Notes under the pieces: generated by a model
Told to the model about the DNA's origin: nothing
Databases searched by the model: none
Seen by the model: the letters and a program-made list of their open reading frames with translations, nothing else
From: Acidobacteriaceae bacterium
Lineage (GTDB): Bacteria > Acidobacteriota > Terriglobia > Terriglobales > Acidobacteriaceae
NCBI GenBank assembly: GCA_903642265.1
Contig: CAHJWN010000001.1
Coordinates: forward strand, 62,001-126,000
Reading direction: 5' to 3'
DNA length: 64,000 nt
Part shown: in pieces, positions 1-64,000 of the stretch
Position numbering within the stretch: the stretch's first letter is position 1
Layout of the letters: each line of letters starts with the position of its first letter
Position numbers and translations under genes: made by a program

Positions 1-318
1 GAGAGCACCAACAGGCATAGTCCTAAAGAGAAGATGTATACGAGCTTCCTTCTCCAGACGGATAAAACTTGAATGTCATTGGCCATATAAATCCTCAAAG
101 CTTTCTTTCTAATTTCCATTTTTACTTTTCTTCATGTAACCCGTTACATGTGGAGACGAGTTCTGAAGCACGTGAGAACACTATTTGAACAATCGGGGAC
201 TGTCAATCAAAAGATTGATGATGTTCTCCACCAAAAAGTCCGGCCATGACGATGGCACGCTTTGCACCGGATCCAGGTGCTATCCTTCGGTTGGTTCTTC
301 CCGTTTCTGCAATCGATC
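1..318. other. Upstream region without a gene
   Basis: I see no convincing coding sequence here. The stretch is markedly AT-richer than the rest of the window and contains the palindrome described separately at 133-150. It lies immediately upstream of the large FG-GAP/TPR gene and most likely carries that gene's promoter, but I could not fix -35 and -10 hexamers with confidence. Confidence 0.5.
133..150. promoter_or_regulatory. LacI-family-type operator palindrome
   Basis: CATGTAAC and GTTACATG form a perfect 8-bp inverted repeat with a 2-bp centre (CC). The shape and the TGTAAC half-sites are typical of LacI/GalR-family operators, for example the gluconate regulator sites of enterobacteria. 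It sits 168 bp upstream of the ATG of the FG-GAP/ASPIC/TPR gene. No LacI-type regulator is encoded in the window, so the cognate protein is unknown. Confidence 0.55.
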
Positions 319-3300
319 ATGACTGTAAGCCGCCATCACGAGAAGCGCCTGATCTCGCGGAGAGCGGCACTGAAGAGCTTGAGTGCGGCTCCTCTTCTGC
401 TTCGGTCGGCAGCCTTCTTCGGCTCTGAACCTCCCCACCTTCCTGAAGCGCCTACTGTGCCTGGTGCGAGTGCGCTGCCATTCGATGATGTGCGACTAAG
501 GCCGCAATACCCGGCAAAGTTGCAGCTCGCAGACGTGCTTGGCCTGATCACGCCTGGCTCGGATGAATATGCCACCGAAGGCTTTGCTGTTGCCATTGAA
601 GCCCAGCTTCTAAGCTGGGGCGAAGCGCTGAAGACTTCGCTCGCAGCAGGCATCGCATCGATCGACAAACTCCTGAACGCGTCGATGACGGGTACCCAAC
701 TCGGCAAGGCGAAGGAAACTTTACTGCGTTCCGGTTATGGGATTGAGATCGTGCAACGAACCTTCAATCGCGTCGATGTTGTTGGCGACGCCTTCCAGTT
801 TCGCAAAGAAGTCCAGGCATGGCTTGAGCCAATCGGCGAGGTTGAGACGGCGGAGTTCGAGGTTTACTCACTGCTCCTGCTTCCTGGGCCGTCCCTGCGG
901 GTAAGCGCTTCGGTTCGGTACGATCTGGTCTCGAAGCGGAAGGATGGCCAGCGCGAGGAACGGGTTGGGAGTTGGGAGACCGAATGGATGCGCGGCGTGG
1001 CTGGGGAGTGGAAGGTCTCCAAGTGGAAGGCAAATGCGGAGACGTTGGCGACCTTACGCGGACCCGGATTCATCGATGTGACTGTTGCGGCGATCGGCGA
1101 GACGGAGTCCTTCAAAGCGCAGATGATGCGCGGGGTCGATCACTGGCGAACCGTAGTCGACGGCGCCTGCGGCATTGATGTCTACAGCAATAATGGTGTG
1201 GCGGCGGGGGACTTCGACAACGACGGGTTTGACGATATCTATGTGAGTCAGCCTGCTGGCCTGCCAAACCGGCTTTATAGGAACCGCGGCGACGGCAGCT
1301 TTGAAGATGTGACGGACAAGGCCGGGGTGGGCGTGCTCGACAATACCGCCTGTGCTCTCTTTGCAGATTTTCGCAACAAGGGTGTGCAAGATTTGCTTGT
1401 CGTGTGCGGAAGCGGGCCAATCCTATTTTTGAACCAGGGCGACGGGACGTTTGTCATGAAGCGCGATGCGTTCAAGTTTGCGCATCCGCCGCAGGGAACG
1501 TTCACCCATGCGGCGCTGGCGGATTACGACCGCGACGGGCTTCTGGATATCTACTTTTGCACCTACCAGTATTACCTTGGCCTCGATCAGTATCACTACC
1601 CGGTGCCATATTACGACGCGCGCAACGGCCCGCCGAATTGCCTGCTGCACAACCAGGGTGACGGAGTGTTTATCGAGCGGACCGAGGAAGCCGGGTTGAA
1701 TGCGCAAAACGATCGGTACAGCTTTGCCTGCGCCTGGGGCGATGCAGATTCGAACGGTCTGCCGGACCTCTGCGTGGCGAACGACTTTGGAACCACGCAG
1801 CTCTATCGAAATAACGGCGACGGGACCTTCAAGATCGCATCAAGCGAAGCGCATGTAGAAGACGTAGGCGCGGGGATGGGCGCCTGCTGGGCTGACGTAA
1901 ACAACGATGGGCATCAAGACATCTACATTACGAGTATGTGGGAGGCTGCGGGACAGCGCGTCTCCGAGCAGCCTCACTTCCATCCGGCAGCTTCACAGAA
2001 GATACGTCAGCAGTATCAGCGCCATGCCCGAGGCAATGCGCTCTACCGGAATGAAGGCAATGGAACCTTCAAGAACGTTGGCCATGATGCGGGTGTCGAG
2101 ATGGGGCGATGGTCGTGGTCGGCAGACTTCTGGGACTTTGACCATGACGGGCACCAGGACCTTTACGTCACGAATGGTTACATTACGGCCGAGAGCAGGA
2201 ACGATCTTGCGAGCTTCTTCTGGCGACAGGTTGTGGCGAAATCTCCGGAGGACAAGACACCATCTTCTGCCTACGAGCTTGGCTGGAACGCAATCAACGA
2301 ACTGATTCGCTCCGACAGCTCGTGGAATGCCTACGAGCGAAACGTTCTATTTGCCAACCATGGCGATGGGCTGTTTTCAGAGGTGTCAGGGTTGCTGGGT
2401 CTGGACGCGCTTGAGGACAGCAGATCGTTTGGGCTTGCGGACATCGATGGGGATGGCAGGCTTGAAGTGATCCTCAAGAGCCGCAATGCGCCACAGCTGC
2501 GGATATTTCATAACGCTATGCTCGTGACTGGACACGCAATCTCGTTCCGCCTGCGAGGTACAAGGAGCAACCAAGACGCGATTGGTGCGGCGGTCACGGT
2601 TGCATCAGGCTCGCTGCGCCAGACCAAGTATCTGCAGGCAGGCACAGGATTTCTTGCACAGCATACGAAGGAATTGTTTTTCGGGCTTGGAGGAGCAGAG
2701 AGCAAGGTAACCGCGACGGTCCGCTGGCCGAGCGGTCTCTCACAGCAATTCAACGATCTGCCTATCGGACATCGTGTTGAATTTGAGGAAGGCAGCAACT
2801 CGTTTAAGGCGCATCCATACACCGCGAGCGCAAAGAGTTATGCAGTCCCCGAACCGTTGCCGGCCGTGAAGCCATTGCGGCGCAATGTCGAGACCTGGCT
2901 GATTGAACCGCTCAAGGCGCCGCAGTTCTCGCTTCCCGACATCACCGGAAAAGCCCGGCAGCTTAGCGATCTTCAGGGCAGCTTTATCCTGCTGAGCTTC
3001 TGGATGGCTGGCGTTCCTGCCTGCCTCGATCAACTGCGGCAGCTCGAGCATAGTAAGGCTGCTCTTGCCGGTGCAGGACTCGCCGTTCTGGCAATGAACG
3101 TGAACGATATTGAGCAGAGTGCGACGGTGAGGACTTTGGCCCTGAGAGAAAAGATATCGGTGCCGATGCTTATGGCTACAAAGGAGGTAGCCGGCATTTA
3201 CAACATTATCTTTCGGTATCTGTTTGACCGGCGCCGAGACATGGCAATTCCCACCTCGTTCCTGATTGACGGGCAAGGAATGATCGTGAAGGTGTATCAA

Positions 3301-4164
3301 GGGCCTGTCGGGGCCGACATCCTACTGAGAGATTTGCGGTCTGTGCCAGGTACGGCGAACGAGCGTATCGCGAAGGCGCTTCCTTTCAGGGGAACACTGT
3401 TTCAAGACAGCTTCGGACGAAACGACTTTACCTATGGTGTCGCCATGTTTCAACATGGCTATCTCGAACAGGCAGCTGAATCGTTCGAGCAGGTGATCGC
3501 CGCAAAGCCGAAGTACGCCGAGGCTTACTACAATCTGGGCACTCTAAAGCTGCGGGCCAACGACTATCCGCAGGCGCGTAGATACCTCGAGAAAACGGTG
3601 GAACTCCGCCCCACTTATCCAGAGGCATGGAACAACCTGGGAATGATTGCCGCCCATGAAGGTCATCCTGACGAGGCAATCGAGAACTTCAAACGTTCTA
3701 TCGATCAGCGGTCCGATTACGCGATTGCCCTTTTGAATTTAGGGAACGTATACAGGCGCCAGAAGAACTTTGCGCGATCGGAGGAGTCGTTAAAGCGCGC
3801 ACTGGCGATCGAACCGGGCGACCCGGAGATCAACTATGGCCTGGGCATGCTCTACGCACAGCAGGAACAGCTGCCGCAAGCACAAGCGTTCCTGCAGGAG
3901 GCCATTGCCTTGCGCCCCGCGTACCCTGAGGCTCTCAACAATCTGGGCGTGATCTTTGTGCAGCTTCAGGATTACGCCAAAGCGGAGGTCCAGTTTGAGC
4001 TTTGCATGAAACTCGTGCCCGGCTTTGATCAGTCATACCTCAATCTGGCACGGGTCCTGGCCGGGAGAGGCGAGAAAGCGCAAGCAAGAGCCGTACTTCT
4101 TCAGCTGCTCTCACTACAGCCGAACAATTCGAATGCGCAGAAGGCCCTGGAATCAATGCAGTGA
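319..4164 (+). CDS. FG-GAP/VCBS + ASPIC/UnbV + redoxin + TPR fusion protein
   Basis: A predicted exported protein of about 1281 residues. The ATG at 319 is preferred to the TTG at 262 because it gives a twin-arginine-like N-terminus (ISRRAALKSL) followed by a short hydrophobic stretch. Residues about 290-750 carry repeated Asp-rich loops of the FG-GAP/VCBS type (FDNDGFDD, YDRDGLLD, WDFDHDGHQDL), which bind calcium in beta-propellers. Around 755-830 is an ASPIC/UnbV domain, the pair that defines the CRTAC family. Residues about 865-1010 resemble an AhpC/TlpA redoxin, but the usual WCxxC is WMAGVPAC, so only the second Cys remains. From about 1037 to the end there are at least seven TPR units. 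CRTAC proteins fused to TPRs are common in Acidobacteria and their function is not established. The redoxin fold is probably not a thiol-disulfide oxidoreductase here. The gene is convergent with the cupredoxin gene downstream. Confidence 0.85.
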   Translation: MTVSRHHEKRLISRRAALKSLSAAPLLLRSAAFFGSEPPHLPEAPTVPGASALPFDDVRLRPQYPAKLQLADVLGLITPGSDEYATEGFAVAIEAQLLSWGEALKTSLAAGIASIDKLLNASMTGTQLGKAKETLLRSGYGIEIVQRTFNRVDVVGDAFQFRKEVQAWLEPIGEVETAEFEVYSLLLLPGPSLRVSASVRYDLVSKRKDGQREERVGSWETEWMRGVAGEWKVSKWKANAETLATLRGPGFIDVTVAAIGETESFKAQMMRGVDHWRTVVDGACGIDVYSNNGVAAGDFDNDGFDDIYVSQPAGLPNRLYRNRGDGSFEDVTDKAGVGVLDNTACALFADFRNKGVQDLLVVCGSGPILFLNQGDGTFVMKRDAFKFAHPPQGTFTHAALADYDRDGLLDIYFCTYQYYLGLDQYHYPVPYYDARNGPPNCLLHNQGDGVFIERTEEAGLNAQNDRYSFACAWGDADSNGLPDLCVANDFGTTQLYRNNGDGTFKIASSEAHVEDVGAGMGACWADVNNDGHQDIYITSMWEAAGQRVSEQPHFHPAASQKIRQQYQRHARGNALYRNEGNGTFKNVGHDAGVEMGRWSWSADFWDFDHDGHQDLYVTNGYITAESRNDLASFFWRQVVAKSPEDKTPSSAYELGWNAINELIRSDSSWNAYERNVLFANHGDGLFSEVSGLLGLDALEDSRSFGLADIDGDGRLEVILKSRNAPQLRIFHNAMLVTGHAISFRLRGTRSNQDAIGAAVTVASGSLRQTKYLQAGTGFLAQHTKELFFGLGGAESKVTATVRWPSGLSQQFNDLPIGHRVEFEEGSNSFKAHPYTASAKSYAVPEPLPAVKPLRRNVETWLIEPLKAPQFSLPDITGKARQLSDLQGSFILLSFWMAGVPACLDQLRQLEHSKAALAGAGLAVLAMNVNDIEQSATVRTLALREKISVPMLMATKEVAGIYNIIFRYLFDRRRDMAIPTSFLIDGQGMIVKVYQGPVGADILLRDLRSVPGTANERIAKALPFRGTLFQDSFGRNDFTYGVAMFQHGYLEQAAESFEQVIAAKPKYAEAYYNLGTLKLRANDYPQARRYLEKTVELRPTYPEAWNNLGMIAAHEGHPDEAIENFKRSIDQRSDYAIALLNLGNVYRRQKNFARSEESLKRALAIEPGDPEINYGLGMLYAQQEQLPQAQAFLQEAIALRPAYPEALNNLGVIFVQLQDYAKAEVQFELCMKLVPGFDQSYLNLARVLAGRGEKAQARAVLLQLLSLQPNNSNAQKALESMQ

Positions 4165-4226
4165 GTTGATGCTTCTTCACATCCCCATGCAGGGCCGAGC
4201 CAGCACGAAGCCGACTGGTTTGAGCC

Positions 4227-4958
4227 CTACGGAGCGTAAGACGGCTTGGCGTTGGGGTCATACTGGCTGCCAAACTTGTTGCTGTGACCTTCGTTCTCCT
4301 TAGGAGGTGTGGGAACGCTTAGAACACCGAGGTCTCCACTACCTCCAGTGGCATGTACGCGGCGGTTAAGCCGCTCTGTAACTGCTTCCGGGACGCCTTC
4401 TACCCAGAGATGAAGGGTGTACTCGCCGGCCGGAACCCCTTGAAAAACAAAGGCAGACTTCTGGTCCGCAAGGGCATACAGAGGCGTCGACAGCGCCAGC
4501 ACCACTGCGCTCATCTCCGGATGAATGTTGCAGAAGATGTAGGACACACCCTCTCGCGAGAAAGTCACGGACTTACTTGATCCGGCCTCGTAGAGCCCCA
4601 GGTCGAAGCGCTTGCCGTTGAAGAGCGAGAAGACGTTATGAAAGAAAGGATCGACATTCGGAAACTGAACTGCTGTACCAACCGGAATTACCTGTAGATG
4701 CGGCACGAACATGCGGTTCTTCTGTAACAGCGTGGCATGACCGCGGGGCGGAAAACTCAAGCCTGGAATCTGTGTCAAAGGTTCCAGCCACGCTACCGCA
4801 GGCACCGGGTGATGCATAGCAGTCTGGGGCAGAAGGAGCCGCAGCCGAAGCTCTGCCTGGGAAGTCGCCGAAGAACGAGTCTGGGCAGCCATGAGCCCGG
4901 AAGTAAGGCACATACTTATGCTCAAAAGGAGCCACTTGCCGATCAGGTTCTTGATCAT
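4227..4958 (-). CDS. Exported type-1 (blue) copper protein, plastocyanin-like
   Basis: A 243-residue protein with an N-terminal signal peptide ending near MAAQ (residue 25). The core resembles methylamine-utilisation-type cupredoxins: residues 99-111 read PNVDPFFHNVFS and residues 143-149 CNIHPEM. His107, Cys143, His146 and Met149 are the expected type-1 copper ligands. It probably carries electrons in the periplasm or is surface exposed; the partner is unknown. Its ATG overlaps the stop codon of the upstream porin gene (ATGA), so the two are translationally coupled and belong to the two-component/porin operon. The C-terminal 35 residues are Pro/Asn-rich and look disordered. Confidence 0.8.
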   Translation of the reverse strand: MIKNLIGKWLLLSISMCLTSGLMAAQTRSSATSQAELRLRLLLPQTAMHHPVPAVAWLEPLTQIPGLSFPPRGHATLLQKNRMFVPHLQVIPVGTAVQFPNVDPFFHNVFSLFNGKRFDLGLYEAGSSKSVTFSREGVSYIFCNIHPEMSAVVLALSTPLYALADQKSAFVFQGVPAGEYTLHLWVEGVPEAVTERLNRRVHATGGSGDLGVLSVPTPPKENEGHSNKFGSQYDPNAKPSYAP

Positions 4959-6553
4959 CAGAATTTGTAACCTGCACCAAGCCCAATGACGTTGCTCCCG
5001 ACAGGCAAGCCGGTTACGGGCGAGCTCTCGATATGGCGGTATTCGATAGAGAAGAGCAGGTACGCGCTTGGACTATAGATGACGTTGCCGGTATACGTCC
5101 GGTTCCTTGCGAGGTTTTGGTAGCTTGTGCCGTTGGGGACGGCGTAGGGTCGAAGCTGGCCCGCGAAGACGTTATCGAGTCCGAAGGCAGCATTCAGCTC
5201 CAGCCGCTGGCTGAGCTTCTCTTTCAACTGCCCCCATCCGCCCACGTCGTCGTACGGCTGGAAGTAATAAGCGCCGGAGGTGGTACTTGCGGAGTAGCCG
5301 AAGTCCTTGAAGGCGCCGGCTCCCAGGCCCCCGATCGCCGCTCCACGGTAAAAACTTCCGGTGAACGAGAGATGCCTGGGCAGGACCAGCTTCGTGTCGA
5401 GCGTCCCAGCCCAAGCGTCAAAGCGCCCTCCCGTCGGATCCAGGTGGGGTGAGAAGTAGCCGCCAAAGCCGAGATGGCTTCCCTCATCGTCTTTGGATCC
5501 AAGCAGGGATATTCGCGCTTCCATGCCTGGCCAGCGGCTCCGCTCCGCACCTGTCGCAGGCGTGCTGCCGGTAGCTCCCGAGGTAGTCACGACTGAGGAG
5601 GGGGCATCGCCAACATCGATCAATGCGCCCTGAAGACGCACCGTGCTGGCGCGAATAGGCAGGTTCTGGGTCACGCCGAGCTGCGGGTTCCATGTCCAAA
5701 GGTTGCCGGACCATGCGAGCGCCGGCTGAGCCACCGCGGTGAGTGACGTCGGTGTATCCGGGCTAAGGATGGGACGATCCAATTCGAAATATGCCCGCGT
5801 GTGCTGCCACTCAATGCCTGCGTGGGCCGTTCTCAGGCGCAGCAACGTAGCGCTCGATGCGTTGTAACCGGTGTAGCTGGATGTGGAAGCGGGTGACTGG
5901 GGGCTGCCGTCGAAGTCTACATTGAGATCTGCATAGCTGGTGGCGCCAAACAGATGCGGTCCCCGCGCACTGAATCCGAGCACAGTTTGTCGCACCGAGG
6001 CACCGGTGCTGCCAGGGCCGCCGATCGCCAGCGTAGGTGTAGCCGCAGAGTCTACCTGCCGTGTATTGACGAACCCGTTGATCAGGAGCAGCCCGGTGAT
6101 CTTGACCGGATACTTCGATTCGCTCTCCACCTTGGTCTGCTCGTGGGTCTTAATCTCCGACTCAATTACTGCCTGGCGTTCGCGGAGGTCGTCCATCGCG
6201 ATGCTCGGCTCGGGCGCTGGTGCTGGTGTCGGGAATGAAGACGGGGAGGGCTCCAAGATTGACTCGATGGTTGACGGAGACGAGCCGCTTTGGACCGCCA
6301 GAGCCTGCAAGGCGGTCAGCTGCTTCCGCATGTCTTGCAACTCGCGTTGCGATCGCTCGACCTGTGCCTGGGTCCGCGCCATGGCTTCGGTAAGGCTTGC
6401 GAGCTGCTTTGCCAGAGTCGGTTCCGCCTGGGTCTGAGCGTATCCGCTGCGAGCGAGAGACCAGCAAAACACGGCCAGTAAGGGCATTGCTCGCTGAAGA
6501 AGTCGAAGCGCGCGGAAAGGACGTCGGGTTTTCTTAGGACTGTACATTCTCAT
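4958..6553 (-). CDS. Outer-membrane porin with N-terminal coiled coil
   Basis: A 531-residue protein. Residues 1-40 form a signal peptide (hydrophobic LLAVFCWSLA, cleavage near YAQ). Residues about 45-95 are a heptad-like coiled coil (LAKQLASLTEAMARTQ, then QLTALQ), followed by a Pro/Ser-rich linker. From about residue 150 there are alternating amphipathic strands ending in an aromatic residue (GLGAGYKF at the C-terminus), which is typical of an outer-membrane beta-barrel of the DcaP/putative porin type. The transported substrate is unknown. The 3' end overlaps the copper protein gene by ATGA, and the 5' end overlaps the histidine kinase gene by 20 bp. The porin is thus probably expressed with the two-component system. 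Confidence 0.75.
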   Translation of the reverse strand: MRMYSPKKTRRPFRALRLLQRAMPLLAVFCWSLARSGYAQTQAEPTLAKQLASLTEAMARTQAQVERSQRELQDMRKQLTALQALAVQSGSSPSTIESILEPSPSSFPTPAPAPEPSIAMDDLRERQAVIESEIKTHEQTKVESESKYPVKITGLLLINGFVNTRQVDSAATPTLAIGGPGSTGASVRQTVLGFSARGPHLFGATSYADLNVDFDGSPQSPASTSSYTGYNASSATLLRLRTAHAGIEWQHTRAYFELDRPILSPDTPTSLTAVAQPALAWSGNLWTWNPQLGVTQNLPIRASTVRLQGALIDVGDAPSSVVTTSGATGSTPATGAERSRWPGMEARISLLGSKDDEGSHLGFGGYFSPHLDPTGGRFDAWAGTLDTKLVLPRHLSFTGSFYRGAAIGGLGAGAFKDFGYSASTTSGAYYFQPYDDVGGWGQLKEKLSQRLELNAAFGLDNVFAGQLRPYAVPNGTSYQNLARNRTYTGNVIYSPSAYLLFSIEYRHIESSPVTGLPVGSNVIGLGAGYKF

Positions 6554-8405
6554 GTTCGATAAGCCCGCCCTGAGGATTTACGTGCTGTGCGATCTTTTCG
6601 TCCCACGGCTGGAAGCCGCGCGCCACGATCATCTGAAAGATAGTCTCGCCCGGGCGAGTGCTGAGGAGGACGACCTCTCCGCCATGCTCGTTCGCGATGC
6701 AATTAGCGAGCGTCAGTCCCAGCCCTGTCCCCTTCTGTTTGCCTTCGCTGACGAACGGCTCAAACAGGCTGTCTCGAATGACATCCGGAACTCCCTCGCC
6801 ATTATCGATGACGCTGATGACCATCTCTTTCTCCCGTGCTTCAAGAACCAACGTAACTGTCAGCGCAGCCTCTGGCAGGCGGTTTGCCTGACAAGCGTTC
6901 AGCAGGAGGTTGCAGAGGGCACGCTCAATCTGTTTCCCGTCGGCGACAATGCCAGTCTGGGCGGGGTCGCCATATCGGACGGAGAGCGAGACACGCTCTG
7001 CATCGGGATGTGCACGAACCACCGCCACGGCGCGTTCCACCAGAGTTGTCATTAGCTCTGGCGAGCGCTTGATGCTGGCCCCGGTCCGGCTGAAGATCAG
7101 AAGCGACTCGATCATATCCGTGGTGCCGTGTACCGCTGTGCGAACATCAGCGAAGATATCCGCACGCTCCTGTTCAGTCAGGCGATGGGACGCAAGGAAC
7201 TCTGAGTTGGCGTAGATTGCAGCCAGGTAGTGCCGAAGGTCATGCGAGACGGAGCTGGCCATGCGCCCGATCGTTGCCAGCCGTTCCGATTCCAGCAGCG
7301 CTCTGCTCTTCTGCTGGATCTCTTCCCGCATTCCGGCGAAGGCAGTGCTGAGCCGCCGCACCTCCTGCGTGCCATACCTGGGAATTCGATACTCTCCATC
7401 GCCTACACCGAATGCAACGACGCTTTGCGAGAGCTCTTCAAGCGGACGCGTGACTAAACGAGAAAGAGCAATCATGAGCGCGGTCCCGGAAAGAAGCGCA
7501 AGCAGTCCCGCACACAAGACGGCGCGGTCGATCCGGTGTATGGAGCGTTCGGCCGGCTCAAAGGATTTCAGAACAACCAGGCTGAGCGGAGACGTTGCTG
7601 CAGCCGACAGGTCTTCGACAGCGGCGATAAAACGCGTGGATCCCAAATTGACCGTGGAAGAAGCAGGCTGTGCTCCGGGCAACAACAGGTGCTCTGCGGC
7701 CAGGCTTGCCTGGTCGGGCGCACTGAGCGTACTTGCGACCACCTCGCCGCCGCTTAGAAACGTGGCCTCGGCTCCTGTGAGCTCACTGATCTGACGCACG
7801 GTGCGTTCGATGGAGATGCCGCTGACAACGTAGCCAAGAAGGGTGCCATCCTCGTCGCTTCCAAAGTGCAGCGGACGCAACGAACACACATACAATTCAG
7901 ACCCGTGGATCAGGTAGTGTTTCTCCGGCGACGCGACCAACGTCATGAGCTCGCGGCGCAGCGTCGAATCGGAGGCCGTGCCTTTCGTATAGACGGCGAC
8001 CGCCCGTCCACTTGGATCGATCAGCGCAAAAAGGTCATTGCCGCTGAGTTGCCAGAATTCAGTGGCGCCATCCTGGATGGTAAGGTCGTCACCGCTCGTC
8101 ATCAGCGCCTTCAGCGTCGGAAGCTCAGCTAACAGCGAATTCTCGCGCTCGAGCGCGCCGATGCGTTCAGCCTGCAGGTTCTGGAAGGTGATGACGGAGT
8201 GGCCGAGTTCCTGCGACAGGTCGAGGGCAATCTCAGCGCGCAAGCGATGACGAACGAGCAACAAGGAGGCGCCGGTAACGACTGCAATTACGAGTGCCAT
8301 GGCGACGACCAGCAGGATGTGAGTGCGGACGCCTTGCTGCTCCTTGATCTCCGCTTGCACGCTGGTCTCAGCTCTTGCGTCGGTCTCAGCTCTTGCGTCG
8401 GTCAT
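6534..8405 (-). CDS. Membrane sensor histidine kinase (Cache-like sensor, HAMP, HisKA, HATPase)
   Basis: About 623 residues from the ATG at 8405. An earlier ATG at 8462 overlaps the response-regulator gene and adds 19 residues without hydrophobic character. The first transmembrane helix lies near residues 30-52. A roughly 230-residue periplasmic domain resembles a Cache sensor (FALIDPSGRAVAVY). A second helix (LLALLSGTALMIAL) is followed by HAMP (RLVTRPLEEL). The H-box is SHDLRH, the N-box LCNLLLNACQ, and the G-boxes DNGEGV and GTGLGLT are intact. It should autophosphorylate and pass the phosphate to the adjacent OmpR-type regulator. The N-terminal cytoplasmic tail carries a duplicated DARAET hexapeptide encoded by an 18-bp tandem repeat. 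The signal sensed is unknown. Confidence 0.9.
   Translation of the reverse strand: MTDARAETDARAETSVQAEIKEQQGVRTHILLVVAMALVIAVVTGASLLLVRHRLRAEIALDLSQELGHSVITFQNLQAERIGALERENSLLAELPTLKALMTSGDDLTIQDGATEFWQLSGNDLFALIDPSGRAVAVYTKGTASDSTLRRELMTLVASPEKHYLIHGSELYVCSLRPLHFGSDEDGTLLGYVVSGISIERTVRQISELTGAEATFLSGGEVVASTLSAPDQASLAAEHLLLPGAQPASSTVNLGSTRFIAAVEDLSAAATSPLSLVVLKSFEPAERSIHRIDRAVLCAGLLALLSGTALMIALSRLVTRPLEELSQSVVAFGVGDGEYRIPRYGTQEVRRLSTAFAGMREEIQQKSRALLESERLATIGRMASSVSHDLRHYLAAIYANSEFLASHRLTEQERADIFADVRTAVHGTTDMIESLLIFSRTGASIKRSPELMTTLVERAVAVVRAHPDAERVSLSVRYGDPAQTGIVADGKQIERALCNLLLNACQANRLPEAALTVTLVLEAREKEMVISVIDNGEGVPDVIRDSLFEPFVSEGKQKGTGLGLTLANCIANEHGGEVVLLSTRPGETIFQMIVARGFQPWDEKIAQHVNPQGGLIEHENVQS
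8364..8399. repeat. 18-bp tandem duplication in the histidine kinase 5' end
   Basis: The 18-bp unit GGTCTCAGCTCTTGCGTC occurs twice without any gap (8364-8381 and 8382-8399) and encodes the repeated DARAET of the kinase N-terminus. It looks like a recent slippage duplication in a non-conserved tail. Confidence 0.9.
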
Positions 8406-8436
8406 AGCGTGGCCCTGCCTCGACGCCGGTGGATGC

Positions 8437-9177
8437 TCATGGAACGAATTTATAGCCTGCACCGTAGATGGTGAGCAGATGCTTCGGATTGGCAGGATCG
8501 GACTCCAACTTTTGACGCAGCTTGAGGATCTGGTTATCGACCGTCCGCGTGGTGGGATAGGAGTTGTAACCCCAGACCTCGTTCAGGAGCAGTTCCCGAG
8601 TCAGAACCCGGTGGATGTTGTCCGTGAAGTACTTCAGCAGCTTGAATTCGTTTGCGGTGAGCGTAACCGGCACCCCGCCTCGCCGTGCGCTCATGCTTTG
8701 GAAATCGATCTCGCAATCAGCAAAGCGGAATATGGATGCGGTGGCTGGCCTGCGCTGCCTTCGAATCGCTGCCTGAATGCGGGCCGTGAGCTCACGAGGA
8801 CTGAACGGTTTCGTAACGTAGTCGTCCGCACCGAGTTCGAGCAGCAGCACCTTGTCCACGACTTCGCTGATGGCACTGAGCACGATGACTGGTGTCTCTG
8901 CAGCGATCGACTTGAAGGTATGGCAAAGTTCGCGACCTGAGATCCGGGGCAGGATGAGGTCGAGGACAACGGCCAGCGGACGAGCCGTGCGAAAAAGATC
9001 CAGTCCGGTCTGGCCATCTCCGGCTACCAAGACTGCATAGTGCTCTTCGATAAAGATTCTGCGCAGCACCTTCTGCATGCGCGGATCATCCTCGATGATG
9101 AGGATGGTGCCGAGATTGGCCGCGCCCGCCGCATCCATCTCCAAGTCATCTCCTACCAAATCCTCGGCTACCACCAT
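8437..9177 (-). CDS. PhoB/OmpR-family response regulator
   Basis: A 246-residue protein. Residues about 24-137 form a receiver domain with acidic residues IIEDD, phospho-acceptor Asp in VVLDLILP, Ser in VLSA and Lys in TKPFSP. Residues about 150-245 form a winged-helix Trans_reg_C domain (TLTANEFKLL, LLLNEVWG, RTVDNQILKLR, IYGAGYKFVP) very similar in layout to PhoB. It is the first gene of an operon with the histidine kinase, porin and copper protein. The first 20 residues before the receiver are unusual and the true start may lie slightly downstream. PhoB-type regulators bind direct repeats with 11-bp spacing. Exactly such repeats occur upstream of this gene and in front of most units of the neighbouring polysaccharide locus, so it is the best candidate for their regulator (inference). 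Confidence 0.9.
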   Translation of the reverse strand: MVVAEDLVGDDLEMDAAGAANLGTILIIEDDPRMQKVLRRIFIEEHYAVLVAGDGQTGLDLFRTARPLAVVLDLILPRISGRELCHTFKSIAAETPVIVLSAISEVVDKVLLLELGADDYVTKPFSPRELTARIQAAIRRQRRPATASIFRFADCEIDFQSMSARRGGVPVTLTANEFKLLKYFTDNIHRVLTRELLLNEVWGYNSYPTTRTVDNQILKLRQKLESDPANPKHLLTIYGAGYKFVP

Positions 9178-9242
9178 ATCGTGTGTACCTCTTCTTCATC
9201 TTCGCCGATGGACGCCCGTAGATACACGAAAGAATTCAGAAA

Positions 9243-9259
9243 TGACAATGGAATGACAA
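9243..9259. promoter_or_regulatory. 11-bp phased TGACAA repeat upstream of the response regulator
   Basis: On the plus strand TGACAA occurs at 9243-9248 and again at 9254-9259, an exact 11-bp period (TGACAA-N5-TGACAA). The site is 66 bp upstream of the response-regulator ATG. Unlike the other copies in this locus, the repeat reads TTGTCA on the coding strand of its nearest downstream gene, and no -10 hexamer is found 19 bp away on the plus side (a TAGGCT lies at 21 bp). It may be an autoregulatory site. Confidence 0.6.
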
Positions 9260-9284
9260 TTGAGGAGGAGCCCAGGCTTCTAGG

Positions 9285-10553
9285 CTATGTCTGCAATGGC
9301 CTTGAGCTCGGCACTTGGGCCAAGTCGGAAGAGTGCGCTTTAACGGAGCCTACGTTAGCGGCCGCGTTGTTTCGAGCCGTCAGTGAGGTGACCAGGACGA
9401 TAGCCCATAAAGGAAATAGAAGATCAAAGGGTTCGGCCTCTGCCAGGCCGCGAACGATTACAAAGAGGAGCAATCCGGTAAATATCAATTTATGAGAGTG
9501 TTCAGAGAGCTTACGAAGTTTCCTGTACAAGCTGCCATAGAGGCCGCACACCAACACCAGGCCTACCGCTCCATAACAGTAGAACTGCTCCAGGATTTCG
9601 TTCTCCGCATGCCTCGCCTCGAAGGTCCCGAAGACAGGCACGACCTTCCACATCGAGTCGAAGCCATGCCCGATCCACAGCCCGGAGGACGCGGCATCGA
9701 TGACATAGGCCCAGATTGCTGTGCGCCCGGTCAGAGTCTCCGATTGATTGCCGTAGGTCGTATAGAGGTCGTAGTAGGCCTCGAACAGACCCCAAAACGC
9801 GAGAACAACCAAAGCCGCCGCGACCATCAGATACAGCCTGGTTCGACGACTCATGACCCGGTCCTGGATGAGGCAATAACTTTCGCTGATCAGGAACGCC
9901 ACAATCGCAGTCTTGCTGAGACTGCGCACGAGCGTCACCGCTAGAAAGAAGATTGCGAGACCCCATCGGCCCTTCCTGGTACGCATCAGGTATTGAGCGA
10001 AGAAGGCGCCAAAGGCACAGAGGTTTCCAATCGTGTTCGCGTTGAAGTAGTCCTCGTCTCCAAGACGCATATCGTATTGCGAGGGCATGACCCACGAGAT
10101 GGCAGCAACAAAACAGGTCCCCCATACAAAGCCTCCCATGAGGGACTCTGCCGTTATCGTCGCAGGATGGCTGCGGAGCAGGAGAACCACAATCGCGACA
10201 TCGGATGCGGTGCCAGACCAATACGCAGCCGCAACGGGATGCGATATGGTCTCGCTCCATAGCAGGCTGCACCCTGAAAATCCCAGGAAAAGAAAGACCC
10301 ATCGAAGATCCGCAAGATCGAAGGTGAGGTTTGTTCGGCCGCGACCCAACACCGACAGGCTGACGAAGCCGAGCAAGAGGAAAGTCGAAGCCAATGCTGC
10401 TGCGGCACCCGTTTGCGGCTCTGCTCCAAGCATGCGGACCAAGAACACTGTTGTAAGAACGCGGGCGGCAAAATAGAAGCCAACACAGAATGCGAGGGAC
10501 GTCCCCTTTGACCTGTGTTGTGGAACAGCCATCGTGTCTTGATTGTTCGTCAT
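9285..10553 (-). CDS. O-antigen ligase/polymerase-like membrane protein (Wzy type)
   Basis: A 422-residue polytopic inner-membrane protein with about ten or more hydrophobic segments and a large periplasmic loop near residues 255-320 (WAYVIDAASSGLWIGHGFDSMW). This contains the G-x-G-x-D/S pattern typical of the Wzy_C/O-antigen ligase family. It would polymerise repeat units at the periplasmic face, which fits the neighbouring Wzx flippase, Wzz chain-length regulator and SLBB export channel. The ATG at 10553 has no strong Shine-Dalgarno sequence; an in-frame ATG 21 bp further in is also possible. It lies downstream of the CuA protein and may be read from that promoter. Confidence 0.8.
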   Translation of the reverse strand: MTNNQDTMAVPQHRSKGTSLAFCVGFYFAARVLTTVFLVRMLGAEPQTGAAAALASTFLLLGFVSLSVLGRGRTNLTFDLADLRWVFLFLGFSGCSLLWSETISHPVAAAYWSGTASDVAIVVLLLRSHPATITAESLMGGFVWGTCFVAAISWVMPSQYDMRLGDEDYFNANTIGNLCAFGAFFAQYLMRTRKGRWGLAIFFLAVTLVRSLSKTAIVAFLISESYCLIQDRVMSRRTRLYLMVAAALVVLAFWGLFEAYYDLYTTYGNQSETLTGRTAIWAYVIDAASSGLWIGHGFDSMWKVVPVFGTFEARHAENEILEQFYCYGAVGLVLVCGLYGSLYRKLRKLSEHSHKLIFTGLLLFVIVRGLAEAEPFDLLFPLWAIVLVTSLTARNNAAANVGSVKAHSSDLAQVPSSRPLQT

Positions 10554-10726
10554 TGTTCGTTCAGTCGCTGCAGAGACTCAATGGATTTGCCTCTCCGGGT
10601 TAGCCTGGCCTGCCGCCGGCAGCAGATGACCGGAAGGCGAGATGCCACCGTCCAGGATCTCTTTATGTTGGCAGGCTGTATGACTCTGCACCTCTTCTGA
10701 AGCCGATGCGGCAGATGGACGCATGC

Positions 10727-11092
10727 TTACTCGACCACATGGAGCGTCAGGGTCATCTCACCATGGCCGGAGCCGCAAAATACTGAGCAGTGGCCCACGA
10801 AGTCACCTGCCTTGTCGGGCGTGAAGCTCAGCTTTGTGGTGCCACCTTTATCGATCCTTGCGTCCAGATTCAGCTCGCGAAAGCGAAGGCCATGGGCAAC
10901 GTCAGCGCTCTTGATTAGCAGCACGACAGGCTCCCCCTTCTTAAGGATGATCTCACCAGGAGCATAGGCGAAACGCCTGGCAGTCACTTCGATCTGGCGC
11001 GGGCCGGCCTGCGCATGAACCGCACGGTCGGTAAAACCGTTTGTTATTGAAGAAACCAACAACATAGAACTCAGCATGAACTTGTTCTTCAT
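10727..11092 (-). CDS. Small exported cupredoxin with a complete CuA motif
   Basis: A 121-residue protein with a signal peptide (about residues 1-28, ending VHAQA) and one cupredoxin domain. The ligands of a binuclear CuA centre are all visible: His67, then Cys102, Cys106, His110 and Met113 in HCSVFCGSGHGEM (C-x3-C-x3-H-x2-M). CuA centres are normally found in cytochrome c oxidase subunit II and nitrous oxide reductase. Here the domain stands alone without transmembrane helices, inside a polysaccharide locus and with no oxidase genes nearby. A clear Shine-Dalgarno sequence (AAGGGAG) precedes the ATG. It is preceded by the phased TGACA promoter at 11203-11255, located in the 3' end of the upstream gene. 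Confidence 0.85.
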   Translation of the reverse strand: MKNKFMLSSMLLVSSITNGFTDRAVHAQAGPRQIEVTARRFAYAPGEIILKKGEPVVLLIKSADVAHGLRFRELNLDARIDKGGTTKLSFTPDKAGDFVGHCSVFCGSGHGEMTLTLHVVE

Positions 11093-11202
11093 AAAGTCTC
11101 CCTTGTTTGCGCGAATTGCGTTGTGATTACAGACGTTTGGTAATCAAGTCCTGGTCTATCTGGAGCTCATTCGATATGGCAATGCCGACACGAGTGATAT
11201 CT

Positions 11203-11255
11203 ACACTAGCGGTGGCGCGCGCCCAAGTTGTCATGGCCTGGTTCGTCAAATGTCA
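11203..11255 (-). promoter_or_regulatory. Phased-repeat promoter for the CuA cupredoxin
   Basis: Read on the minus strand, TGACAT (11250-11255), a degenerate copy (11239-11244) and TGACAA (11228-11233) keep an 11-bp period. The last copy is followed by CT and, after 19 bp in total, by TAGTGT (11203-11208) as -10. The element lies in the last codons of the WecG-family gene, and the -10 overlaps its stop codon. A leader of about 100 nt would result. Confidence 0.55.
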
Positions 11256-12105
11256 TGATGTTGTTGCGCAGTGGATGCATCAGCGTAAACTGGACCGGAA
11301 GCGGCGTCTCGGCTGCTCTCGCTTCCCAACTCGAGACGCTCTTGCGTTCGCGCATGATCTGTTTCGTGATGTGCCATATGAAGGCGGGGTTATTGCGCAG
11401 GTAGCGCCTCCAAAGACGTTTTGGGTCTTGCAATAACCTATGCAGCCATTGCAGACCGGCTCGCTTGATCCAGTCGGCGCAATCGCGGATGTGCCCCGTG
11501 TGATAGTCGAATGCGGCACCTACGCCAAACATCAGCTTCGTATTCAACTGCGGCAGATGACGAGCCATGAAGACCTCCTGCCGAGGACAGCTGATGCCGA
11601 TCCATATGATGTCTGGCTGCAGTACGGCTATGGTCGCGGCGAACTCCGCTGTCTCGGTGTCAGAGAGTTCACGGAACGGAGGGGTATAGGTGCCAACGAT
11701 CCTGGTCCAAGGAAAACGCGCCCTCATCCTCACGCGCAACTCGTCTGCGATGCCTTCACGCCCGCCATAGAAGAAGTGAGTCACATGCGCGAACTGCTTG
11801 CGCCGAAAGATCTCCAGCATCAGATCAGGTCCGGTCACGCGCTCCATGTTGGGGTGACCCTGCATGTGGCCGACCCAGGTCAGCGGCATGCCATCCGGAA
11901 TTGTCATCTCTGAAGCGGCATAAGCGTCGCGGAGCGTCGAGCTTCGCTGGGCCTCCATCACGCCATGAACTCCGGCGACACACACGTAACCTTTACAAGA
12001 GCTTCTAAGTATGCCGTCCACCCGTTTGAGTGCTCCTGCCATGTCGATTGCGTCGACACTTACGCCGAGCACATGGGCCGCGGGCCTGCCTTTTCCTGAC
12101 TTCAT
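11206..12105 (-). CDS. WecG/TagA/CpsF-family glycosyltransferase (GT26)
   Basis: A 299-residue cytoplasmic or membrane-associated enzyme. Family signatures are visible: VLGVSVDAID near the start, CVAGVHGVMEAQR, PDGMPLTWVGHMQG, ERVTGPDLM, FFYGG and IWIGISCPRQEVFM. Members transfer a UDP-ManNAc-type sugar to a lipid-linked acceptor. It probably adds one sugar to the repeat unit made by this locus. Its ATG overlaps the stop codon of the GT4 gene by 4 bp (ATGA), so it is the last gene of the wza-wzi-wzz-wzx-GT4 operon. The 3' end contains the phased repeats serving the next gene. Confidence 0.9.
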   Translation of the reverse strand: MKSGKGRPAAHVLGVSVDAIDMAGALKRVDGILRSSCKGYVCVAGVHGVMEAQRSSTLRDAYAASEMTIPDGMPLTWVGHMQGHPNMERVTGPDLMLEIFRRKQFAHVTHFFYGGREGIADELRVRMRARFPWTRIVGTYTPPFRELSDTETAEFAATIAVLQPDIIWIGISCPRQEVFMARHLPQLNTKLMFGVGAAFDYHTGHIRDCADWIKRAGLQWLHRLLQDPKRLWRRYLRNNPAFIWHITKQIMRERKSVSSWEARAAETPLPVQFTLMHPLRNNIMTFDEPGHDNLGARHR

Positions 12106-13289
12106 AGGGACTGCCTTTCTGTGGTTGCCAAGCGGATCGAAGTCGCAGCCGCGGTGCTGTGTGCATGGCCGGCGGTTGTCAGCAAACCGCGGTACAGCCG
12201 CGCGTATTCTTTCGCAAGAACTTCTGCGGAGAGGTGTGCAAACAACACCGGCTCCTTGGCTGGATGGTCCAGTGCGGCTCGAATTGCGGCAGCAAGAGCT
12301 ATCTCTGCGTCAGTTCCCAAAGCAAAGTATCCGCAGTGCGTCCCGCCTATCTCGCGGAACGCAGGAATGTCCGAGCAGACGACGCGGCAGCCTACCAGGA
12401 GGGCCTCTGCCACAGGGAGGCCGAAACCTTCAGTCCTGGAGGGGAGCACAACCGCCCTGCAATGCGAGTAACACCACTGCAGCTCTGGCTGCGACAGACC
12501 TTCGAGAAAGAGCACACGGTCTCGCAGGTGCAATCGAGACACCAGCGCCTGGATAGTTCTAGTCTCTGGACCTTCAATACCGAGCACCAGGAGCCTTGTC
12601 GAGGCGTCGATCTGGCCTTTACGCAGCAGGCGGTGAAGTGAGCGGATGAGCAGCGGGATGTTCTTATTGCGACGATGTTGCGCGACGGTCAACAGGAACG
12701 GCTCGCCCTGTAATCCCGGAGGAGGCGATTGCGTGACGCATGGCTCCGGCTCGACGCAGTTGTAGATGCGCGTCGCTTTGCCGTACGCCTTCACTGAGGC
12801 ATAGTGCTTCAACCTGGCTGTCGTCGTATCCGACACACAGGCGATTGCATCGACGCTCTGAAGACAGTGCCGCAGAACCAGGCGATTGAAGAGGAATTGA
12901 TTGAGTCCGAAGTTCCTTGGGATCTCATACGGATAGAGATCGTGCAACGTTAGAACAGTCGGACACGCAAGAGCCTTTGCGTTGATCGGCATTGGGTACG
13001 AGAGATGAACCACGTCGGGACACAGGCAGGAGGCCAGCTTCGGAAGCTCCATGTAGTACCAAAGGTTTCTTGCGATAGACCCACGTCCCATCACCGGATA
13101 GTGGATCGCAAGCCGGCTGTCGGGACCGAGGCCTGATGCCTCGCTGATCGCACGCTGCCAGGGAGCGAGAACCAAGTCCACCCTTGAGATCTCCGGGTTC
13201 AGCAACAGGCAGCGCACCAGATTGAAGGCGTGACGTTGAACTCCGGAGATGTGTGGGGAGGACGAAGCGGCTGTCACGAGAATTTTCAT
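12102..13289 (-). CDS. Glycosyltransferase family 4
   Basis: A 395-residue GT-B enzyme. The N-terminal Rossmann half (residues 1-180) begins MKILVTAAS with SPHISGVQRHAFNL. The C-terminal GT1-type nucleotide-sugar half contains FLLTVAQHRRNKNIPLLI, the loop LSQPELQWCYSHC, and the EX7E-type motif SRTEGFGLPVAEALLVG. The donor and acceptor cannot be told from sequence. It is coupled to its neighbours by ATGA overlaps at both ends and belongs to the export/assembly operon. Confidence 0.88.
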   Translation of the reverse strand: MKILVTAASSSPHISGVQRHAFNLVRCLLLNPEISRVDLVLAPWQRAISEASGLGPDSRLAIHYPVMGRGSIARNLWYYMELPKLASCLCPDVVHLSYPMPINAKALACPTVLTLHDLYPYEIPRNFGLNQFLFNRLVLRHCLQSVDAIACVSDTTTARLKHYASVKAYGKATRIYNCVEPEPCVTQSPPPGLQGEPFLLTVAQHRRNKNIPLLIRSLHRLLRKGQIDASTRLLVLGIEGPETRTIQALVSRLHLRDRVLFLEGLSQPELQWCYSHCRAVVLPSRTEGFGLPVAEALLVGCRVVCSDIPAFREIGGTHCGYFALGTDAEIALAAAIRAALDHPAKEPVLFAHLSAEVLAKEYARLYRGLLTTAGHAHSTAAATSIRLATTERQSL

Positions 13290-14632
13290 GATGTTGCGCC
13301 CTGGTCCGCCTCGCGACCGACCATAAGAGGTGGCACGCTGACTGCCTTCCTGCGGCCCACCCCCAGTTCATAGGCGAGAGGAAGGTACACGATCAGAGCG
13401 ATCGAGCCATACCAGACACGCGCAGTTGCCAGGCCTTGAATTCCGGCGTGGCGCAGAAGATAGATCATCAGGAAGAGCACGGCGGCTCTTCCGCTCAGAC
13501 TTATGGAGGCCATCGTTCGGAACCGTCCCAAGGCCTGCATGGCGTAAGTACCTGTCACTCCGAGACCCATCAGCGCAGACCCGATCACGATGGGCGGAAG
13601 AAGCGCAGCAGCGCTGTGCGCTACACCTTCCCCGACCCAGATACGGATCAGCTTCGGTCCAAATGCAAGCAGCGCAGCTGCACCGGCAGAAACCAGCAGC
13701 AGATTGCAGGCGAACGACTTCAGCACCATGCGCTTCAGCTCTTGCTGCGAAGCAGTAACGGCGCAACCGGAGATATAGGGAAAGAGAAAATTTAGGCCGG
13801 ATGCAGTGAGCCCGAAGATGGGCTGCGCAAGCTGTATGCACAACGCATACGGAGCGAGGGCGACTGCGCCGAGATAGATCCCCAGCATGACTCGGTCGAG
13901 CTGTCCGAAGACAATGCCCCCGAGAGCTTGTGCCCAGGCAAAGACCCCGAAGCCAAGCAATGCGCGTGTCTCGTCCGGATGGAAGGCCGGCCACAACGAG
14001 CGCATGCCCAGAAGCCTCCAAAGCTGACGAAACTGCAGATATGTTCCGCCGATGAGAAAGAAAGCCGTGGCAGCCAGGATCGAGACGATGCCGCGATGAG
14101 ACAGAACAAGCAGCGCGGCGGAAGCAAGCGTGAGAAGGCGGACGGCGACGCTGACCTGCACTGCTTCGCGATACAGCTCGAACGCCCGCTGCGTGCTTAC
14201 GCTAACACTTTCGATGGCGCGAACCAGGATCAATACGCTCGCGATACGGAGACAAAGGAGGCACTCTCGGGCCGGCGTAAAAGACGCGACCGTAATGCGG
14301 GCTGCAGCATAAGGCGCGGCGATCCACGCTACGATTGCAAGCCCTATGCCGAGCACCAGATTGATTCCCATCATGCTGCGCGCGGCGTTCACCATGGAAT
14401 CGGCTGCCGCTGGTCCGATGGTGCGAAGCCTGGCAACTCGCTGGATGTTCGCGTCGCAGAAACCCGAGGCAATGATTCCGCCGGCACTGATCACCGCCGT
14501 TGAGATCATCCAGACGCCGTACTCCGCCGCGCCGAGTTTGTGCAGCACGATAGGCGCTACCAGCAGCATTCCGAAAGGGTAGGAACCGTAGTCGAGGACA
14601 CCGTAGAAACCATTCACCAGGTGTCGCTTCAT
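13286..14632 (-). CDS. Polysaccharide flippase, Wzx/MATE-like
   Basis: A 448-residue inner-membrane protein with about 12-14 predicted transmembrane helices and the general layout of Wzx/RfbX polysaccharide flippases (MVNAARSMMGINLVLG, GFGVFAWAQALGGIVFGQLDRVMLG). It would translocate undecaprenyl-linked repeat units across the inner membrane. Its ATG overlaps the wzz-like gene by 4 bp. Together with the Wzz- and Wzy-like proteins it points to the Wzx/Wzy-dependent pathway. Confidence 0.85.
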   Translation of the reverse strand: MKRHLVNGFYGVLDYGSYPFGMLLVAPIVLHKLGAAEYGVWMISTAVISAGGIIASGFCDANIQRVARLRTIGPAAADSMVNAARSMMGINLVLGIGLAIVAWIAAPYAAARITVASFTPARECLLCLRIASVLILVRAIESVSVSTQRAFELYREAVQVSVAVRLLTLASAALLVLSHRGIVSILAATAFFLIGGTYLQFRQLWRLLGMRSLWPAFHPDETRALLGFGVFAWAQALGGIVFGQLDRVMLGIYLGAVALAPYALCIQLAQPIFGLTASGLNFLFPYISGCAVTASQQELKRMVLKSFACNLLLVSAGAAALLAFGPKLIRIWVGEGVAHSAAALLPPIVIGSALMGLGVTGTYAMQALGRFRTMASISLSGRAAVLFLMIYLLRHAGIQGLATARVWYGSIALIVYLPLAYELGVGRRKAVSVPPLMVGREADQGATS

Positions 14633-15951
14633 GCGGCACCCTGGCGCGTTCTCACAATCCGGCCGAGCCGGTTGCGTGCAGTAGAAAAGACCTCAATTGC
14701 GAATGCCTTCCGCGGATCGCATTGGTCAATGGCACGCCAGTGCTGACGGACCAGGATCAACGCCGCTGTCGCCGCGAACGCAAGGAAGGTAAGCAACAGC
14801 GTCAGCAGCAGGCGCGGCGGAAAGAACTTTCTCTCCGGTATGCCAGGCGGGTCAATGACCGAGACGACGGGGATGTCCTTGGCCTCTTCAATGCGCGCCA
14901 TCTCGAACTGCTGCGTCAGCAGTTCGAAGACGGTCTCCTGGACACGTACGCGGCGATACAGGTCGGCATAGGGAACGGCGAGGCGGGGAAGCTGGCGCAG
15001 CGGCGGATAGAGAGCTCCCTTGTCCTCAGCACCGGCCGCAGAGTAATTGGCGGTCTGATCCGTCGCAGCCAGCGGCGCCGAGGTGCCTGCCATCTTTTGC
15101 AGATCCTGCCGCAGCGATGCAATGCGGGCCTCGGTCTCGCGAACGCGTATGTTGCCATCGCCATAGATCTGGCGCAGCGATTGCAGGCCGGACTGCTCTA
15201 CCATGAGCTCGCCTTGCACTCGCGCACCCGCATCAACCAGGCCGCGGGTCTGTTCTTTAAGGTCGATCGTGCTGTTCCTGCTGGAGAACTCGCTTAACGC
15301 AAGTTGCGCCTGTTCAAGGTCCACGCCGACCGAGCGCAGCCGGCTCTCGATGAAGATGCGCTCCTGTCGCGCGGACGATGCGCTTGTTCGCGTAAGCAGG
15401 CTGTTTAACTCATCCAGGTAGGCCTGGGTCAGATCGCGGGCCCGCACCGGATCGGTGTCGTCGACCGCGATGGTGATCACACCGCTCTTCTTATCGTCCG
15501 CAATCCTGGTCATCCTGGCCAGACGCCTGGCCGTCGTGAAACGGTAGCGGGAGTGATAGACCTTCTGCAGGTCGAACCGGTCAATGAGATGGTTGGCGAT
15601 GGTGCCGCTCTCAAGCAGGCTCTCGTAGAGCGCCGTATTGGTATGTGCGCCGAGTAAACCGCCGGCAAGACTGCCCAGGCCGCCGAGACCACCAGAATGT
15701 CCTGCCAGGGCGGCCAGCAGCATCGCGCCTGAGCCCTGCTGGTCCGGTGGCATGATGCTCGCCGTGGATTTGTATTGCCTGGGTATGACGAAGGCGATAC
15801 CGAGGCTTACCGCCAGCGCAATGGCTGTGACGCGCGTCAGCATACGGCGATGAAGCCAGAGCAGCTTTCCGCGATTAAGCCAATCCGCAGGAGCAGAAAC
15901 GACCACCGGTGCGATGTCCTTGAGAGACGATGTCATGAAGCTTTCCTTCAC
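14629..15951 (-). CDS. Wzz/GumC-type chain-length determinant without kinase domain
   Basis: A 440-residue protein with two transmembrane helices (residues about 40-60 and 390-410) flanking a long periplasmic coiled-coil region, as in polysaccharide co-polymerases. The N-terminal Wzz domain contains YKSTASIMPPDQQG. The second helix is preceded by the proline-rich VSVIDPPGIPERKFFPPR. No BY-kinase domain follows, so phosphorylation control of the Wzc type is absent here. The GTG at 15951 overlaps the wzi stop codon (GTGA); an in-frame ATG 15 bp further in is the alternative. Confidence 0.88.
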   Translation of the reverse strand: MKESFMTSSLKDIAPVVVSAPADWLNRGKLLWLHRRMLTRVTAIALAVSLGIAFVIPRQYKSTASIMPPDQQGSGAMLLAALAGHSGGLGGLGSLAGGLLGAHTNTALYESLLESGTIANHLIDRFDLQKVYHSRYRFTTARRLARMTRIADDKKSGVITIAVDDTDPVRARDLTQAYLDELNSLLTRTSASSARQERIFIESRLRSVGVDLEQAQLALSEFSSRNSTIDLKEQTRGLVDAGARVQGELMVEQSGLQSLRQIYGDGNIRVRETEARIASLRQDLQKMAGTSAPLAATDQTANYSAAGAEDKGALYPPLRQLPRLAVPYADLYRRVRVQETVFELLTQQFEMARIEEAKDIPVVSVIDPPGIPERKFFPPRLLLTLLLTFLAFAATAALILVRQHWRAIDQCDPRKAFAIEVFSTARNRLGRIVRTRQGAA

Positions 15952-17645
15952 GGCTTTATCCTCGGTAACTGGTGATAGGAGAGCCCAACAGTGAATGCAT
16001 CGCTACGCTGGGCCGTGGCAGCAAGTGCCGGGAAGCGCCACCACTCTGCCTGGTTCTCAAGTCGAAGCTGCCACTCGGGCCGCAGTTGAAGATTGGCGGC
16101 CACACTGACGTCGTGCAGCGCTCCTCCCTGTAAGAACTCGCGGTTGGCAGTCATGCCACGAAAGCTGGCCTCGATGAACGAATGAGAGGAAAGGTTCCAG
16201 GTCGTCCACACCTGTTCGCCGTCTCCTTCGCGGCCAATCCAGCTTCCTATCAATTGGCGACTGGTGGTGTATCCGCCCAGGTAGTGAACGTTGAAGTAGA
16301 AGAACCCCGGAAACGCTAGGTCACGATGCGGGGACAAGAGGCCCTCGGCACGAACGGTCACGCGCGGCAGGCTCGGGACACAGCGCAGGTAGAATCCGGA
16401 GAGCCATACGCTCTCGGTCGGATACACAACCGGGAAGGGCTGGTCGTCCGAGAATCCATCGACGTATCCGGTCAGGCAGCTTCGTAGACCGGGTATTCGA
16501 TACTGCGCGTCTACGGCAATGCGCCGATCCCCGGGATCGCGTTGCTCATCACCTGTCGAGGCGGAAAACAGGCTGCGCACGAAGGTGCGCGTATTTACCG
16601 GAGCACCTGCGCCACCAAAGATGACTGAGCGCGAGATGCTGAACTCGAAGTTGTCCGTTGGCTTGAATGAAATCTTCTGCCCGTGAATGAACGGCTGGTC
16701 GTCCAGCGCAGCACCGGGCTGTCCAAGGATGCGGTGCTCAGCTTGTACAAACTGAGCACCGGAGAGCCGTCCAATGAATGCCTGGGCCCGCATCCTGCCC
16801 AGCATCGAGAAGAGACCCGGAAGGGCAAACGGCTCGACGCGGTCGTAACGCAGCATTGTCAGCGGCTCTGCGTTGTTGCTGAACAAAGTCGAGCCACTGC
16901 GAGCAGGCCCCCACCACAGGCTTTGCTTCCCGAAGGTGAACTGATTGTCTGCCAAGATGTAGGAGACATTTGCATCGAGCAGTCGGCCACGCGTGAAGTC
17001 CGATGGCGGGCCAAACGCAGCGGACGAAGTGAAATCGGCCGCCGCGATCGCCGCCTGGGTCGCCGTGCCCGGGCTCGGTGCCGACGCAACTTTCTGCACC
17101 TCTGCGCGCACGTAAGCGGCGAAGGGGCCAGCGGTCGCGCGCAGGGACACGCCCGTGTAGCTGTTCTCACCGTGGCCAAGCGGTCTGCCGTAGTCGTTCA
17201 CAATGGTCTCGGCGAAGTGGTAGCCATCGGTCAAGGGCCTGCCGGCGATCGACGTGCTTCGTTGGTCCACTGACTCCAAACGGAATTCGGCAGCATGTGC
17301 TCCGTCCATGCGCTGTCGTTCCAGAAGGAATTCTTCTTCGAGACTGCGCATGAGTGATGCAGCGTCGCTCTGGGGATTAAGATCGATGTGCGGCTTCGCC
17401 TCGACCACAAGCCGTGCGCATGTCATACGGGTCCAAGGGCGCAGACTTACAAAAGCGCCTGGAAGATATCCTTCTGCTGCCAGCCGATCGAGGGCGGAGT
17501 AGATCCAGCTCTCGATCGGTACGTAGGTCGACGGCTGGTCTGATCTGGGGTGCGTCCCTGGACTGCTCGAATTGGAGATGGCTTGAGGCATCGCATTTGG
17601 CAACATCAGAGCAAAGACGAGTGCGGTGTTTAGAAACGGCGTCAT
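15948..17645 (-). CDS. Capsule assembly Wzi-family outer-membrane protein
   Basis: A 565-residue protein with a signal peptide, then a helical bundle-like segment (STYVPIESWIYSALDRLAAEGY and SLRPWTRMTCARL), followed from about residue 170 by many amphipathic strands of an outer-membrane barrel. This matches the Wzi/capsule assembly family, which anchors polysaccharide at the cell surface. A typical family stretch is LADNQFTFGKQSLWWGP. It begins 6 bp after the wza-like stop codon and is part of the same operon. Confidence 0.85.
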   Translation of the reverse strand: MTPFLNTALVFALMLPNAMPQAISNSSSPGTHPRSDQPSTYVPIESWIYSALDRLAAEGYLPGAFVSLRPWTRMTCARLVVEAKPHIDLNPQSDAASLMRSLEEEFLLERQRMDGAHAAEFRLESVDQRSTSIAGRPLTDGYHFAETIVNDYGRPLGHGENSYTGVSLRATAGPFAAYVRAEVQKVASAPSPGTATQAAIAAADFTSSAAFGPPSDFTRGRLLDANVSYILADNQFTFGKQSLWWGPARSGSTLFSNNAEPLTMLRYDRVEPFALPGLFSMLGRMRAQAFIGRLSGAQFVQAEHRILGQPGAALDDQPFIHGQKISFKPTDNFEFSISRSVIFGGAGAPVNTRTFVRSLFSASTGDEQRDPGDRRIAVDAQYRIPGLRSCLTGYVDGFSDDQPFPVVYPTESVWLSGFYLRCVPSLPRVTVRAEGLLSPHRDLAFPGFFYFNVHYLGGYTTSRQLIGSWIGREGDGEQVWTTWNLSSHSFIEASFRGMTANREFLQGGALHDVSVAANLQLRPEWQLRLENQAEWWRFPALAATAQRSDAFTVGLSYHQLPRIKP

Positions 17646-17651
17646 GGTGAC

Positions 17652-20600
17652 CTAGAGGGTGGCTACGGCTGCGGTGATGGCGATCGACGAAGCAAGTTGC
17701 GCCGTGGTGAGGAGATTCCGCCAGAACAGTGAGCCACCGATCACCTTTTGCGGCACGACCACAACGTCGCCCGGATCGAGCTTCGTCGAGAGAACGGAGG
17801 GGTCGAAGAGCCCGCCTGAATGCCGTCCAATGACCGACCCATTGGCACGGATCACGAAGATGTCTTTGCGATTCGCCGTGTCGCTTGTGCCGCCGGCATG
17901 CTGCAGATACCACGCAGCTGTTCTGCCGGGGGTAAAGGTAAGCGCGGTGGCGTTATAGACCTGCCCGGTCACAAGAACGAATCCCGGACGCTTGGGGACA
18001 GTCAGCACGTCACCCTGGCGCAGCTCGATATCAACGGGTGTGCCTTCCCAGCTGCTGAGGTCCGCAGTGATATGCACAACCAGGCGGCCCGTTGGCGGTT
18101 CGGTCTTCAAGCGCGCCAGCACCTGGTCCTGCTGTGCCTGGATCAGCTTCAGGGTTGCTCCAGAATCGGCCGAGCCCAGGTTGGGTGCGAGACGTGCTGA
18201 AGCCGAGCTCGTCTCAATTTGGCGAATCATCTCCTCGCGGCTCTTCTGCTCAAGAGCGCGCACCTGGTCGCGCACCAGCACGGCTCCAGCAGGGTAGGCT
18301 GTCTCGCGAAAGCCTCCGGCACGTCGGAGAACGGAGCTGAGCCGCTCCCCTTCGCGGAAGCCATAGATCCCGGGGAACGGGACCTGACCATTGATTTGTA
18401 CTGACTGGCCGATCTCGTTCCAGCCTGTGATCTGATGAATGGTGAGGATGTCGCCTGGCTTGAGCAGAACATCGGCTCCCGGCTCAGTACCCATCACCGC
18501 CGCGCCGATAGGCACCGTCACAAGGCTCCCGGCGACCCGGTTTCCGTTCAGCACTCCATAGCTGGTCAAGTCGGCGTTGTCGAGCAGGGCGTCGCGCTTG
18601 AAGCCACCAGCCATACGAACCAGCTGAGCGACCGTCATGCCCCTGGACATGGGATAGGTGGTCGGGTGCAAGACCTCGCCCTGGATCGTCACTTTCGGAG
18701 CATCTACCTGGTAGCGGCCCAAAATGCGAATCGTATCAAACGGCTGCAGCTCGACGTTCCCATTCCCGATCAGCACGTCCGGCACGTTGAAGTTGATCGT
18801 TTCGGCGTGAAGATCGGGGGGCACCAGCCGAATGATTTCTCCATTCGGAGCAGGCTCCGGCAGGAGGTCCTGGTAACTGTGCAGGACATCCCCCAGGCGC
18901 ATGCCTTCACGGAACGACTGGCGGCCGGGACGCAGGACGTGTCCTTCGAGATAGATTGCACGCTGGCTATAAGGGAGGATCGGTGCGACTCGAATACGAT
19001 CTCCGTCCTGGACCTGGAATGCGGCGATGGCGGTGTAGTCGGAAGCGATGGTCGCTGTGCGGGACGCCTCCAGGGTTAACGTCTCGCGCTGTTGATTCGT
19101 ATCAATCCGTTCGATCGTGATGTTCGCAAGCGAGGCGGCAGCCGTAAAGCCGCCAGCATCTTCGATTACAGAGCCCAGAGTTGTTTGACCGGGCCCCACC
19201 TCGTAGATCGCCGGGCGCTTGACTGCACCCGAGACCGCTACCTGGACCCCTGCAGGAGGCACAAGCAGGGTATCTCCACTCTCGAAGCGAACGCCCTTGC
19301 TGCGCACGCCATGAAGAAGAAACTCATAGAGATCAATGTCCTCGACGAGCTTTTCTCCGCGAAGATGCTTCGCGATGCGAAGCGACCCGACTGCCGTGGG
19401 CCCGCCTGCTGCGAAGAGCGCGCTCAAGGGGGTGGCAAGCGAGCTGATGTCATAGCCGCCCGGCCGTTGCACATCGCCAACAACGTACACCCGCACCGAG
19501 CGGAGGCGCGACACGGTCACGCTGAGCTTCACATCGCGATATTGCTTCTTCAGCGCATCTTCGATCAGGCTCTCCGCACGTTGCAGCGGAAGACCGGAAA
19601 CATCGAGCGAACCCGCGTCAGGCAACAGGATACGGCCATCGCGATCGACGATGCGATTGAGACTCTGAGTGACTCCGCCCCACATATTGATCGTCAGCGT
19701 ATCCCCGGCACCCAGGACATAATCGGGGCCCAACGAAACGTCCAGCGGAGTGTCGCGTCCCGAACCAGCGCGTGAGGCCGCAGAGACATCGCGGTTCACA
19801 AAGACCTCCGAGCCAAATCGCCTGAGCGGGGCCGTAGGCTGGGGAATCTGCGTATACAGATCACGCATCGATTGCAGGTTGTAAGGCGTTGGTTGGCGAA
19901 GGACCCTGGGCGCATCGGTCGAGGCGTTCACGGTCTCTCGGTCTCGCTTCAAATCCCTCCCGGAGGGATTGTCAGGCGTGCCAATCGACCGAACCATGCC
20001 GGTCGGTCCATCTCCCCGAATGGGCGGTGCAAGCGCAAATGCCGTGAGCTTGTCAGAGTCCAATCCCCCCGGTGTAGCGCTTTGTCCAGCAAGTCCGGGA
20101 GCTGCCAGCACGTTGCTTGAGTTCGCACCCAGACTCTGAAGATCGTCCTGCGATACATAGCCTCGCGCGCGAAGGAACGTGGTGATGTTTAACCGCAGAT
20201 CGCTGTTCTCTGCGATCTGGTCGTAGAGCATCTGGTCGGAGATATCGTTGGCGTCGATCGGCGTGCCCTGCTGCTGCAGACGGTCTGCCACCTGCGACTT
20301 CAACTCCACAATCAGGTCGGGATTCTGCTGCAGCATACGGACAATCTGGTCCGACGAGAGCGACACAGGAACCACAAAACTAGGGCTGCTCAAGGACCTG
20401 GCTCGATCATCCTGAGAGCCGTCGCTCTGAGACGTGTCCATCGTTCCGAGGTCCGGACTTGAAGATGACTGTGTCGTGCCCTGCGAAGACGAACCAGGGA
20501 ACGCGGACTGCGCGGGCGCTGATTGCGCCACCAGCCCCATGGAGCCTAACAAGGTCACCGCTGCAACCAGCTGCAAGCTACAGAGGCGCTCCGTCGCAAC

Positions 20601-20657
20601 CGAGACAGGGCCTTGATTCGGTTTGCGCGTGGAACCAGGAGTGGAGCATGTCAGCAT
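17652..20657 (-). CDS. SLBB-domain polysaccharide export protein (Wza-like)
   Basis: About 1001 residues from the ATG at 20657. An open frame continues to 20834, but the extra 59 codons are not protein-like and would overlap the promoter found at 20682-20734. After a signal peptide (LVAAVTLLGSMGLVAQ) come a low-complexity Ser/Gln segment and a helical domain. A Poly_export domain follows near residue 310 (DYVLGAGDTLTINMWGG), then at least five SLBB repeats (VYVVGDVQRPGGYDI, VAVSGAVKRPAIYEV, IYLEGHVLRPG, VTIQGEVLHPTTYPM, VQINGQVPFPGIYGF). A hydrophobic C-terminal segment ends the protein. It should form the outer-membrane translocon. It is much longer than enterobacterial Wza (about 380 residues) and has no lipobox, which is usual for acidobacterial homologues. 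It is the first gene of the export operon. Confidence 0.9.
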   Translation of the reverse strand: MLTCSTPGSTRKPNQGPVSVATERLCSLQLVAAVTLLGSMGLVAQSAPAQSAFPGSSSQGTTQSSSSPDLGTMDTSQSDGSQDDRARSLSSPSFVVPVSLSSDQIVRMLQQNPDLIVELKSQVADRLQQQGTPIDANDISDQMLYDQIAENSDLRLNITTFLRARGYVSQDDLQSLGANSSNVLAAPGLAGQSATPGGLDSDKLTAFALAPPIRGDGPTGMVRSIGTPDNPSGRDLKRDRETVNASTDAPRVLRQPTPYNLQSMRDLYTQIPQPTAPLRRFGSEVFVNRDVSAASRAGSGRDTPLDVSLGPDYVLGAGDTLTINMWGGVTQSLNRIVDRDGRILLPDAGSLDVSGLPLQRAESLIEDALKKQYRDVKLSVTVSRLRSVRVYVVGDVQRPGGYDISSLATPLSALFAAGGPTAVGSLRIAKHLRGEKLVEDIDLYEFLLHGVRSKGVRFESGDTLLVPPAGVQVAVSGAVKRPAIYEVGPGQTTLGSVIEDAGGFTAAASLANITIERIDTNQQRETLTLEASRTATIASDYTAIAAFQVQDGDRIRVAPILPYSQRAIYLEGHVLRPGRQSFREGMRLGDVLHSYQDLLPEPAPNGEIIRLVPPDLHAETINFNVPDVLIGNGNVELQPFDTIRILGRYQVDAPKVTIQGEVLHPTTYPMSRGMTVAQLVRMAGGFKRDALLDNADLTSYGVLNGNRVAGSLVTVPIGAAVMGTEPGADVLLKPGDILTIHQITGWNEIGQSVQINGQVPFPGIYGFREGERLSSVLRRAGGFRETAYPAGAVLVRDQVRALEQKSREEMIRQIETSSASARLAPNLGSADSGATLKLIQAQQDQVLARLKTEPPTGRLVVHITADLSSWEGTPVDIELRQGDVLTVPKRPGFVLVTGQVYNATALTFTPGRTAAWYLQHAGGTSDTANRKDIFVIRANGSVIGRHSGGLFDPSVLSTKLDPGDVVVVPQKVIGGSLFWRNLLTTAQLASSIAITAAVATL

Positions 20658-20681
20658 GAGTTTCTTGTCTCTTCGTCCTCT

Positions 20682-20734
20682 ACCGTAAAGACAGGCAGAC
20701 GCGGGGGTGTCATCGGAACGTCTGGCAAATGTCA
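20682..20734 (-). promoter_or_regulatory. Phased-repeat promoter of the wza-wzi-wzz-wzx operon
   Basis: On the minus strand, TGACAT (20729-20734), AGACGT (20718-20723) and TGACAC (20707-20712) are spaced exactly 11 bp apart. The last is followed after 19 bp by TACGGT (20682-20687) as -10. Transcription would start near 20675, about 18 nt before the ATG at 20657. This supports the short form of the wza-like gene. Confidence 0.65.
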
Positions 20735-20817
20735 TTCTTTTGTTGAGCGGAGAGAGTCGAGCTCTGCAATCGGGGGCGACCTGACATCTCGAGTTCGCGC
20801 AAGTGCCCGCGCTCGAT

Positions 20818-20881
20818 TGACAAACAAGTGACAATCATCAGACCTCTTTGAGACACACTGCCCCGGTGATCCCGCTACAGT
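20818..20881 (+). promoter_or_regulatory. Phased-repeat promoter of the porin-cytochrome c pair
   Basis: TGACAA (20818), TGACAA (20829), AGACCT (20840) and AGACAC (20851) form four copies with an exact 11-bp period. After 19 bp comes TACAGT (20876-20881) as -10. Only 7 bp separate this -10 from the ATG at 20889, so the mRNA would be leaderless unless translation starts at the next in-frame ATG (20943). Confidence 0.65.
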
Positions 20882-20888
20882 TCGGGCT

Positions 20889-21950
20889 ATGGCACAGCCC
20901 TCATTCAAACTTCGACCCTCAGGCTTGGCGTGGCAGCTTCACATGGCCGCTCTTTGCTTGACCGTACTGGCTCTCGCGCCATTCGGGGTCGCCCAGGACA
21001 CGCCGCTGCTCTCCGGCGGTGTTGGCTTCTTCACCTCGACCAATGCGGGTCAGACCAGCTACTTGCCGACGATCCAGCCTTTGTTCGCGGCGCCTCTTGG
21101 CTCCCGCCTGCTGGTGGAATCGCGCGCGATCCTACTGGAGAACTTCGCACCCCATGGGGGCAGTAACCCTGGCTATGACCACACCCATTTCGTCAGCCTC
21201 ACCTATCTCCAGGGCGAATATCTGGTCACGCGACATCTGACAATCATCGGCGGCAGCTTCCTCATCCCGTTCAACACGTATAACGATCGGCTCTCCGAGA
21301 TATGGATTGGGAACTTCCAAGGCGGACCGCTTACTGCCGGCCTAGGCACCGAGGGTACAGGAACTGGGACAGGTGGGATGCTGAGCGGATCTGCCATCTC
21401 CCGCCGCAGATACTCGCTTACCTACGACGGCTATTTCTCCAGCCGTGTGGGCAATCAATACTTTGCCTCCAATCGCTCCGCAGGAGGACGTTCCAGCCTG
21501 TACCTTCCCAAGCGTCGTCTGGAGGTCGGCCTCTCCTACAATCGAGTCCTGCAAGGCACACATGAAAACTTCTATGGCGGTCACCTTTGGTGGGAGCCGG
21601 CAAACTCCGGCTTCGAACTGCGCTCCGAGTTCGCTCGCGGCCACCACGCCCAGGGCTACTGGGTTGAAGCGGCGTATCGCACCCCCGCCTTTGGCGGCTT
21701 CAATAGCATCGTGGGCCGGGTCGAACCCGTATTTCGCATGAACCAGAGCTTCCGTCGCGACATCCTGTTCAGTGACAGCCTGCCACGAGTCAACACACAG
21801 CGTGCAGACTTCGGCATGGACTACAACCTGCCGCACAACACCCGCATACTGACCAGCTATTCGCGGCAATTTGCATCTACCGGAAACTCCAACATCTGGC
21901 AGACAGGCGTCGTCTACCGATTTCTGTTCCCGGCATGGAAAGGAAACTAA
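20889..21950 (+). CDS. Outer-membrane beta-barrel protein paired with a cytochrome c
   Basis: A 353-residue protein with a signal peptide (MAALCLTVLALAPFGVAQ, beginning at residue 19) and then mainly alternating amphipathic strands, ending in the aromatic strand TGVVYRFLFPAW. This fits an outer-membrane barrel; no named family is recognised with certainty. The start may be 20889 (directly behind a -10 box) or 20943, which gives a cleaner signal peptide. The cytochrome gene starts 2 bp after its stop codon. The pair lies opposite the wza-like gene and shares a divergent regulatory region with it. Confidence 0.7.
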   Translation: MAQPSFKLRPSGLAWQLHMAALCLTVLALAPFGVAQDTPLLSGGVGFFTSTNAGQTSYLPTIQPLFAAPLGSRLLVESRAILLENFAPHGGSNPGYDHTHFVSLTYLQGEYLVTRHLTIIGGSFLIPFNTYNDRLSEIWIGNFQGGPLTAGLGTEGTGTGTGGMLSGSAISRRRYSLTYDGYFSSRVGNQYFASNRSAGGRSSLYLPKRRLEVGLSYNRVLQGTHENFYGGHLWWEPANSGFELRSEFARGHHAQGYWVEAAYRTPAFGGFNSIVGRVEPVFRMNQSFRRDILFSDSLPRVNTQRADFGMDYNLPHNTRILTSYSRQFASTGNSNIWQTGVVYRFLFPAWKGN

Positions 21951-21951
21951 G

Positions 21952-22254
21952 ATGAATACAAAGCACGTGATATTAGCGCTAAGCCTTCTTGCATCCTCGG
22001 CCTCCTTTGCGGCTGCGGCGTCCCAGGACCAGGCTCCTTCCACGAGATCCGCGAAGAAACCGACGGCAGCGCAGTCCAACCCGCAACACGACAATGACGG
22101 TGCCCGGATCTTTCACCAGAACTGTTCGCGTTGCCACAACGCTCCGGAAGGTTTCTCACCGAGCATCTCTGGAACCATAGTCAAACACATGCGCGTGCGA
22201 GCGTCGCTCAGCGCAGAAGAGGAAAAGCAGCTACTCCGCTTTCTGAATCCATAG
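21952..22254 (+). CDS. Small periplasmic monohaem cytochrome c
   Basis: A 100-residue protein with a signal peptide (LALSLLASSASFAAAA) and a single haem-binding CSRCH motif (residues about 58-62). A later Met in HMRVRASLS is a plausible sixth ligand. The start is the ATG at 21952, preceded by AAAGGAAA and only 2 bp after the barrel gene. Class I cytochromes of this size shuttle electrons in the periplasm. The tight pairing with an outer-membrane barrel is suggestive but does not prove a transmembrane electron conduit. Confidence 0.85.
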   Translation: MNTKHVILALSLLASSASFAAAASQDQAPSTRSAKKPTAAQSNPQHDNDGARIFHQNCSRCHNAPEGFSPSISGTIVKHMRVRASLSAEEEKQLLRFLNP

Positions 22255-22300
22255 GGCCGCGAGCTTCAACCCGAGCCTGGTTGGCCCGGGCAGGGCGCTT

Positions 22301-22391
22301 CGACCAGGCGATATCTGGTCGGTCCTCCAGTTCAGTGCAACTTATGGAACAAGGCCGTCGTAGTCCCGGGATGCCGACAAGCCTTGTCAGC
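22301..22391. terminator. Hairpins between the convergent cytochrome c and PhyH genes
   Basis: Two inverted repeats lie in the 157-bp convergent gap: CGACCAG/CTGGTCG (22301-22321, 7-bp loop) and GCCGACAAG/CTTGTCAGC (22373-22391, one mismatch). Neither is followed by a T-run, so they are only candidate terminators. Confidence 0.35.
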
Positions 22392-22411
22392 ATCCTGTCA
22401 CCGCAACTGCC

Positions 22412-23350
22412 CTAATCCAGCTGACTCAGCATCCTGAGATACCTGGCGCGTTTAGTTGCTGGCTCCGCCGTCTCAGCGAAAACCACCAGATCCGCCTTTG
22501 AAGGCTGGAGCGTCAGCGGCAACTTCTTCCAGTAGAACTTCAGATCGTCAGAGGTCCAGCCCGCGTAGGTCTTCTCCCACGATTTACCCGACTCGCCAGC
22601 AAAGACGAGGTTTGACGGATTGATGATTCTCCGCGCATCCTGAAATCTGCAGTCGATTGAGAGCCGCATCTGGTCCGTCAGATTGGGTGAAGCTGCGTGC
22701 ACCGTCAGGCTATGAAAGATCAGCACGTCCCCGGCATACACATGGCTGCCAACCCACCCATCTGCAACGGCTGCTGTCTCCTGGATTTCGGGTACGTGAA
22801 GGTTGTCGCGCTCGTGATGCAGGACACCACGGCGATGCGACGCTTCGAGGATCCGCAACGGCCCCATTTCAATAGGACAGTCGTGCAATGGTATCCACGC
22901 TGTATAGAACTCTGTATCTCCGCCCATGAATTCGAAGTCCTGGTGAGCATGGGTCACGAGGCGCTCACAATTTGGGAAGATAAGTCTGCCGATTGGCTTT
23001 GGGTGAACCAGTACCTCTTCGCCTGCAAGCATCGTCATGACTTTCCGCAGGGATGGTTCATGCGGAAGCCGATGCAGCGACTCCAGATTGAAGACTTGCT
23101 GGTACACCCGCTTAAATGCTGGGTCGGGATCGCCGCAGGCAGCGCCCGCGGCCGCTAGTCTGTTCGTCGAGTCGTGCTCCGGCTGGAGCCACCCGGCCTG
23201 CGATAGAACCCGCGTTACGTCCGTCAGGGCAGCGTCTACAGCCTTTTTGTTGAGCAGGTCGCGGACAAGTACGTAGCCCCTCGCACGTAGTTCGCTTTGC
23301 AGAACTGCCGGACTAAGCTCCGATCCACTTACTTCGTGAAAAGCTCTCAC
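22412..23350 (-). CDS. Phytanoyl-CoA dioxygenase (PhyH) family protein
   Basis: A 312-residue Fe(II)/2-oxoglutarate-dependent oxygenase. The facial triad is visible as His136-x-Asp138 in HAHQDFEF and a distal His near 218 in FHSLTVHAASPN. Arg229 (MRLSIDCR) is placed to bind 2-oxoglutarate. Members hydroxylate lipids, sugars or natural products; the substrate here is unknown. The GTG start is preceded by a strong Shine-Dalgarno sequence (GGAGGAG). Transcription comes from a phased TGACA promoter in the divergent region shared with the HPr-kinase-like gene. Confidence 0.85.
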   Translation of the reverse strand: MRAFHEVSGSELSPAVLQSELRARGYVLVRDLLNKKAVDAALTDVTRVLSQAGWLQPEHDSTNRLAAAGAACGDPDPAFKRVYQQVFNLESLHRLPHEPSLRKVMTMLAGEEVLVHPKPIGRLIFPNCERLVTHAHQDFEFMGGDTEFYTAWIPLHDCPIEMGPLRILEASHRRGVLHHERDNLHVPEIQETAAVADGWVGSHVYAGDVLIFHSLTVHAASPNLTDQMRLSIDCRFQDARRIINPSNLVFAGESGKSWEKTYAGWTSDDLKFYWKKLPLTLQPSKADLVVFAETAEPATKRARYLRMLSQLD

Positions 23351-23395
23351 GGCTGTCTCCTCCAGTAACCCGCGTAGGTCCGGGTACTACGAGCG

Positions 23396-23459
23396 ACGAT
23401 AGCGAATTCCACCTGCGAAGGTGTCTGTGGATGGTCTGGTGTTTGTCAATTGATTGTCA
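23396..23459 (-). promoter_or_regulatory. Phased-repeat promoter of the PhyH gene
   Basis: Four half-sites with an 11-bp period are seen at 23454-23459, 23443-23448, 23432-23437 and 23421-23426. On the minus strand these read TGACAA, TGACAA, AGACCA and AGACAC. After 19 bp follows TATCGT (23396-23401) as -10. The leader would be about 40 nt and includes the GGAGGAG ribosome-binding site. Confidence 0.65.
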
Positions 23460-23479
23460 CGCACACGATCACGCAACAG

Positions 23480-23532
23480 TGACAATTCCGTGACGTCAGG
23501 ATGACAAACCCCAAATGCTTCTTCACTATCCT
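23480..23532 (+). promoter_or_regulatory. Phased-repeat promoter of the HPr-kinase-like gene
   Basis: TGACAA (23480), TGACGT (23491) and TGACAA (23502) are spaced exactly 11 bp. TATCCT (23527-23532) follows the last after 19 bp. The array faces the one serving PhyH across the 239-bp divergent region. Leader length would be about 50 nt. Confidence 0.65.
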
Positions 23533-23589
23533 CACAAATAGTCGAGAGCCATTCGGGATTGCTGAAGGTTCGTCGTAAAGGACGGCGCA

Positions 23590-24606
23590 ATGTTAGAAGC
23601 AGAAGTTATACACGCCTCACAACCTGGCGGAGCTGTACCCGAACGGCACCGGCCACAGGATGCGCTGCTCTACGATATGGAGCTTGCTCTCCATACAACG
23701 TTCTATCCGCTCGGCTTTGCGGTCGACATCCTGACAAATGATCCAGCCGTTCTGCTTGCGGCCCAGGAGAGCTTTGGCCATCGCCGCATGTGCCATGGCA
23801 AGGCTGCCCTGCAGATTCGCGTTGGGGTAACCGCTACCGAAGGAGGTGCCTGTCCACCTGAACCTGTGCGGCGCGAGTACAACCATCTCTACTCACTCAC
23901 GGCTGACCCTGAAAACCACGCCATCCTGGACCTCAAGACCTGCACCAGCTTCGTTTGGCTCAGTCGTTCTGCGGTAAAGAACAGGCTCTACTTTCGCTAT
24001 AATTTTCTGGAGAAGGTGGTCTATCTGTTACTCGGCGCTTCCGTGGTGACCGACCTTCACGCCGCTTGCGTCAGTAAGAATGGAAAAGGAGTTCTGCTTT
24101 GTGGTCAGTCCGGTGCCGGGAAGTCGACGCTCGCCTATGCCTGTGCTCGGGCGGGATGGACCTATACCTCGGATGACACCAGTTACCTCATCAATGATTC
24201 GACGACGCCTCGCGTCATTGGACATTCGCATCGCATGCGATTCCGTCCCGCAGCAAAGCTCCTCTTTCCGGAACTGGCGAACTACGATGTGACGCCGCGA
24301 ATGGAGGGCAAGCCTTCGCTTGAGATTCCGGCCTCCGAGCTGCCCGTACACTCGACTGCTGTTGAAGCAGATATCAACTGCATTGTGTATCTGAACCGCA
24401 GTCAATCTCTTCGGACTAGAGTTGTCCCGCTGCCCGTTGGGACCGCAACAGAGCGCACACGGAAGGAGCTCTTTTCCTCCGGAGAGATACGTGCGAAGCA
24501 TGAGAAGATCCTGGAGAGCCTCGCGCCTGTGCCTACGTTTGAGCTCCAATACAGCGATCTAGAAGATGCAATCCACGAACTGGATCGCCTGGTAGCAACC
24601 ATATAA
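23590..24606 (+). CDS. HPr-kinase-like P-loop kinase
   Basis: A 338-residue protein. The Walker A motif GQSGAGKST (residues 172-180) followed by SDDTSYL (194-200) is the layout of the HprK C-terminal kinase fold (P-loop plus capping loop). The first 150 residues do not resemble the HprK N-terminal domain. Stand-alone relatives occur in lasso-peptide and other peptide or surface-polysaccharide clusters, where some phosphorylate a Ser of a peptide or a small molecule. No HPr is encoded nearby, so a role in carbon-catabolite control is unlikely. A Shine-Dalgarno sequence (AAAGGA) precedes the ATG. The gene is convergent with the GT87 gene. Confidence 0.8.
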   Translation: MLEAEVIHASQPGGAVPERHRPQDALLYDMELALHTTFYPLGFAVDILTNDPAVLLAAQESFGHRRMCHGKAALQIRVGVTATEGGACPPEPVRREYNHLYSLTADPENHAILDLKTCTSFVWLSRSAVKNRLYFRYNFLEKVVYLLLGASVVTDLHAACVSKNGKGVLLCGQSGAGKSTLAYACARAGWTYTSDDTSYLINDSTTPRVIGHSHRMRFRPAAKLLFPELANYDVTPRMEGKPSLEIPASELPVHSTAVEADINCIVYLNRSQSLRTRVVPLPVGTATERTRKELFSSGEIRAKHEKILESLAPVPTFELQYSDLEDAIHELDRLVATI

Positions 24607-24628
24607 GCTACGCGAAGTCAGATGACGA

Positions 24629-26791
24629 TCATGGAATCACCCTTCGCCGCGCGATTGCGGTGAACCAAAGACTGCGGCCGCAATCCGTGCCATAGAGCAG
24701 TGTCTTCGAATCCTCTTCCCACATCGGCTGAACCTGGTTGCACGGTACATCCGCAATACGCCGCGTCATGCCTGTTGCCTGGTCGCGAACCCACAGATTC
24801 CAACCGTTGCTTTGAAACCGGCTATATGCCATCCAACGTCCATTCGGTGAAATCGCGGGATAGCGTGTTTCGCCCAGATGAAGCGGGCTGTTGTCATGCG
24901 ATGTGTCCGTAAGATAGATCTCCGGCTCACGTCCGTTCGCGACCGCCGAGAAGGCATACTCTCTTCCTGAGAGAAACGAGGCCTCATAGACCTTCAGCGA
25001 AGGTGCTGTAAGTGCCGACTCCCGCACACCCTCTTTTATAAAATCTGTCCGCTGCATCAGCCGTCCCCGTCCATGATCGTCGCGGAGGAACGCAAGGTCT
25101 CTTCCATTGGCGGAGAGCATGGGCTGGCGCGCGTCGTCGAGGACTACCTGCGAACCACGCTGCAGATCGACGATCTGCGAATGCGGCGCTCCCACCCGTT
25201 CCACGAGGATGCTCCCTGGCCCGCTACTTTGGCCGGTGCTGGTAAACGAGAGATCGTCTGGCAGCCTGGCCGAGGTTGCGGCCGCTACATTTTCCTGCGC
25301 CTCTGTGACCAGGCGATAGCCTTCATAGCTGAATGAGACATAGTGAACTCCATGAGGTGCGGGATGCGGCTGCGCATTTAGAAATCCCTGTTGCTGCAAC
25401 GGCAATCGGTACGCATACTCCGACCGCACAGCACGTTCTCGATGCAGGGTCGAAGAAATGTTATAGATCGTGGCAACGAGCATGGCTCCGCCCCACACAT
25501 ACTTCGCCATCCCACTTTCAGTTCTCTTGCCAGCCGAACCGACCCAGAGCAACCCATAGTTCACAGACAAGAACGCAAGCAGCAGTGGCAGCCTGGCGAT
25601 CTGCAGCAGCGCCCATGCTCCTGCCATCTTCTTTGGACTGGGTAAAGGCAAACCGATGCAGAGATAAACGATCAGCAAGGCCAAAGCCCAGCCATAACGT
25701 CTTGCTTTGATCAACACTGCAGCAAGTACGCAGACAGGCAGCGCCATAAGGACGAAGTTATACAGCGCGGGCACGGTAGAGATTGTGAGCGAGGCCGTCA
25801 ACAGAGCCGACAACTCGAGCAGGAGGCGATCACGGCTTCCATCTGATTTACGGATGAGCAGCACAGCCGGCGCCAGCACGAGCATCTGCAATGTTGGCAT
25901 GAGCAACGCAAAGCACAGTACTGAGTTATGCCAGGGATGCGGATTCCACTGCGGCTCTGAAAGAAACAGCCGATGCAGAATGCCGGAGAAGGAAGCGCTC
26001 GGCACATACGGCGGCATTGCCTCGCCATGTAGCGTCCACGGCAGAATCTCTTGAAGGTAAGTTCTGTGGACGCTCCAGCCGAAGACCGCAATCGATAAGG
26101 CACCCGCGATCAACAGCGTTACAAGAGCCGAAGCCAGGACCTTCCACTTGCTGCGCCGCAGGAACACTACAAGTAACAGGACCGGAAAGACTTTACAGGC
26201 GGCGGCGACTGCTATGAGCACACCTGCCGCCACATGCCATCCGCGAAGATATGACCAGCAGGCAGCCACGATCATGAACAACAACACTACATAATACTGG
26301 CCGAAATCCAGGTTCCGATGCAGCGGAAAGCATAGCGCCAGGGCCAGCACGACGAGCTGGTAGCTAAGCCCGGTCATCGATCTCAGCATCCAGATGATCG
26401 GGACCAGCGAAGCCAGGCTCAGCAGGATCCACACATGCTTGGCGGCCAGAGGAGGAAGTCCGGCGACGGGCAGCATCGCCAGCGTAGAAAACGGCGTGAT
26501 CGGCAAAAGGCCGATGACCGGTATGTCCGCGGCGCGATGATCCTTCTCCCGCTCAATCCAGGTCCAGTCATACATCCGCGCCGTGTCATAGCCGTCATGC
26601 ACCAGCCTCGCCGCCATGTAGTAGTTGGGGAAATCTGTGTTCAGGGTCGTCCATGCTTTTGGCAGCGTATGCGCTGCAAGGTAGAGCAGCGCCAACCCGA
26701 TGAGCGTGCGTTCCAACCACGAGGCCACGCGTTGCTTGAGGGTGAGTGTCACCCTCAAGAGCCTATCGAGCCGGACCAGCCCAGTTGTCAC
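24629..26791 (-). CDS. GT87-type mannosyltransferase fused to a WD40-like beta-propeller
   Basis: Up to 720 residues. Residues about 28-440 are polytopic with around ten transmembrane helices and match the GT-C family GT87/DUF2029 (TDFPNYYMAARLVHDG, LDFGQYYVVLLFMIVA, GVLIAVAAACKVFPVLLL), which uses polyprenyl-phosphate sugars. From about 500 on, the sequence turns into TolB/PD40-like blades (MLSANGRDLAFLRDD, YPAISPNGRWMAYSRFQ, QVQPMWEEDSKTLLYGTD), probably periplasmic. The GTG at 26791 overlaps a phased TGACA element. A GTG at 26752, 7 bp behind the -10 box, is the alternative start. It follows the GT1 gene by 7 bp and may also be read from the upstream operon. Confidence 0.8.
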   Translation of the reverse strand: MTTGLVRLDRLLRVTLTLKQRVASWLERTLIGLALLYLAAHTLPKAWTTLNTDFPNYYMAARLVHDGYDTARMYDWTWIEREKDHRAADIPVIGLLPITPFSTLAMLPVAGLPPLAAKHVWILLSLASLVPIIWMLRSMTGLSYQLVVLALALCFPLHRNLDFGQYYVVLLFMIVAACWSYLRGWHVAAGVLIAVAAACKVFPVLLLVVFLRRSKWKVLASALVTLLIAGALSIAVFGWSVHRTYLQEILPWTLHGEAMPPYVPSASFSGILHRLFLSEPQWNPHPWHNSVLCFALLMPTLQMLVLAPAVLLIRKSDGSRDRLLLELSALLTASLTISTVPALYNFVLMALPVCVLAAVLIKARRYGWALALLIVYLCIGLPLPSPKKMAGAWALLQIARLPLLLAFLSVNYGLLWVGSAGKRTESGMAKYVWGGAMLVATIYNISSTLHRERAVRSEYAYRLPLQQQGFLNAQPHPAPHGVHYVSFSYEGYRLVTEAQENVAAATSARLPDDLSFTSTGQSSGPGSILVERVGAPHSQIVDLQRGSQVVLDDARQPMLSANGRDLAFLRDDHGRGRLMQRTDFIKEGVRESALTAPSLKVYEASFLSGREYAFSAVANGREPEIYLTDTSHDNSPLHLGETRYPAISPNGRWMAYSRFQSNGWNLWVRDQATGMTRRIADVPCNQVQPMWEEDSKTLLYGTDCGRSLWFTAIARRRVIP

Positions 26792-26801
26792 ATCTTTGTC
26801 A
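26760..26801 (-). promoter_or_regulatory. Phased-repeat promoter before the GT87 gene
   Basis: On the minus strand TGACAA (26796-26801) and TGACAA (26785-26790) lie 11 bp apart. After CT and 19 bp in total comes TAGGCT (26760-26765). The element overlaps the stop codon of the GT1 gene and the first GTG of the GT87 frame. It could be an internal promoter of the operon. Confidence 0.5.
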
Positions 26802-28088
26802 TTTCGAGAGGATTTGTGTGTCGCTCGAGGGGGGCGATTGCATGTGCCGCTTCAACGAGTTTTCGATGACATCTGCCGCATGTGCGACGCCATCTGAAGC
26901 GCGGACCGCCGCTTTGATCGCCATGGCCGCATCGCGCCAGCCGGGCTGATTAAGTAAGGTGAGCAGCGCTAATCTGATCTTCCCCGCCGAGAGCTTCTTT
27001 GCAGGCAGGGCAATCGCAACGCCACACCGCTCCAGACGAGCGGCCACCGCAGGCTGATCAAGAGTCCTGGGAATCACAACCATTGGCTTGCCTTCCCTCA
27101 GTGTCTCAAGCACGGTATTGAGGCCGCCGTGGCAGATAACAATGTCAGCCTTCTTCAGGATCTCAAGCTGCGGAAGATCTTTCATGACAATCACGTTTCC
27201 CGGCAGACCTCCGAGATCTTCTGGTTCACGGCGTCCACCGAGCGAGATCACCAACTGTACACAGAGTTGCTCGCAAGCCTCCGCAATCAAACGAAAGATC
27301 ACAAGGTCGCTGCTGCCAGAAGTTCCAAGCGACGCGTAAACCATCGTTCGTCCATCAAGGTGGTCCCATGGAAAGTCCATTGCAGGGCGCGCGGCCTCCT
27401 CCACAAATGGCCCTGCATAGTGAAAAGTGTGCGGAAATGTAGTCCGCGGAAGATCCAGACACTGCGGAAGCTGCGTGATGTGGGCGAGTTCCGGGTAATC
27501 GCGACTTATCTTTCGGACCGTTCCGAATCCCCTCGCTCTCCGAAGAGCGTCCAGTTGGCTACGAACCGGTCCGCGCATGCGCAGCACCGAGACCTGATGA
27601 CACATCCGCTGAATTCGTTCTAAGACGCTGACATTCGGCGCTATGCTCCGCGGTCCGTCCCAACCGAAGTTGTGCGGCACAGAAGTCGAGATCACTACAT
27701 AAGGCAGGCGCAACATCTGCGCCAGCGTAGGACCGGCCAGCGCAATCTCATCCATGATGATCGCGTCGATTGCGTAACCTGCCATCGCTGGCGCCGTCTG
27801 CCGAAGAAACCTTTCCATGTCGAAGACAACGCGGTCGATGCCGTCACGGAGCGCAATGATCTCCCGCATAATCGTCCACTTATATACGCGCCGGTTGTTC
27901 CTGAGTAAGTGAGCGACAGGCGATCCGATGGAACAAAACTCTAGTCCGTGCGCGCATACGCGGTCCTCAAGGTCCGCTGTCTGAAAGAACGTGACCCGAT
28001 GCCCACGGGCAACTAACTCCCTCGACAAAACAATCATTGGATTTAGATGGCCCGCTCCCTTATAGGACAAGACTCCGAAGTGTGACAT
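26799..28088 (-). CDS. UDP-sugar glycosyltransferase, GT1/MGT family
   Basis: About 429 residues from the ATG at 28088. This gives the family-typical MSHFGVLS start; an ATG at 28097 is 9 bp upstream. It is a GT-B fold with an N-terminal acceptor half (GHLNPMIVLSRELVARGHRVTFF) and a C-terminal donor half containing MVYASLGTSG and the PSPG-like signature CHGGLNTVLETLREGKPMV. Relatives glycosylate macrolides, carotenoids (zeaxanthin) and other small molecules, so the acceptor is probably a lipid or secondary metabolite rather than a polymer. It follows the amidohydrolase stop codon by 1 bp. Confidence 0.85.
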   Translation of the reverse strand: MSHFGVLSYKGAGHLNPMIVLSRELVARGHRVTFFQTADLEDRVCAHGLEFCSIGSPVAHLLRNNRRVYKWTIMREIIALRDGIDRVVFDMERFLRQTAPAMAGYAIDAIIMDEIALAGPTLAQMLRLPYVVISTSVPHNFGWDGPRSIAPNVSVLERIQRMCHQVSVLRMRGPVRSQLDALRRARGFGTVRKISRDYPELAHITQLPQCLDLPRTTFPHTFHYAGPFVEEAARPAMDFPWDHLDGRTMVYASLGTSGSSDLVIFRLIAEACEQLCVQLVISLGGRREPEDLGGLPGNVIVMKDLPQLEILKKADIVICHGGLNTVLETLREGKPMVVIPRTLDQPAVAARLERCGVAIALPAKKLSAGKIRLALLTLLNQPGWRDAAMAIKAAVRASDGVAHAADVIENSLKRHMQSPPSSDTQILSK

Positions 28089-28089
28089 C

Positions 28090-29355
28090 TTATGCATCGA
28101 TTCGGGCAGCGGCCACGCTTCTAACCGGGCGGCTACCTAACCGCACGTTTCCCTTACCCAACACGGCTTCCGCGCGTCGCAACAACTCGTCTACAGGTGC
28201 TCGCACCCATCGCAGAGTGTCCTGTATCCGTAGCGGTTCTAGTCCATCTCTTGCCGTAAGCGGCAGACGCTGCCATACAGCTTTAGAGGCCAGTTGCACG
28301 CAGCCGCCAACCATTACAAGTTCCACGTCTTGCATGGAGAGAGAGGCCAGCGCGTCCGCCGGTGTTCCACCTTTATCAGGAACCGCAATTAGGTCGCCGA
28401 CGCCGTTCGTCCTGATCGTTCCTTCGTGGTCCCGCAGCCGTAGGGCCCTCATCGGATTATCCGCGACCATGGCATACATTTTGATCGGTTGGATTTCGCC
28501 TCGTCGAATCACAAACCTGATCTCATCCAACAGGTCGCCTTCTGCGGTCAAGGGAGAATCGTTCCCCAGCGAAATGTTCTCGACCGCATTCAGACGCTCC
28601 ATGGCGGGCACGCGGTGGAATAGAAACTCATTCGACGATGGACACACGACGAGCGAGGCACGCCGCTCTCGCAGCAGATTGAGTCCTGCATCATCGAGCG
28701 CCAGGCCATGAACAAGCACCGTGCCTGGACCCACCATTCCAAGCCGATCCAGTTCAACAATCTCCTGCTGTGCCTGTGCGTCAATGCCTTCGCAGGCATG
28801 CAGGAGATAAGCCGCGCCGGTTGGTGTCTCTCTGCAGCTTTTGAGAAGGTCGCCACCAAGCGCGAGAGAGTGACTCCATCCGTACTGCTGGACCACTCTA
28901 ATAGGAAAGTCTGCTCGCTGGAGCTCCGGCCAAAGCCGGTCGTGATGACAGACCGTAGTGACTCCGCAGCAAAGATTGCGCAGCCCGCCCCACCACAGCC
29001 GCACCCATTTAGGAATGGAGTGATGGGTGGCGATCACGTCGGCGAACTTGCAATGGATGTCCTCTCCCCATTCCACATAGTTTTTATAGGGCGGGTCTCC
29101 AAGCCGCGGATACAGCGCGAACTGGAGATGATCGTGCGCGTTTATCAGCCCTGGAAGGACCAGATATCCGGTCAAGTCGATCTCGATTTTCTCGCTTCGA
29201 GGAACGGCCGATGAAGATGCATTCGGTCCAACATGCGTTACCCTGCCCGCATCGATATGGATCGAGGTCCACTCACTATCGATTGGCCCATTTGCGATAC
29301 GTGCTCCATTAATAAGCGCATCGCCTAGTCTCGGTCTATGAGCAAGGTCATGCAT
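28090..29355 (-). CDS. Amidohydrolase-family metal-dependent hydrolase
   Basis: About 421 residues from the ATG at 29355, which overlaps the end of the methyltransferase gene. It has the composite domain of cyclic deaminases/chlorohydrolases (small beta-domain, then TIM barrel). Metal-ligand motifs are visible: NAHDHLQF (HxH after strand 1), LHACEG, LVHGLALD and the late Asp in SLGNDSPLTA. The barrel lacks an obvious carboxylated Lys, as in the adenosine-deaminase-like branch. The substrate is unknown; a cyclic amide or amidine bond in the metabolite made by this operon is possible. Confidence 0.8.
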   Translation of the reverse strand: MHDLAHRPRLGDALINGARIANGPIDSEWTSIHIDAGRVTHVGPNASSSAVPRSEKIEIDLTGYLVLPGLINAHDHLQFALYPRLGDPPYKNYVEWGEDIHCKFADVIATHHSIPKWVRLWWGGLRNLCCGVTTVCHHDRLWPELQRADFPIRVVQQYGWSHSLALGGDLLKSCRETPTGAAYLLHACEGIDAQAQQEIVELDRLGMVGPGTVLVHGLALDDAGLNLLRERRASLVVCPSSNEFLFHRVPAMERLNAVENISLGNDSPLTAEGDLLDEIRFVIRRGEIQPIKMYAMVADNPMRALRLRDHEGTIRTNGVGDLIAVPDKGGTPADALASLSMQDVELVMVGGCVQLASKAVWQRLPLTARDGLEPLRIQDTLRWVRAPVDELLRRAEAVLGKGNVRLGSRPVRSVAAARIDA

Positions 29356-30304
29356 GTTTCTCTGCCACATAGATCCGGAACCGCGAAGGCTCACGACGAC
29401 GGCGTAACCCGGCCAGGAACGGGCGCAGCTTCCACCTTAAGCCGTAAGCCGGGTGAAGCGCGGCCCATTGAAGCGATAGCTGTACCTCGAGCCTACGCAA
29501 GCGATCATCGGTAAGAAACTCGAGGCTGGCAACGGAGGCGGAGGCAGTGCCATATCGGTGAATGAAAGAAGCCTGGCGTTCCGCGATCATCTGCTGGCCG
29601 CTCTCTTCCCTGGAATACCAGGGAGTGTCGCTGATGATCACCCGTCCGCCAATCCTCAGGCATCGGAGCGCCTCGCGCAGCGTCGTCTCATAGTCCTCCG
29701 CATAATGAAACGATGCATTGAACACGATCGCATCGAACTGTCCATCCTCAAAGGGCAGGCGCGTCATCTCTGCCTGGAACCGCGCAATCGGCTGTGGCAG
29801 GTACCTGTCGTAGTGCGCAGCAGCAGCCAGCCCATCCTGCCTGTTCATCAGCAGATCAACAGCTACAGGCTGATGGCCTGCAAGCGTCAAACGGTAGCTC
29901 ATCCAGCAGTTTCCTGCCCCGAGATCTAAGATCTTGAGCGCAGTCCCTGCGGGTGCCAGGACATGATTGATGAGATGTTCGAAGCTCCTGGAGCGAATAT
30001 GCCACTGGCTTGGGTTACGGCCTGACGCATCGTTGTAGGGAAGTGCAAGGTAGTAGTCATCGGACTCGCTGCCACGACCTTCAGCCGCGCGGATGCCCTC
30101 GTAGTCCGCGATGAAGCGCGCATAGTGCTGAGCTGTCTCCGGAAGCAACGCCTGAACCACTCCGCCGGTAATGCTCATCTGAAATCCGCATTTGCCGCAG
30201 TCCAGCGCATCAACCTGGGCAAAGCAGCGAGGGCAACGGAGCGCAACGACTCCGAGACACGCGCGACTGGCCTCGGTGCCGTCGTGCAAGCCAGCCGCGG
30301 TCAT
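29348..30304 (-). CDS. Class I SAM methyltransferase with N-terminal zinc ribbon
   Basis: A 318-residue protein. Residues about 20-45 contain CPRC and CGKC, a Trm112-like zinc knuckle. A class I methyltransferase follows with motif I LDLGAGNCWMS, acidic motif II PVAVDLL and motif IV FDAIVFNASFHYAED. The substrate is unknown. It overlaps the radical SAM gene by 4 bp (ATGA) and the amidohydrolase gene by 8 bp, so all belong to one operon. Confidence 0.85.
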   Translation of the reverse strand: MTAAGLHDGTEASRACLGVVALRCPRCFAQVDALDCGKCGFQMSITGGVVQALLPETAQHYARFIADYEGIRAAEGRGSESDDYYLALPYNDASGRNPSQWHIRSRSFEHLINHVLAPAGTALKILDLGAGNCWMSYRLTLAGHQPVAVDLLMNRQDGLAAAAHYDRYLPQPIARFQAEMTRLPFEDGQFDAIVFNASFHYAEDYETTLREALRCLRIGGRVIISDTPWYSREESGQQMIAERQASFIHRYGTASASVASLEFLTDDRLRRLEVQLSLQWAALHPAYGLRWKLRPFLAGLRRRREPSRFRIYVAEKHA

Positions 30305-31797
30305 GCTAGAGCGGCCCGCGCAGGAACGAAGCTCTCGATCTGCACCAGCGATGAAGACGCGGCCGTCAACACTTCGTCGAAGTCCTGCAAGGCATCAGGA
30401 TCCCGGCACTCCGGCTCTAGTGCGTTTACCGTGGCCCAAAGGTCATCCACCCTGGCCATCGTGACGCTCGAAGCCATCTCGCTCCACGAGTCCACCTCTG
30501 CATGCAGCGCCTCGCGCACGGCACGATAGAAGGTCGTCGTGTACGCAGCATTGAACATGATGCAGAGGTCGCCGCTATCGCTCCAATTGCGTTTGCTCCC
30601 AAGTTGCGTCCGCACCTTTTCGTAGAATGCGGTGCCCGGCAACGGGTACGAGAAGGAAATCCCGATATCATCGGGCCGGTTCGCCCGGACAAATTCAATC
30701 GTGTCCTGGAGTTCATCCCGACCCTCCCCCGGGTAGCCAAACTGCAGAAAGAAACAAGCGCGTATCCCCGCATCTTGCAGCCGGCGGCACGCAACGACAA
30801 CCGCGGGCAGGCTGAGCCCCTTGTCCATCGCGTTCAACACGCTCTGCGCTCCAGATTCGACGCCCATCCAAACTTCCGCACAGCCCGCCGCTTTCAGGTG
30901 CTTGACCGCAGATTCCGTCATCAGGTCGGCACGAGACTGGACCTTGAACGGCACGCAGGCATCACGCCGACTTACCTCTGTGGCGAACTCTTCCACCCAA
31001 TGTTGATTGAGCGCAAATACGTCGTCTCCGAACCAAATGTGCTCGGCCCCTGCCTTCTTCAATACCGCCATCTCCTCAGCTACTGCCGAAGCTGGACGCA
31101 GATGAAATTTGTTGCCCGAGATAGGCTTCGCGCACCAGTTGCAACGATAAGGACACCCTCGGCTCGACACCATGTTCATAGAAAAGTATCCGTGCGCGTC
31201 TATCCATGCCTTGCGATAGGGTTCGAGGTCAATCAGATCGCGCGAGGGCAACGGAAGCTGCGACCATTGGGGATTCTTCGCAAGCTGTCTTGGACTGTGC
31301 ACCGGCCGGCCGCTTGTACCGCTCTGCACCAGCCCATCGACTAAGGGAGTTGGCGCGCCTGCGAGCACAGCGGAACATAGCTGCGTCAACGTTTCTTCAG
31401 CCTCACCGCAGAGCACGTAGTCGAAACCCTTCTCGAGGAACAGCGCGGGATTGTCGGTCGAATCGGACCCATGCACGATCGCAACAACATCCCGGGCATG
31501 GGCCAGCCGTGCAATCTCCCACGCAACCTCGCGCATCCGCGTGAGACACATCTTCGAGAGGAAGTTGAAGTCGTCTTCGTAGACCACCACGATCCTCGGT
31601 TGCTGTGCTTCCAGCATGGCGACGAAAGCCGCCGAAGGCTCGTCGAGCATCGTGTCAAAGACCGCAACCGAGATGCCTGCCTGGCGTAACGCAGAAGCTG
31701 CATAGAGCGTGCCTATCGGAGCGTACGGCTGCATCTTCCGCAACTGTTTGGGATCGTAGCCCAGATGATAAGAATGCGTGATGAGAATGTCCGCCAC
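30301..31797 (-). CDS. B12-binding-type radical SAM protein
   Basis: A 498-residue protein. The N-terminal 150 residues have the Rossmann layout of a cobalamin-binding domain (PIGTLYAASALRQAGISVAVFDT), although the classic DxHxxG is not seen. The radical SAM core begins with RGCPYRCNWC, supplying Cys215, Cys219 and Cys222 for the [4Fe-4S] cluster, followed by GDDVFALNQHWVEEF. Such proteins methylate or rearrange unactivated carbons in natural products, hopanoids and pigments. The GTG start has a good ribosome-binding site (GAGGTGA). It heads the operon methyltransferase-amidohydrolase-GT1-GT87. Confidence 0.85.
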   Translation of the reverse strand: MADILITHSYHLGYDPKQLRKMQPYAPIGTLYAASALRQAGISVAVFDTMLDEPSAAFVAMLEAQQPRIVVVYEDDFNFLSKMCLTRMREVAWEIARLAHARDVVAIVHGSDSTDNPALFLEKGFDYVLCGEAEETLTQLCSAVLAGAPTPLVDGLVQSGTSGRPVHSPRQLAKNPQWSQLPLPSRDLIDLEPYRKAWIDAHGYFSMNMVSSRGCPYRCNWCAKPISGNKFHLRPASAVAEEMAVLKKAGAEHIWFGDDVFALNQHWVEEFATEVSRRDACVPFKVQSRADLMTESAVKHLKAAGCAEVWMGVESGAQSVLNAMDKGLSLPAVVVACRRLQDAGIRACFFLQFGYPGEGRDELQDTIEFVRANRPDDIGISFSYPLPGTAFYEKVRTQLGSKRNWSDSGDLCIMFNAAYTTTFYRAVREALHAEVDSWSEMASSVTMARVDDLWATVNALEPECRDPDALQDFDEVLTAASSSLVQIESFVPARAALA

Positions 31798-31894
31798 AAT
31801 TCACCTCGAAGGCTTCTGCGGCGGTAGGCACTTAGCTAGACCGCCGTGAGTTGATTCAGCAACAAAAGCAGCCGAATGAACCTTTGATTGACCT

Positions 31895-31947
31895 AGCGTA
31901 GTTGGGCAGGGACGAAGAGTTGTCTCATGATTGTCGGGTCTGTGTCA
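31895..31947 (-). promoter_or_regulatory. Phased-repeat promoter of the radical SAM operon
   Basis: On the minus strand TGACAC (31942-31947), CGACAA (31931-31936) and AGACAA (31920-31925) have an exact 11-bp period. They are followed by CT and, after 19 bp in total, by TACGCT (31895-31900). The leader would be about 90 nt. Confidence 0.65.
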
Positions 31948-31950
31948 TCT

Positions 31951-32040
31951 GTTTGCTGTCAGCTGGTTGCAGCTGTTTGCCGCCATTCATTTGGCGTCAT
32001 CTGGTCGCAGCTATTGTTTGGCGTCATTAGTTTGGCGCTG
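31951..32040. repeat. Degenerate 27-bp repeats upstream of the radical SAM promoter
   Basis: Three related units start at 31951, 31989 and 32016. The last two are directly adjacent (27 bp) and share TTTGGCGTCAT, while the first reads TTTGCTGTCAG. Units 1 and 2 also share CTGGTyGCAGCTrTT. On the minus strand each unit contains a TGACG/TGACA half-site, so they may extend the regulator-binding array. Confidence 0.5.
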
Positions 32041-32096
32041 CTGAAGCTTGAGCGATTTGCTCTAAAGGGGGTCGGCAAATTGTCTTGAGCTGGCCA

Positions 32097-32921
32097 TTAC
32101 TGTGGCGCAGGAACGTTGGTCCGGCGGAACTGATAGAGCACATGATCGCCCAGCATTGCCAGTGGACCAGCAAGCCCGCGGTCAAGCGTCTCCATGACGT
32201 TCAGCAGGTGCGGGTGCCGCGATATCCACGGCTCAGCGGCGCTGGGAGGCACGGCAATGCCAATCCCGATGCGCCTCTCCAAAACGAACCATGGGGCAAA
32301 GGCACGCACCATCTCACGTTTGCGATGGTAGAACACATGGAACTCGCGCTTGGCCAGCTTCGCCGGGGCTTCGCCGCGCTTCAGGCGCCGCAGCGCCAGG
32401 CGGTGCCGGACACGCAAAACTTCAGTCACTATCTCCCCGGGGCATAGCGTGCCGAATAAAACCAGCATCGCCGGAGCTCCGGGATTAAGTAGCTGCGACA
32501 GGCCACGTGCAACCAGTGATAGGTCATCAACACAGTTCAGCGGAGCGAAGTTAGAAAAGACCCCATCAAACCGCTTGCCACCTGCGGCAAAATGCTGCGC
32601 TGCAAAGGACTGCATCTCCTCAGCGGCAGCGACTTCAGCGCGTGCTCCCTGCGGGCCGAGCTTGATCCTGGCGAGATCCACCATTGTCGGAGAGGCGTCT
32701 GTCAGAAGCACCTGGTACCCACGTTCCGCCAGGAAGCTCGCGTCTTCTCCTGTTCCACCGCCAACTTCGAGGATTTGCCCAGCCTTCGGGAACTCGCGCA
32801 GCAGGGCATCACGGACCGCGCGACGCTGTGCCGAGACGCTGAGCCAACCGCCAAAGCGGGAGTCGAAGGTTGAAGCAATCGCGTCGAACGCAACAGCCGC
32901 CGGCCGCAAGGAGGTCATCAT
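32097..32921 (-). CDS. Class I SAM-dependent methyltransferase
   Basis: A 274-residue protein. Motif I is ILEVGGGTGEDASFLAERG, motif II VLLTDASPTMVDLA, and FDGVFSNFAPLNCVDD marks motif IV. The C-terminal third is specific and rich in Arg and aromatic residues. The substrate is unknown. It overlaps the nucleotidyltransferase gene by ATGA, so the two are one operon and probably act on the same product. Confidence 0.88.
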   Translation of the reverse strand: MMTSLRPAAVAFDAIASTFDSRFGGWLSVSAQRRAVRDALLREFPKAGQILEVGGGTGEDASFLAERGYQVLLTDASPTMVDLARIKLGPQGARAEVAAAEEMQSFAAQHFAAGGKRFDGVFSNFAPLNCVDDLSLVARGLSQLLNPGAPAMLVLFGTLCPGEIVTEVLRVRHRLALRRLKRGEAPAKLAKREFHVFYHRKREMVRAFAPWFVLERRIGIGIAVPPSAAEPWISRHPHLLNVMETLDRGLAGPLAMLGDHVLYQFRRTNVPAPQ

Positions 32922-34369
32922 TTCAGCCCCTCCGTCAGCTTGCCCCAGCGATAGGCTGCCCAGCTATAGCGGAGACCTTCAACAACGTGAAAGCGCGACC
33001 GGAGAAGCACATACTTCAGTTGCATGCGATACCGCCGCGCCCGCACCCACATGCTCTCGCCTTCGAGCGCCAGGACTACCTGCGGTGGCAGACGGCGCGG
33101 CAACAACCACTGGAAAAGCGAGCGGCCCAGCACCTGACCGGAAGGTTCAATCTCCCGTACCAGCAGCAGGTAAAGCTTGCTGCCGGGGACGTCACCAAAG
33201 GCGGCACGAACTCCGTGAAGTCTTACCCACAAGCGAACTGCCGGCGGAAGCCTGTCCACGGTCCATCCCGTGAGTTTGACCGGCGCAAATTCCCCCATAA
33301 CGGTGGTGATCAACAGCGTGAGCACTCCGAGACCGAGCGAGACCTTTGGGTTCTCCTCGCCTCGCGTTCGCAGCTCGCTCCAGAAGAGATCGTCGTTGTG
33401 CCGCGTGTTCACATGACGATAGAACTCCAGCAGGTGCGATGCTCGGGAGAACTCACCGCAGATGTGTTTATAGGCATGCATGGCTTGCCCAAGGAAAAGA
33501 TCGACCGGCGAAAGCACTGGCATGTCAATGCCGTAGAAGTCCCGCTGTTGCACTTGACTCAGTATGGATGCAGACCCTTCCGCGCGCGCTTGAAGATGAA
33601 GTTCCACGGTCCGACCAGACGTATCCTTATAGAAGTCTTCCATCGAGATGCCGATCTTCTCTTCTTTTTTGAACTCCCAGCTCCTGCCGCTGATTGCGTA
33701 CAAGCGATAACCCTGCCGCTCAAGCACGGCTCGAGCGACCACAATGTTCTCCTCTGCGACGAGGAAGTCCAGGTCAAACTGATGACGTAGCTCCGCGTTT
33801 GAGACCGACTCCGGCGCAAGCGAAAAACCCTTCAACACCGCGTAGGAGAGTGCGGCTGCCTGGAACTCCTCCTGAATGGCCACCGACTCCGCAATCATGC
33901 CATGCGTGCGTTCGATGTTGTCCAACAAGTTCTGCTGCAGCCGGGCAAGCACGTCGTTTGGAAGGATAGTCGGAGCGAGTTGCGACCTGCGCAGGCGATC
34001 GAGAAAAGACAATGCCAGGCCGCTTACATCCAGCCAATGCAACAGGCCGTGCCACTCCCTTTTGGTGACCTCATGGAGCTCGATGCACTCCGCCGGCATA
34101 GGATCGCGGAAGCTAAGCAGCACTGCCCGTCGAAGTCTGTGCTCTCGGCTCAGAACGGCGTCGCCGACCCTGCCGTTTTGCTCTAAATGTCTTGCTGGCG
34201 TCAGGCTGGCGCTTTGGCTAAGAGGGCAGTGTGGTGCAAGTGAAGACGCGCAACCTTGAACATTGGAGGAGTCAATTCGATAAAGTTCCTCGGCAAGCAT
34301 TGGCAAGACTTCATCTCCCCGGCCCGCCTGGCAAAGAACAACTGCAAGATGGCCGCATCGCTGCAGCAT
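32918..34369 (-). CDS. PF14907-type nucleotidyltransferase
   Basis: About 483 residues from the ATG at 34369. A GTG at 34408 is possible but lies inside the phased TGACA element. The core matches the uncharacterised nucleotidyltransferase family (NTP_transf_5): VLKGFSLAPE, then RHQFDLDFLVAEENI supplying two Asp, then LERQGYRLYA and later TVELHLQ. Relatives accompany HPr-kinase-like proteins in lasso-peptide and surface-polysaccharide clusters and are thought to transfer nucleotidyl or related groups. The first 90 residues before the core are weakly conserved. It is coupled by ATGA to the methyltransferase. Confidence 0.8.
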   Translation of the reverse strand: MLQRCGHLAVVLCQAGRGDEVLPMLAEELYRIDSSNVQGCASSLAPHCPLSQSASLTPARHLEQNGRVGDAVLSREHRLRRAVLLSFRDPMPAECIELHEVTKREWHGLLHWLDVSGLALSFLDRLRRSQLAPTILPNDVLARLQQNLLDNIERTHGMIAESVAIQEEFQAAALSYAVLKGFSLAPESVSNAELRHQFDLDFLVAEENIVVARAVLERQGYRLYAISGRSWEFKKEEKIGISMEDFYKDTSGRTVELHLQARAEGSASILSQVQQRDFYGIDMPVLSPVDLFLGQAMHAYKHICGEFSRASHLLEFYRHVNTRHNDDLFWSELRTRGEENPKVSLGLGVLTLLITTVMGEFAPVKLTGWTVDRLPPAVRLWVRLHGVRAAFGDVPGSKLYLLLVREIEPSGQVLGRSLFQWLLPRRLPPQVVLALEGESMWVRARRYRMQLKYVLLRSRFHVVEGLRYSWAAYRWGKLTEGLK

Positions 34370-34376
34370 TGGATCG

Positions 34377-34440
34377 AGACTAGCCGTCCACTGAGCAGGA
34401 GTTGTCACATCCGGGTCACGATATTGTCACGGTATTGTGG
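34377..34440 (-). promoter_or_regulatory. Phased-repeat promoter of the nucleotidyltransferase-methyltransferase operon
   Basis: Plus-strand half-sites TTGTCA (34402), GGGTCA (34413), TTGTCA (34424) and TTGTGG (34435) keep an 11-bp period, so the coding strand reads TGACA. TAGTCT (34377-34382) lies 19 bp from the last copy. Seven bp separate it from the ATG at 34369, again a leaderless arrangement. Confidence 0.65.
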
Positions 34441-34515
34441 GCTTTGCTTTGCGAGTCAGGGCTCTGCTGACCGTAGCGCTTTCCGGCTCACTGCATGCCC
34501 ACGGATTGCATATCG

Positions 34516-34911
34516 CTAGGGACGGTGACCGGAGAAAGCAGCTGATTGACCTTCGGTGTTGCCATCGGCCTCCAGGATGTCCATGCGTTCGATGAGGCTG
34601 TTTTGAATTGTGTAGACGTGCCACAGCTCCGTGTCTGATAGAACTTCGCCTGCAAGGTTTCTGACAAGCTGATGCACCTTGACTTCAGTCTTGCCGTTCT
34701 TGTAGTCGATCACTTGAAGAACTTCCAACTGCGGGTCGAAGTCAGCCCACTGGCGTGTCCAATACTCCCGTATGGCCTGCTTGCCGACAACGCGGCCACC
34801 CTCGGACGCCTTCGGCCAGCTAACGATTTCGCTCATGAGCGCAAGGGTGCCGTCTTCATCGCGACTGTTGAAGGCAGCGTAGACCTTATAGATAAGTGCT
34901 TGCGTGTTCAT
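34516..34911 (-). CDS. NTF2-like/SnoaL-type small protein
   Basis: A 131-residue protein from the ATG at 34911, which has a clear ribosome-binding site (AGAGAGGG). The alpha+beta cone fold of the nuclear transport factor 2 superfamily is suggested by YKVYAAFNSRDEDGTLALM, GKQAIREYW and SDTELWHVYTIQNSLIERMDIL. Such proteins are small-molecule isomerases or hydratases, or bind ligands. It is divergent from a MarR-type regulator and is probably its target. Confidence 0.75.
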   Translation of the reverse strand: MNTQALIYKVYAAFNSRDEDGTLALMSEIVSWPKASEGGRVVGKQAIREYWTRQWADFDPQLEVLQVIDYKNGKTEVKVHQLVRNLAGEVLSDTELWHVYTIQNSLIERMDILEADGNTEGQSAAFSGHRP

Positions 34912-34950
34912 GATGTCCCTCTCTGGAAACTGTTTGCGACTAGAATCTAC

Positions 34951-34968
34951 ATAGGTACATATACATAT
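34951..34968. promoter_or_regulatory. Candidate MarR operator
   Basis: In the 69-bp divergent gap between the NTF2-like and MarR genes, ATAGGTA and TACATAT form an imperfect 18-bp palindrome (6 of 7 pairs). TACATA recurs at 34948, 34956 and 34962. The AT-rich 18-bp dyad fits a MarR-family operator. Confidence 0.45.
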
Positions 34969-34980
34969 AAAGAGTCGCCT

Positions 34981-35451
34981 ATGCAAATGCACAACAAAGT
35001 CGAGCTGAAGGTATTACAAACCCCCGGTCACCTGATCAGCCTGGCAGCTCGCGGCTTTGCTCGTTTGGCTGAAGCACGCTTAAAGCCGCTTGGATTCGGT
35101 GTTGGGCATCTGCCCGTACTGGTTGCGCTCAGGAATGGTCTGGCAGAGACACAGCGAGACCTGGCTCGATACGCCAGGATGGAACAATCTTCTATGGCGC
35201 AGATGATGGTGCGGATGGAGCGGGATGGCTTGATTCGACGGACACCTGACCCGTCGGATGGACGGAGCAGTCTTGTTTCGCTGACAAAGCTCGCCGAGGC
35301 GCGACTGCCAGATGCCTGCACTGTGCTCTTCCAGGGAAATCGCGAGGCGTTGGATGGCTTTACCCAAGAGGAGACGGCGCAATTGGCTGACCTGCTTAGC
35401 CGGCTGATCATGAACCTCGATTGCATCGCGAGTGCCGAGCCGCCCCGGTAA
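34981..35451 (+). CDS. MarR-family transcriptional regulator
   Basis: A 156-residue winged-helix protein from the ATG at 34981. The recognition region reads RDLARYARMEQSSMAQMMVRME, followed by the wing RDGLIRRTPDPSDGRSSLVSLT, which is the classic MarR signature. It probably represses the divergent NTF2-like gene and itself, responding to a small ligand. Confidence 0.9.
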   Translation: MQMHNKVELKVLQTPGHLISLAARGFARLAEARLKPLGFGVGHLPVLVALRNGLAETQRDLARYARMEQSSMAQMMVRMERDGLIRRTPDPSDGRSSLVSLTKLAEARLPDACTVLFQGNREALDGFTQEETAQLADLLSRLIMNLDCIASAEPPR

Positions 35452-35546
35452 ACACGGAGCACAAGCAGCGTTGAGCGAACTCTGACCTGTCGGTGAGGAG
35501 AGGAGCGAGCCTGCTCCCTATGTGTATTCAGTTGTAAGGGGGTGTT

Positions 35547-35622
35547 TGGTGGACCTGATCGGGATCGAACCGATGACCTCTTCCATGCCATGGAAGCGCG
35601 CTCCCAGCTGCGCCACAGGCCC
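35547..35622 (-). tRNA. tRNA-Ala (anticodon GGC), CCA encoded
   Basis: The complementary strand folds into a complete 76-nt cloverleaf: acceptor GGGCCTG paired with CAGGTCC and encoded ACCA end, D-arm GCGC/GCGC, anticodon stem CTTCC/GGAAG with loop ATGGCAT, and T-arm ATCGG/CCGAT with TTCGATC. The G3.U70 wobble pair that identifies alanine tRNAs is present. Confidence 0.97.
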
Positions 35623-35831
35623 ACTCTCGGGAAGGACTGCTCTTATCTTCAAGGACTGGGCCCGATTCGTCAATGCGCACAAGCATGGGTTACGGTTACA
35701 GGGGAACATATCTGCCCCCATATGGTGTCTAAGTAACCAGAGTGAGCGAGCACTCGGCCGCCGGCGGCGCAGTTCCTTTCGCTCTACTCGACAGATTGGC
35801 CATTGAGGCCGTAACGTAGAGGGCACCCGGC

Positions 35832-36536
35832 ATGGCGGGCTTGACTATGGCAGATGCAATAAGCGCGATTGGCATCAGGACAGAAGAAGCGTCGCTCGTT
35901 GCCGACCTCAAGGCCGGCTCCGAAGAGGCGTTTGGCCTGCTGATCGCGCAATACCATCAGCCAATCTTCTCGCTGATAGCGCGCAGCTTGAACGATCCTT
36001 CCGATGCTGCAGACATCACCCAGGAAGTCTTTATCAAGGTCTTCCGCAGCATTCGCGGCTTCAATGGCGATGCCAGCTTGCGGACGTGGCTCTACCGGAT
36101 CGCCTTGCACGAGGCTTCCAATCAGCGCCGCTGGTGGTCGCGACACAAGCGGCAGGAGATCACCATTGATGCTTCCAGCGAGTGCGAAGATACGGGCGAG
36201 AGCTTCTCGCTCGCCTCTACACTCGCCGATCGCGGGGATTCGCCGTTTGAACAGGCAGCGCAGGGCGAGATACGGCTGCGAGTAGAAGGCTGTTTACGGC
36301 AGCTTCCAGATGTCTTCCGCGCTGTCGTGGTGCTGCGCGAGATTGAGGCCTTCTCTTACGAAGAAATTGCCGAGATTCTGGAAGTAAATATTGGAACGGT
36401 GAAGTCCCGTCTAACGCGTGGCCGGGCGGCCCTGCGAACCCTGTTGATTGCGCAGGACACATCTGAAAAGAATGCGCGAAAGACGAATCGAGTGGAAGCG
36501 CCGATGAATCCAAGGCCTGTGGAGACGACGCGGTGA
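35832..36536 (+). CDS. ECF RNA polymerase sigma factor (RpoE-like)
   Basis: A 234-residue protein. Region 2 is seen as YHQPIFSLIARSLNDPSDAADITQEVFIKVFRSI with TWLYRIALHEASNQRRWW. Region 4 is seen as LPDVFRAVVVLREIEAFSYEEIAEILEVNIGTVKSRLTRGR. GAGGG lies 8 bp before the ATG at 35832; an ATG 15 bp further in is possible. It overlaps the following anti-sigma gene (GTGA), as expected for a sigma/anti-sigma pair. Confidence 0.92.
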   Translation: MAGLTMADAISAIGIRTEEASLVADLKAGSEEAFGLLIAQYHQPIFSLIARSLNDPSDAADITQEVFIKVFRSIRGFNGDASLRTWLYRIALHEASNQRRWWSRHKRQEITIDASSECEDTGESFSLASTLADRGDSPFEQAAQGEIRLRVEGCLRQLPDVFRAVVVLREIEAFSYEEIAEILEVNIGTVKSRLTRGRAALRTLLIAQDTSEKNARKTNRVEAPMNPRPVETTR

Positions 36537-37231
36537 CTTCAATCCTGAACAATCCCGAGTACTGCGAGTCGGTGCAAGCTTCCTTCTCGGCCTATCTTGA
36601 CGGAGCTGTAAGCGGGCACGACATGTTCACCATCAACGCCCATCTCGAGGGTTGCGTGTCCTGCAAGGAAGAGTTTGCCTCCTGGAGAGCGATGCAACAG
36701 GCGCTTGGCGAGCTTCGGGCTCCAAAGGTGCCGTCGGACATGGGTTTGAAGCTGCGGGTCGCCATTTCCCAGATGAAGGCGCGCCAGGACAGCCGCTGGA
36801 CCGACCGCCTCGGTGTGCGGTGGGACAATGTGCTGCGGCCGTTTGTGATCCAGGCTTCTGCAGGATTTGCCGGGACGGTAGTTCTGATGGGCGGCATCGT
36901 GTTGTTGCTTGGAATGGTGGCTGCGCCCCAGGCTGTGATGGCGCATGATGTTCCGCTTGGCGCTGTGACTGTACCTCATTACCTCTATTCGGCAGCAAGC
37001 GAACGGCCGATCCTCACGGACCGGGAGACCACGATTGTGGTGGAAGCGGCTATTAACGCTGCGGGCCAGGTCTATGACTACAAGATCGTCTCCGGACCAC
37101 TAAGCCCTGAAGTGGAGAAGCAAGTTGCGGAGCAGCTTATGCTCAGCGTCTTCGAACCCGCCCGGGTATTTGACTCCCCGGTTCGTGGACGGGCGATTGT
37201 TACCTTCGCGGGTATTTCGGTCCGAGGCTAG
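36533..37231 (+). CDS. Zinc-finger anti-sigma factor with TonB-like C-terminal domain
   Basis: A 232-residue membrane protein with a GTG start overlapping the sigma gene stop. Residues about 10-50 carry the ZAS/zf-HC2 motif HLEGCVSCKEEF (His-x3-Cys-x2-Cys). A transmembrane helix follows near residues 105-130 (GTVVLMGGIVLLLGMVA). The periplasmic part, about 160-230, resembles a TonB C-terminal domain (TTIVVEAAINAAGQVYDYKIVSG and the ending PVRGRAIVTFAGISV). It should sequester the upstream sigma factor and release it on an envelope signal. Confidence 0.8.
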   Translation: MTSILNNPEYCESVQASFSAYLDGAVSGHDMFTINAHLEGCVSCKEEFASWRAMQQALGELRAPKVPSDMGLKLRVAISQMKARQDSRWTDRLGVRWDNVLRPFVIQASAGFAGTVVLMGGIVLLLGMVAAPQAVMAHDVPLGAVTVPHYLYSAASERPILTDRETTIVVEAAINAAGQVYDYKIVSGPLSPEVEKQVAEQLMLSVFEPARVFDSPVRGRAIVTFAGISVRG

Positions 37232-37272
37232 AACCCGCTGACGCCGGCGCGGGCGATGCTTCGAGTTGCCGG

Positions 37273-39177
37273 TTGCCGACCTGCTCCCATACTCTAGTGT
37301 GGAGCGTCGAAACTATCGTGGTCCATCCAAACAAATCTTTGCCCCTCGTTCTTCCCTTCCCGTTCCTGAGCTGGCCGGCCATCACACAGTCTCTTTGCCT
37401 CATGGGAGTTTTTACAAGCCTTGTGCTGGCGATGCCCCTGCAGGCGCAGTCTTCGTCTTCTAGCTCAAGCGAATCAAGCAGTTCGTCGAAGAAACCTGGG
37501 CAGAGTACGGATTCGAGCAGCCAGCCCGGCCCACGGAGACCGCAAGTAGAGGCGGGCGGATCGGCCGTCACGCTGGAAACTAGCGAGCCGCTCTTTGAAA
37601 TCGCAGTCGCACTCAACGCCTGCGGCTACGATGAGGACCTTGAACATTCCGATCCGGTCCGCGCCAAGATTCGCGCTGATGTGACGGCGGCGTCGATTGC
37701 AACACCGGAAGCAAACGAGAGCCGCAACGCGCTCTGCGAATACATCCACAAGCATGAGCTGAACGACGGCGGCTTGAATCTTGCCCAATACGTTTCGCTG
37801 GCGATGTATCTGTCTCCACCACCTGAGTTGACGCCGACCGTTGCCGAGACCGATCTTCCTCCCGACTCGACCCAGGTCGTGAACATCCTGCCGCTGCTCC
37901 GTGCGTTTGCAGAACAGGTGCACCTTAACGCTCTCTGGTTCAAATACCGTCCCGAGTACACCGCGCTGATCGATCTCGTTCATGACCCGCTCACCCGGAC
38001 CATTCTGAATACGAACATCTACCTGAAAGCACCGGCAAGCAGCTACGATGGGCGCCGTTTCCTCGTCCTGCTGGAACCGATGCTTGCACCGTCGGAGACA
38101 AACGCCCGCATCTACGCGAACGATTACATCGTCGTAACTTCGCCAGCCAACGACCCTCCAGGCAGCGTAAAGATGGAGCAGATACGCCACACCTACCTGC
38201 ATTACGAGGTAGAGCCGCTGGTCTACTCCCGCGCCGCAGCCATGAATCGCCTGGTGCCGCTGCTGCGAACCGTGCAGGGTGCTCCAATCGATTTCAACTA
38301 CAAGGCGGACATTGTTTCGTTGATTGCCGAGTGCATGATCAAAGCAGTGGAAGCCCACACGATGGATGTGGGTCTGCCGCACCCGGAAAAGCCGAATCCG
38401 GCGAGAGGACGCATCGACCGTGTAGACCAGGAGAAATACACGGCCGATGTGGTGGTCTACGATCGCCAGACCGAGGCCGCCCGTCGCAACTCGGTGCAGC
38501 TCGATATGCGTCAGGGCTGGGTGCTTACTGGTTACTTCTACGACAGGCTTGCCGAGATGCAACGTGAAGGTTCGAGTCTGAAGGACGATATTGGCCAGAT
38601 GATCTACGGTATGGACGTGGAGCGCGAGCGCCACCACGATGAGCAGATCGTCTTTCTGCCGCAGGTGACGCATGATGTTGTTCGCCGTGCTCCCCGGCAG
38701 CTTACCGGGCTCGATCTTGGTGAGATGAAGCTGATGAAGGGCGATAAGGATGGTGCAGAGGAGATTGCGGAGAAGGTACTGGCGGAACCTTCGGGCGACC
38801 ATGCTAAAGCCAACTACCTGATCGCCAGGATCAATCTGCTTGATCAGAATCCGGATGAGGCTGTGACCCACTTTCGTGCCGCACTCGACAGCTCTCGCGA
38901 TCCGCGCACCCTCGCCTGGTGCCACATCTACCTGGGGCGGCTCTATGACATGCAGCAGGACCCGGACCGCAAGCGCGCTGTAGCGGAGTATAGGCTGGCG
39001 CTGAATTTGCGCGACGAACGGCCGGACACCAAGGCTGCCGCTGAAGCCGGGCTCCGCCAGCCCTTCGCCCCACCCAAGCGCGACGTTGCGGACCCCAATG
39101 ACAGCACGGACGACTACACGCCAGTTGACCCGACTGGCAAGGCGGAGAAGGACGCATACAAGCCGCCGCCTCAGTAA
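37273..39177 (+). CDS. Exported TPR-containing protein of unknown function
   Basis: Up to 634 residues. The frame opens with a TTG; a GTG at 37318 or the ATG at 37402 (MGVFTSLVLAMPLQA, a short signal peptide) may be the real start. A Ser-rich low-complexity tract follows. The middle 350 residues match no family I recognise. Near residues 480-590 there are two to three TPR-like helical pairs (DLGEMKLMKGDKDGAEEIAEKVL, YLIARINLLDQNPDEAVTHFRAAL). The C-terminus is Pro/Asp-rich. Probably periplasmic. Confidence 0.7.
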   Translation: MPTCSHTLVWSVETIVVHPNKSLPLVLPFPFLSWPAITQSLCLMGVFTSLVLAMPLQAQSSSSSSSESSSSSKKPGQSTDSSSQPGPRRPQVEAGGSAVTLETSEPLFEIAVALNACGYDEDLEHSDPVRAKIRADVTAASIATPEANESRNALCEYIHKHELNDGGLNLAQYVSLAMYLSPPPELTPTVAETDLPPDSTQVVNILPLLRAFAEQVHLNALWFKYRPEYTALIDLVHDPLTRTILNTNIYLKAPASSYDGRRFLVLLEPMLAPSETNARIYANDYIVVTSPANDPPGSVKMEQIRHTYLHYEVEPLVYSRAAAMNRLVPLLRTVQGAPIDFNYKADIVSLIAECMIKAVEAHTMDVGLPHPEKPNPARGRIDRVDQEKYTADVVVYDRQTEAARRNSVQLDMRQGWVLTGYFYDRLAEMQREGSSLKDDIGQMIYGMDVERERHHDEQIVFLPQVTHDVVRRAPRQLTGLDLGEMKLMKGDKDGAEEIAEKVLAEPSGDHAKANYLIARINLLDQNPDEAVTHFRAALDSSRDPRTLAWCHIYLGRLYDMQQDPDRKRAVAEYRLALNLRDERPDTKAAAEAGLRQPFAPPKRDVADPNDSTDDYTPVDPTGKAEKDAYKPPPQ

Positions 39178-39221
39178 ATGCCTCGATTCCATTACATTGA
39201 GAGTGGAGGGTCGCGAACGGA

Positions 39222-40091
39222 ATGACATCGAAGAAGACATCGCGACCATCGCCTGGTGAGCGGTCAAAGTCCAAATCGGCGGCTGCAACCTCCCAAGCGG
39301 AAGCTGCAGTATTTGGCCACACCTTCAAGGACAAGACTCTGCTCCAGCGTGCACTTACCCACCGATCGCTTGCCTACGAGACCGACCCTGAGAGCCTTGC
39401 GAATACCAAAGCGGACAATGAGCAGCTTGAGTTTGTAGGAGACGCGGTGCTTGGACTGGTTGTAGCCGAGGCGCTATTTCTCAGGTTTCCGCAGTCGCGG
39501 GAAGGAGAACTGACCCAATTACGCGCTTCGCTCGTCAGTCGCAAGCACCTGAGCGCAATGGCTGCACGACTTGACCTGGGCAGCATGCTGCTTCTGGGCA
39601 AAGGCGAGGAACGCAGCGGGGGGCGAGCGAAAGCGGGGCTACTGTCGAATGCGCTTGAAGCCATCATTGCGGCGATCTACCTCGACGGTGGACTTGGTGC
39701 GGCGCAGGCTTTCATTGAACGCACGGTGCTCGAGCCTGCCATTCCCGAGCTCGACCTGGCGCTTGCAGCAAGCCCAAATCCTGCTGCCAGCGTCGGCGAC
39801 TCAGGCGCCTTTGCGGGTGCTGTAGGCGATCACAAGTCCGCCCTCCAGGAACATCTTCAGGCTATTGGCGCAGGTCAGCCGGAGTATGTACTGGTTGCGG
39901 AGAGCGGCCCCGACCATAGCAAACGATTTCGTGTTGCAGTTCGCAGCACGACGGACGGCGTCTCGACAATCCTCGCCGAATCGGAAGGAACAACCAAGAA
40001 AGCAGCCCAGCAGGATGCGGCGCGCATCGCGTTTGCCGACATTGCCCGCAGCCAGCAGGAGCTGACCGGTGCCAAAGCGGGCCACTCGTGA
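39222..40091 (+). CDS. rnc: Ribonuclease III
   Basis: A 289-residue enzyme cleaving double-stranded RNA. The signature NEQLEFVGDAVLGLVV (usual ERLEFLGDAVL) supplies the first catalytic Glu and Asp. The second metal motif reads LLSNALEAIIAAIYLDGG. The Asp of the common ADxxEA is Asn here, a substitution also found in some other bacterial lineages. A 30-residue Ala/Ser-rich linker leads to a C-terminal dsRNA-binding domain (KSALQEHLQAIG, GTTKKAAQQDAARIAF). The N-terminal tail of 25 residues is basic. It overlaps lepB by GTGA. Confidence 0.93.
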   Translation: MTSKKTSRPSPGERSKSKSAAATSQAEAAVFGHTFKDKTLLQRALTHRSLAYETDPESLANTKADNEQLEFVGDAVLGLVVAEALFLRFPQSREGELTQLRASLVSRKHLSAMAARLDLGSMLLLGKGEERSGGRAKAGLLSNALEAIIAAIYLDGGLGAAQAFIERTVLEPAIPELDLALAASPNPAASVGDSGAFAGAVGDHKSALQEHLQAIGAGQPEYVLVAESGPDHSKRFRVAVRSTTDGVSTILAESEGTTKKAAQQDAARIAFADIARSQQELTGAKAGHS

Positions 40092-40927
40092 GTGCGCAGG
40101 TAAAGCCACCGAACAGTGAACTGGACGCGGCCCTTGCCGTCCCGGCTCCCATGGTCCGCCAGGGCGAAGCACACACGCTGCTGCACGCAGCGCAATCGCT
40201 GCTCTACATCATCATTGTCGCAATCTTCGTCATCACGTTCGCTGTGCAGCCGTTTCGCATTCCGTCGGAATCGATGGAGCCCACGTTGCTGGTTGGAGAC
40301 TTTCTTCTTGTCGCCAAGCAGCAGGTGCCATTTGCGAAAGACGCTTTTCCGTTCCCAGCTACACCGATCAGGCGCGGCGATGTTATCGTCTTCCACTATC
40401 CCGTTGATCCTTCAATCCACATGGTCAAGCGAGTGATCGGCATGCCGGGCGACCACCTTCGCCTGCGCGACGGCCATGTCTTCATCGACGGGCAGGCGCT
40501 CAAGGAGCCGTACGCGGTCTACCGACCCAGCCCACCGGATAACTACCGCGACAACTTCCCGCGCCTTGGAAATCCTGATCCTGATGTCGCTTCGAACTGG
40601 TGGATCCAGATGAAATCGCTGGTCAACCATGGCGAACTCACTGTTCCCGCACACAGCTTTTTTGTTCTCGGCGACAATCGCAACGACAGCGAAGACAGTC
40701 GCTACTGGGGCTTTGTACCTGCATCAGCGATCGTCGGCAAGCCATTGCTGATCTATTTTTCCCTTAACCAGGCCAGCCGGGATGACTCCGACGATGACTC
40801 TGAGCCGGAAACTCCCACAACTCCGCATGCCTCCGCACGGCCCCTAGTCAAGTCAAGCGAGCCTGCCCACTTTGCCGGCCTGCTGAATATCGCCCGCTGG
40901 GACCGAACGCTGCAAGTCATCCGCTAG
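40088..40927 (+). CDS. lepB: Signal peptidase I (first paralogue)
   Basis: A 279-residue inner-membrane serine protease removing signal peptides. One transmembrane helix (LLYIIIVAIFVITFAV) precedes the catalytic Ser in RIPSESMEPTLLVGD; the general-base Lys lies in HMVKRVIGMPGD. The family box GDNRNDSEDSRYWGFV is intact. A 40-residue acidic/Thr-Pro insertion precedes the C-terminal end WDRTLQVIR, which the next paralogue shares (WKRTLHIIR). GTG start overlaps rnc by 4 bp. Confidence 0.93.
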   Translation: MSAQVKPPNSELDAALAVPAPMVRQGEAHTLLHAAQSLLYIIIVAIFVITFAVQPFRIPSESMEPTLLVGDFLLVAKQQVPFAKDAFPFPATPIRRGDVIVFHYPVDPSIHMVKRVIGMPGDHLRLRDGHVFIDGQALKEPYAVYRPSPPDNYRDNFPRLGNPDPDVASNWWIQMKSLVNHGELTVPAHSFFVLGDNRNDSEDSRYWGFVPASAIVGKPLLIYFSLNQASRDDSDDDSEPETPTTPHASARPLVKSSEPAHFAGLLNIARWDRTLQVIR

Positions 40928-40930
40928 CAA

Positions 40931-40957
40931 ACCGCCACGAGTGTGATCTCTGGCGGT
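40931..40957. terminator. Weak hairpin between the two lepB genes
   Basis: ACCGCCA (40931-40937) and TGGCGGT (40951-40957) form a 7-bp stem with a 13-nt loop just after the first lepB stop codon. There is no T-run, so it may be an mRNA-processing or attenuation structure rather than a true terminator. Confidence 0.3.
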
Positions 40958-40986
40958 ACACTATCTAAGCACCAGTGGAGAGAGCG

Positions 40987-41835
40987 TTGACCAAGATCGC
41001 GGAGCCGCCAAACCGGGAACTCGAGCCAAAGGAAGTGGCGGACGCTGACGCTTTAGCAGACGCTCCAGTGAAAGAGGAAGAGCGCCCCGAGACGCCTCTT
41101 GAATCGATCTCTTCCATCTGTGCTGTGCTCGCTGTCGGTCTCTTTGTAATGACGTTCATCTTCCAGATGTTCGAGATTCCGTCGGCATCGATGGAACAGA
41201 CGCTGCTGATCGGCGACCATGTGCTGGTCGACCGCGTCACCCTTGCCCCGAAAACTTCATGGGCGCCCTTTCTCCATTTTCGCCCCGTCCATCGCGGGGA
41301 TGTGATCGTATTTCTAAAGCCGAATCCTGAGTCCCCGGACCTCTTCCTCGTGAAGCGTGCAATCGGCCTGCCTGGCGACAGGATCCATCTCCGGCAGGGC
41401 ATCGTGTACCTGAACGGCGTCGCTCAGAACGAGCCGCAAGCCGGCAAGCCAGCGTACGACGGCGAACCGCAGCACGCCTACAACGCCTATCGTGACGACT
41501 TTCCCAGTGTCCCCGCATCGGTCGAAGAAGGCACCACGGCAAGCTGGGCGCTGGAGATGCCGACGCACCTCGAAGGGGACGACCTGGTTGTTCCTCCCGG
41601 CAAGGTCTTCGCCATGGGCGACAACCGCACCGAAAGCCTTGATGGTCGCTACTGGGGCTTTGTGCCGCAGGAGAATATTGTAGGCCGGCCCATGTTCGTC
41701 TATTGGTCGTTTGAAACGCCCGCTGACCAGATCTACAAAACCAGCGCCGGCGACCGCATCGGCTTTATAAGCCACATCGTGTTGCATTTCTTCGACCAGA
41801 CCCGCTGGAAACGAACGCTTCATATCATTCGTTAG
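40987..41835 (+). CDS. lepB: Signal peptidase I (second paralogue)
   Basis: About 282 residues from the TTG at 40987, chosen because GGAGAGAG lies just upstream; a GTG at 40975 lacks a ribosome-binding site. One transmembrane helix (VLAVGLFVMTFIFQMF) precedes the catalytic Ser in IPSASMEQTLLIGD. Lys is in FLVKRAIGLPGD and the box GDNRTESLDGRYWGFV is intact. The acidic 40-residue N-terminus differs from the first copy. The side-by-side duplication suggests different substrate ranges or dosage. Confidence 0.9.
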   Translation: MTKIAEPPNRELEPKEVADADALADAPVKEEERPETPLESISSICAVLAVGLFVMTFIFQMFEIPSASMEQTLLIGDHVLVDRVTLAPKTSWAPFLHFRPVHRGDVIVFLKPNPESPDLFLVKRAIGLPGDRIHLRQGIVYLNGVAQNEPQAGKPAYDGEPQHAYNAYRDDFPSVPASVEEGTTASWALEMPTHLEGDDLVVPPGKVFAMGDNRTESLDGRYWGFVPQENIVGRPMFVYWSFETPADQIYKTSAGDRIGFISHIVLHFFDQTRWKRTLHIIR

Positions 41836-41860
41836 GCGAGCTGCTGCGGACCGGCCATCC

Positions 41861-43600
41861 ATGCAAGACATAGACCCAAGTTCCGTGCGCGCCCCGCAAG
41901 TTACACACGATGCGCCCCCAGCGCCACGTCTACGTGCCAGGCAAAGCATCCTCCGATGGGAATTCATGCTTGTGTACCTGGTGCTTGCGGCCCTGGTCAC
42001 ACTAGCGATACTGCCGCCCTTGCTGAATGTCAACCGCTTCAAACGTCGGATCGTCACGAGTATCGGCGCGAGTATTGGCCGCCCCGTCCACCTCGATAAT
42101 GTGTCACTGATCGTGCTTCCCTTCCCAGGCTTCAAGCTGGAAAACTTTGTGGTTGAGGAGGACCCGGCATTCGGCGCTGAACCTGTAATCCGCGCCAACA
42201 ACGTGGTTGCAACCATCCGCTTCAGTTCTCTTTGGCGACGCAAGCTGGAGTTCTCGAGGATCAGCCTCCAGGAGCCGAGCATCAACCTGGTCCACATCCC
42301 GAGCGGTTCGCAGCAGGGACGCTGGAACGTGGAAAGCATCCTGTTGCAGGCAGCAAGGATCCCTGCCGCGCCAACTGCCCAGGCCAAGGCAGGCCCTGAT
42401 CCTCGCTTCCCGTATGTTGAAGCCACTGGTGCCCGGGTCAACATCAAGTACGGGGATGAGAAGCTGCCACTTTCCCTCACCGAGGCTGACTTCGCCCTGT
42501 GGCTTCCGCGTCCGCAGCAGTGGCGACTGCGGGTCGAAGGCAAGCCGACGCGCACCGATACCAGCGCTTCCGATACCGGTACCATCTCGCTTGAAGGCAC
42601 GCTCGACCGCGCCGAGCACTTTGACCTCATCCCCATCGAACTCTCAGGCGAGTGGAAAGACGTCCCGCTGGGCGAGGCCAGCCGCGTCGTCATCGGCCGC
42701 GATGCCGGCTTGCGCGGCAACATGCGGCTCGAGGTCGCTGTTCACGGAAGCATTGGCAACAGCCTGGTGAAGACATCGATCCAGCTGCGCGATGGTCGCC
42801 GCGCCGAGTTCGTTCCGCCGCAGTCGCTGGATCTACGTGCCGAGTGCCAGGCGACGGCAACTGATACGTTTCATGCGCTTCACCAGATCCGCTGCAGCTG
42901 GCCGCCGCCTGCCGCGCCCAGCTTGATCGCGCTTACCGGTGACATTGCCGACATTCACAGCATTAGGACTGCACCTTTTCAGATAGGAACACCCGGAATC
43001 CCCGCAACAATCCTACTGAACTGGCTGCGGATCGCGAGTCTGCGGGTCTCGCCCGACATCATTGCCACGGGGTCGCTGTCCGGCAGCATTACTCGCGAAG
43101 CGCCAAGCGGGTACTCCGGGCAGGTTTCGCTGAGCGCCTCCAGCCTTGCGGGCGGCCAGATCGGTGAGACACCCATCATGCTCGGCGAACTCACCGTCGC
43201 GTCCGCTACAGCGGCCCAGCCTCTTGCGCCTCCCCAGCGAAGATCTCGTAAACAGCAAGTAGCGCCGGTACAAGTGGCCGGTGGTTTCAATATGTCCCCC
43301 GCTGCGGTTACGCTTGGTGGCAAAGAGCCTGCGACCCTCAGTGGCCACTTTGACCAGAATGGATACTCGCTTCACCTTGCAGGAAGTGTGCTTCCGTCGC
43401 GCCTGCTCGCCCTTGGTAATGCAGTCCCGCAGTTCGGGGATGGTCTCACTGGCGTCCTGCCTGCTCAACCGGCGACTTTGCCGGCAAAGGAGCTGCCGAT
43501 TTCGATCGATCTTACCTCCGAGCGCCTGTGGGGCGGCGGGCAAAGTTGGACGAAGTCTCCTTCCAGTTCTCTGCATACCGCTCCAGACAAGCGGCGTTAG
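41861..43600 (+). CDS. AsmA-family envelope protein
   Basis: A 579-residue protein with one N-terminal transmembrane helix (LVYLVLAALVTLAILPPLL, residues about 31-49). The AsmA pattern follows: FKRRIVTSIGASIGRPVHLDNVSLIVLPFPGFKLENF, then repeated beta-rich segments (INLVHIPSGSQQGRWNVESI). AsmA-like proteins form long hydrophobic grooves that span the periplasm and move or organise phospholipids. It lies downstream of the signal peptidase genes on the same strand. The last 25 residues look non-conserved. Confidence 0.8.
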   Translation: MQDIDPSSVRAPQVTHDAPPAPRLRARQSILRWEFMLVYLVLAALVTLAILPPLLNVNRFKRRIVTSIGASIGRPVHLDNVSLIVLPFPGFKLENFVVEEDPAFGAEPVIRANNVVATIRFSSLWRRKLEFSRISLQEPSINLVHIPSGSQQGRWNVESILLQAARIPAAPTAQAKAGPDPRFPYVEATGARVNIKYGDEKLPLSLTEADFALWLPRPQQWRLRVEGKPTRTDTSASDTGTISLEGTLDRAEHFDLIPIELSGEWKDVPLGEASRVVIGRDAGLRGNMRLEVAVHGSIGNSLVKTSIQLRDGRRAEFVPPQSLDLRAECQATATDTFHALHQIRCSWPPPAAPSLIALTGDIADIHSIRTAPFQIGTPGIPATILLNWLRIASLRVSPDIIATGSLSGSITREAPSGYSGQVSLSASSLAGGQIGETPIMLGELTVASATAAQPLAPPQRRSRKQQVAPVQVAGGFNMSPAAVTLGGKEPATLSGHFDQNGYSLHLAGSVLPSRLLALGNAVPQFGDGLTGVLPAQPATLPAKELPISIDLTSERLWGGGQSWTKSPSSSLHTAPDKRR

Positions 43601-43738
43601 CCTCAACCAGGTATCCCTGTGACCGTGCGTCGAGACGCCCCCGCACAAATTGAAATAGGATGGGTGCGTTCCGCTGCGTGACATGGAAGACATAGCTGCC
43701 GGTGTCGATGTTGCGATGTGTTCCTTCGAGGAGTTCCG

Positions 43739-44881
43739 ATGTTTATTCGACCGCTTATCAGTGTGATCCTGCTCACTTCTTTCGCCGCCAGAGCACAGAT
43801 GCCCTCGTTCATGCCTGACCCAACGCGGCAGCAGACATATACACTTGATCGTTCTTCGAGCCGCGAATCGACAGGAGCGAACGCGGATGCGCGCACCGTA
43901 ACTCCTGGCCAGACGCTGACCGTTCTCGATGTGGATGGCCCGGGATCAATCTCGCACATCTGGTTCACGCTCGACGACTCCGAGCCGTATGCGTTGAAGC
44001 GCATCGTGCTGCGCATGTACTGGGACGGCGAGACGACGCCCAGCGTCGAGACACCTATTGGCGACTTCTTCGGTCTCGGCAACGGCATTTATTACAAGTG
44101 GGAGTCGCTGATGCTCTCTGCCGGTGCGGATAAAGCCTTGAACAGCTGCTTCCCCATGCCCTATGCGAAGCACGCCCGCATCACTATTACAGATGAAGGC
44201 AAGCTGCCGCTGAACCATCTCTACTGGAACATCGACTATCGCGTGAACGCTGAACCGCTGCCCGCTGACACGCTCTACTTCCACGCCGAATACCGGCAGG
44301 CGCAGCCAAACAAGGGCTGGACCGGCAACTGGTATGAGAATGGCGATCCAATCGTGAACTACAGGCGCAATCTCGACGGCAAGGACAACTATGAGTGGTT
44401 CGAGGCAAAGGGCCACGGCCAGTTCGTCGGTGTGACGTTCTCGGTGCTGCAAAATCAGGATGCATGGTGGGGCGAAGGCAACGACATGTTCCAGATCGAT
44501 GGCGACGCGCCGACCATCGTCGGCACTGGCGGTGAGGACTACTTCCTTGGTTCGTGGGCCTTTGGCGGCCCACAGGAATTCCTGTTGCACGGCGCTCCGG
44601 TCGTCGGCAAAGAGCTTGCGGGGGAGCGATCCAGCATGTATCGCTTCCACTTCGATTCGCCGATACCGTTCACGAAGTCCATGCGGGCAAGCATTGAACA
44701 TGGCCACGCCAATCACCGCTCGGACAACTTCTACTCGGTCGCGTATTGGTATCAGGCGGAGCCGCACATGGCGTTTCCCCCGCTGCCTGATGTTGACCAG
44801 AGAATACCGACATTGCAATTTGTGGGTGGGCCTGGGAACTCGAAGGGGCCGTACGATCCGAACAGCCTGCATCCACGGTGA
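43739..44881 (+). CDS. Glycoside hydrolase family 172 (DUF2961) protein
   Basis: About 380 residues from the ATG at 43739, preceded by GAGGAG; a GTG at 43718 adds seven residues. It has a signal peptide (LISVILLTSFAARA) and the DUF2961 layout: DVDGPGSISHIWFTLDD, YWDGETTPSVETPIGDFFG, and GTGGEDYFLGSWAFGG with the acidic pair typical of the catalytic site. GH172 enzymes act on fructofuranosides or D-arabinofuranosides. Secretion points to use of environmental or cell-wall glycans. Confidence 0.85.
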   Translation: MFIRPLISVILLTSFAARAQMPSFMPDPTRQQTYTLDRSSSRESTGANADARTVTPGQTLTVLDVDGPGSISHIWFTLDDSEPYALKRIVLRMYWDGETTPSVETPIGDFFGLGNGIYYKWESLMLSAGADKALNSCFPMPYAKHARITITDEGKLPLNHLYWNIDYRVNAEPLPADTLYFHAEYRQAQPNKGWTGNWYENGDPIVNYRRNLDGKDNYEWFEAKGHGQFVGVTFSVLQNQDAWWGEGNDMFQIDGDAPTIVGTGGEDYFLGSWAFGGPQEFLLHGAPVVGKELAGERSSMYRFHFDSPIPFTKSMRASIEHGHANHRSDNFYSVAYWYQAEPHMAFPPLPDVDQRIPTLQFVGGPGNSKGPYDPNSLHPR

Positions 44882-44900
44882 TGTAACAGTCAAAGGCTTA

Positions 44901-45281
44901 CTACTGGACCGTCACCTTTCCATCTTCGTGGGAAGGATAGGCTGCAACTTGGAAATGATCGTACCAATGAATATTCCTAAGATGGCGGCATTTATAGACT
45001 TCGACATAACGGCCATGTTGACGCAGGAACTCGACCAACTCCCAAATTCGGTTGACGCTTTCGTGCGCGCTTGATCGGAACCAGAAGGTCGCTCGTGAAG
45101 CCCTAAATTGTTCCGGGGGCGTAGGCAGATTTACTACGAACCAGTCCAGGACGCTCCGCAACTGCTTCCATTCGTCAGCGTTGAGTTCTCCCGCTTCTAA
45201 TAGCTCATAGCCGGCTTGGAAAATTCCCTGAGGCTTGTGTGACACCTCATCTATTTGCGTCGTCACAAAGCGCAGATACAT
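44901..45281 (-). CDS. Conserved-looking hypothetical protein
   Basis: A 126-residue soluble protein without signal peptide that I do not recognise. It is rich in Trp and His (ADEWKQLRSVLDWFVVNL, NRIWELVEFLRQHGRYVEV) and probably alpha/beta. Codon usage is less GC-rich than in neighbouring genes, which may mark acquired DNA. It sits alone between the GH172 gene and the M1-like gene. The size and orphan position recall immunity-type proteins, but nothing in the sequence proves that. Confidence 0.55.
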   Translation of the reverse strand: MYLRFVTTQIDEVSHKPQGIFQAGYELLEAGELNADEWKQLRSVLDWFVVNLPTPPEQFRASRATFWFRSSAHESVNRIWELVEFLRQHGRYVEVYKCRHLRNIHWYDHFQVAAYPSHEDGKVTVQ

Positions 45282-45339
45282 GAAAGCAGTCTAATCCCGG
45301 CTCTGTGGCGCCGGTAAGACACGTTCGCTGATCAGCGCC

Positions 45340-47496
45340 TTACTCCGTCTTCGCAACAAGCCTCTTCACATGAACACTCTCCCGCACCTCGGGCACGGTG
45401 CCATCACCGACGACGACCTCTTCCGGCACCTGCTGGAACAGAATGCGCGTCGCGGCGTTCGACTTTCCGGGAACCAGCAGGCGTTCGGTTGCGGTCAAGG
45501 TGCCGGACCGCACCGTCACCGGCACTTCAGCCGCGGCCGCGCCATCGTTGCGCACGCTGATGGCAACGAGCCATCCACTCGATTTGCCGCCTTTTTCGAT
45601 GAGCTCTCGCGGCGAGACATAAGCAATGCTCAAATCAGGCAGACCGCGATCGTGATACACCCAGTCATCGAAGAACCACTTTAGGTCCTTGTGTGAGGTC
45701 TGCTCCAGCACCTGCTGAAAGCCATCGGTGCCTGCATCCGCAGCATGGTTCTTGCGGTAGAGCTGAAATGCCTGCTTGAGCGCTTCATCGCTGCTGATGG
45801 AACGCAGCATCCACAACACCGCCGCGGCCTTGGTGCGGTAGTACACATCGCTGCTGGCATCGATCAGGCTCTGCCCGCGAGGCGCTGATGTGCCTGTCTT
45901 GTCAGGAGCGGCGAAGTCCGGCTCCGCCAGCGCCAGCGTCGAAGCAGCAGCCTGCAGCCGGTCGAGCCCCGCTTGCCGACCATCGTTCGTCTCGACCCAC
46001 AGCAGCGACATGAACTGCGCCACACCCTCGTCCAGCCACGCGTGGCTTGACGCAAACCAGGAGTGCGCCAGCGTATGCACCAGCACAGGTGCGAGCGCTG
46101 CCGGTTCAGCACCGCGCAATGGTGTAACGAGGAGGGTGCCATCTTCGAACGGCTGGGCCTGAGAACCAGTCACGTCATGATCAATCACGTCGAGCGGCGC
46201 AAGCGGATTGTCACCCAGCCAGTCGATCAGGAGCGGCTGCACTTTCTCAGCAGCCGAGACGTAGTCCGCAAGCACGCCGGACTGGTCCGTCACGGCGCGC
46301 ATCAGGGCTCCGTCAGTCGTAGTCGCTGCCCGGTCCGTCACAAATAGACTCGGCACGCGAAAACCGAGGGGCCGCTCGGCAAACTCCGCCGTAGCGACTC
46401 CCTGTCCGGAGGCGACCGGCACGCTGTCGTTATCGCTTACAGCAGTGAACAACTGCCTGCGGCCATCAAAGTAAGCGGCATCCGGAGCATCGCCGGTGTA
46501 GTTGACGGTCAATCGCAGACGCGTTGTTGCCGCTTGCTGACGCAGCTTGGTGCGGCCGACAGAATCAAACAGCTTTGCTCCGTCACCAAGAAACACGGGT
46601 GCCCCCGCAGTTGGATACCACAGCACATCACCATATCCACGCAGCGCTGTGCCGGCGGTTGCGATGGTGTCCCAGTCCGCTTCAAGGGCTTTGTCTTCCG
46701 GGGCGCCGATGCGCGCAAGCCTTTCGCCAGACTGTGGAATGCTGCCGCTGTAGATTGCCGTGAGCTGAACCGAAGCCCCCGGAGCAAGTGGCGCAGGTAA
46801 AGTCAGCACCGCCTCTCGCGCTGTGCCGGTGTGGTCGGCGTCGGTGTTGATGCGGTGCTGCACGAATGCACCCGCACCTGACCGTAGCCGTAGCGACTCC
46901 CACACGAGTGTCGACGAAAGCTGCACCGTGATCCGCGTCAATGGCACCTTGCCATCATTGCGCACGGTGAAGTTTGCATGGGCCTCGATGCCCGCGCTCG
47001 CCGGGGTCAGGTGCAGGTCGAGATCGTACGCCGTGAAGGTGACGGCTTCGCGCTCTTCATCAGAGACGGTGATGTCTGCATCTGGGACATTCGGCGTCTG
47101 CGTGTCTGAGTGCAGGCTGGATGATTCCCCGATCTCGGAAGTGACAGGCTTGTCCTCTGGAGTCGCGGGTGCATCCGGTGCACCCGCATCCTGCTGTTTC
47201 TCTTCACGCTGAAAAAGGACCTTGCCTTTGGCGGGCGCTGCTTCGGTCTGGGCCGGAGCAGGCTCAGTTGGTACAGTTTGGGCCGGAGCAGGCTGAGCTG
47301 GTACAGTCTGGGCTGGCACAGCCTGGGCGGGTGCAGGTTGGGCGGGTGCAGGCTGGGCGGGTGCAGTTTGGGCGGGCGCAGCCTGGGTCGGATTGTATTT
47401 CGGCGGAACACTTTGGGCCGGGATAGCCGTTGCGGGCTCCTGGGCTAAGCCGCTCATTGCTAAGCTCAACAAACCTGCCAACAGAAGAGGCCTCAA
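45340..47496 (-). CDS. M1 peptidase-like protein lacking the catalytic Glu
   Basis: A 718-residue exported protein. After the signal peptide comes a Pro/Ala/Gln-rich repeat region (residues about 30-100, see 47240-47410), then an M1-type beta-domain (AYDLDLHLTPASAGIEAHANFTV). The region of the zinc site reads HTLAHSWF followed 16 residues later by WLDEGVAQF. The HExxH glutamate is Thr here while both His and the downstream Glu remain. It may bind zinc but is unlikely to be a normal aminopeptidase. It overlaps rlmB by ATGA. Confidence 0.8.
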   Translation of the reverse strand: MRPLLLAGLLSLAMSGLAQEPATAIPAQSVPPKYNPTQAAPAQTAPAQPAPAQPAPAQAVPAQTVPAQPAPAQTVPTEPAPAQTEAAPAKGKVLFQREEKQQDAGAPDAPATPEDKPVTSEIGESSSLHSDTQTPNVPDADITVSDEEREAVTFTAYDLDLHLTPASAGIEAHANFTVRNDGKVPLTRITVQLSSTLVWESLRLRSGAGAFVQHRINTDADHTGTAREAVLTLPAPLAPGASVQLTAIYSGSIPQSGERLARIGAPEDKALEADWDTIATAGTALRGYGDVLWYPTAGAPVFLGDGAKLFDSVGRTKLRQQAATTRLRLTVNYTGDAPDAAYFDGRRQLFTAVSDNDSVPVASGQGVATAEFAERPLGFRVPSLFVTDRAATTTDGALMRAVTDQSGVLADYVSAAEKVQPLLIDWLGDNPLAPLDVIDHDVTGSQAQPFEDGTLLVTPLRGAEPAALAPVLVHTLAHSWFASSHAWLDEGVAQFMSLLWVETNDGRQAGLDRLQAAASTLALAEPDFAAPDKTGTSAPRGQSLIDASSDVYYRTKAAAVLWMLRSISSDEALKQAFQLYRKNHAADAGTDGFQQVLEQTSHKDLKWFFDDWVYHDRGLPDLSIAYVSPRELIEKGGKSSGWLVAISVRNDGAAAAEVPVTVRSGTLTATERLLVPGKSNAATRILFQQVPEEVVVGDGTVPEVRESVHVKRLVAKTE
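47240..47410. repeat. Pro-Ala-Gln-rich coding repeats
   Basis: About ten imperfect 15-bp units (GGGCGGGTGCAGGTT and variants on the plus strand) encode PAQ[TP][AV] pentapeptides in the M1-like protein. It is a low-complexity linker that can expand or contract by slippage. Confidence 0.85.
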
Positions 47497-48290
47497 GAAC
47501 CTAACCCCTTGCGAGGCTTCGGCTTTAACGGCTCCGGTTTGACTTCGGCCGGCTGCCTTCGCTGCCGCATCGCCTCGTACATCACAACCGCTCCTGCTAC
47601 CGAGACATTCAGGGACGAAACCGCGCCCGCCATCGGGATCCTCAGCAGGTGGTCGCAGGTCTTCTTCACCAGATCGTGGAGACCTGCACCCTCGCGGCCG
47701 AGCACCAGCACGCAGTCAGTGCGAAAGTCAAAGTCCATATAGTCCGGCGAGCCGCGTTCATCGAGCCCTAGCACCCAGACATTCTCTTTTTTCATCTGTT
47801 CAAGCGACCGCACCAGGTTGGTCACCCGCGCAATCTTTACATGCTCGGATGCTCCGGCAGAGGTCTTCGCCACCGTCGCATTGATCGGCGCGGACCTCCG
47901 CTCCGGAATCAGAACTCCATCAACGGCAATTGCATCGGCGGTCCGCAAGAGAGCCCCAAGGTTGTGGGGGTCTTCGACACCGTCCAGCGCCAGGAAGAAC
48001 TTGTATTTATTCGGCGCTACAGCCTTCTTCTTTGACAGAAAGTCTTCGATGCCGAGAAACTGCCGCTCCCGCACCATCGCCAGTACGCCCTGGTGCGCGT
48101 CGGTTTTTGCCAGCCGCGTCATTTGCTCGCGGGAGTCCGTCGCCACCCGGATGTTTGCAACGCGGCAAAGCGCGATAATGCGTTCCAGACGCTCATCCTT
48201 GCGATCGCGGGCAACGACTATGTGATCCAGGGCGCGCGCTCCGGAGCGAATTGCCTCTTCCACCGGGTGAAGACCGTACAAAACTTCCAT
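47493..48290 (-). CDS. rlmB: 23S rRNA 2'-O-methyltransferase RlmB (SpoU family)
   Basis: A 265-residue SPOUT enzyme. The N-terminal substrate-binding domain starts YGLHPVEEAIRSGARALDHI. The knotted catalytic domain contains ALDGVEDPHNLGALLRTADA (motif 1), CVLVLGREGAGL (motif 2) and IPMAGAVSSLNVSVAGAVVMYEA (motif 3). It should methylate G2251 in the peptidyl-transferase centre. The C-terminal 20 residues are Lys/Pro-rich. Confidence 0.92.
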   Translation of the reverse strand: MEVLYGLHPVEEAIRSGARALDHIVVARDRKDERLERIIALCRVANIRVATDSREQMTRLAKTDAHQGVLAMVRERQFLGIEDFLSKKKAVAPNKYKFFLALDGVEDPHNLGALLRTADAIAVDGVLIPERRSAPINATVAKTSAGASEHVKIARVTNLVRSLEQMKKENVWVLGLDERGSPDYMDFDFRTDCVLVLGREGAGLHDLVKKTCDHLLRIPMAGAVSSLNVSVAGAVVMYEAMRQRRQPAEVKPEPLKPKPRKGLGS

Positions 48291-48422
48291 TCTTCAAGTT
48301 TACCGTCCGAAGCTGGTCTGCACAGGTCTTTGGGTGTCCAGATTGAGCCAGAACCGCAGGATTGCACTCAATCGCCGGGACCCGCAAACAAAAGCGTCTT
48401 TTTCCTGCAAACATCCGTCAAA

Positions 48423-49061
48423 ATGACTGTGCCAGCCGTAAGTCTGCCCATCTCCGCCGCCGTCGCCGAACAAAACGAGCGTGAAAACGTGGCCATCGCG
48501 CGCGGACTCAAGCAGCAGGACCCTGAACTGATCGACAAGCTGATTGAGCTATACCAGCATCGACTGCTGCGCTACCTGCTCTTCCTGACTGGACGCCGCG
48601 AGGTTGCTGAAGACTTATTCCAGGAGACCTGGATGCGTGTGCTCCTGCGCGGCGCTCAGTACAACGGCAAGGCACGTTTCGACACCTGGCTTTTCACCAT
48701 CGCCCGCAACCTAGTCATCGACCTTTCCCGGAAGCGCACCATGGCCTCGCTGGATGAGATGAGCGAGGGTGAGGATGAACGCCCGTTCGAGATCGCCATC
48801 GATGGCCCTTCGCCGCTCGAACAGTTTCGGTCCCGCGAAGACTCGGCCGAGGTTGCAGAGGTATTGCTGAAGCTTGAACCGAGTTACCGCGAGGTGCTGG
48901 TGTTGCGGTTCCACGAGGAGATGTCCCTCGACGAAATTGCAAAGATGACCAAGGCACCGCTCTCAACTGTAAAGTCCCGGCTCTATCGGGGTCTGGCTGC
49001 ACTTAAGCCTGAGATGGAGCGCCTTCGCAGAGCACCGCTGGTCTCTGGAGGTTTGCGCTGA
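48423..49061 (+). CDS. ECF RNA polymerase sigma factor
   Basis: A 212-residue protein from the ATG at 48423; the frame is open further upstream but that part is antisense to rlmB. Region 2 is seen as YQHRLLRYLLFLTGRREVAEDLFQETWMRVL and FDTWLFTIARNLVIDLSRKR. Region 4 is seen as LEPSYREVLVLRFHEEMSLDEIAKMTKAPLSTVKSRLYRGL. The stop codon overlaps the next ATG (TGATG). The following two-helix protein is the candidate anti-sigma. Confidence 0.92.
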   Translation: MTVPAVSLPISAAVAEQNERENVAIARGLKQQDPELIDKLIELYQHRLLRYLLFLTGRREVAEDLFQETWMRVLLRGAQYNGKARFDTWLFTIARNLVIDLSRKRTMASLDEMSEGEDERPFEIAIDGPSPLEQFRSREDSAEVAEVLLKLEPSYREVLVLRFHEEMSLDEIAKMTKAPLSTVKSRLYRGLAALKPEMERLRRAPLVSGGLR

Positions 49062-49438
49062 TGGAGAACCGCGACTTTGAGCCCTTCGCCGAGATCAAGT
49101 CAGGTTTGCAATCGGTCCAGACGGACGGGGCTACAGTGAACCGTGTCAATCGTACCCATCGTGTTGTTCGCGAACGGGCAAAGACTCTGGCGGAGCGGCG
49201 TTCAAAGATCCGTAGTCTTTGGCTTCCAGTAGTCATCTTTTCATCGGTGCTGGTGGCGGTATGCGTTGCCGTCTGGATGGTGCTCGACGAGTACGAGATT
49301 GTTGCGGCTGGAAGCCAGGTGGCAAGCTACCAGGTGCTGGTCCCGCTGCTCTGGTCAATTCCGGTTTCCGCTGCTCTGCTTGCCGTGGTATGGTTCCGTC
49401 AGTCGCGGTCAGATTCGGTCAGCCGCGGCAGCTACTAG
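49061..49438 (+). CDS. Small two-helix membrane protein, candidate anti-sigma
   Basis: A 125-residue protein with a 50-residue basic cytoplasmic part and two transmembrane helices (LPVVIFSSVLVAVCVAVWMVL and VLVPLLWSIPVSAALLAVVWF). It has no zinc-finger motif and I recognise no family. Translational coupling to the ECF sigma gene makes an anti-sigma role likely by position only. Confidence 0.65.
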   Translation: MENRDFEPFAEIKSGLQSVQTDGATVNRVNRTHRVVRERAKTLAERRSKIRSLWLPVVIFSSVLVAVCVAVWMVLDEYEIVAAGSQVASYQVLVPLLWSIPVSAALLAVVWFRQSRSDSVSRGSY

Positions 49439-49466
49439 TCTCAAAAATTAAGTTTGGTTAGGTCCA

Positions 49467-50012
49467 ATGAAAGCAATCTGGAGCCGGAACAACACGGAGA
49501 GAGATCGCGCAGAAGAGTCTGGCAGCGAGCTCAGCATGATCCCGAACTGGTCGATCGCGCTGGCTGTTGTGGCCTTTCTGGGTGCGCAATACCTGTTCCA
49601 TTTTGTGATGCCGCACAACAAGCCCGGCATGTTGCCGATGCGGCTGATGATGAGCTACTCCTGCGGCACGCTGATTGCCAGTTACATCCTGATGATTGGC
49701 TACGTGAGCCGCGATGTTCGCCGCCGGGGAATGCCCGCCGCTTTATGGATGCTGATCGTCATCATCATGCCTGGCGGTGTGGGGGCGGTTGTCTACTTCC
49801 TGCTGCGCCAGCCCATGCTGACGCGCTGCCCGCATTGCACTACCGAGATCGCTTCCACTTATCACTTCTGCCCGCAATGCCAGTTTCAGATGGCCCCGGT
49901 TTGCGGCCAATGCTTCCGGGGTGTTCAGATCACCGACGTGTTCTGCACACAGTGCGGCCATGATCTTGCCGAAGACCAGGCTCCGGCTCGGCTCCGCGTC
50001 TTCCGAGACTAG
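49467..50012 (+). CDS. Membrane protein with C-terminal double zinc ribbon
   Basis: A 181-residue protein. Three hydrophobic helices lie between residues 25 and 115. The C-terminus then holds four CxxC knuckles (CPHC, CPQC, CGQC, CTQC) forming two zinc ribbons on the cytoplasmic side. Function unknown. It follows the sigma operon closely and precedes the LytTR regulator by 3 bp, so it may link membrane state to this regulatory cluster. Confidence 0.75.
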   Translation: MKAIWSRNNTERDRAEESGSELSMIPNWSIALAVVAFLGAQYLFHFVMPHNKPGMLPMRLMMSYSCGTLIASYILMIGYVSRDVRRRGMPAALWMLIVIIMPGGVGAVVYFLLRQPMLTRCPHCTTEIASTYHFCPQCQFQMAPVCGQCFRGVQITDVFCTQCGHDLAEDQAPARLRVFRD

Positions 50013-50015
50013 ACA

Positions 50016-50864
50016 ATGCCCGCTGCCTCACCAGTTCCGCCCTTTGCATCGTCCTCTGTCGCGACACTTACCGCGCTCATCATCGATGATGAACCACTCG
50101 CGCGCCAGGAGCTGCTCTACCTTCTGGAAAAAACGGGCGACGTTGAAGTCCTGGCCCAGGGAACGAACGGCATCGAAGCAGTCGACCTCATACGAACGCA
50201 CCAACCTGACCTGGTTTTTCTGGATGTCCAGATGCCCGGACTCGATGGCTTTGCGGTCATCAAGAAACTGCTCGACAAGAAGATCAAGTTGCCGCAGGTT
50301 GTGTTTGCCACGGCGTTTGATCAATACGCTGTCCGTGCCTTCGAGGTAAACGCGGTCGATTACCTGTTGAAGCCATTTGATCGCAGCCGCGTTCACAAGA
50401 CGATCGAGAAGGCACGCGCCCGCATCGCCGCACCTGTCGAATCTGCGTCGGATGCCAAGCTGGACGCGCTTTTGAAGCTGATGGCAGAGCAGGTGCAGCC
50501 ATCGCGCACCCCGGCGAGCAGGAGCCAGACAGGCAAGATTGTCGTTCGCGCGCAAAATCGCCTTCTACTGGTAGATCAGCGCGAGATCTGCTTCGCCTCG
50601 ATTGACGAAGGCGCCATCAGTGTTGTCGCCGCAGGCATTGAAGGGCAGTCCAACTGCCGCACGCTGGAAGAACTGATCGACCAGCTTGATCCGAACGCCT
50701 TCTGGCGCGCCCACCGCTCCTTCGTCGTAAACATTCAGCACATTCGTGAGGTCGTTCCATGGTTCAAGTCCAGCTACCAGCTGCGCATGGATGACGCGAA
50801 GAAGACTGAGATCCCCGTAAGCCGTTCCCAGACAAAGCGTCTTCGCGAGCTGTTCAACCTGTAG
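50016..50864 (+). CDS. LytTR-family response regulator
   Basis: A 282-residue protein. The receiver domain (residues about 18-140) has LIIDDEPLAR, phospho-Asp in LVFLDVQMPGLDG, FATAF and LLKPFD. The LytTR DNA-binding domain (about 175-280) has KIVVRAQNRLLLVDQREICFAS and FWRAHRSFVVNIQHIREVVPW. No LytS-type kinase gene is in the window, so its partner must be elsewhere. Confidence 0.92.
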   Translation: MPAASPVPPFASSSVATLTALIIDDEPLARQELLYLLEKTGDVEVLAQGTNGIEAVDLIRTHQPDLVFLDVQMPGLDGFAVIKKLLDKKIKLPQVVFATAFDQYAVRAFEVNAVDYLLKPFDRSRVHKTIEKARARIAAPVESASDAKLDALLKLMAEQVQPSRTPASRSQTGKIVVRAQNRLLLVDQREICFASIDEGAISVVAAGIEGQSNCRTLEELIDQLDPNAFWRAHRSFVVNIQHIREVVPWFKSSYQLRMDDAKKTEIPVSRSQTKRLRELFNL

Positions 50865-50877
50865 CGTTAGGGACGAT

Positions 50878-51069
50878 TTACAGGGCGCGAACCATCCTCC
50901 CGGGCAGCGAGAACAGTGCTGCGATCAAGTCAAAAACGCCACTTACTGCGAACCCTACCAATCGGAACGGCAACAACACGAGCCAGATCACCGGATACAT
51001 GATCACTGCCAGCAGCGCCAGCGGCCAGCAAACAATCAGCAAAATGCAGAACAAGAAGAACTTCAGCAC
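50878..51069 (-). CDS. Small hydrophobic membrane protein
   Basis: A 63-residue protein almost entirely hydrophobic, with two probable transmembrane helices (LFCILLIVCWPLALLAVIMYP and VLLPFRLVGFAVSGVFDLIAAL). The ATG is preceded by AGGAGA. No family recognised; it is convergent with the LytTR gene. Confidence 0.65.
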   Translation of the reverse strand: MLKFFLFCILLIVCWPLALLAVIMYPVIWLVLLPFRLVGFAVSGVFDLIAALFSLPGRMVRAL

Positions 51070-51133
51070 CAGACTCTCCTTTGCGGCAAGAACACCAACC
51101 TAGATATATACGCGGAATTCAGGACCGGGTTCC

Positions 51134-52123
51134 ATGCCGGCGTTGCGTGCTGCCCGGAGATCCAGCATCTCAGACAGAGTGGTATCGACTCCAGATCGTA
51201 TCGTCGCGGTTGACTGGTCCGGCCGAGTGGACGCAGCCGGCCAGCGCCGACATATCTGGGCAGGGGTCTGGACGGCTGCCTCTGCCGCTTGTCCCCGTGA
51301 GACAGTAAAGCTCGAAGCCGGCCGCACTCGCGCAGAACTGACCGGCTGGCTGATCGAACTTGCCCGCGAGACGCCGCGCATGGCCGTCGGCATCGACTGC
51401 TGCTTCAGCTATCCTGCATGGTTTTTGAAGGAGCATGGCTGCGCCAACGTCTTTGATTTCTGGCAGGCCGTCGCCGATGGCAAGGGCGAAGAGTGGCTTC
51501 ACCGCGATTGCGCGGACGACCGCTTCTGGGGCAAATCCGGTCGCGCCCGGAGTGGAAAGCGACCCGAGGAGTTCTGCGGGCAGAAGCTGCATTGCATGAT
51601 GCGCCTCACCGACATCGACAACAAAATCACCCCAAAGCTGCTGCGCGACGATCCTGTGCGCGCCGCAAAGGTTCTCGGCATCACGCCAAAATCGCCGTTC
51701 CAGATCGGCGGCTCCGGAACAGTTGGCACTGGCAGCCTGCGCGCCATGCCGCATCTGCTGGAGCTCCGAGCCGCAGGCTTTCGCGTCTGGCCGTTCGAAG
51801 CCGCTGCTCTCGCTGCACAAAATCCGCAGCCGCTACTGCTCGAGATGTATACGCGGCTGCTCACGGGCGCAGTGAAGAAATCTAATCCGGCCGCCCGCAA
51901 GGCCTACCTCGCTGAACGCCGCAAGTCTGACCCCGCATACTCCGCGCTTAGCCGCAAAGTGCTTGCCTCGGCCCAATCGAGCGAAGATGCGTTCGATGCG
52001 CTCGTCTGCACTTTGGAGATGACCGGCCATCTCGCTGAACTTCCGCTTCTGGAGACAACAACTGATCCAACTCTCCAGCTTGAAGGAATCACCTGGAGAC
52101 CGGGTCTAACGTCCCTTACATGA
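51134..52123 (+). CDS. DUF429 family protein
   Basis: Up to 329 residues. A GTG at 51179, which gives VVSTPDRIVAVDWSGRVDAAG at the start, may be the true N-terminus. The core shows the RNase H-like pattern of DUF429: VAVDWSG, then VGIDCCFSYP, GTVGTGSLRAMPHL, FRVWPFE, and SSEDAFDALVCTL with late acidic residues. Members are predicted nucleases or nuclease-like proteins of unknown role. It overlaps the next gene by ATGA. Confidence 0.75.
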   Translation: MPALRAARRSSISDRVVSTPDRIVAVDWSGRVDAAGQRRHIWAGVWTAASAACPRETVKLEAGRTRAELTGWLIELARETPRMAVGIDCCFSYPAWFLKEHGCANVFDFWQAVADGKGEEWLHRDCADDRFWGKSGRARSGKRPEEFCGQKLHCMMRLTDIDNKITPKLLRDDPVRAAKVLGITPKSPFQIGGSGTVGTGSLRAMPHLLELRAAGFRVWPFEAAALAAQNPQPLLLEMYTRLLTGAVKKSNPAARKAYLAERRKSDPAYSALSRKVLASAQSSEDAFDALVCTLEMTGHLAELPLLETTTDPTLQLEGITWRPGLTSLT

Positions 52124-52731
52124 CCTCCGCCCCCCTTCAGTTGATCCCATGGCTTCTCATCGCATTTCGCGTTGTATGCGGTCCACTCATAGTCTTGGCA
52201 GCTCATCGAGGTTGGCCTGGCGTTTCACTTGGACTGATTGTTCTCTTCGCTGTACTCTCCGACATCTTCGACGGCATCCTCTCCCGCCGTTGGAACTGCG
52301 AGACCCCGACCCTGCGCGTCATTGACTCTTTAGCCGACACCATCTTCTATCTCGGTGTTGTGGAAGCACTTTGGCTCCGCGAGCCGCAGATCATTCTTCG
52401 CAACCGGAGCCTGCTCGCGGCACTGTTCAGTCTCGAAGCCATTCGCTATGTTCTTGACCTGGTAAAGTTCCGCCGCACCGCAAGCTACCACTCCTATCTC
52501 GCCAAGAGCTGGGGCCTCATCATTGCGGTTGCGGTGACCGGCGTGCTCAGTTTTGGCGTACTTTATCCGCTCATCCTGGTCGCGATCCTACTAGGGATCG
52601 TTGTCAATCTCGAAGGCCTCGCCATGAGCCTGATACTTCCTCGCTGGCAGAACGACGTAAAAACTCTCCGCGCCGCATGGATCTTGCGCCAGCAAATGCT
52701 TCGTGTCCTCACTGGCCGTGACCTGCACTGA
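52120..52731 (+). CDS. CDP-alcohol phosphatidyltransferase family protein
   Basis: A 203-residue inner-membrane protein with about five to six transmembrane helices. The family motif is seen as DGILSR, eight residues, then LRVIDSLAD. This corresponds to DGxxAR-x8-G-x3-D-x3-D with the Ala changed to Ser and the conserved Gly to Leu. All four acidic/Arg positions expected for metal and CDP binding are present except as noted. It would join a CDP-activated lipid to an alcohol. It overlaps DUF429 by 4 bp. Confidence 0.75.
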
Positions 52732-52745
52732 TAAACTTGCCCTCT

Positions 52746-55685
52746 ATGCAATACAAGTCCGGCAACCAGATTCGCGAAGATTTCCTGCGCTTTTTCGAAA
52801 CCAAGGGGCACCGCCGCGTGCACTCGTCTTCGCTCGTTCCACAGAACGACCCGACGCTGCTATTTACCAACGCCGGCATGAACCAGTTCAAGGACGTCTT
52901 CCTAGGTGCCGAGCGCCGCGACTACTCCCGCGCCGCCTCTTCGCAGAAGTGCGTGCGCGCCGGCGGCAAGCATAACGACCTTGAAAACGTCGGCTTCACC
53001 CGCCGCCATCACACCTTCTTCGAGATGCTCGGCAACTTCAGCTTTGGCGACTACTTCAAGCGCGAGGCCATCGCCTACGCCTGGGAACTGCTGACCTCGT
53101 CGCAGTGGTTCGGCATTGACCCGGCGAAGCTCTACGTGACCATCTTCGAAGGCGATGCATGTGTACCGCGCGACGATGAAGCCGAGCGGCTATGGATTGA
53201 GACGGGCGTTCCGGCTGAGCGGATCTTCGAGATGCCCGGCAAGGACAACTTCTGGCAGATGGGCGAGACCGGCCCCTGCGGACCATGCTCCGAGATCTTC
53301 TACGACCTTGGTCCTGCCGCCAGCGAACACCTCGACGCGGACGGCCAGCCTGTCGATAAGCCCTTCCCGGAAGACGAGCAACGTTACGTCGAGATCTGGA
53401 ACCTTGTCTTCATGCAGTTCGACCGGACGATCACGGCGGAAGGCCCGCACCTCACACCGCTGCCCAAACCTTCTATTGATACCGGCATGGGTCTTGAACG
53501 CATTGCCGCCGTCCTGCAGGGCGTCATTTCGAACTACGAGACAGACCTCTTCACGCCGCTGTTGGCTCGCGCCGTCGAACTCACCAACTTCTCCCTGGTT
53601 GCGTCACAAGTATCCACGGAACCAGGTGCCCCATTCAATCTGTCAGCTTCATCGTCAGAATGGGTGGGCAATCGAGCAGAGCGAGACCGCGCTCCTCAGT
53701 CCAGCGACAGGCTCTCCACTCTCGCCGAAGCCGCCCTCTCCGACGCCAAGGGCTTCGCCTCGCTCCGCATCATCGCCGACCACGCTCGCGCCGCGACGTT
53801 CCTCATCTCGGATGGAGTGAACCCCGCAAACGAAGGTCGGGGATATGTGCTGCGGAAGATCCTACGTCGGGGTATCCGCCACGGCCGTCTGCTTGGGCAA
53901 GAGCAGCCATTTATGCACGAGATGGTTCTTGCGGTTCGCGACGAAATGCAGGTGGCCTATCCGGAACTTACGCAAACTGCGGAACGCGTCGCAAAGGTTG
54001 TGCTTGCTGAAGAAGAGCAGTTTGGGCGAGTAATCGCAACTGGGGCGTTGAAGCTTGAAGCAAGTATCGAGGCTGCCAAAGCGGAATTTGCAATCAATAG
54101 CTCTCCCGCTTTCGAAGACTCGATGCAATCCCACGGGATAGATCCTGAAGGCTTACTAAGTGCGCCCTCATTGAGACGCCCTTTACTGTCAGGCTTTATC
54201 GGCTTCTATTTATATGAGACTTTCGGCCTTCCCTTGGATTTCATCGTCGACGCAGTGCGCGACGCAGAAGTAGATTTCGATTTCGAGGGTTTCGAACTTA
54301 CGAAAGCTGAAGAGCAAGCGCGCGCCCGCGCTTCCTGGAAGGGTGGCTCGCAGAAGTCGGCGTCGCCTGCCTTCCGCGAGCTCCCCAAGACCGAGTTCGA
54401 GGGCTACACCGCTCTGCGCGTCAACGGCGCACGCATTCTCGCCCTGGTAAAAGATGGGCTGGGCGTTCCTGCACTACAAGCGGGCGAGAAAGGCGAGGCC
54501 GTGCTCGACGCGACCAGCTTCTACGCCGACTCCGGCGGCCAGGTCGGCGACATCGGCCACCTTTACGCAGGCGGATCACACAGCCAGAGCACAGTCGTCG
54601 CCGACGTAAGCGGCGCGACCAAGCCGGTGCAGGGTGTCTTCGCGCATCGAATTACCGCGAAGCAGCCGCTTGCCGTCGGCGATGTTGTTGACACGGTCGT
54701 CGACCGCGACAACCGCCTCGCCACGGAACGCAACCACACCGGCACACACCTGCTCCACGCAGCCTTGCGCCAGGTACTCGGAACGCACGTCAAGCAGGCC
54801 GGCTCGCTGAACGACGCGACCCGCCTCCGCTTCGACTTCTCGCACTTTGCTGGCATCGCAGAGCCGGAGCTCCGTGACGTGGAAGCCATCGTGAACCACC
54901 AGGTGCTTGCAAACGAGAAAGTCGAAACCATGGTCGACGTACCCATCGATGTCGCCGTGAACGAGCTGGGCGCCATGGCACTCTTCGGCGAAAAGTATGG
55001 CGACCGCGTGCGCGTGGTCAAGATCGGCAATTTCTCGACCGAGCTCTGCGGCGGGACACACACCGGAGCGACCGGCGAGATTGGCCTGATCAAGATCACC
55101 GGCGAGAATTCCGTATCGTCGGGCGTACGACGCGTCGAAGCGCTCTCCGGCACCGGCGCGCTCTCCGAATTCCGCCGCGACTTCGATCTCTCCCGCACCG
55201 TTGCGCAGCTGGCTGGCACCAGCAGCCCCGACGCTTTGCGCAGCAAGCTCTCCGGACAGGAAGACGAGCTAAAGAAGCTCCGCCGCGAGCTCGACCAGCT
55301 TCGCATGAAGGCCGCAAGCGCTTCGGTCTCAGACGTCGCATCGTCCGCAGTCGAGGTAAAGGGCGTGAAAGTCCTTACGCAGCGCGTCGACTCGCTTGAG
55401 AAATCACAGATGCGTGATCTCGTCGATCAGCTTCGCACCAAACTTGGCTCGGGCGTGGTTGTGCTCGGCGCGGCTGCTGAAGGTAAAGTGACGCTGATCG
55501 TCGGTGTGACCAAGGACCTGACCGGGAAGCTGCAGGCCGGGAAGATCGTCGGGCTGCTTGCCGCCAAGGTGGGCGGCAAAGGCGGCGGGCGACCTGATCT
55601 GGCCGAGGCCGGCGGATCAGATGCAGGCGCACTGGACGCTACCCTAACCAGCTCGCCTTCTTTGGTTGGCCAGCTCTTGGCCTAG
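52746..55685 (+). CDS. alaS: Alanyl-tRNA synthetase
   Basis: About 979 residues from the ATG at 52746; a TTG three codons earlier is less likely. Class II catalytic core: [30 protein letters not shown] and [20 protein letters not shown]. The editing domain zinc ligands are [10 protein letters not shown] and [13 protein letters not shown]. The C-terminal part contains a coiled coil and a DHHA1-type domain ([15 protein letters not shown]). It is about 100 residues longer than E. coli AlaRS. Extra segments lie near residues 282-325 and 439-485. The stretch around 53.9-54.3 kb has lower third-position GC than the rest. Confidence 0.95.
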
Positions 55686-55788
55686 GCGCCGTTCCAGAAT
55701 GAGGTACCGCCGGGAGTACCCCTACCGGATTGGAACAGCCTTCCGCCCCGGGCCCGCTTAAACTATCCCCAACGGGTGCTCTGCCAAA

Positions 55789-58056
55789 TTGCTCTGGATC
55801 TCCCCATCTCGAACTCGCCCACGCCGGGCCGCCGCGTTCTGCGTGCTGTTCGCGGCAGCCGCCTCGACACACCCTGCGTGGACGAGTAGCTCGCAGCACC
55901 CGGCTCCAGCGAGCCCGTGGGAGCAGGCCGAGCACGCTCGTGAAGACCTCGAGGCCACACCGCCAGACACCCGCACGAAGGCCGACTATGCCGCTACGAT
56001 GGACCGCTTTCGCGATCTTTACCATGCGAGCCCGCGCGACATCCACGCTGCAGCCAGCGTCTATGCCGTCGCAGAGCTACTGGCTGAACAGGGCCGCAGC
56101 CTTCACGATCTGAAGAGCCTCAAGGCCGCCATCGGCCAGTATGAATTCCTGCGTATTCAGTATCCGGGCAGTAGCCTGCGCGTGGCGGCGCTTCTTGCTG
56201 AAGCACAGATCGAGGCCAACGATCTCAGCGACGAATCCGCCGCGAAAGAGCGCTACAAACTGCTGCTGAATCAGTACCCGCACAGCCAGCAAGCGGAGGA
56301 GGCGAGCGCTGGACTCAGCAGCATCGCAAGCGGCAGTTCGCGTGCTCCGGCCATCAAGTCTGCGCCTCCAGCGCCTGCCATCGCCATAGTTAGAGCAACG
56401 CCGGTTCCTGTCCAACGCTCACAAATCGACAGCGTGGGCGAGCGTGGCTCAGCCCACACTGAAGAGACACTCGCCGAAGACGCAGCAATCCCAAGCCCGC
56501 TCGATGGCAATGCTGTGCCCGTCTCCACGCACAAGTTACCGCAACATGCCGGCCCGCCTGCACAGGTTAAAGGAATTCGTCACTGGTCGACACCGACCTA
56601 TACCCGGGTCGCTATCGATCTCGGCGATGACGTGCAATTCGAGGCTGCTCGTGTTCCCAGTCCTGATCGCATCTACTTCGACCTGCACAACACGCGGCTC
56701 TCGCCGGAGCTCGTAGGCAAGAGCTTCGCCGTCACCGATGATGGCTTCCTAAAAAAGATCCGTGCCGCGCAGTTCTCCGACAACATGACACGCGTTGTTC
56801 TCGACGTAAATGATGTTTCGGAGTATTCGGCTTTCCTGCTCCCCAACCCGTACCGGCTGATCATCGACATCCATGGCGGCGCCAGGACGACCGGCCCTGC
56901 AAGCTCGCAGGCAGCGCTCACCACGGCACCGGCGCCTCAACCTGAGCTAAGCATCCGGCGGCCAACCGGTAGCAGCCTCCCCAGCACGCCGCTCACCTCG
57001 GGCAAGCCGGCTTCAACGGTGCCCAATACCGTTGCGGTCCGCTCCACCACCTTGGCCGAGGTGGCTACGCTGAGCCAGCAGCCGGGCAAGGTGGAAGCGA
57101 CAACGCGTCCAACTTCGCAGCCAATATCGGCCGTAGTTGCCGACCGGCCGAAAGCCTCGCTGCCCGCAAGCACTCCTTCGTCTCCGATCCCGGCACCGAC
57201 CGATAAAGCCGCAAAGAAGAAGACCAGGCCCTCCGATGGCTTGATCGCGGGTGACGCGCTTCCTGCCCGCGCCGCCGTTCCAACGGCTGACGGCTCTACC
57301 TCGCTCGTCCGGGCGCTTGGGTTGAAGATCGGCCGCATCGTCATCGACGCCGGCCACGGCGGCCACGACTCCGGCACCATCGGCGCCGATGGCATTGAAG
57401 AGAAGGACGTCGTCCTCGATGTTGCTCTGCGCCTGGGCAAGCTGCTGCACGAGCGCCTGAACGCGGAGATCGTCTACACCCGGTCGGACGACACCTTTAT
57501 TCCGCTTGAGACCCGCACGGCCATCGCCAATAAGGCGCAGGCAGATCTATTCATCTCGATCCACGCCAACTCCTCAGATGACCCCACAGCGCGCGGCGTC
57601 GAGACGTACTACCTCAACTTCACAACCTCGCCCGATGCCCTGCAGACTGCGGCGCGAGAGAACGCCGTGTCGAACCAGTCGATTCATCAACTCAGCGACC
57701 TCGTCAAAAAGATCACGCTGCGCGACAAGATTGACGAGTCACGTGAGTTCGCGTCGGACGTGGAGGACAGCCTCTACACGGGCCTCCAAAAAGGCAATGC
57801 TGGACTAAAGAATCGCGGCGTTAAGAAGGCGCCGTTTGTTGTGTTGATCGGCGCTAATATGCCATCCATTCTTGCCGAGATCTCCTTCGTCACTAATCCG
57901 CGAGATGCCAGCCAATTGCTGGAGCCGGAGTATCGCGAACGCGTCGCCGAAAGCCTCTACAAGGGCGTTGCTCGGTATGAGGCAGGCTTGAGCGGAGTAA
58001 AAACCACCACGCTCCGCGCCAGTGCGAACACAAAACCAAATTCGCTTGGCCGCTGA
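55789..58056 (+). CDS. amiC: N-acetylmuramoyl-L-alanine amidase with AMIN domain
   Basis: A 755-residue exported enzyme starting at a TTG (signal-like RRAAAFCVLFAAAAS). Residues about 55-180 are TPR-like (YEFLRIQYPGSSLRVAALLAEAQI). An AMIN domain follows near 262-360 (GIRHWSTPTYTRVAIDLGDD). After a Pro/Thr-rich linker comes the Amidase_3 domain from about 510: IVIDAGHGGHDSG, GIEEKDVVLDVAL, FISIHANS and ILAEISFVTN carry the zinc His/Glu/His ligands and the catalytic Glu. It cleaves peptide side chains from peptidoglycan during cell separation. Confidence 0.92.
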   Translation: MLWISPSRTRPRRAAAFCVLFAAAASTHPAWTSSSQHPAPASPWEQAEHAREDLEATPPDTRTKADYAATMDRFRDLYHASPRDIHAAASVYAVAELLAEQGRSLHDLKSLKAAIGQYEFLRIQYPGSSLRVAALLAEAQIEANDLSDESAAKERYKLLLNQYPHSQQAEEASAGLSSIASGSSRAPAIKSAPPAPAIAIVRATPVPVQRSQIDSVGERGSAHTEETLAEDAAIPSPLDGNAVPVSTHKLPQHAGPPAQVKGIRHWSTPTYTRVAIDLGDDVQFEAARVPSPDRIYFDLHNTRLSPELVGKSFAVTDDGFLKKIRAAQFSDNMTRVVLDVNDVSEYSAFLLPNPYRLIIDIHGGARTTGPASSQAALTTAPAPQPELSIRRPTGSSLPSTPLTSGKPASTVPNTVAVRSTTLAEVATLSQQPGKVEATTRPTSQPISAVVADRPKASLPASTPSSPIPAPTDKAAKKKTRPSDGLIAGDALPARAAVPTADGSTSLVRALGLKIGRIVIDAGHGGHDSGTIGADGIEEKDVVLDVALRLGKLLHERLNAEIVYTRSDDTFIPLETRTAIANKAQADLFISIHANSSDDPTARGVETYYLNFTTSPDALQTAARENAVSNQSIHQLSDLVKKITLRDKIDESREFASDVEDSLYTGLQKGNAGLKNRGVKKAPFVVLIGANMPSILAEISFVTNPRDASQLLEPEYRERVAESLYKGVARYEAGLSGVKTTTLRASANTKPNSLGR

Positions 58057-58117
58057 GGGTGGACCAGGACTGGCCCAAGTGCTCACGATCCGGCCAAAGT
58101 GGTAGTCTGACCGGGAT

Positions 58118-59266
58118 ATGCGTTTCAAGTTCCTCTTCCGACCACTGCTCGGCGTTTCCCTCCTTCTAGCGATTTCACCTGCCTTCGGGCAGTCTCCCGC
58201 CAAGACATCTGTCACCCTGGTCGAGCCAGCTGCCCCATTACTGCCAAAACAGTTTGGATCATGGCAGCAGCAGGCAGATCTTGCGGCCGCCGCCGGACCG
58301 GATGCGACCGCGAAAGATGTGCTGCTTGAAGACGGCCTCGCACGCTTTGCTGCTTCCTCATATAAACGGGACAGCAGCGCCGAAACTATCGACATCAAGG
58401 CGTACCAGTTTGCTGACGCAACCGGCGCTTTCTCGGCATTCACCTACTTGCGCAGCCCCGAAGACCGCCCCCTCACTGCACCGCCACTTGGGACAAGCGC
58501 CGTTCAGAAGGGCGACTCACTCCTCATCTGGAACGGAGTCTCGGTGATTGCTGCAGCGTTTCAGGGCGGTCGCCACTTTGCCGATCTGAGCGATCTAGTG
58601 TCGCTGATGCCCAAGGCAAGCGGCGCGAAGGGTCTTTCGCCCTTGCTTCCGACCATGCTTCCCGCGAAGGGTCTGGAGGCCGAAACCCTGAAGTACTCTC
58701 TCGGTTCCGCAGGCTACGAGCAGATGGGGGGTCTCCTGCCCGCGTCCATCATTGGCTTCGACAAGAGCGCCGAGGTGGCGACCGCGAAGTACACCGGGCG
58801 CGGAACCCTAACCCTGCTGCTCTATCCAACTCCGCAGATTGCCGGAGACCATGGCCGCCAGATCGAAGCGGAGTTGAATAAGCAGATCGCTGCAGGGCAT
58901 TCCTTTGGGACGGTGAAGCTGCGGCGCGAAGGTTCGCTGGTGGTGCTTGCCACGGGTGCCTGGACGCCGGCCCAGGCAAAGGCTATCGCCGAAAGCACGC
59001 ATCTCGATGAGCAACTGTCGTGGAACAAGCCGATGCCGCTGGAGTTCCACGCCGAGGTGCAGAAGACCGCCAGTCTGCTCACCAGCATTCTGCAGCTGAG
59101 CGGAGCCCTGGCGCTGATCGCCCTGGTGCTTGGTTTCTTCTTTGGCGGAGGCCGTGCCACGATCCGTGTGCTGCAGGGGAAACCTGCCGCAACCGAACCC
59201 GAGTTCCTGCGTATCAACCTGCGCGGGGCTCCCGGCGAGACTACCACCTACAAGCCATTGCGCTAA
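58118..59266 (+). CDS. DUF6599-type exported protein
   Basis: A 382-residue protein with signal peptide (LLGVSLLLAISPAFGQ) and one C-terminal transmembrane helix (LSGALALIALVLGFFFGG). The lumenal part contains IDIKAYQFADATGAFSAFTYLR and, later, TLTLLLYPTPQIAGDHGRQI, the pattern of the DUF6599 family found mainly in Acidobacteria. Function unknown. It starts about 60 bp after the amidase gene. Confidence 0.75.
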   Translation: MRFKFLFRPLLGVSLLLAISPAFGQSPAKTSVTLVEPAAPLLPKQFGSWQQQADLAAAAGPDATAKDVLLEDGLARFAASSYKRDSSAETIDIKAYQFADATGAFSAFTYLRSPEDRPLTAPPLGTSAVQKGDSLLIWNGVSVIAAAFQGGRHFADLSDLVSLMPKASGAKGLSPLLPTMLPAKGLEAETLKYSLGSAGYEQMGGLLPASIIGFDKSAEVATAKYTGRGTLTLLLYPTPQIAGDHGRQIEAELNKQIAAGHSFGTVKLRREGSLVVLATGAWTPAQAKAIAESTHLDEQLSWNKPMPLEFHAEVQKTASLLTSILQLSGALALIALVLGFFFGGGRATIRVLQGKPAATEPEFLRINLRGAPGETTTYKPLR

Positions 59267-59449
59267 ACAGAACTTCGTAGAGCAAGGTTTGCACCGCAGG
59301 CTGTGCACCCCGTCCCCTAACGCGCTCATTTGAATCAGGTTGATGACTTCAGCTACTCGCCTAAAGCGAACCTTAGGCGAAGATGCACCTTAGATCAAGG
59401 CTCGTTAACTCATTGCACAATAACGACTTACCAGGCTGATCTTTTCGTC

Positions 59450-59478
59450 TTGACACGGTATTTCTCAAATCTTAGTAT
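59450..59478 (+). promoter_or_regulatory. Sigma70-type promoter
   Basis: TTGACA (59450-59455), a 17-bp spacer and TAGTAT (59473-59478) form a near-consensus -35/-10 pair. Transcription would start near 59485, about 170 nt upstream of the DUF2157 ATG. Confidence 0.6.
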
Positions 59479-59489
59479 GCGGTCAGAAA

Positions 59490-59562
59490 GTTCTAATGGC
59501 TTTGCCTCCGTTGGAACTGTTCTCCCTAGTGAAGAGGCTGCCCTGTTGCCGGGCGGCCTCTT
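59490..59562 (+). ncRNA. Tandem hairpins: leader RNA or small RNA
   Basis: The first hairpin pairs GTTCTAATGG (59490-59499) with CCGTTGGAAC (59508-59517), including two G.U pairs. The second pairs GAAGAGGC-T-GCCC with GGGC-G-GCCTCTTC (59531-59562) around a 7-nt loop and is followed by a pyrimidine-rich TCCTGTCTTTC. This could be an attenuator of the DUF2157 operon or the terminator of a roughly 85-nt RNA. No known RNA family is recognised. Confidence 0.4.
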
Positions 59563-59653
59563 CCTGTCTTTCAGCCCTGAAAACCTACCTCCTTTGCTCG
59601 CTGCCGGATACTCCTTGTCGGTTGCCTCCCTGTCTGGTTTACTGGCAGCAATC

Positions 59654-60814
59654 ATGCAAAAGACAGAGGAGTACCTTGCGAGGTGGCAGAGCGCCGGCCT
59701 GCTCAACGAGCAGACAGCCACGTCCATTCGAGCGTACGAAGCCCTGCAAGCAAGGCCCAAAGGTCAACAGTGGCAGGTGCTGGTGGCACTCATCCTGGGT
59801 GCGATCCTGCTCGCCGCGGGGGTGCTACTTTTCGTGGCGGCGCATTGGGAAGACGTCTCGCCGGCGGTTCGCCTGGGCATGGTGCTGACGATGCTGGTCT
59901 TCTTCCACGGACTTGGCATGGTGATGCGACAGCGCTTCTCCGGCTTTGCCACCGCAATGCATGCGGTGGGTACGATCTCTGCCGGCGCGGCCATTGCGCT
60001 GGTCGGACAGATCTTTAACATGCAGGAGCACTGGCCTGCTGCGGTGATGTTGTGGGCGGCATGCGCGGCCTCCGGATGGCTTCTGCTGCGAGACCAATTT
60101 CAGCAGACGCTGACATTGCTGCTTATTCCGGCCTGGATCGTCTCTGAGTGGTCTGAACGCACAGATGGCTACAGCAGCGCGACGATCTTCCTTGCTCGTA
60201 TCGGACTGGTTGTTGGCGTGGTCTATTTGACTGCGTTCTTCCGATCGCAAAAGCGCGCCGTTTTCGGTGTTTTGTTTGCTGTGGGCGCTGTCCTCGTGCC
60301 GGTGAGTATCGGCTTTCTGGCCGAGGAGGCCTGGCGAAGCGCTTATGGAGAACAGTGGGGCGCGGTCCCGGATATGTATCGCTTTATCGCCTACGGCATC
60401 ATGGCCGTTGCGGTGATCGCAGGAGGCTTGCATGATCGATGGAGCGTTCCGCCGGCGTTGATAGGTGTTGGGCTGGCGTTTGCGCTGCCCTGGTCACAGC
60501 GAGTGAGCATGGAAAACGCCAATGGATCTCCGTACTCGCACACGGAACCGAACCTGCTTACATATGCGATGGTTGCGGTCGCAGCGATTCTGCTGGTTGC
60601 CTGGGGCGTGCGGTTCGCATCGAAGGCGCTTGTGAACTACGGCATGGTTGCCTTTGCGCTGACTGTCATGTGGTTCTACTTTTCGAGCGTTATGGACAAG
60701 CTGGGCCGCTCGCTCGGCCTGATAGGGTTGGGCGTTCTCTTTCTTGCTGGCGGCTGGGCGCTGGAACAAACGCGTCGAAGGCTGGTGCAGAGCATGGCTG
60801 GAGGTGTGGCGTGA
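59654..60814 (+). CDS. DUF2157 polytopic membrane protein
   Basis: About 386 residues from the ATG at 59654. A short cytoplasmic helical part (EEYLARWQSAGLLNEQTATSIRAYE) is the typical DUF2157 start, followed by about 10-12 transmembrane helices (LVALILGAILLAAGVLLFVAAHWEDVSPAVRL is characteristic). Function unknown. The stop codon overlaps the GTG of the GDYXXLXY-domain gene, its usual partner. Confidence 0.85.
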   Translation: MQKTEEYLARWQSAGLLNEQTATSIRAYEALQARPKGQQWQVLVALILGAILLAAGVLLFVAAHWEDVSPAVRLGMVLTMLVFFHGLGMVMRQRFSGFATAMHAVGTISAGAAIALVGQIFNMQEHWPAAVMLWAACAASGWLLLRDQFQQTLTLLLIPAWIVSEWSERTDGYSSATIFLARIGLVVGVVYLTAFFRSQKRAVFGVLFAVGAVLVPVSIGFLAEEAWRSAYGEQWGAVPDMYRFIAYGIMAVAVIAGGLHDRWSVPPALIGVGLAFALPWSQRVSMENANGSPYSHTEPNLLTYAMVAVAAILLVAWGVRFASKALVNYGMVAFALTVMWFYFSSVMDKLGRSLGLIGLGVLFLAGGWALEQTRRRLVQSMAGGVA

Positions 60815-61368
60815 ACCGGACCGTTGCAGCAGCGGCCTTGGTGATCGTGCAGGTCGCCCTGGTGGTGAGTATCGCGGGCAAGTACCTGTACGAACGCAGA
60901 ACCCGCCCGCGCGTCTGGGTGCGGACAACGCAGTTCGATCCCAATCAACCGTTGCGCGGGCGGTATCTCGCGCTTCAACTGGTAGTAAATACCTGCGGGC
61001 TGCCGCATGATCCGGCACACTTCGCGCCGGGTTATCGCGTCAACCCCACCAGCATGAGCACGGGCACTTATACCTGGCAAACGTCGCTGGGCCTGCAGGA
61101 TGGACATCTGGTTCCCAAGCTTAAAGAACACGCCCGATCGCGCGGAAACCTCGAATCGATTAGCCAATCCGAAGACCGGAGCTGCGAGCGCGTGCCGCTC
61201 AACTCGGTGACGGAGTTCTTTATACCGGATACTGCAAAGCTCCCTTCTCCATTGAGCAAGGGTCAGGAGTTGTGGGTCGAGGTGACGGTGCCGTTCTCCG
61301 GCCCACCGCGGCCCATTCAGCTTGCGCTGTCCGACTCAAGCGGCTTTCATCCACTCTCCTTTCAATAG
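60811..61368 (+). CDS. GDYXXLXY domain membrane protein
   Basis: A 185-residue protein with a GTG start, GGAGGTG 5 bp upstream and a GTGA overlap with the DUF2157 gene. A single N-terminal transmembrane helix (AALVIVQVALVVSIAGKYLY) precedes the signature, here GRYLALQL instead of GDYxxLxY, in a mostly beta periplasmic domain. DUF2157 and GDYXXLXY proteins regularly occur as a pair, and the function of the pair is unknown. Confidence 0.8.
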   Translation: MNRTVAAAALVIVQVALVVSIAGKYLYERRTRPRVWVRTTQFDPNQPLRGRYLALQLVVNTCGLPHDPAHFAPGYRVNPTSMSTGTYTWQTSLGLQDGHLVPKLKEHARSRGNLESISQSEDRSCERVPLNSVTEFFIPDTAKLPSPLSKGQELWVEVTVPFSGPPRPIQLALSDSSGFHPLSFQ

Positions 61369-61387
61369 CGGGTTCAGAGTATCGGCA

Positions 61388-61416
61388 TTGCACGCCGGAG
61401 ACCTTGCCGGTAGACT
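61388..61416 (+). promoter_or_regulatory. Candidate promoter of tRNA-Thr
   Basis: TTGCAC (61388-61393), 17 bp, and TAGACT (61411-61416) give a plausible sigma70 promoter about 115 bp upstream of the tRNA. Confidence 0.4.
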
Positions 61417-61531
61417 GATAAGGTGGTGCCAGCCCAGCAATGAGTCGGCCACCTCGAAGTGCAGGACTTGTGAGCCTCTGGTTGATCGGCACATCTTGCC
61501 CTCAACCATCAAAGACCCGATCTGCAATCAA

Positions 61532-61607
<76 letters not shown>

Positions 61608-61642
61608 TTCTCTCCGAATCCGGGATTCCCCACAGATGTGCT

Positions 61643-61658
61643 GGCGCTTGTAAGCGCC
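61643..61658 (+). terminator. Candidate terminator after tRNA-Thr
   Basis: GGCGCTT and AAGCGCC (2-bp centre) form a GC-rich inverted repeat 35 bp after the tRNA. Folding would give a 5-bp stem with a 6-nt loop; the following sequence CTCTATCGTT is only weakly T-rich. Confidence 0.35.
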
Positions 61659-61784
61659 TCTATCGTTCTGATCGCCAAGCGTGTGGCTACGTTCGATCGC
61701 GGTGGTATTCTCCTCGCAAAGCATCCATCCGTAGTCAAGTCACCTGCAGTGCAAAATCGCTGCCATGAGAGGGTATCCGTCCCC

Positions 61785-64000
61785 ATGCTCCTGCTCCAGA
61801 AACTATGTCTTGCGACCGCGATCGCCTGCCTTGCTGCGCCTCTGATCACCGCACAAAGTGCAACTCAGCCGCACCGTGGCTACTACACTGACCCTGCGTT
61901 GCATGGCGATACGCTCATCTTTACTTCTGAGGGCGATCTCTGGTCGGTTTCGATACGCGGCGGCGCAGCGCATCGGCTTACTTCCGGAACCGGCATTGAG
62001 ACCGGCGCGAAGCTGTCTCCTGATGGAGAGACTGTTGCCTTCCGCGCACAGTACGAAGGTCCGTCGGAGGTCTATACGATCCCTGTCGGCGGTGGTATGC
62101 CACAGCGCAGGACGTGGGATGGCGACGCATCCCCCGCGGGCTGGAGTCCCGATGGGCGCCTCATCGTCAATACCAACCGATACTCCACGCTGCCCGACAA
62201 TCAGCTCCTGCTGGTGGACAGTCATGGCGAACGGGAGTTCATCCCGCTCGCTACAGCTTCGCAGGCTGTGTACTCAGCCGATGGCAAGACTCTCTTCTTT
62301 ACCCGCTCCCACCGGCAATGGAGTGAAACCAAGCGTTACAAAGGGGGCTGGGCAGAGAACATCTGGCGCTTCGACGGCCACTCCGAAGCCACCCCGTTGA
62401 CCGCCGATTACACGGGAACCTCACATGCACCCATGTACTCGAACGGCCGAGTTTACTTCCTCTCCGATCGCGACGGCGTCATGAATGTGTTCTCCATGGA
62501 CGAGCAGGGGCATGACCTTAAGCAGTTGAGCCACCAGCGCAAGTTCGATGTTCAATCGGCTACCGTGTCGGACGGCCATATTATCTATTCTTCCGGCGCC
62601 GATCTGTGGGCGCTCGATCCTGCTTCGGGCCATGAAGAAGTTCTGCCGATCACCCTTGTCTCGGACTTCGATCAACTGCGTGAGCACTGGGTCACCAAGC
62701 CCATGCAGTACGTCAGTTCCGCGCACCTGGCGCCTGATGGCAGCGCAGCTGTCTTTACGGCACGCGGACAGGTCTTCGCACTAGCGCCGAAGAACGGTCG
62801 CATTGTTAAGATCGCTGCGGAGTCCGCAACACGTTTCCGTGACGCCCGGTATCTGCCCGATGGCAAAAGTATTCTGACCCTCTCCACTCAAAGCGGCGAG
62901 ACAGAATTCTGGAAGTACCCGGCCAATGGGCAGGTCACACCGGACACCAGGCCGGAGGAGTGGACGAAGGACGCCAAGGTGCTGCGATGGGACGGCATCA
63001 CCTCACCTGATGGCCACTATCTCGCAAACTACGACAAGGACCAGCAACTCTGGGTCTTCGACACCAGGACAAAGCAGAACAAGCTGATCCGCCAATCCAT
63101 GACGGGCGATTTCGGCGACCTCTCCTGGTCACCCGATAGCCGCTGGTTGACTTTCGTTGAAGGCGCCACGAACCAGTTCTCGCAGATCAAGCTGCTTGAG
63201 ATATCGACGGGCAAGATCGAGACCCTTACCTCTGACCGCTTCAACAGCATGAGTCCGATCTGGAGCTCCGATGGTAAATGGCTTTACTTCCTTTCAGATC
63301 GCAACCTGAAGACGACCGTGCAGTCGCCATGGGGACCGCGTCAACCCGCTCCGCACTTCGATCGCACGGTACGCGTCTACCAGCTTGCACTCACAGCCGG
63401 ATTGCGTTCCCCGTTCCTGCCACCGGACGAACTCCATCCTGAAAAGGATGCGGAAAAGGACAAGGCAGAGAAAGAGAAGCGGGAGAAGAAGGACGAGCAA
63501 GCGAAGAAGGACAAGGGGAAGGCAGTCGATAAGGCGGGCAAGGACAGCAAGACCATCGCAGACGAGAAAGCAGATGCGGAAAAGAGTAAGGATAACGATA
63601 AGAAGAGCGCTGAGATACCGGAGGTCAAGATTGACCTGGCAGGCATCCAGACGCGCCTTACTGAAGTTCCTGCCGCGCCGGGGAACTACTACTCGCTGCA
63701 GGCGGCGGAGAAGCGCCTTTGCTGGCTAAGCGCGACGGACGAAGCGGATGCGAAGTCTGCCTTGCAGTGTCTGGATGTAGACAATAAGGGCGACGAACCG
63801 GACACCGTGATGGGCGAAGTCGGCAGCTACGAGATCTCGCTTGATCGCAAGAAGCTGCTGCTGCACAAGGGCGAGGACTTCTGGATCTTGGACTCCGATG
63901 TGAAAGGCGCCGGTCTCAGCGACGCAAAAGTGCTGGCGAAGGCGCATATCGATTTCTCCCATTGGACCTTCTCGACAACGCCGCAGGCGGAATACCACGG
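61785..64000 (+). CDS. Tricorn-like protease, N-terminal part (cut by window end)
   Basis: The first 738 codons of a longer gene. After a signal peptide (LATAIACLAAPLITAQ) come the six-bladed beta-propeller repeats of tricorn proteases (HGDTLIFTSEGDLWSV, KLSPDGETVAFRAQ) and a second propeller. Between them, around residues 546-620, lies a Lys/Glu/Asp-rich low-complexity insertion with a run of EK-type dipeptides. The window ends at IDFSHWTFSTTPQAEYH, just where the family's PDZ and serine-protease domains should begin. Bacterial periplasmic homologues degrade peptides. No stop codon is reached. Confidence 0.88.
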   Translation, partial: MLLLQKLCLATAIACLAAPLITAQSATQPHRGYYTDPALHGDTLIFTSEGDLWSVSIRGGAAHRLTSGTGIETGAKLSPDGETVAFRAQYEGPSEVYTIPVGGGMPQRRTWDGDASPAGWSPDGRLIVNTNRYSTLPDNQLLLVDSHGEREFIPLATASQAVYSADGKTLFFTRSHRQWSETKRYKGGWAENIWRFDGHSEATPLTADYTGTSHAPMYSNGRVYFLSDRDGVMNVFSMDEQGHDLKQLSHQRKFDVQSATVSDGHIIYSSGADLWALDPASGHEEVLPITLVSDFDQLREHWVTKPMQYVSSAHLAPDGSAAVFTARGQVFALAPKNGRIVKIAAESATRFRDARYLPDGKSILTLSTQSGETEFWKYPANGQVTPDTRPEEWTKDAKVLRWDGITSPDGHYLANYDKDQQLWVFDTRTKQNKLIRQSMTGDFGDLSWSPDSRWLTFVEGATNQFSQIKLLEISTGKIETLTSDRFNSMSPIWSSDGKWLYFLSDRNLKTTVQSPWGPRQPAPHFDRTVRVYQLALTAGLRSPFLPPDELHPEKDAEKDKAEKEKREKKDEQAKKDKGKAVDKAGKDSKTIADEKADAEKSKDNDKKSAEIPEVKIDLAGIQTRLTEVPAAPGNYYSLQAAEKRLCWLSATDEADAKSALQCLDVDNKGDEPDTVMGEVGSYEISLDRKKLLLHKGEDFWILDSDVKGAGLSDAKVLAKAHIDFSHWTFSTTPQAEYH

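Follow-up and report, generated by a model that had tools for sequence, protein, structure and literature searches.

Phased TGACA arrays at a fixed distance from the −10 hexamer precede eight transcription units near a two-component regulator gene in an Acidobacteriaceae genome

Eight transcription units in a 64,000-nucleotide stretch of an Acidobacteriaceae genome (the whole stretch analysed, hereafter the window) share one promoter layout on the coding strand: 11-bp phased TGACA-like half-sites, ending in TGACA-N20-TAnnnT. This common tag of surface-sugar, copper and haem genes is, judging from sequence, very probably read by the neighbouring two-component regulator. The regulon apparently has not been described before, its kind (OmpR/PhoB-type) being already known; among the matches listed from the open-access literature, none described the motif, nor a two-component regulon of this type in Acidobacteriaceae.

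All eight arrays proposed in a preliminary description were present at their positions (Table 1). Sites were aligned on the −10 hexamer, and a MAFFT alignment of three sites was left unused because gaps were placed in the spacer. The distance is fixed, as had been claimed, but the spacing is N20 at all eight sites; the earlier value of 19 bp resulted from one extra base counted into the half-site. Similarly, the 11-bp period was confirmed, whereas the half-sites are not always exact TGACA: the last one is AGACA in three of the eight arrays (porin, PhyH and radical SAM), the CuA array has GAACC in the middle, and only two good adjacent units are found in the GT87 array. The CT said to open the spacer often was seen, as ACT immediately 3' of the last half-site, in only four of eight (CuA, GT87, radical SAM and nucleotidyltransferase). 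The CuA array overlaps the 3' end of a wecG-like gene, and 110 bp separate its −10 from the start codon of the cupredoxin gene.

Table 1. Arrays, regulator operon and target genes in the window (positions counted from its first nucleotide).
Feature	Position	Strand	Remarks
Cupredoxin-like protein of regulator operon	4227..4958	-	ligand-residue conservation
Exported protein of regulator operon	4958..6553	-	probably outer-membrane (location inferred); no Pfam family
Histidine kinase	6534..8462	-	dCache_3 + HAMP; adjoins regulator; order kept in relatives
Response regulator, OmpR/PhoB-type	8437..9177	-	receiver PF00072 and Trans_reg_C PF00486, both above cut-off; candidate binder
Reversed array at regulator gene	9243..9258	+	two TGACAA units, 11-bp phase; upstream of regulator gene, opposite orientation
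Cupredoxin, COX2/CuA-like C-terminus	10727..11092	-	target
CuA array and −10	11203..11255	-	TGACA in first and last units, middle degenerate; TAGTGT; before CuA-like cupredoxin gene
wza-like polysaccharide export protein	17652..20657	-	target; start set after −10
wza array and −10	20682..20734	-	three units; TACGGT; before wza-like export operon
Porin array and −10	20818..20881	+	four units; TACAGT; before porin-like gene
Porin-like protein	20889..21950	+	target
Small c-type cytochrome	21952..22254	+	one CxxCH, translation read by eye; directly 3' of porin
PhyH dioxygenase	22412..23350	-	target
PhyH array and −10	23396..23459	-	four units; TATCGT; before PhyH gene
HprK array and −10	23480..23532	+	three units; TATCCT; before HprK-related gene
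HprK-related protein	23590..24606	+	target; scores below family cut-off
GT87 glycosyltransferase	24629..26758	-	target; exact start uncertain
GT87 array and −10	26760..26801	-	two units; TAGGCT; before GT87 gene
B12-binding radical SAM protein	30301..31797	-	target; first gene of likely operon
Radical SAM array and −10	31895..31947	-	three units; TACGCT; before B12/radical SAM operon
NTP_transf_5 nucleotidyltransferase	32918..34369	-	target; start set after −10
Nucleotidyltransferase array and −10	34377..34429	-	three units; TAGTCT; before NTP_transf_5 gene

The earlier judgement that constant spacing at eight places is very unlikely by chance was borne out. With at most one mismatch, the three-unit pattern matched seven times in the window, compared with 0.01 expected and a maximum of one in 100 dinucleotide shuffles. 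A scan of the whole 4.64-Mb genome for scattered sites, suggested in the preliminary description, placed all seven matches inside the cluster (reversed-pattern control: three), and all six matches of the exact two-unit pattern were likewise located there (control: one).

The same geometry was observed in 20 relatives, where a total of 781 kb surrounding the regulator homologues was analysed. TGACA pairs on the same strand numbered 49 at a distance of 11, 33 at 22 and 6 at 33, with 0–4 at each remaining distance between 5 and 50. Behind 91 pairs of adjacent units ([TA]GAC.../[TA]GACA), TAnnnT peaked at offsets 20 (20 cases) and 21 (6 cases) and again, one unit later, at 31 (10 cases) and 32 (4 cases). 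Array registers amounted to 90 in the 781 kb and 0 in 400 kb from other parts of seven of these genomes; registers rather than arrays were counted, and one four-unit array may score more than once. The 20 loci represent 20 of the 82 genomes in which a regulator homologue occurs, chosen chiefly for a high regulator score and a long contig and with motif matches already known; G099, G089, G061 and G142 were among those skipped, and G130 and G015 were added from lower ranks. An effect of chance or composition in AT-rich intergenic DNA would agree with the mild enrichment of TGACA around the regulator (1.55/kb against 1.12/kb in the control). This reading was rejected as practically negligible in probability, since the shuffles, the empty 400-kb control and the restriction to periods of 11, 22 and 33 all contradict it.

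Conservation was evaluated upstream of putative relatives of the window genes, taken as best tblastn matches (E ≤1e-15), some of them just 24–40% identical; matches aligned only past residue 120 or lying too close to the end of a stretch were omitted from the count. A same-strand array preceded 48 of 76 relatives of the eight targets but 2 of 114 among relatives of the remaining genes in the window, and an array with a −10 at 20 or 21 preceded 37 of 76 and 1 of 114, respectively. Reverse-strand arrays were found before 31/76 and 2/114, for which divergent gene pairs account in part. The preliminary description had also proposed looking for the sites in related genomes: they were fully kept at the porin (16 of 16 best hits) but poorly at wza (2 of 7). 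Its central proposal, direct-repeat sites of OmpR/PhoB type forming one hidden regulon, is strongly supported by the confinement of the pattern to the cluster and its retention before relatives of the targets.

When the scan was extended to 150 genomes of the family, 88 motif sites (six of them from the own genome) were obtained in 52 genomes, compared with six reversed-pattern matches, counted by hand from the table. A close homologue of the regulator was present in 50 of the 52 motif genomes and in 32 of the 98 without the motif (Fisher 1.9e-15, a value inflated by the relatedness of the genomes); the two motif genomes lacking it at the threshold used were G048 and G106. Of the 88 sites, 34 were no more than 30 kb away from a regulator homologue, 28 of them in 20 genomes besides the own one. 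The paralogue C58, used as a control, showed no such association (28/52 motif genomes against 41/98 others, p 0.17; 1/88 sites within 30 kb). The motif is thus linked with homologues of the local regulator, which had been named as the natural candidate, and not with the paralogue.

It is nevertheless conceivable that the arrays are read by a different OmpR-family regulator of the own genome, which encodes six near-full-length PhoB-type regulators. In many relatives the sites are far from a regulator homologue: 54 of the 88 had none within 30 kb on the same contig, many contigs being short, and for these the reader may be a paralogue from that clade (46–58% identity). As an explanation for the window this reading is very unlikely, given the lack of co-occurrence and proximity for C58 (one of the five others) and the finding that TGACA pairs at 11 bp are present around the local regulator and absent from the DNA examined around the five others.

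The regulator belongs to a conserved unit. The order of four genes (regulator, dCache kinase, outer-membrane-type protein and blue-copper protein) was kept in 18 of 20 loci, and the segment YP[TS]TRTVDN was retained in all 21 regulator sequences. The cupredoxin-like protein had no match in the Pfam search; its residues His107, Cys143, His146 and Met149, which we take to be a blue-copper ligand pattern, were invariant in 8/8 aligned sequences. In 28 of 38 loci, namely the window plus 27 of 37 others, the 300 bp preceding the regulator gene contained a reversed array with at most one mismatch, permitted at certain positions only; 15 were exact. Forward arrays occurred there in 2 of 20 loci. By eye, no clear −10 was seen for this promoter in the window, and several relatives had a NANAAT-like string at a comparable distance. 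The arrangement suggests that the regulator gene is probably autoregulated via the reversed array.

A link to phosphate, also part of the preliminary description, found no support. In that reading the arrays would be Pho boxes for a phosphate-responsive PhoB/PhoP and the cluster part of the phosphate regulon. According to PMC4415409, the E. coli Pho box consists of 11-nt direct repeat units, and the TGTCA core of its CTGTCAT is TGACA on the opposite strand. PhoB is moreover the second-best NCBIfam match of the regulator; its score of 181.2 bits, however, is far below the PhoB cut-off of 296.2 bits, which none of 43 matches in the own genome passed (the cut-off is strict, with 2 of 14 control genomes passing). 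On E. coli promoters the Pho box runs opposite to the arrays described here. A whole-genome scan for the full layout, made on the pattern and not gene by gene at pst/pho promoters, gave no site outside the cluster. The phosphate reading was dropped on the score deficit and is highly improbable.

The arrays are in all likelihood operators of the local regulator, from which it would activate the cluster. The adjacent dCache_3 kinase would probably phosphorylate the regulator, which would then occupy the two to four 11-bp units of an array in head-to-tail alignment. The last TGACA, at about −38 to −33, would substitute for the −35 element, the position that PhoB occupies at its promoters, and the bound regulator would recruit housekeeping RNA polymerase to the TAnnnT −10 by class II activation, the mode known from PhoB promoters. 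The functions induced together would be polysaccharide export, tailoring of sugars and copper/haem proteins of the envelope, with porin and nucleotidyltransferase among the targets translated from leaderless mRNA, and the reversed array would provide probable autoregulation. From the letters of the DNA we infer class II activation along with binding, phosphorylation, activation rather than repression, and autoregulation with its sign.

With the sites unchanged and the sign opposite, the regulator could be a repressor of the eight promoters. Position by itself is compatible with this, and CenR, a TGA-N8-TGA binder, has both activated and repressed targets, according to PMC9275681. The TTGACA-like last half-site, however, lies 20 bp from the −10, and across 46 promoters the consensus of the six bases located 17 bp before the −10 is ACAACT, unlike TTGACA. 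A 20-bp gap is too long for ordinary sigma-70 use. The fixed 20-base spacing fits an activator contacting polymerase, and repression appears improbable.

Among 15 loci, 13 had the porin start codon 5–8 bp behind the −10 (7 bp in the window; 61 and 74 bp in the other two), which implies a leaderless mRNA; L172 occurs twice in the list, so that the 15 loci give 16 rows. For the nucleotidyltransferase gene the distance is 7 bp, and at 16 of 86 family sites it was 4–9 bp, the other two of the 88 lacking a 60-aa ORF in the flanking DNA examined. Starts were set by the longest-ORF rule, which may misplace single ones. According to PMC3160421, leaderless genes have TANNNT some 12 bp upstream of the start codon, and this mode is predicted in all three Acidobacteria genomes considered, for 13.3% of genes on average. 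The porin and nucleotidyltransferase starts are similar, at 13 bp counted from the first T of the −10; unlike those genes, the predicted leaderless promoters of the window bear an activator-type array. The porin has no Pfam family, and a profile combining the window protein with 15 of its 16 relatives retrieved no solved relative from the PDB up to E 1, so it is named just porin-like.

Among known systems, CenKR of Rhodobacter sphaeroides is similar in its OmpR-family regulator, tandem TGA repeat, envelope genes and site at its own gene. The available portion of PMC9275681 gives a TGA-N8-TGA motif, an envelope regulon and a site upstream of cenR itself; TGACA-N6-TGACA contains this direct repeat. 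The paper states a distance of 10 bp, yet TGA-N8-TGA counts to 11. CenKR differs in being alphaproteobacterial, and in the same portion the core is TGA, with no CA extension reported and no fixed TAnnnT at 20 bases mentioned. Among solved structures, those nearest to the regulator in full-length sequence are the mycobacterial MtrA and RegX3 (2gwr, 2oqr), which are actinobacterial and differ from it in function and sites.

A broader scheme is rather doubtful: an ancient four-gene unit would sense periplasmic copper or redox state, and array polarity would form a code in which forward arrays at N20 activate, often with leaderless mRNA, and reversed arrays set the regulator level, polysaccharide clusters being recruited by gaining forward arrays. 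For surface-polysaccharide and copper/haem genes, the motif and its fixed spacing allow the promoter, the regulator and the operon starts to be predicted, and often the start of translation as well. These predictions are applicable in many genomes (52 of 150), and an uncharacterised regulator gains a list of testable targets.

Read directly on the coding strand, all eight promoters consist of TGACAA-consensus units in 11-bp phase, and the last unit, TGACA or (at the porin, PhyH and radical SAM genes) AGACA, was followed in 8/8 cases by 20 bases and a TAnnnT hexamer. The constant spacing and the 11-bp phase of the preliminary description thus stood, but the spacing is 20 bases rather than 19, and the units are imperfect and not all TGACA: the CuA (cupredoxin) array has GAACC as its middle unit, and the GT87 promoter has just two good units. 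A three-unit pattern (GAC-N8-GAC-N8-GACA-N20-TAnnnT, one mismatch allowed) gave seven matches in the window (shuffled mean 0.01); GT87, the eighth site, failed it and fitted a two-unit pattern.

The genome-wide scan that had been proposed covered 4.64 Mb (196 contigs, 94.7% complete), and the pattern was not scattered. The three-unit pattern with one mismatch gave seven matches, all within the cluster bearing the eight promoters (reversed-pattern control, 3), and the two-unit pattern with zero mismatches gave six, again all there (control, 1). Because 7/7 and 6/6 matches fall in the cluster, the predicted regulon, in the TGACA-N20-TAnnnT layout, is cluster-specific in this genome.

The porin start codon lies 7 bp past the -10 box in the window and 5-8 bp past it in 12/14 other loci, the exceptions being L172 (74 bp) and L174 (61 bp). 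In the excerpted text of PMC3160421, leaderless genes, whose occurrence is predicted for Acidobacteria, are marked by TANNNT about 12 bp before the start; since the porin distance fits this mark, the -10 boxes gain independent support. Counted from the start codon as +1, the final TGACA occupies roughly -38 to -33. An OmpR-type protein bound in tandem at the array would substitute for the -35 contact; PhoB replaces this contact at its promoters.

Across the family, the exact three-unit pattern yielded 88 sites in 52/150 genomes, six of them in the own genome, and the reversed control six matches (our count from the table); these genomes are mutually related and the counts not independent. With a stricter pattern, 6/20 family genomes and 3/179 others were positive among 199 phylum genomes (control, none). 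Genome G077 carries six exact sites on six contigs (L035, L226-L230), by appearance before cytochrome-, lipoprotein- and ferritin-like genes, which looks like a dispersed version of the regulon.

In the regions around the regulator homologues of 20 relatives, a same-strand array was found upstream of 48/76 best-hit relatives of the eight targets versus 2/114 for other window genes; with a -10 at 20 or 21, the values were 37/76 and 1/114. Conservation of the sites was complete for the porin and poor for wza. In loci L162, L166 and L168, CuA, NT (nucleotidyltransferase) and wza are consecutive same-strand genes in a stretch of about 2.1 kb, and transcription of wza may begin there at the promoter of CuA or of NT, possibly accounting for part of its array loss. 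The porin-cytochrome pair described earlier is real: a small exported c-type cytochrome (100 aa, CSRCH) lies directly downstream of the porin.

Window features and arrays upstream of their relatives
Gene	Position (strand)	Relatives with array
Regulator	8437-9177 (-)	
Cytochrome	21952-22254 (+)	
Porin		16/16
CuA		10/16
HprK		8/14
NT		5/10
rSAM		3/5
PhyH		2/4
GT87		2/4
wza		2/7

Homologues of the local OmpR/PhoB-type regulator (E up to 1e-60) occurred in 82/150 family genomes; its nearest named matches were Acidobacteriaceae bacterium KBS 83 (68%) and Edaphobacter aggregans (60%). The proposal of this regulator as candidate reader gained weight from co-occurrence: a homologue was present in 50/52 motif genomes versus 32/98 motif-free ones, the corresponding values for an own-genome paralogue, used as control, being 28/52 and 41/98. 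Within 30 kb of a regulator homologue lay 34/88 sites, spread over 21 genomes, and the paralogue was near 1/88. Many sites are distant, and from their position these could belong to the regulator's paralogues. The local regulator, as candidate reader, conserves the DNA-binding domain segment YP[TS]TRTVDN, presumably the recognition helix, in 21/21 aligned sequences. Around it (20 relatives, 781 kb), TGACA pairs numbered 49 at distance 11, 33 at 22 and 6 at 33, with 0-4 at each other distance up to 50; the TAnnnT offset peaked at 20, then 21. The array scan counted 90 registers there versus zero across 400 kb taken elsewhere in seven of these genomes. The regulator encoded on L043, whose contig title reads Bifidobacterium breve MAG, is 51% identical to the acidobacterial one, and the label is probably wrong.

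The regulator gene is probably autoregulated. In the 300 bp preceding it, a reversed array (repeats of TTGTCAT when read on the coding strand of the gene) was exact in 15/38 distinct loci and had at most one mismatch in 28/38, the window included; 10/38 had none. A stricter three-unit scan gave reversed arrays in 8/20 loci and forward ones in 2/20. The order regulator, kinase (dCache_3 and HAMP domains), 4958 (exported, probably outer-membrane protein) and 4227 (cupredoxin-like) was conserved in 18/20 loci, with arrays before the latter three genes in 0/19 each. His107, Cys143, His146 and Met149, which we take as a blue-copper pattern, are invariant in 8/8 members of the 4227 family.

The regulator falls below the curated PhoB cut-off. 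The arrays resemble the Pho box in the 11-nt repeat and, when reversed, the core (PMC4415409, in part); the nearest published motif found was TGA-N8-TGA of the CenR envelope regulon (PMC9275681, in part). Among the open-access matches listed, no such motif or two-component regulon was found described in Acidobacteriaceae; the available portion of a Granulicella WH15 paper mentions exopolysaccharides and two-component systems and describes no such regulon (PMC7074687). From sequence, we infer a regulon whose regulator would bind the arrays and activate the assigned target promoters.

At 79 of 86 family sites with an ORF, no more than 150 bp separated the -10 from the chosen start. Sites in this set also precede genes whose products we take to be TIGR03118-like, IPT/TIG lipoprotein, ferritin-like and cupredoxin-like exported proteins. 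Nine (L018, L032, L033, L229, L231, L238, L241, L244, L255) precede one exported-protein group, presumably TIGR03118-like; in G139 and G089 such a site and the regulator homologue are some 0.8 kb apart. Perfect three-unit arrays precede riboflavin-synthesis-like genes, presumably ribBA-like, in L021 and L158, and weaker ones occur in L160 and L219; in two genomes, these genes represent a putative target outside envelope functions.
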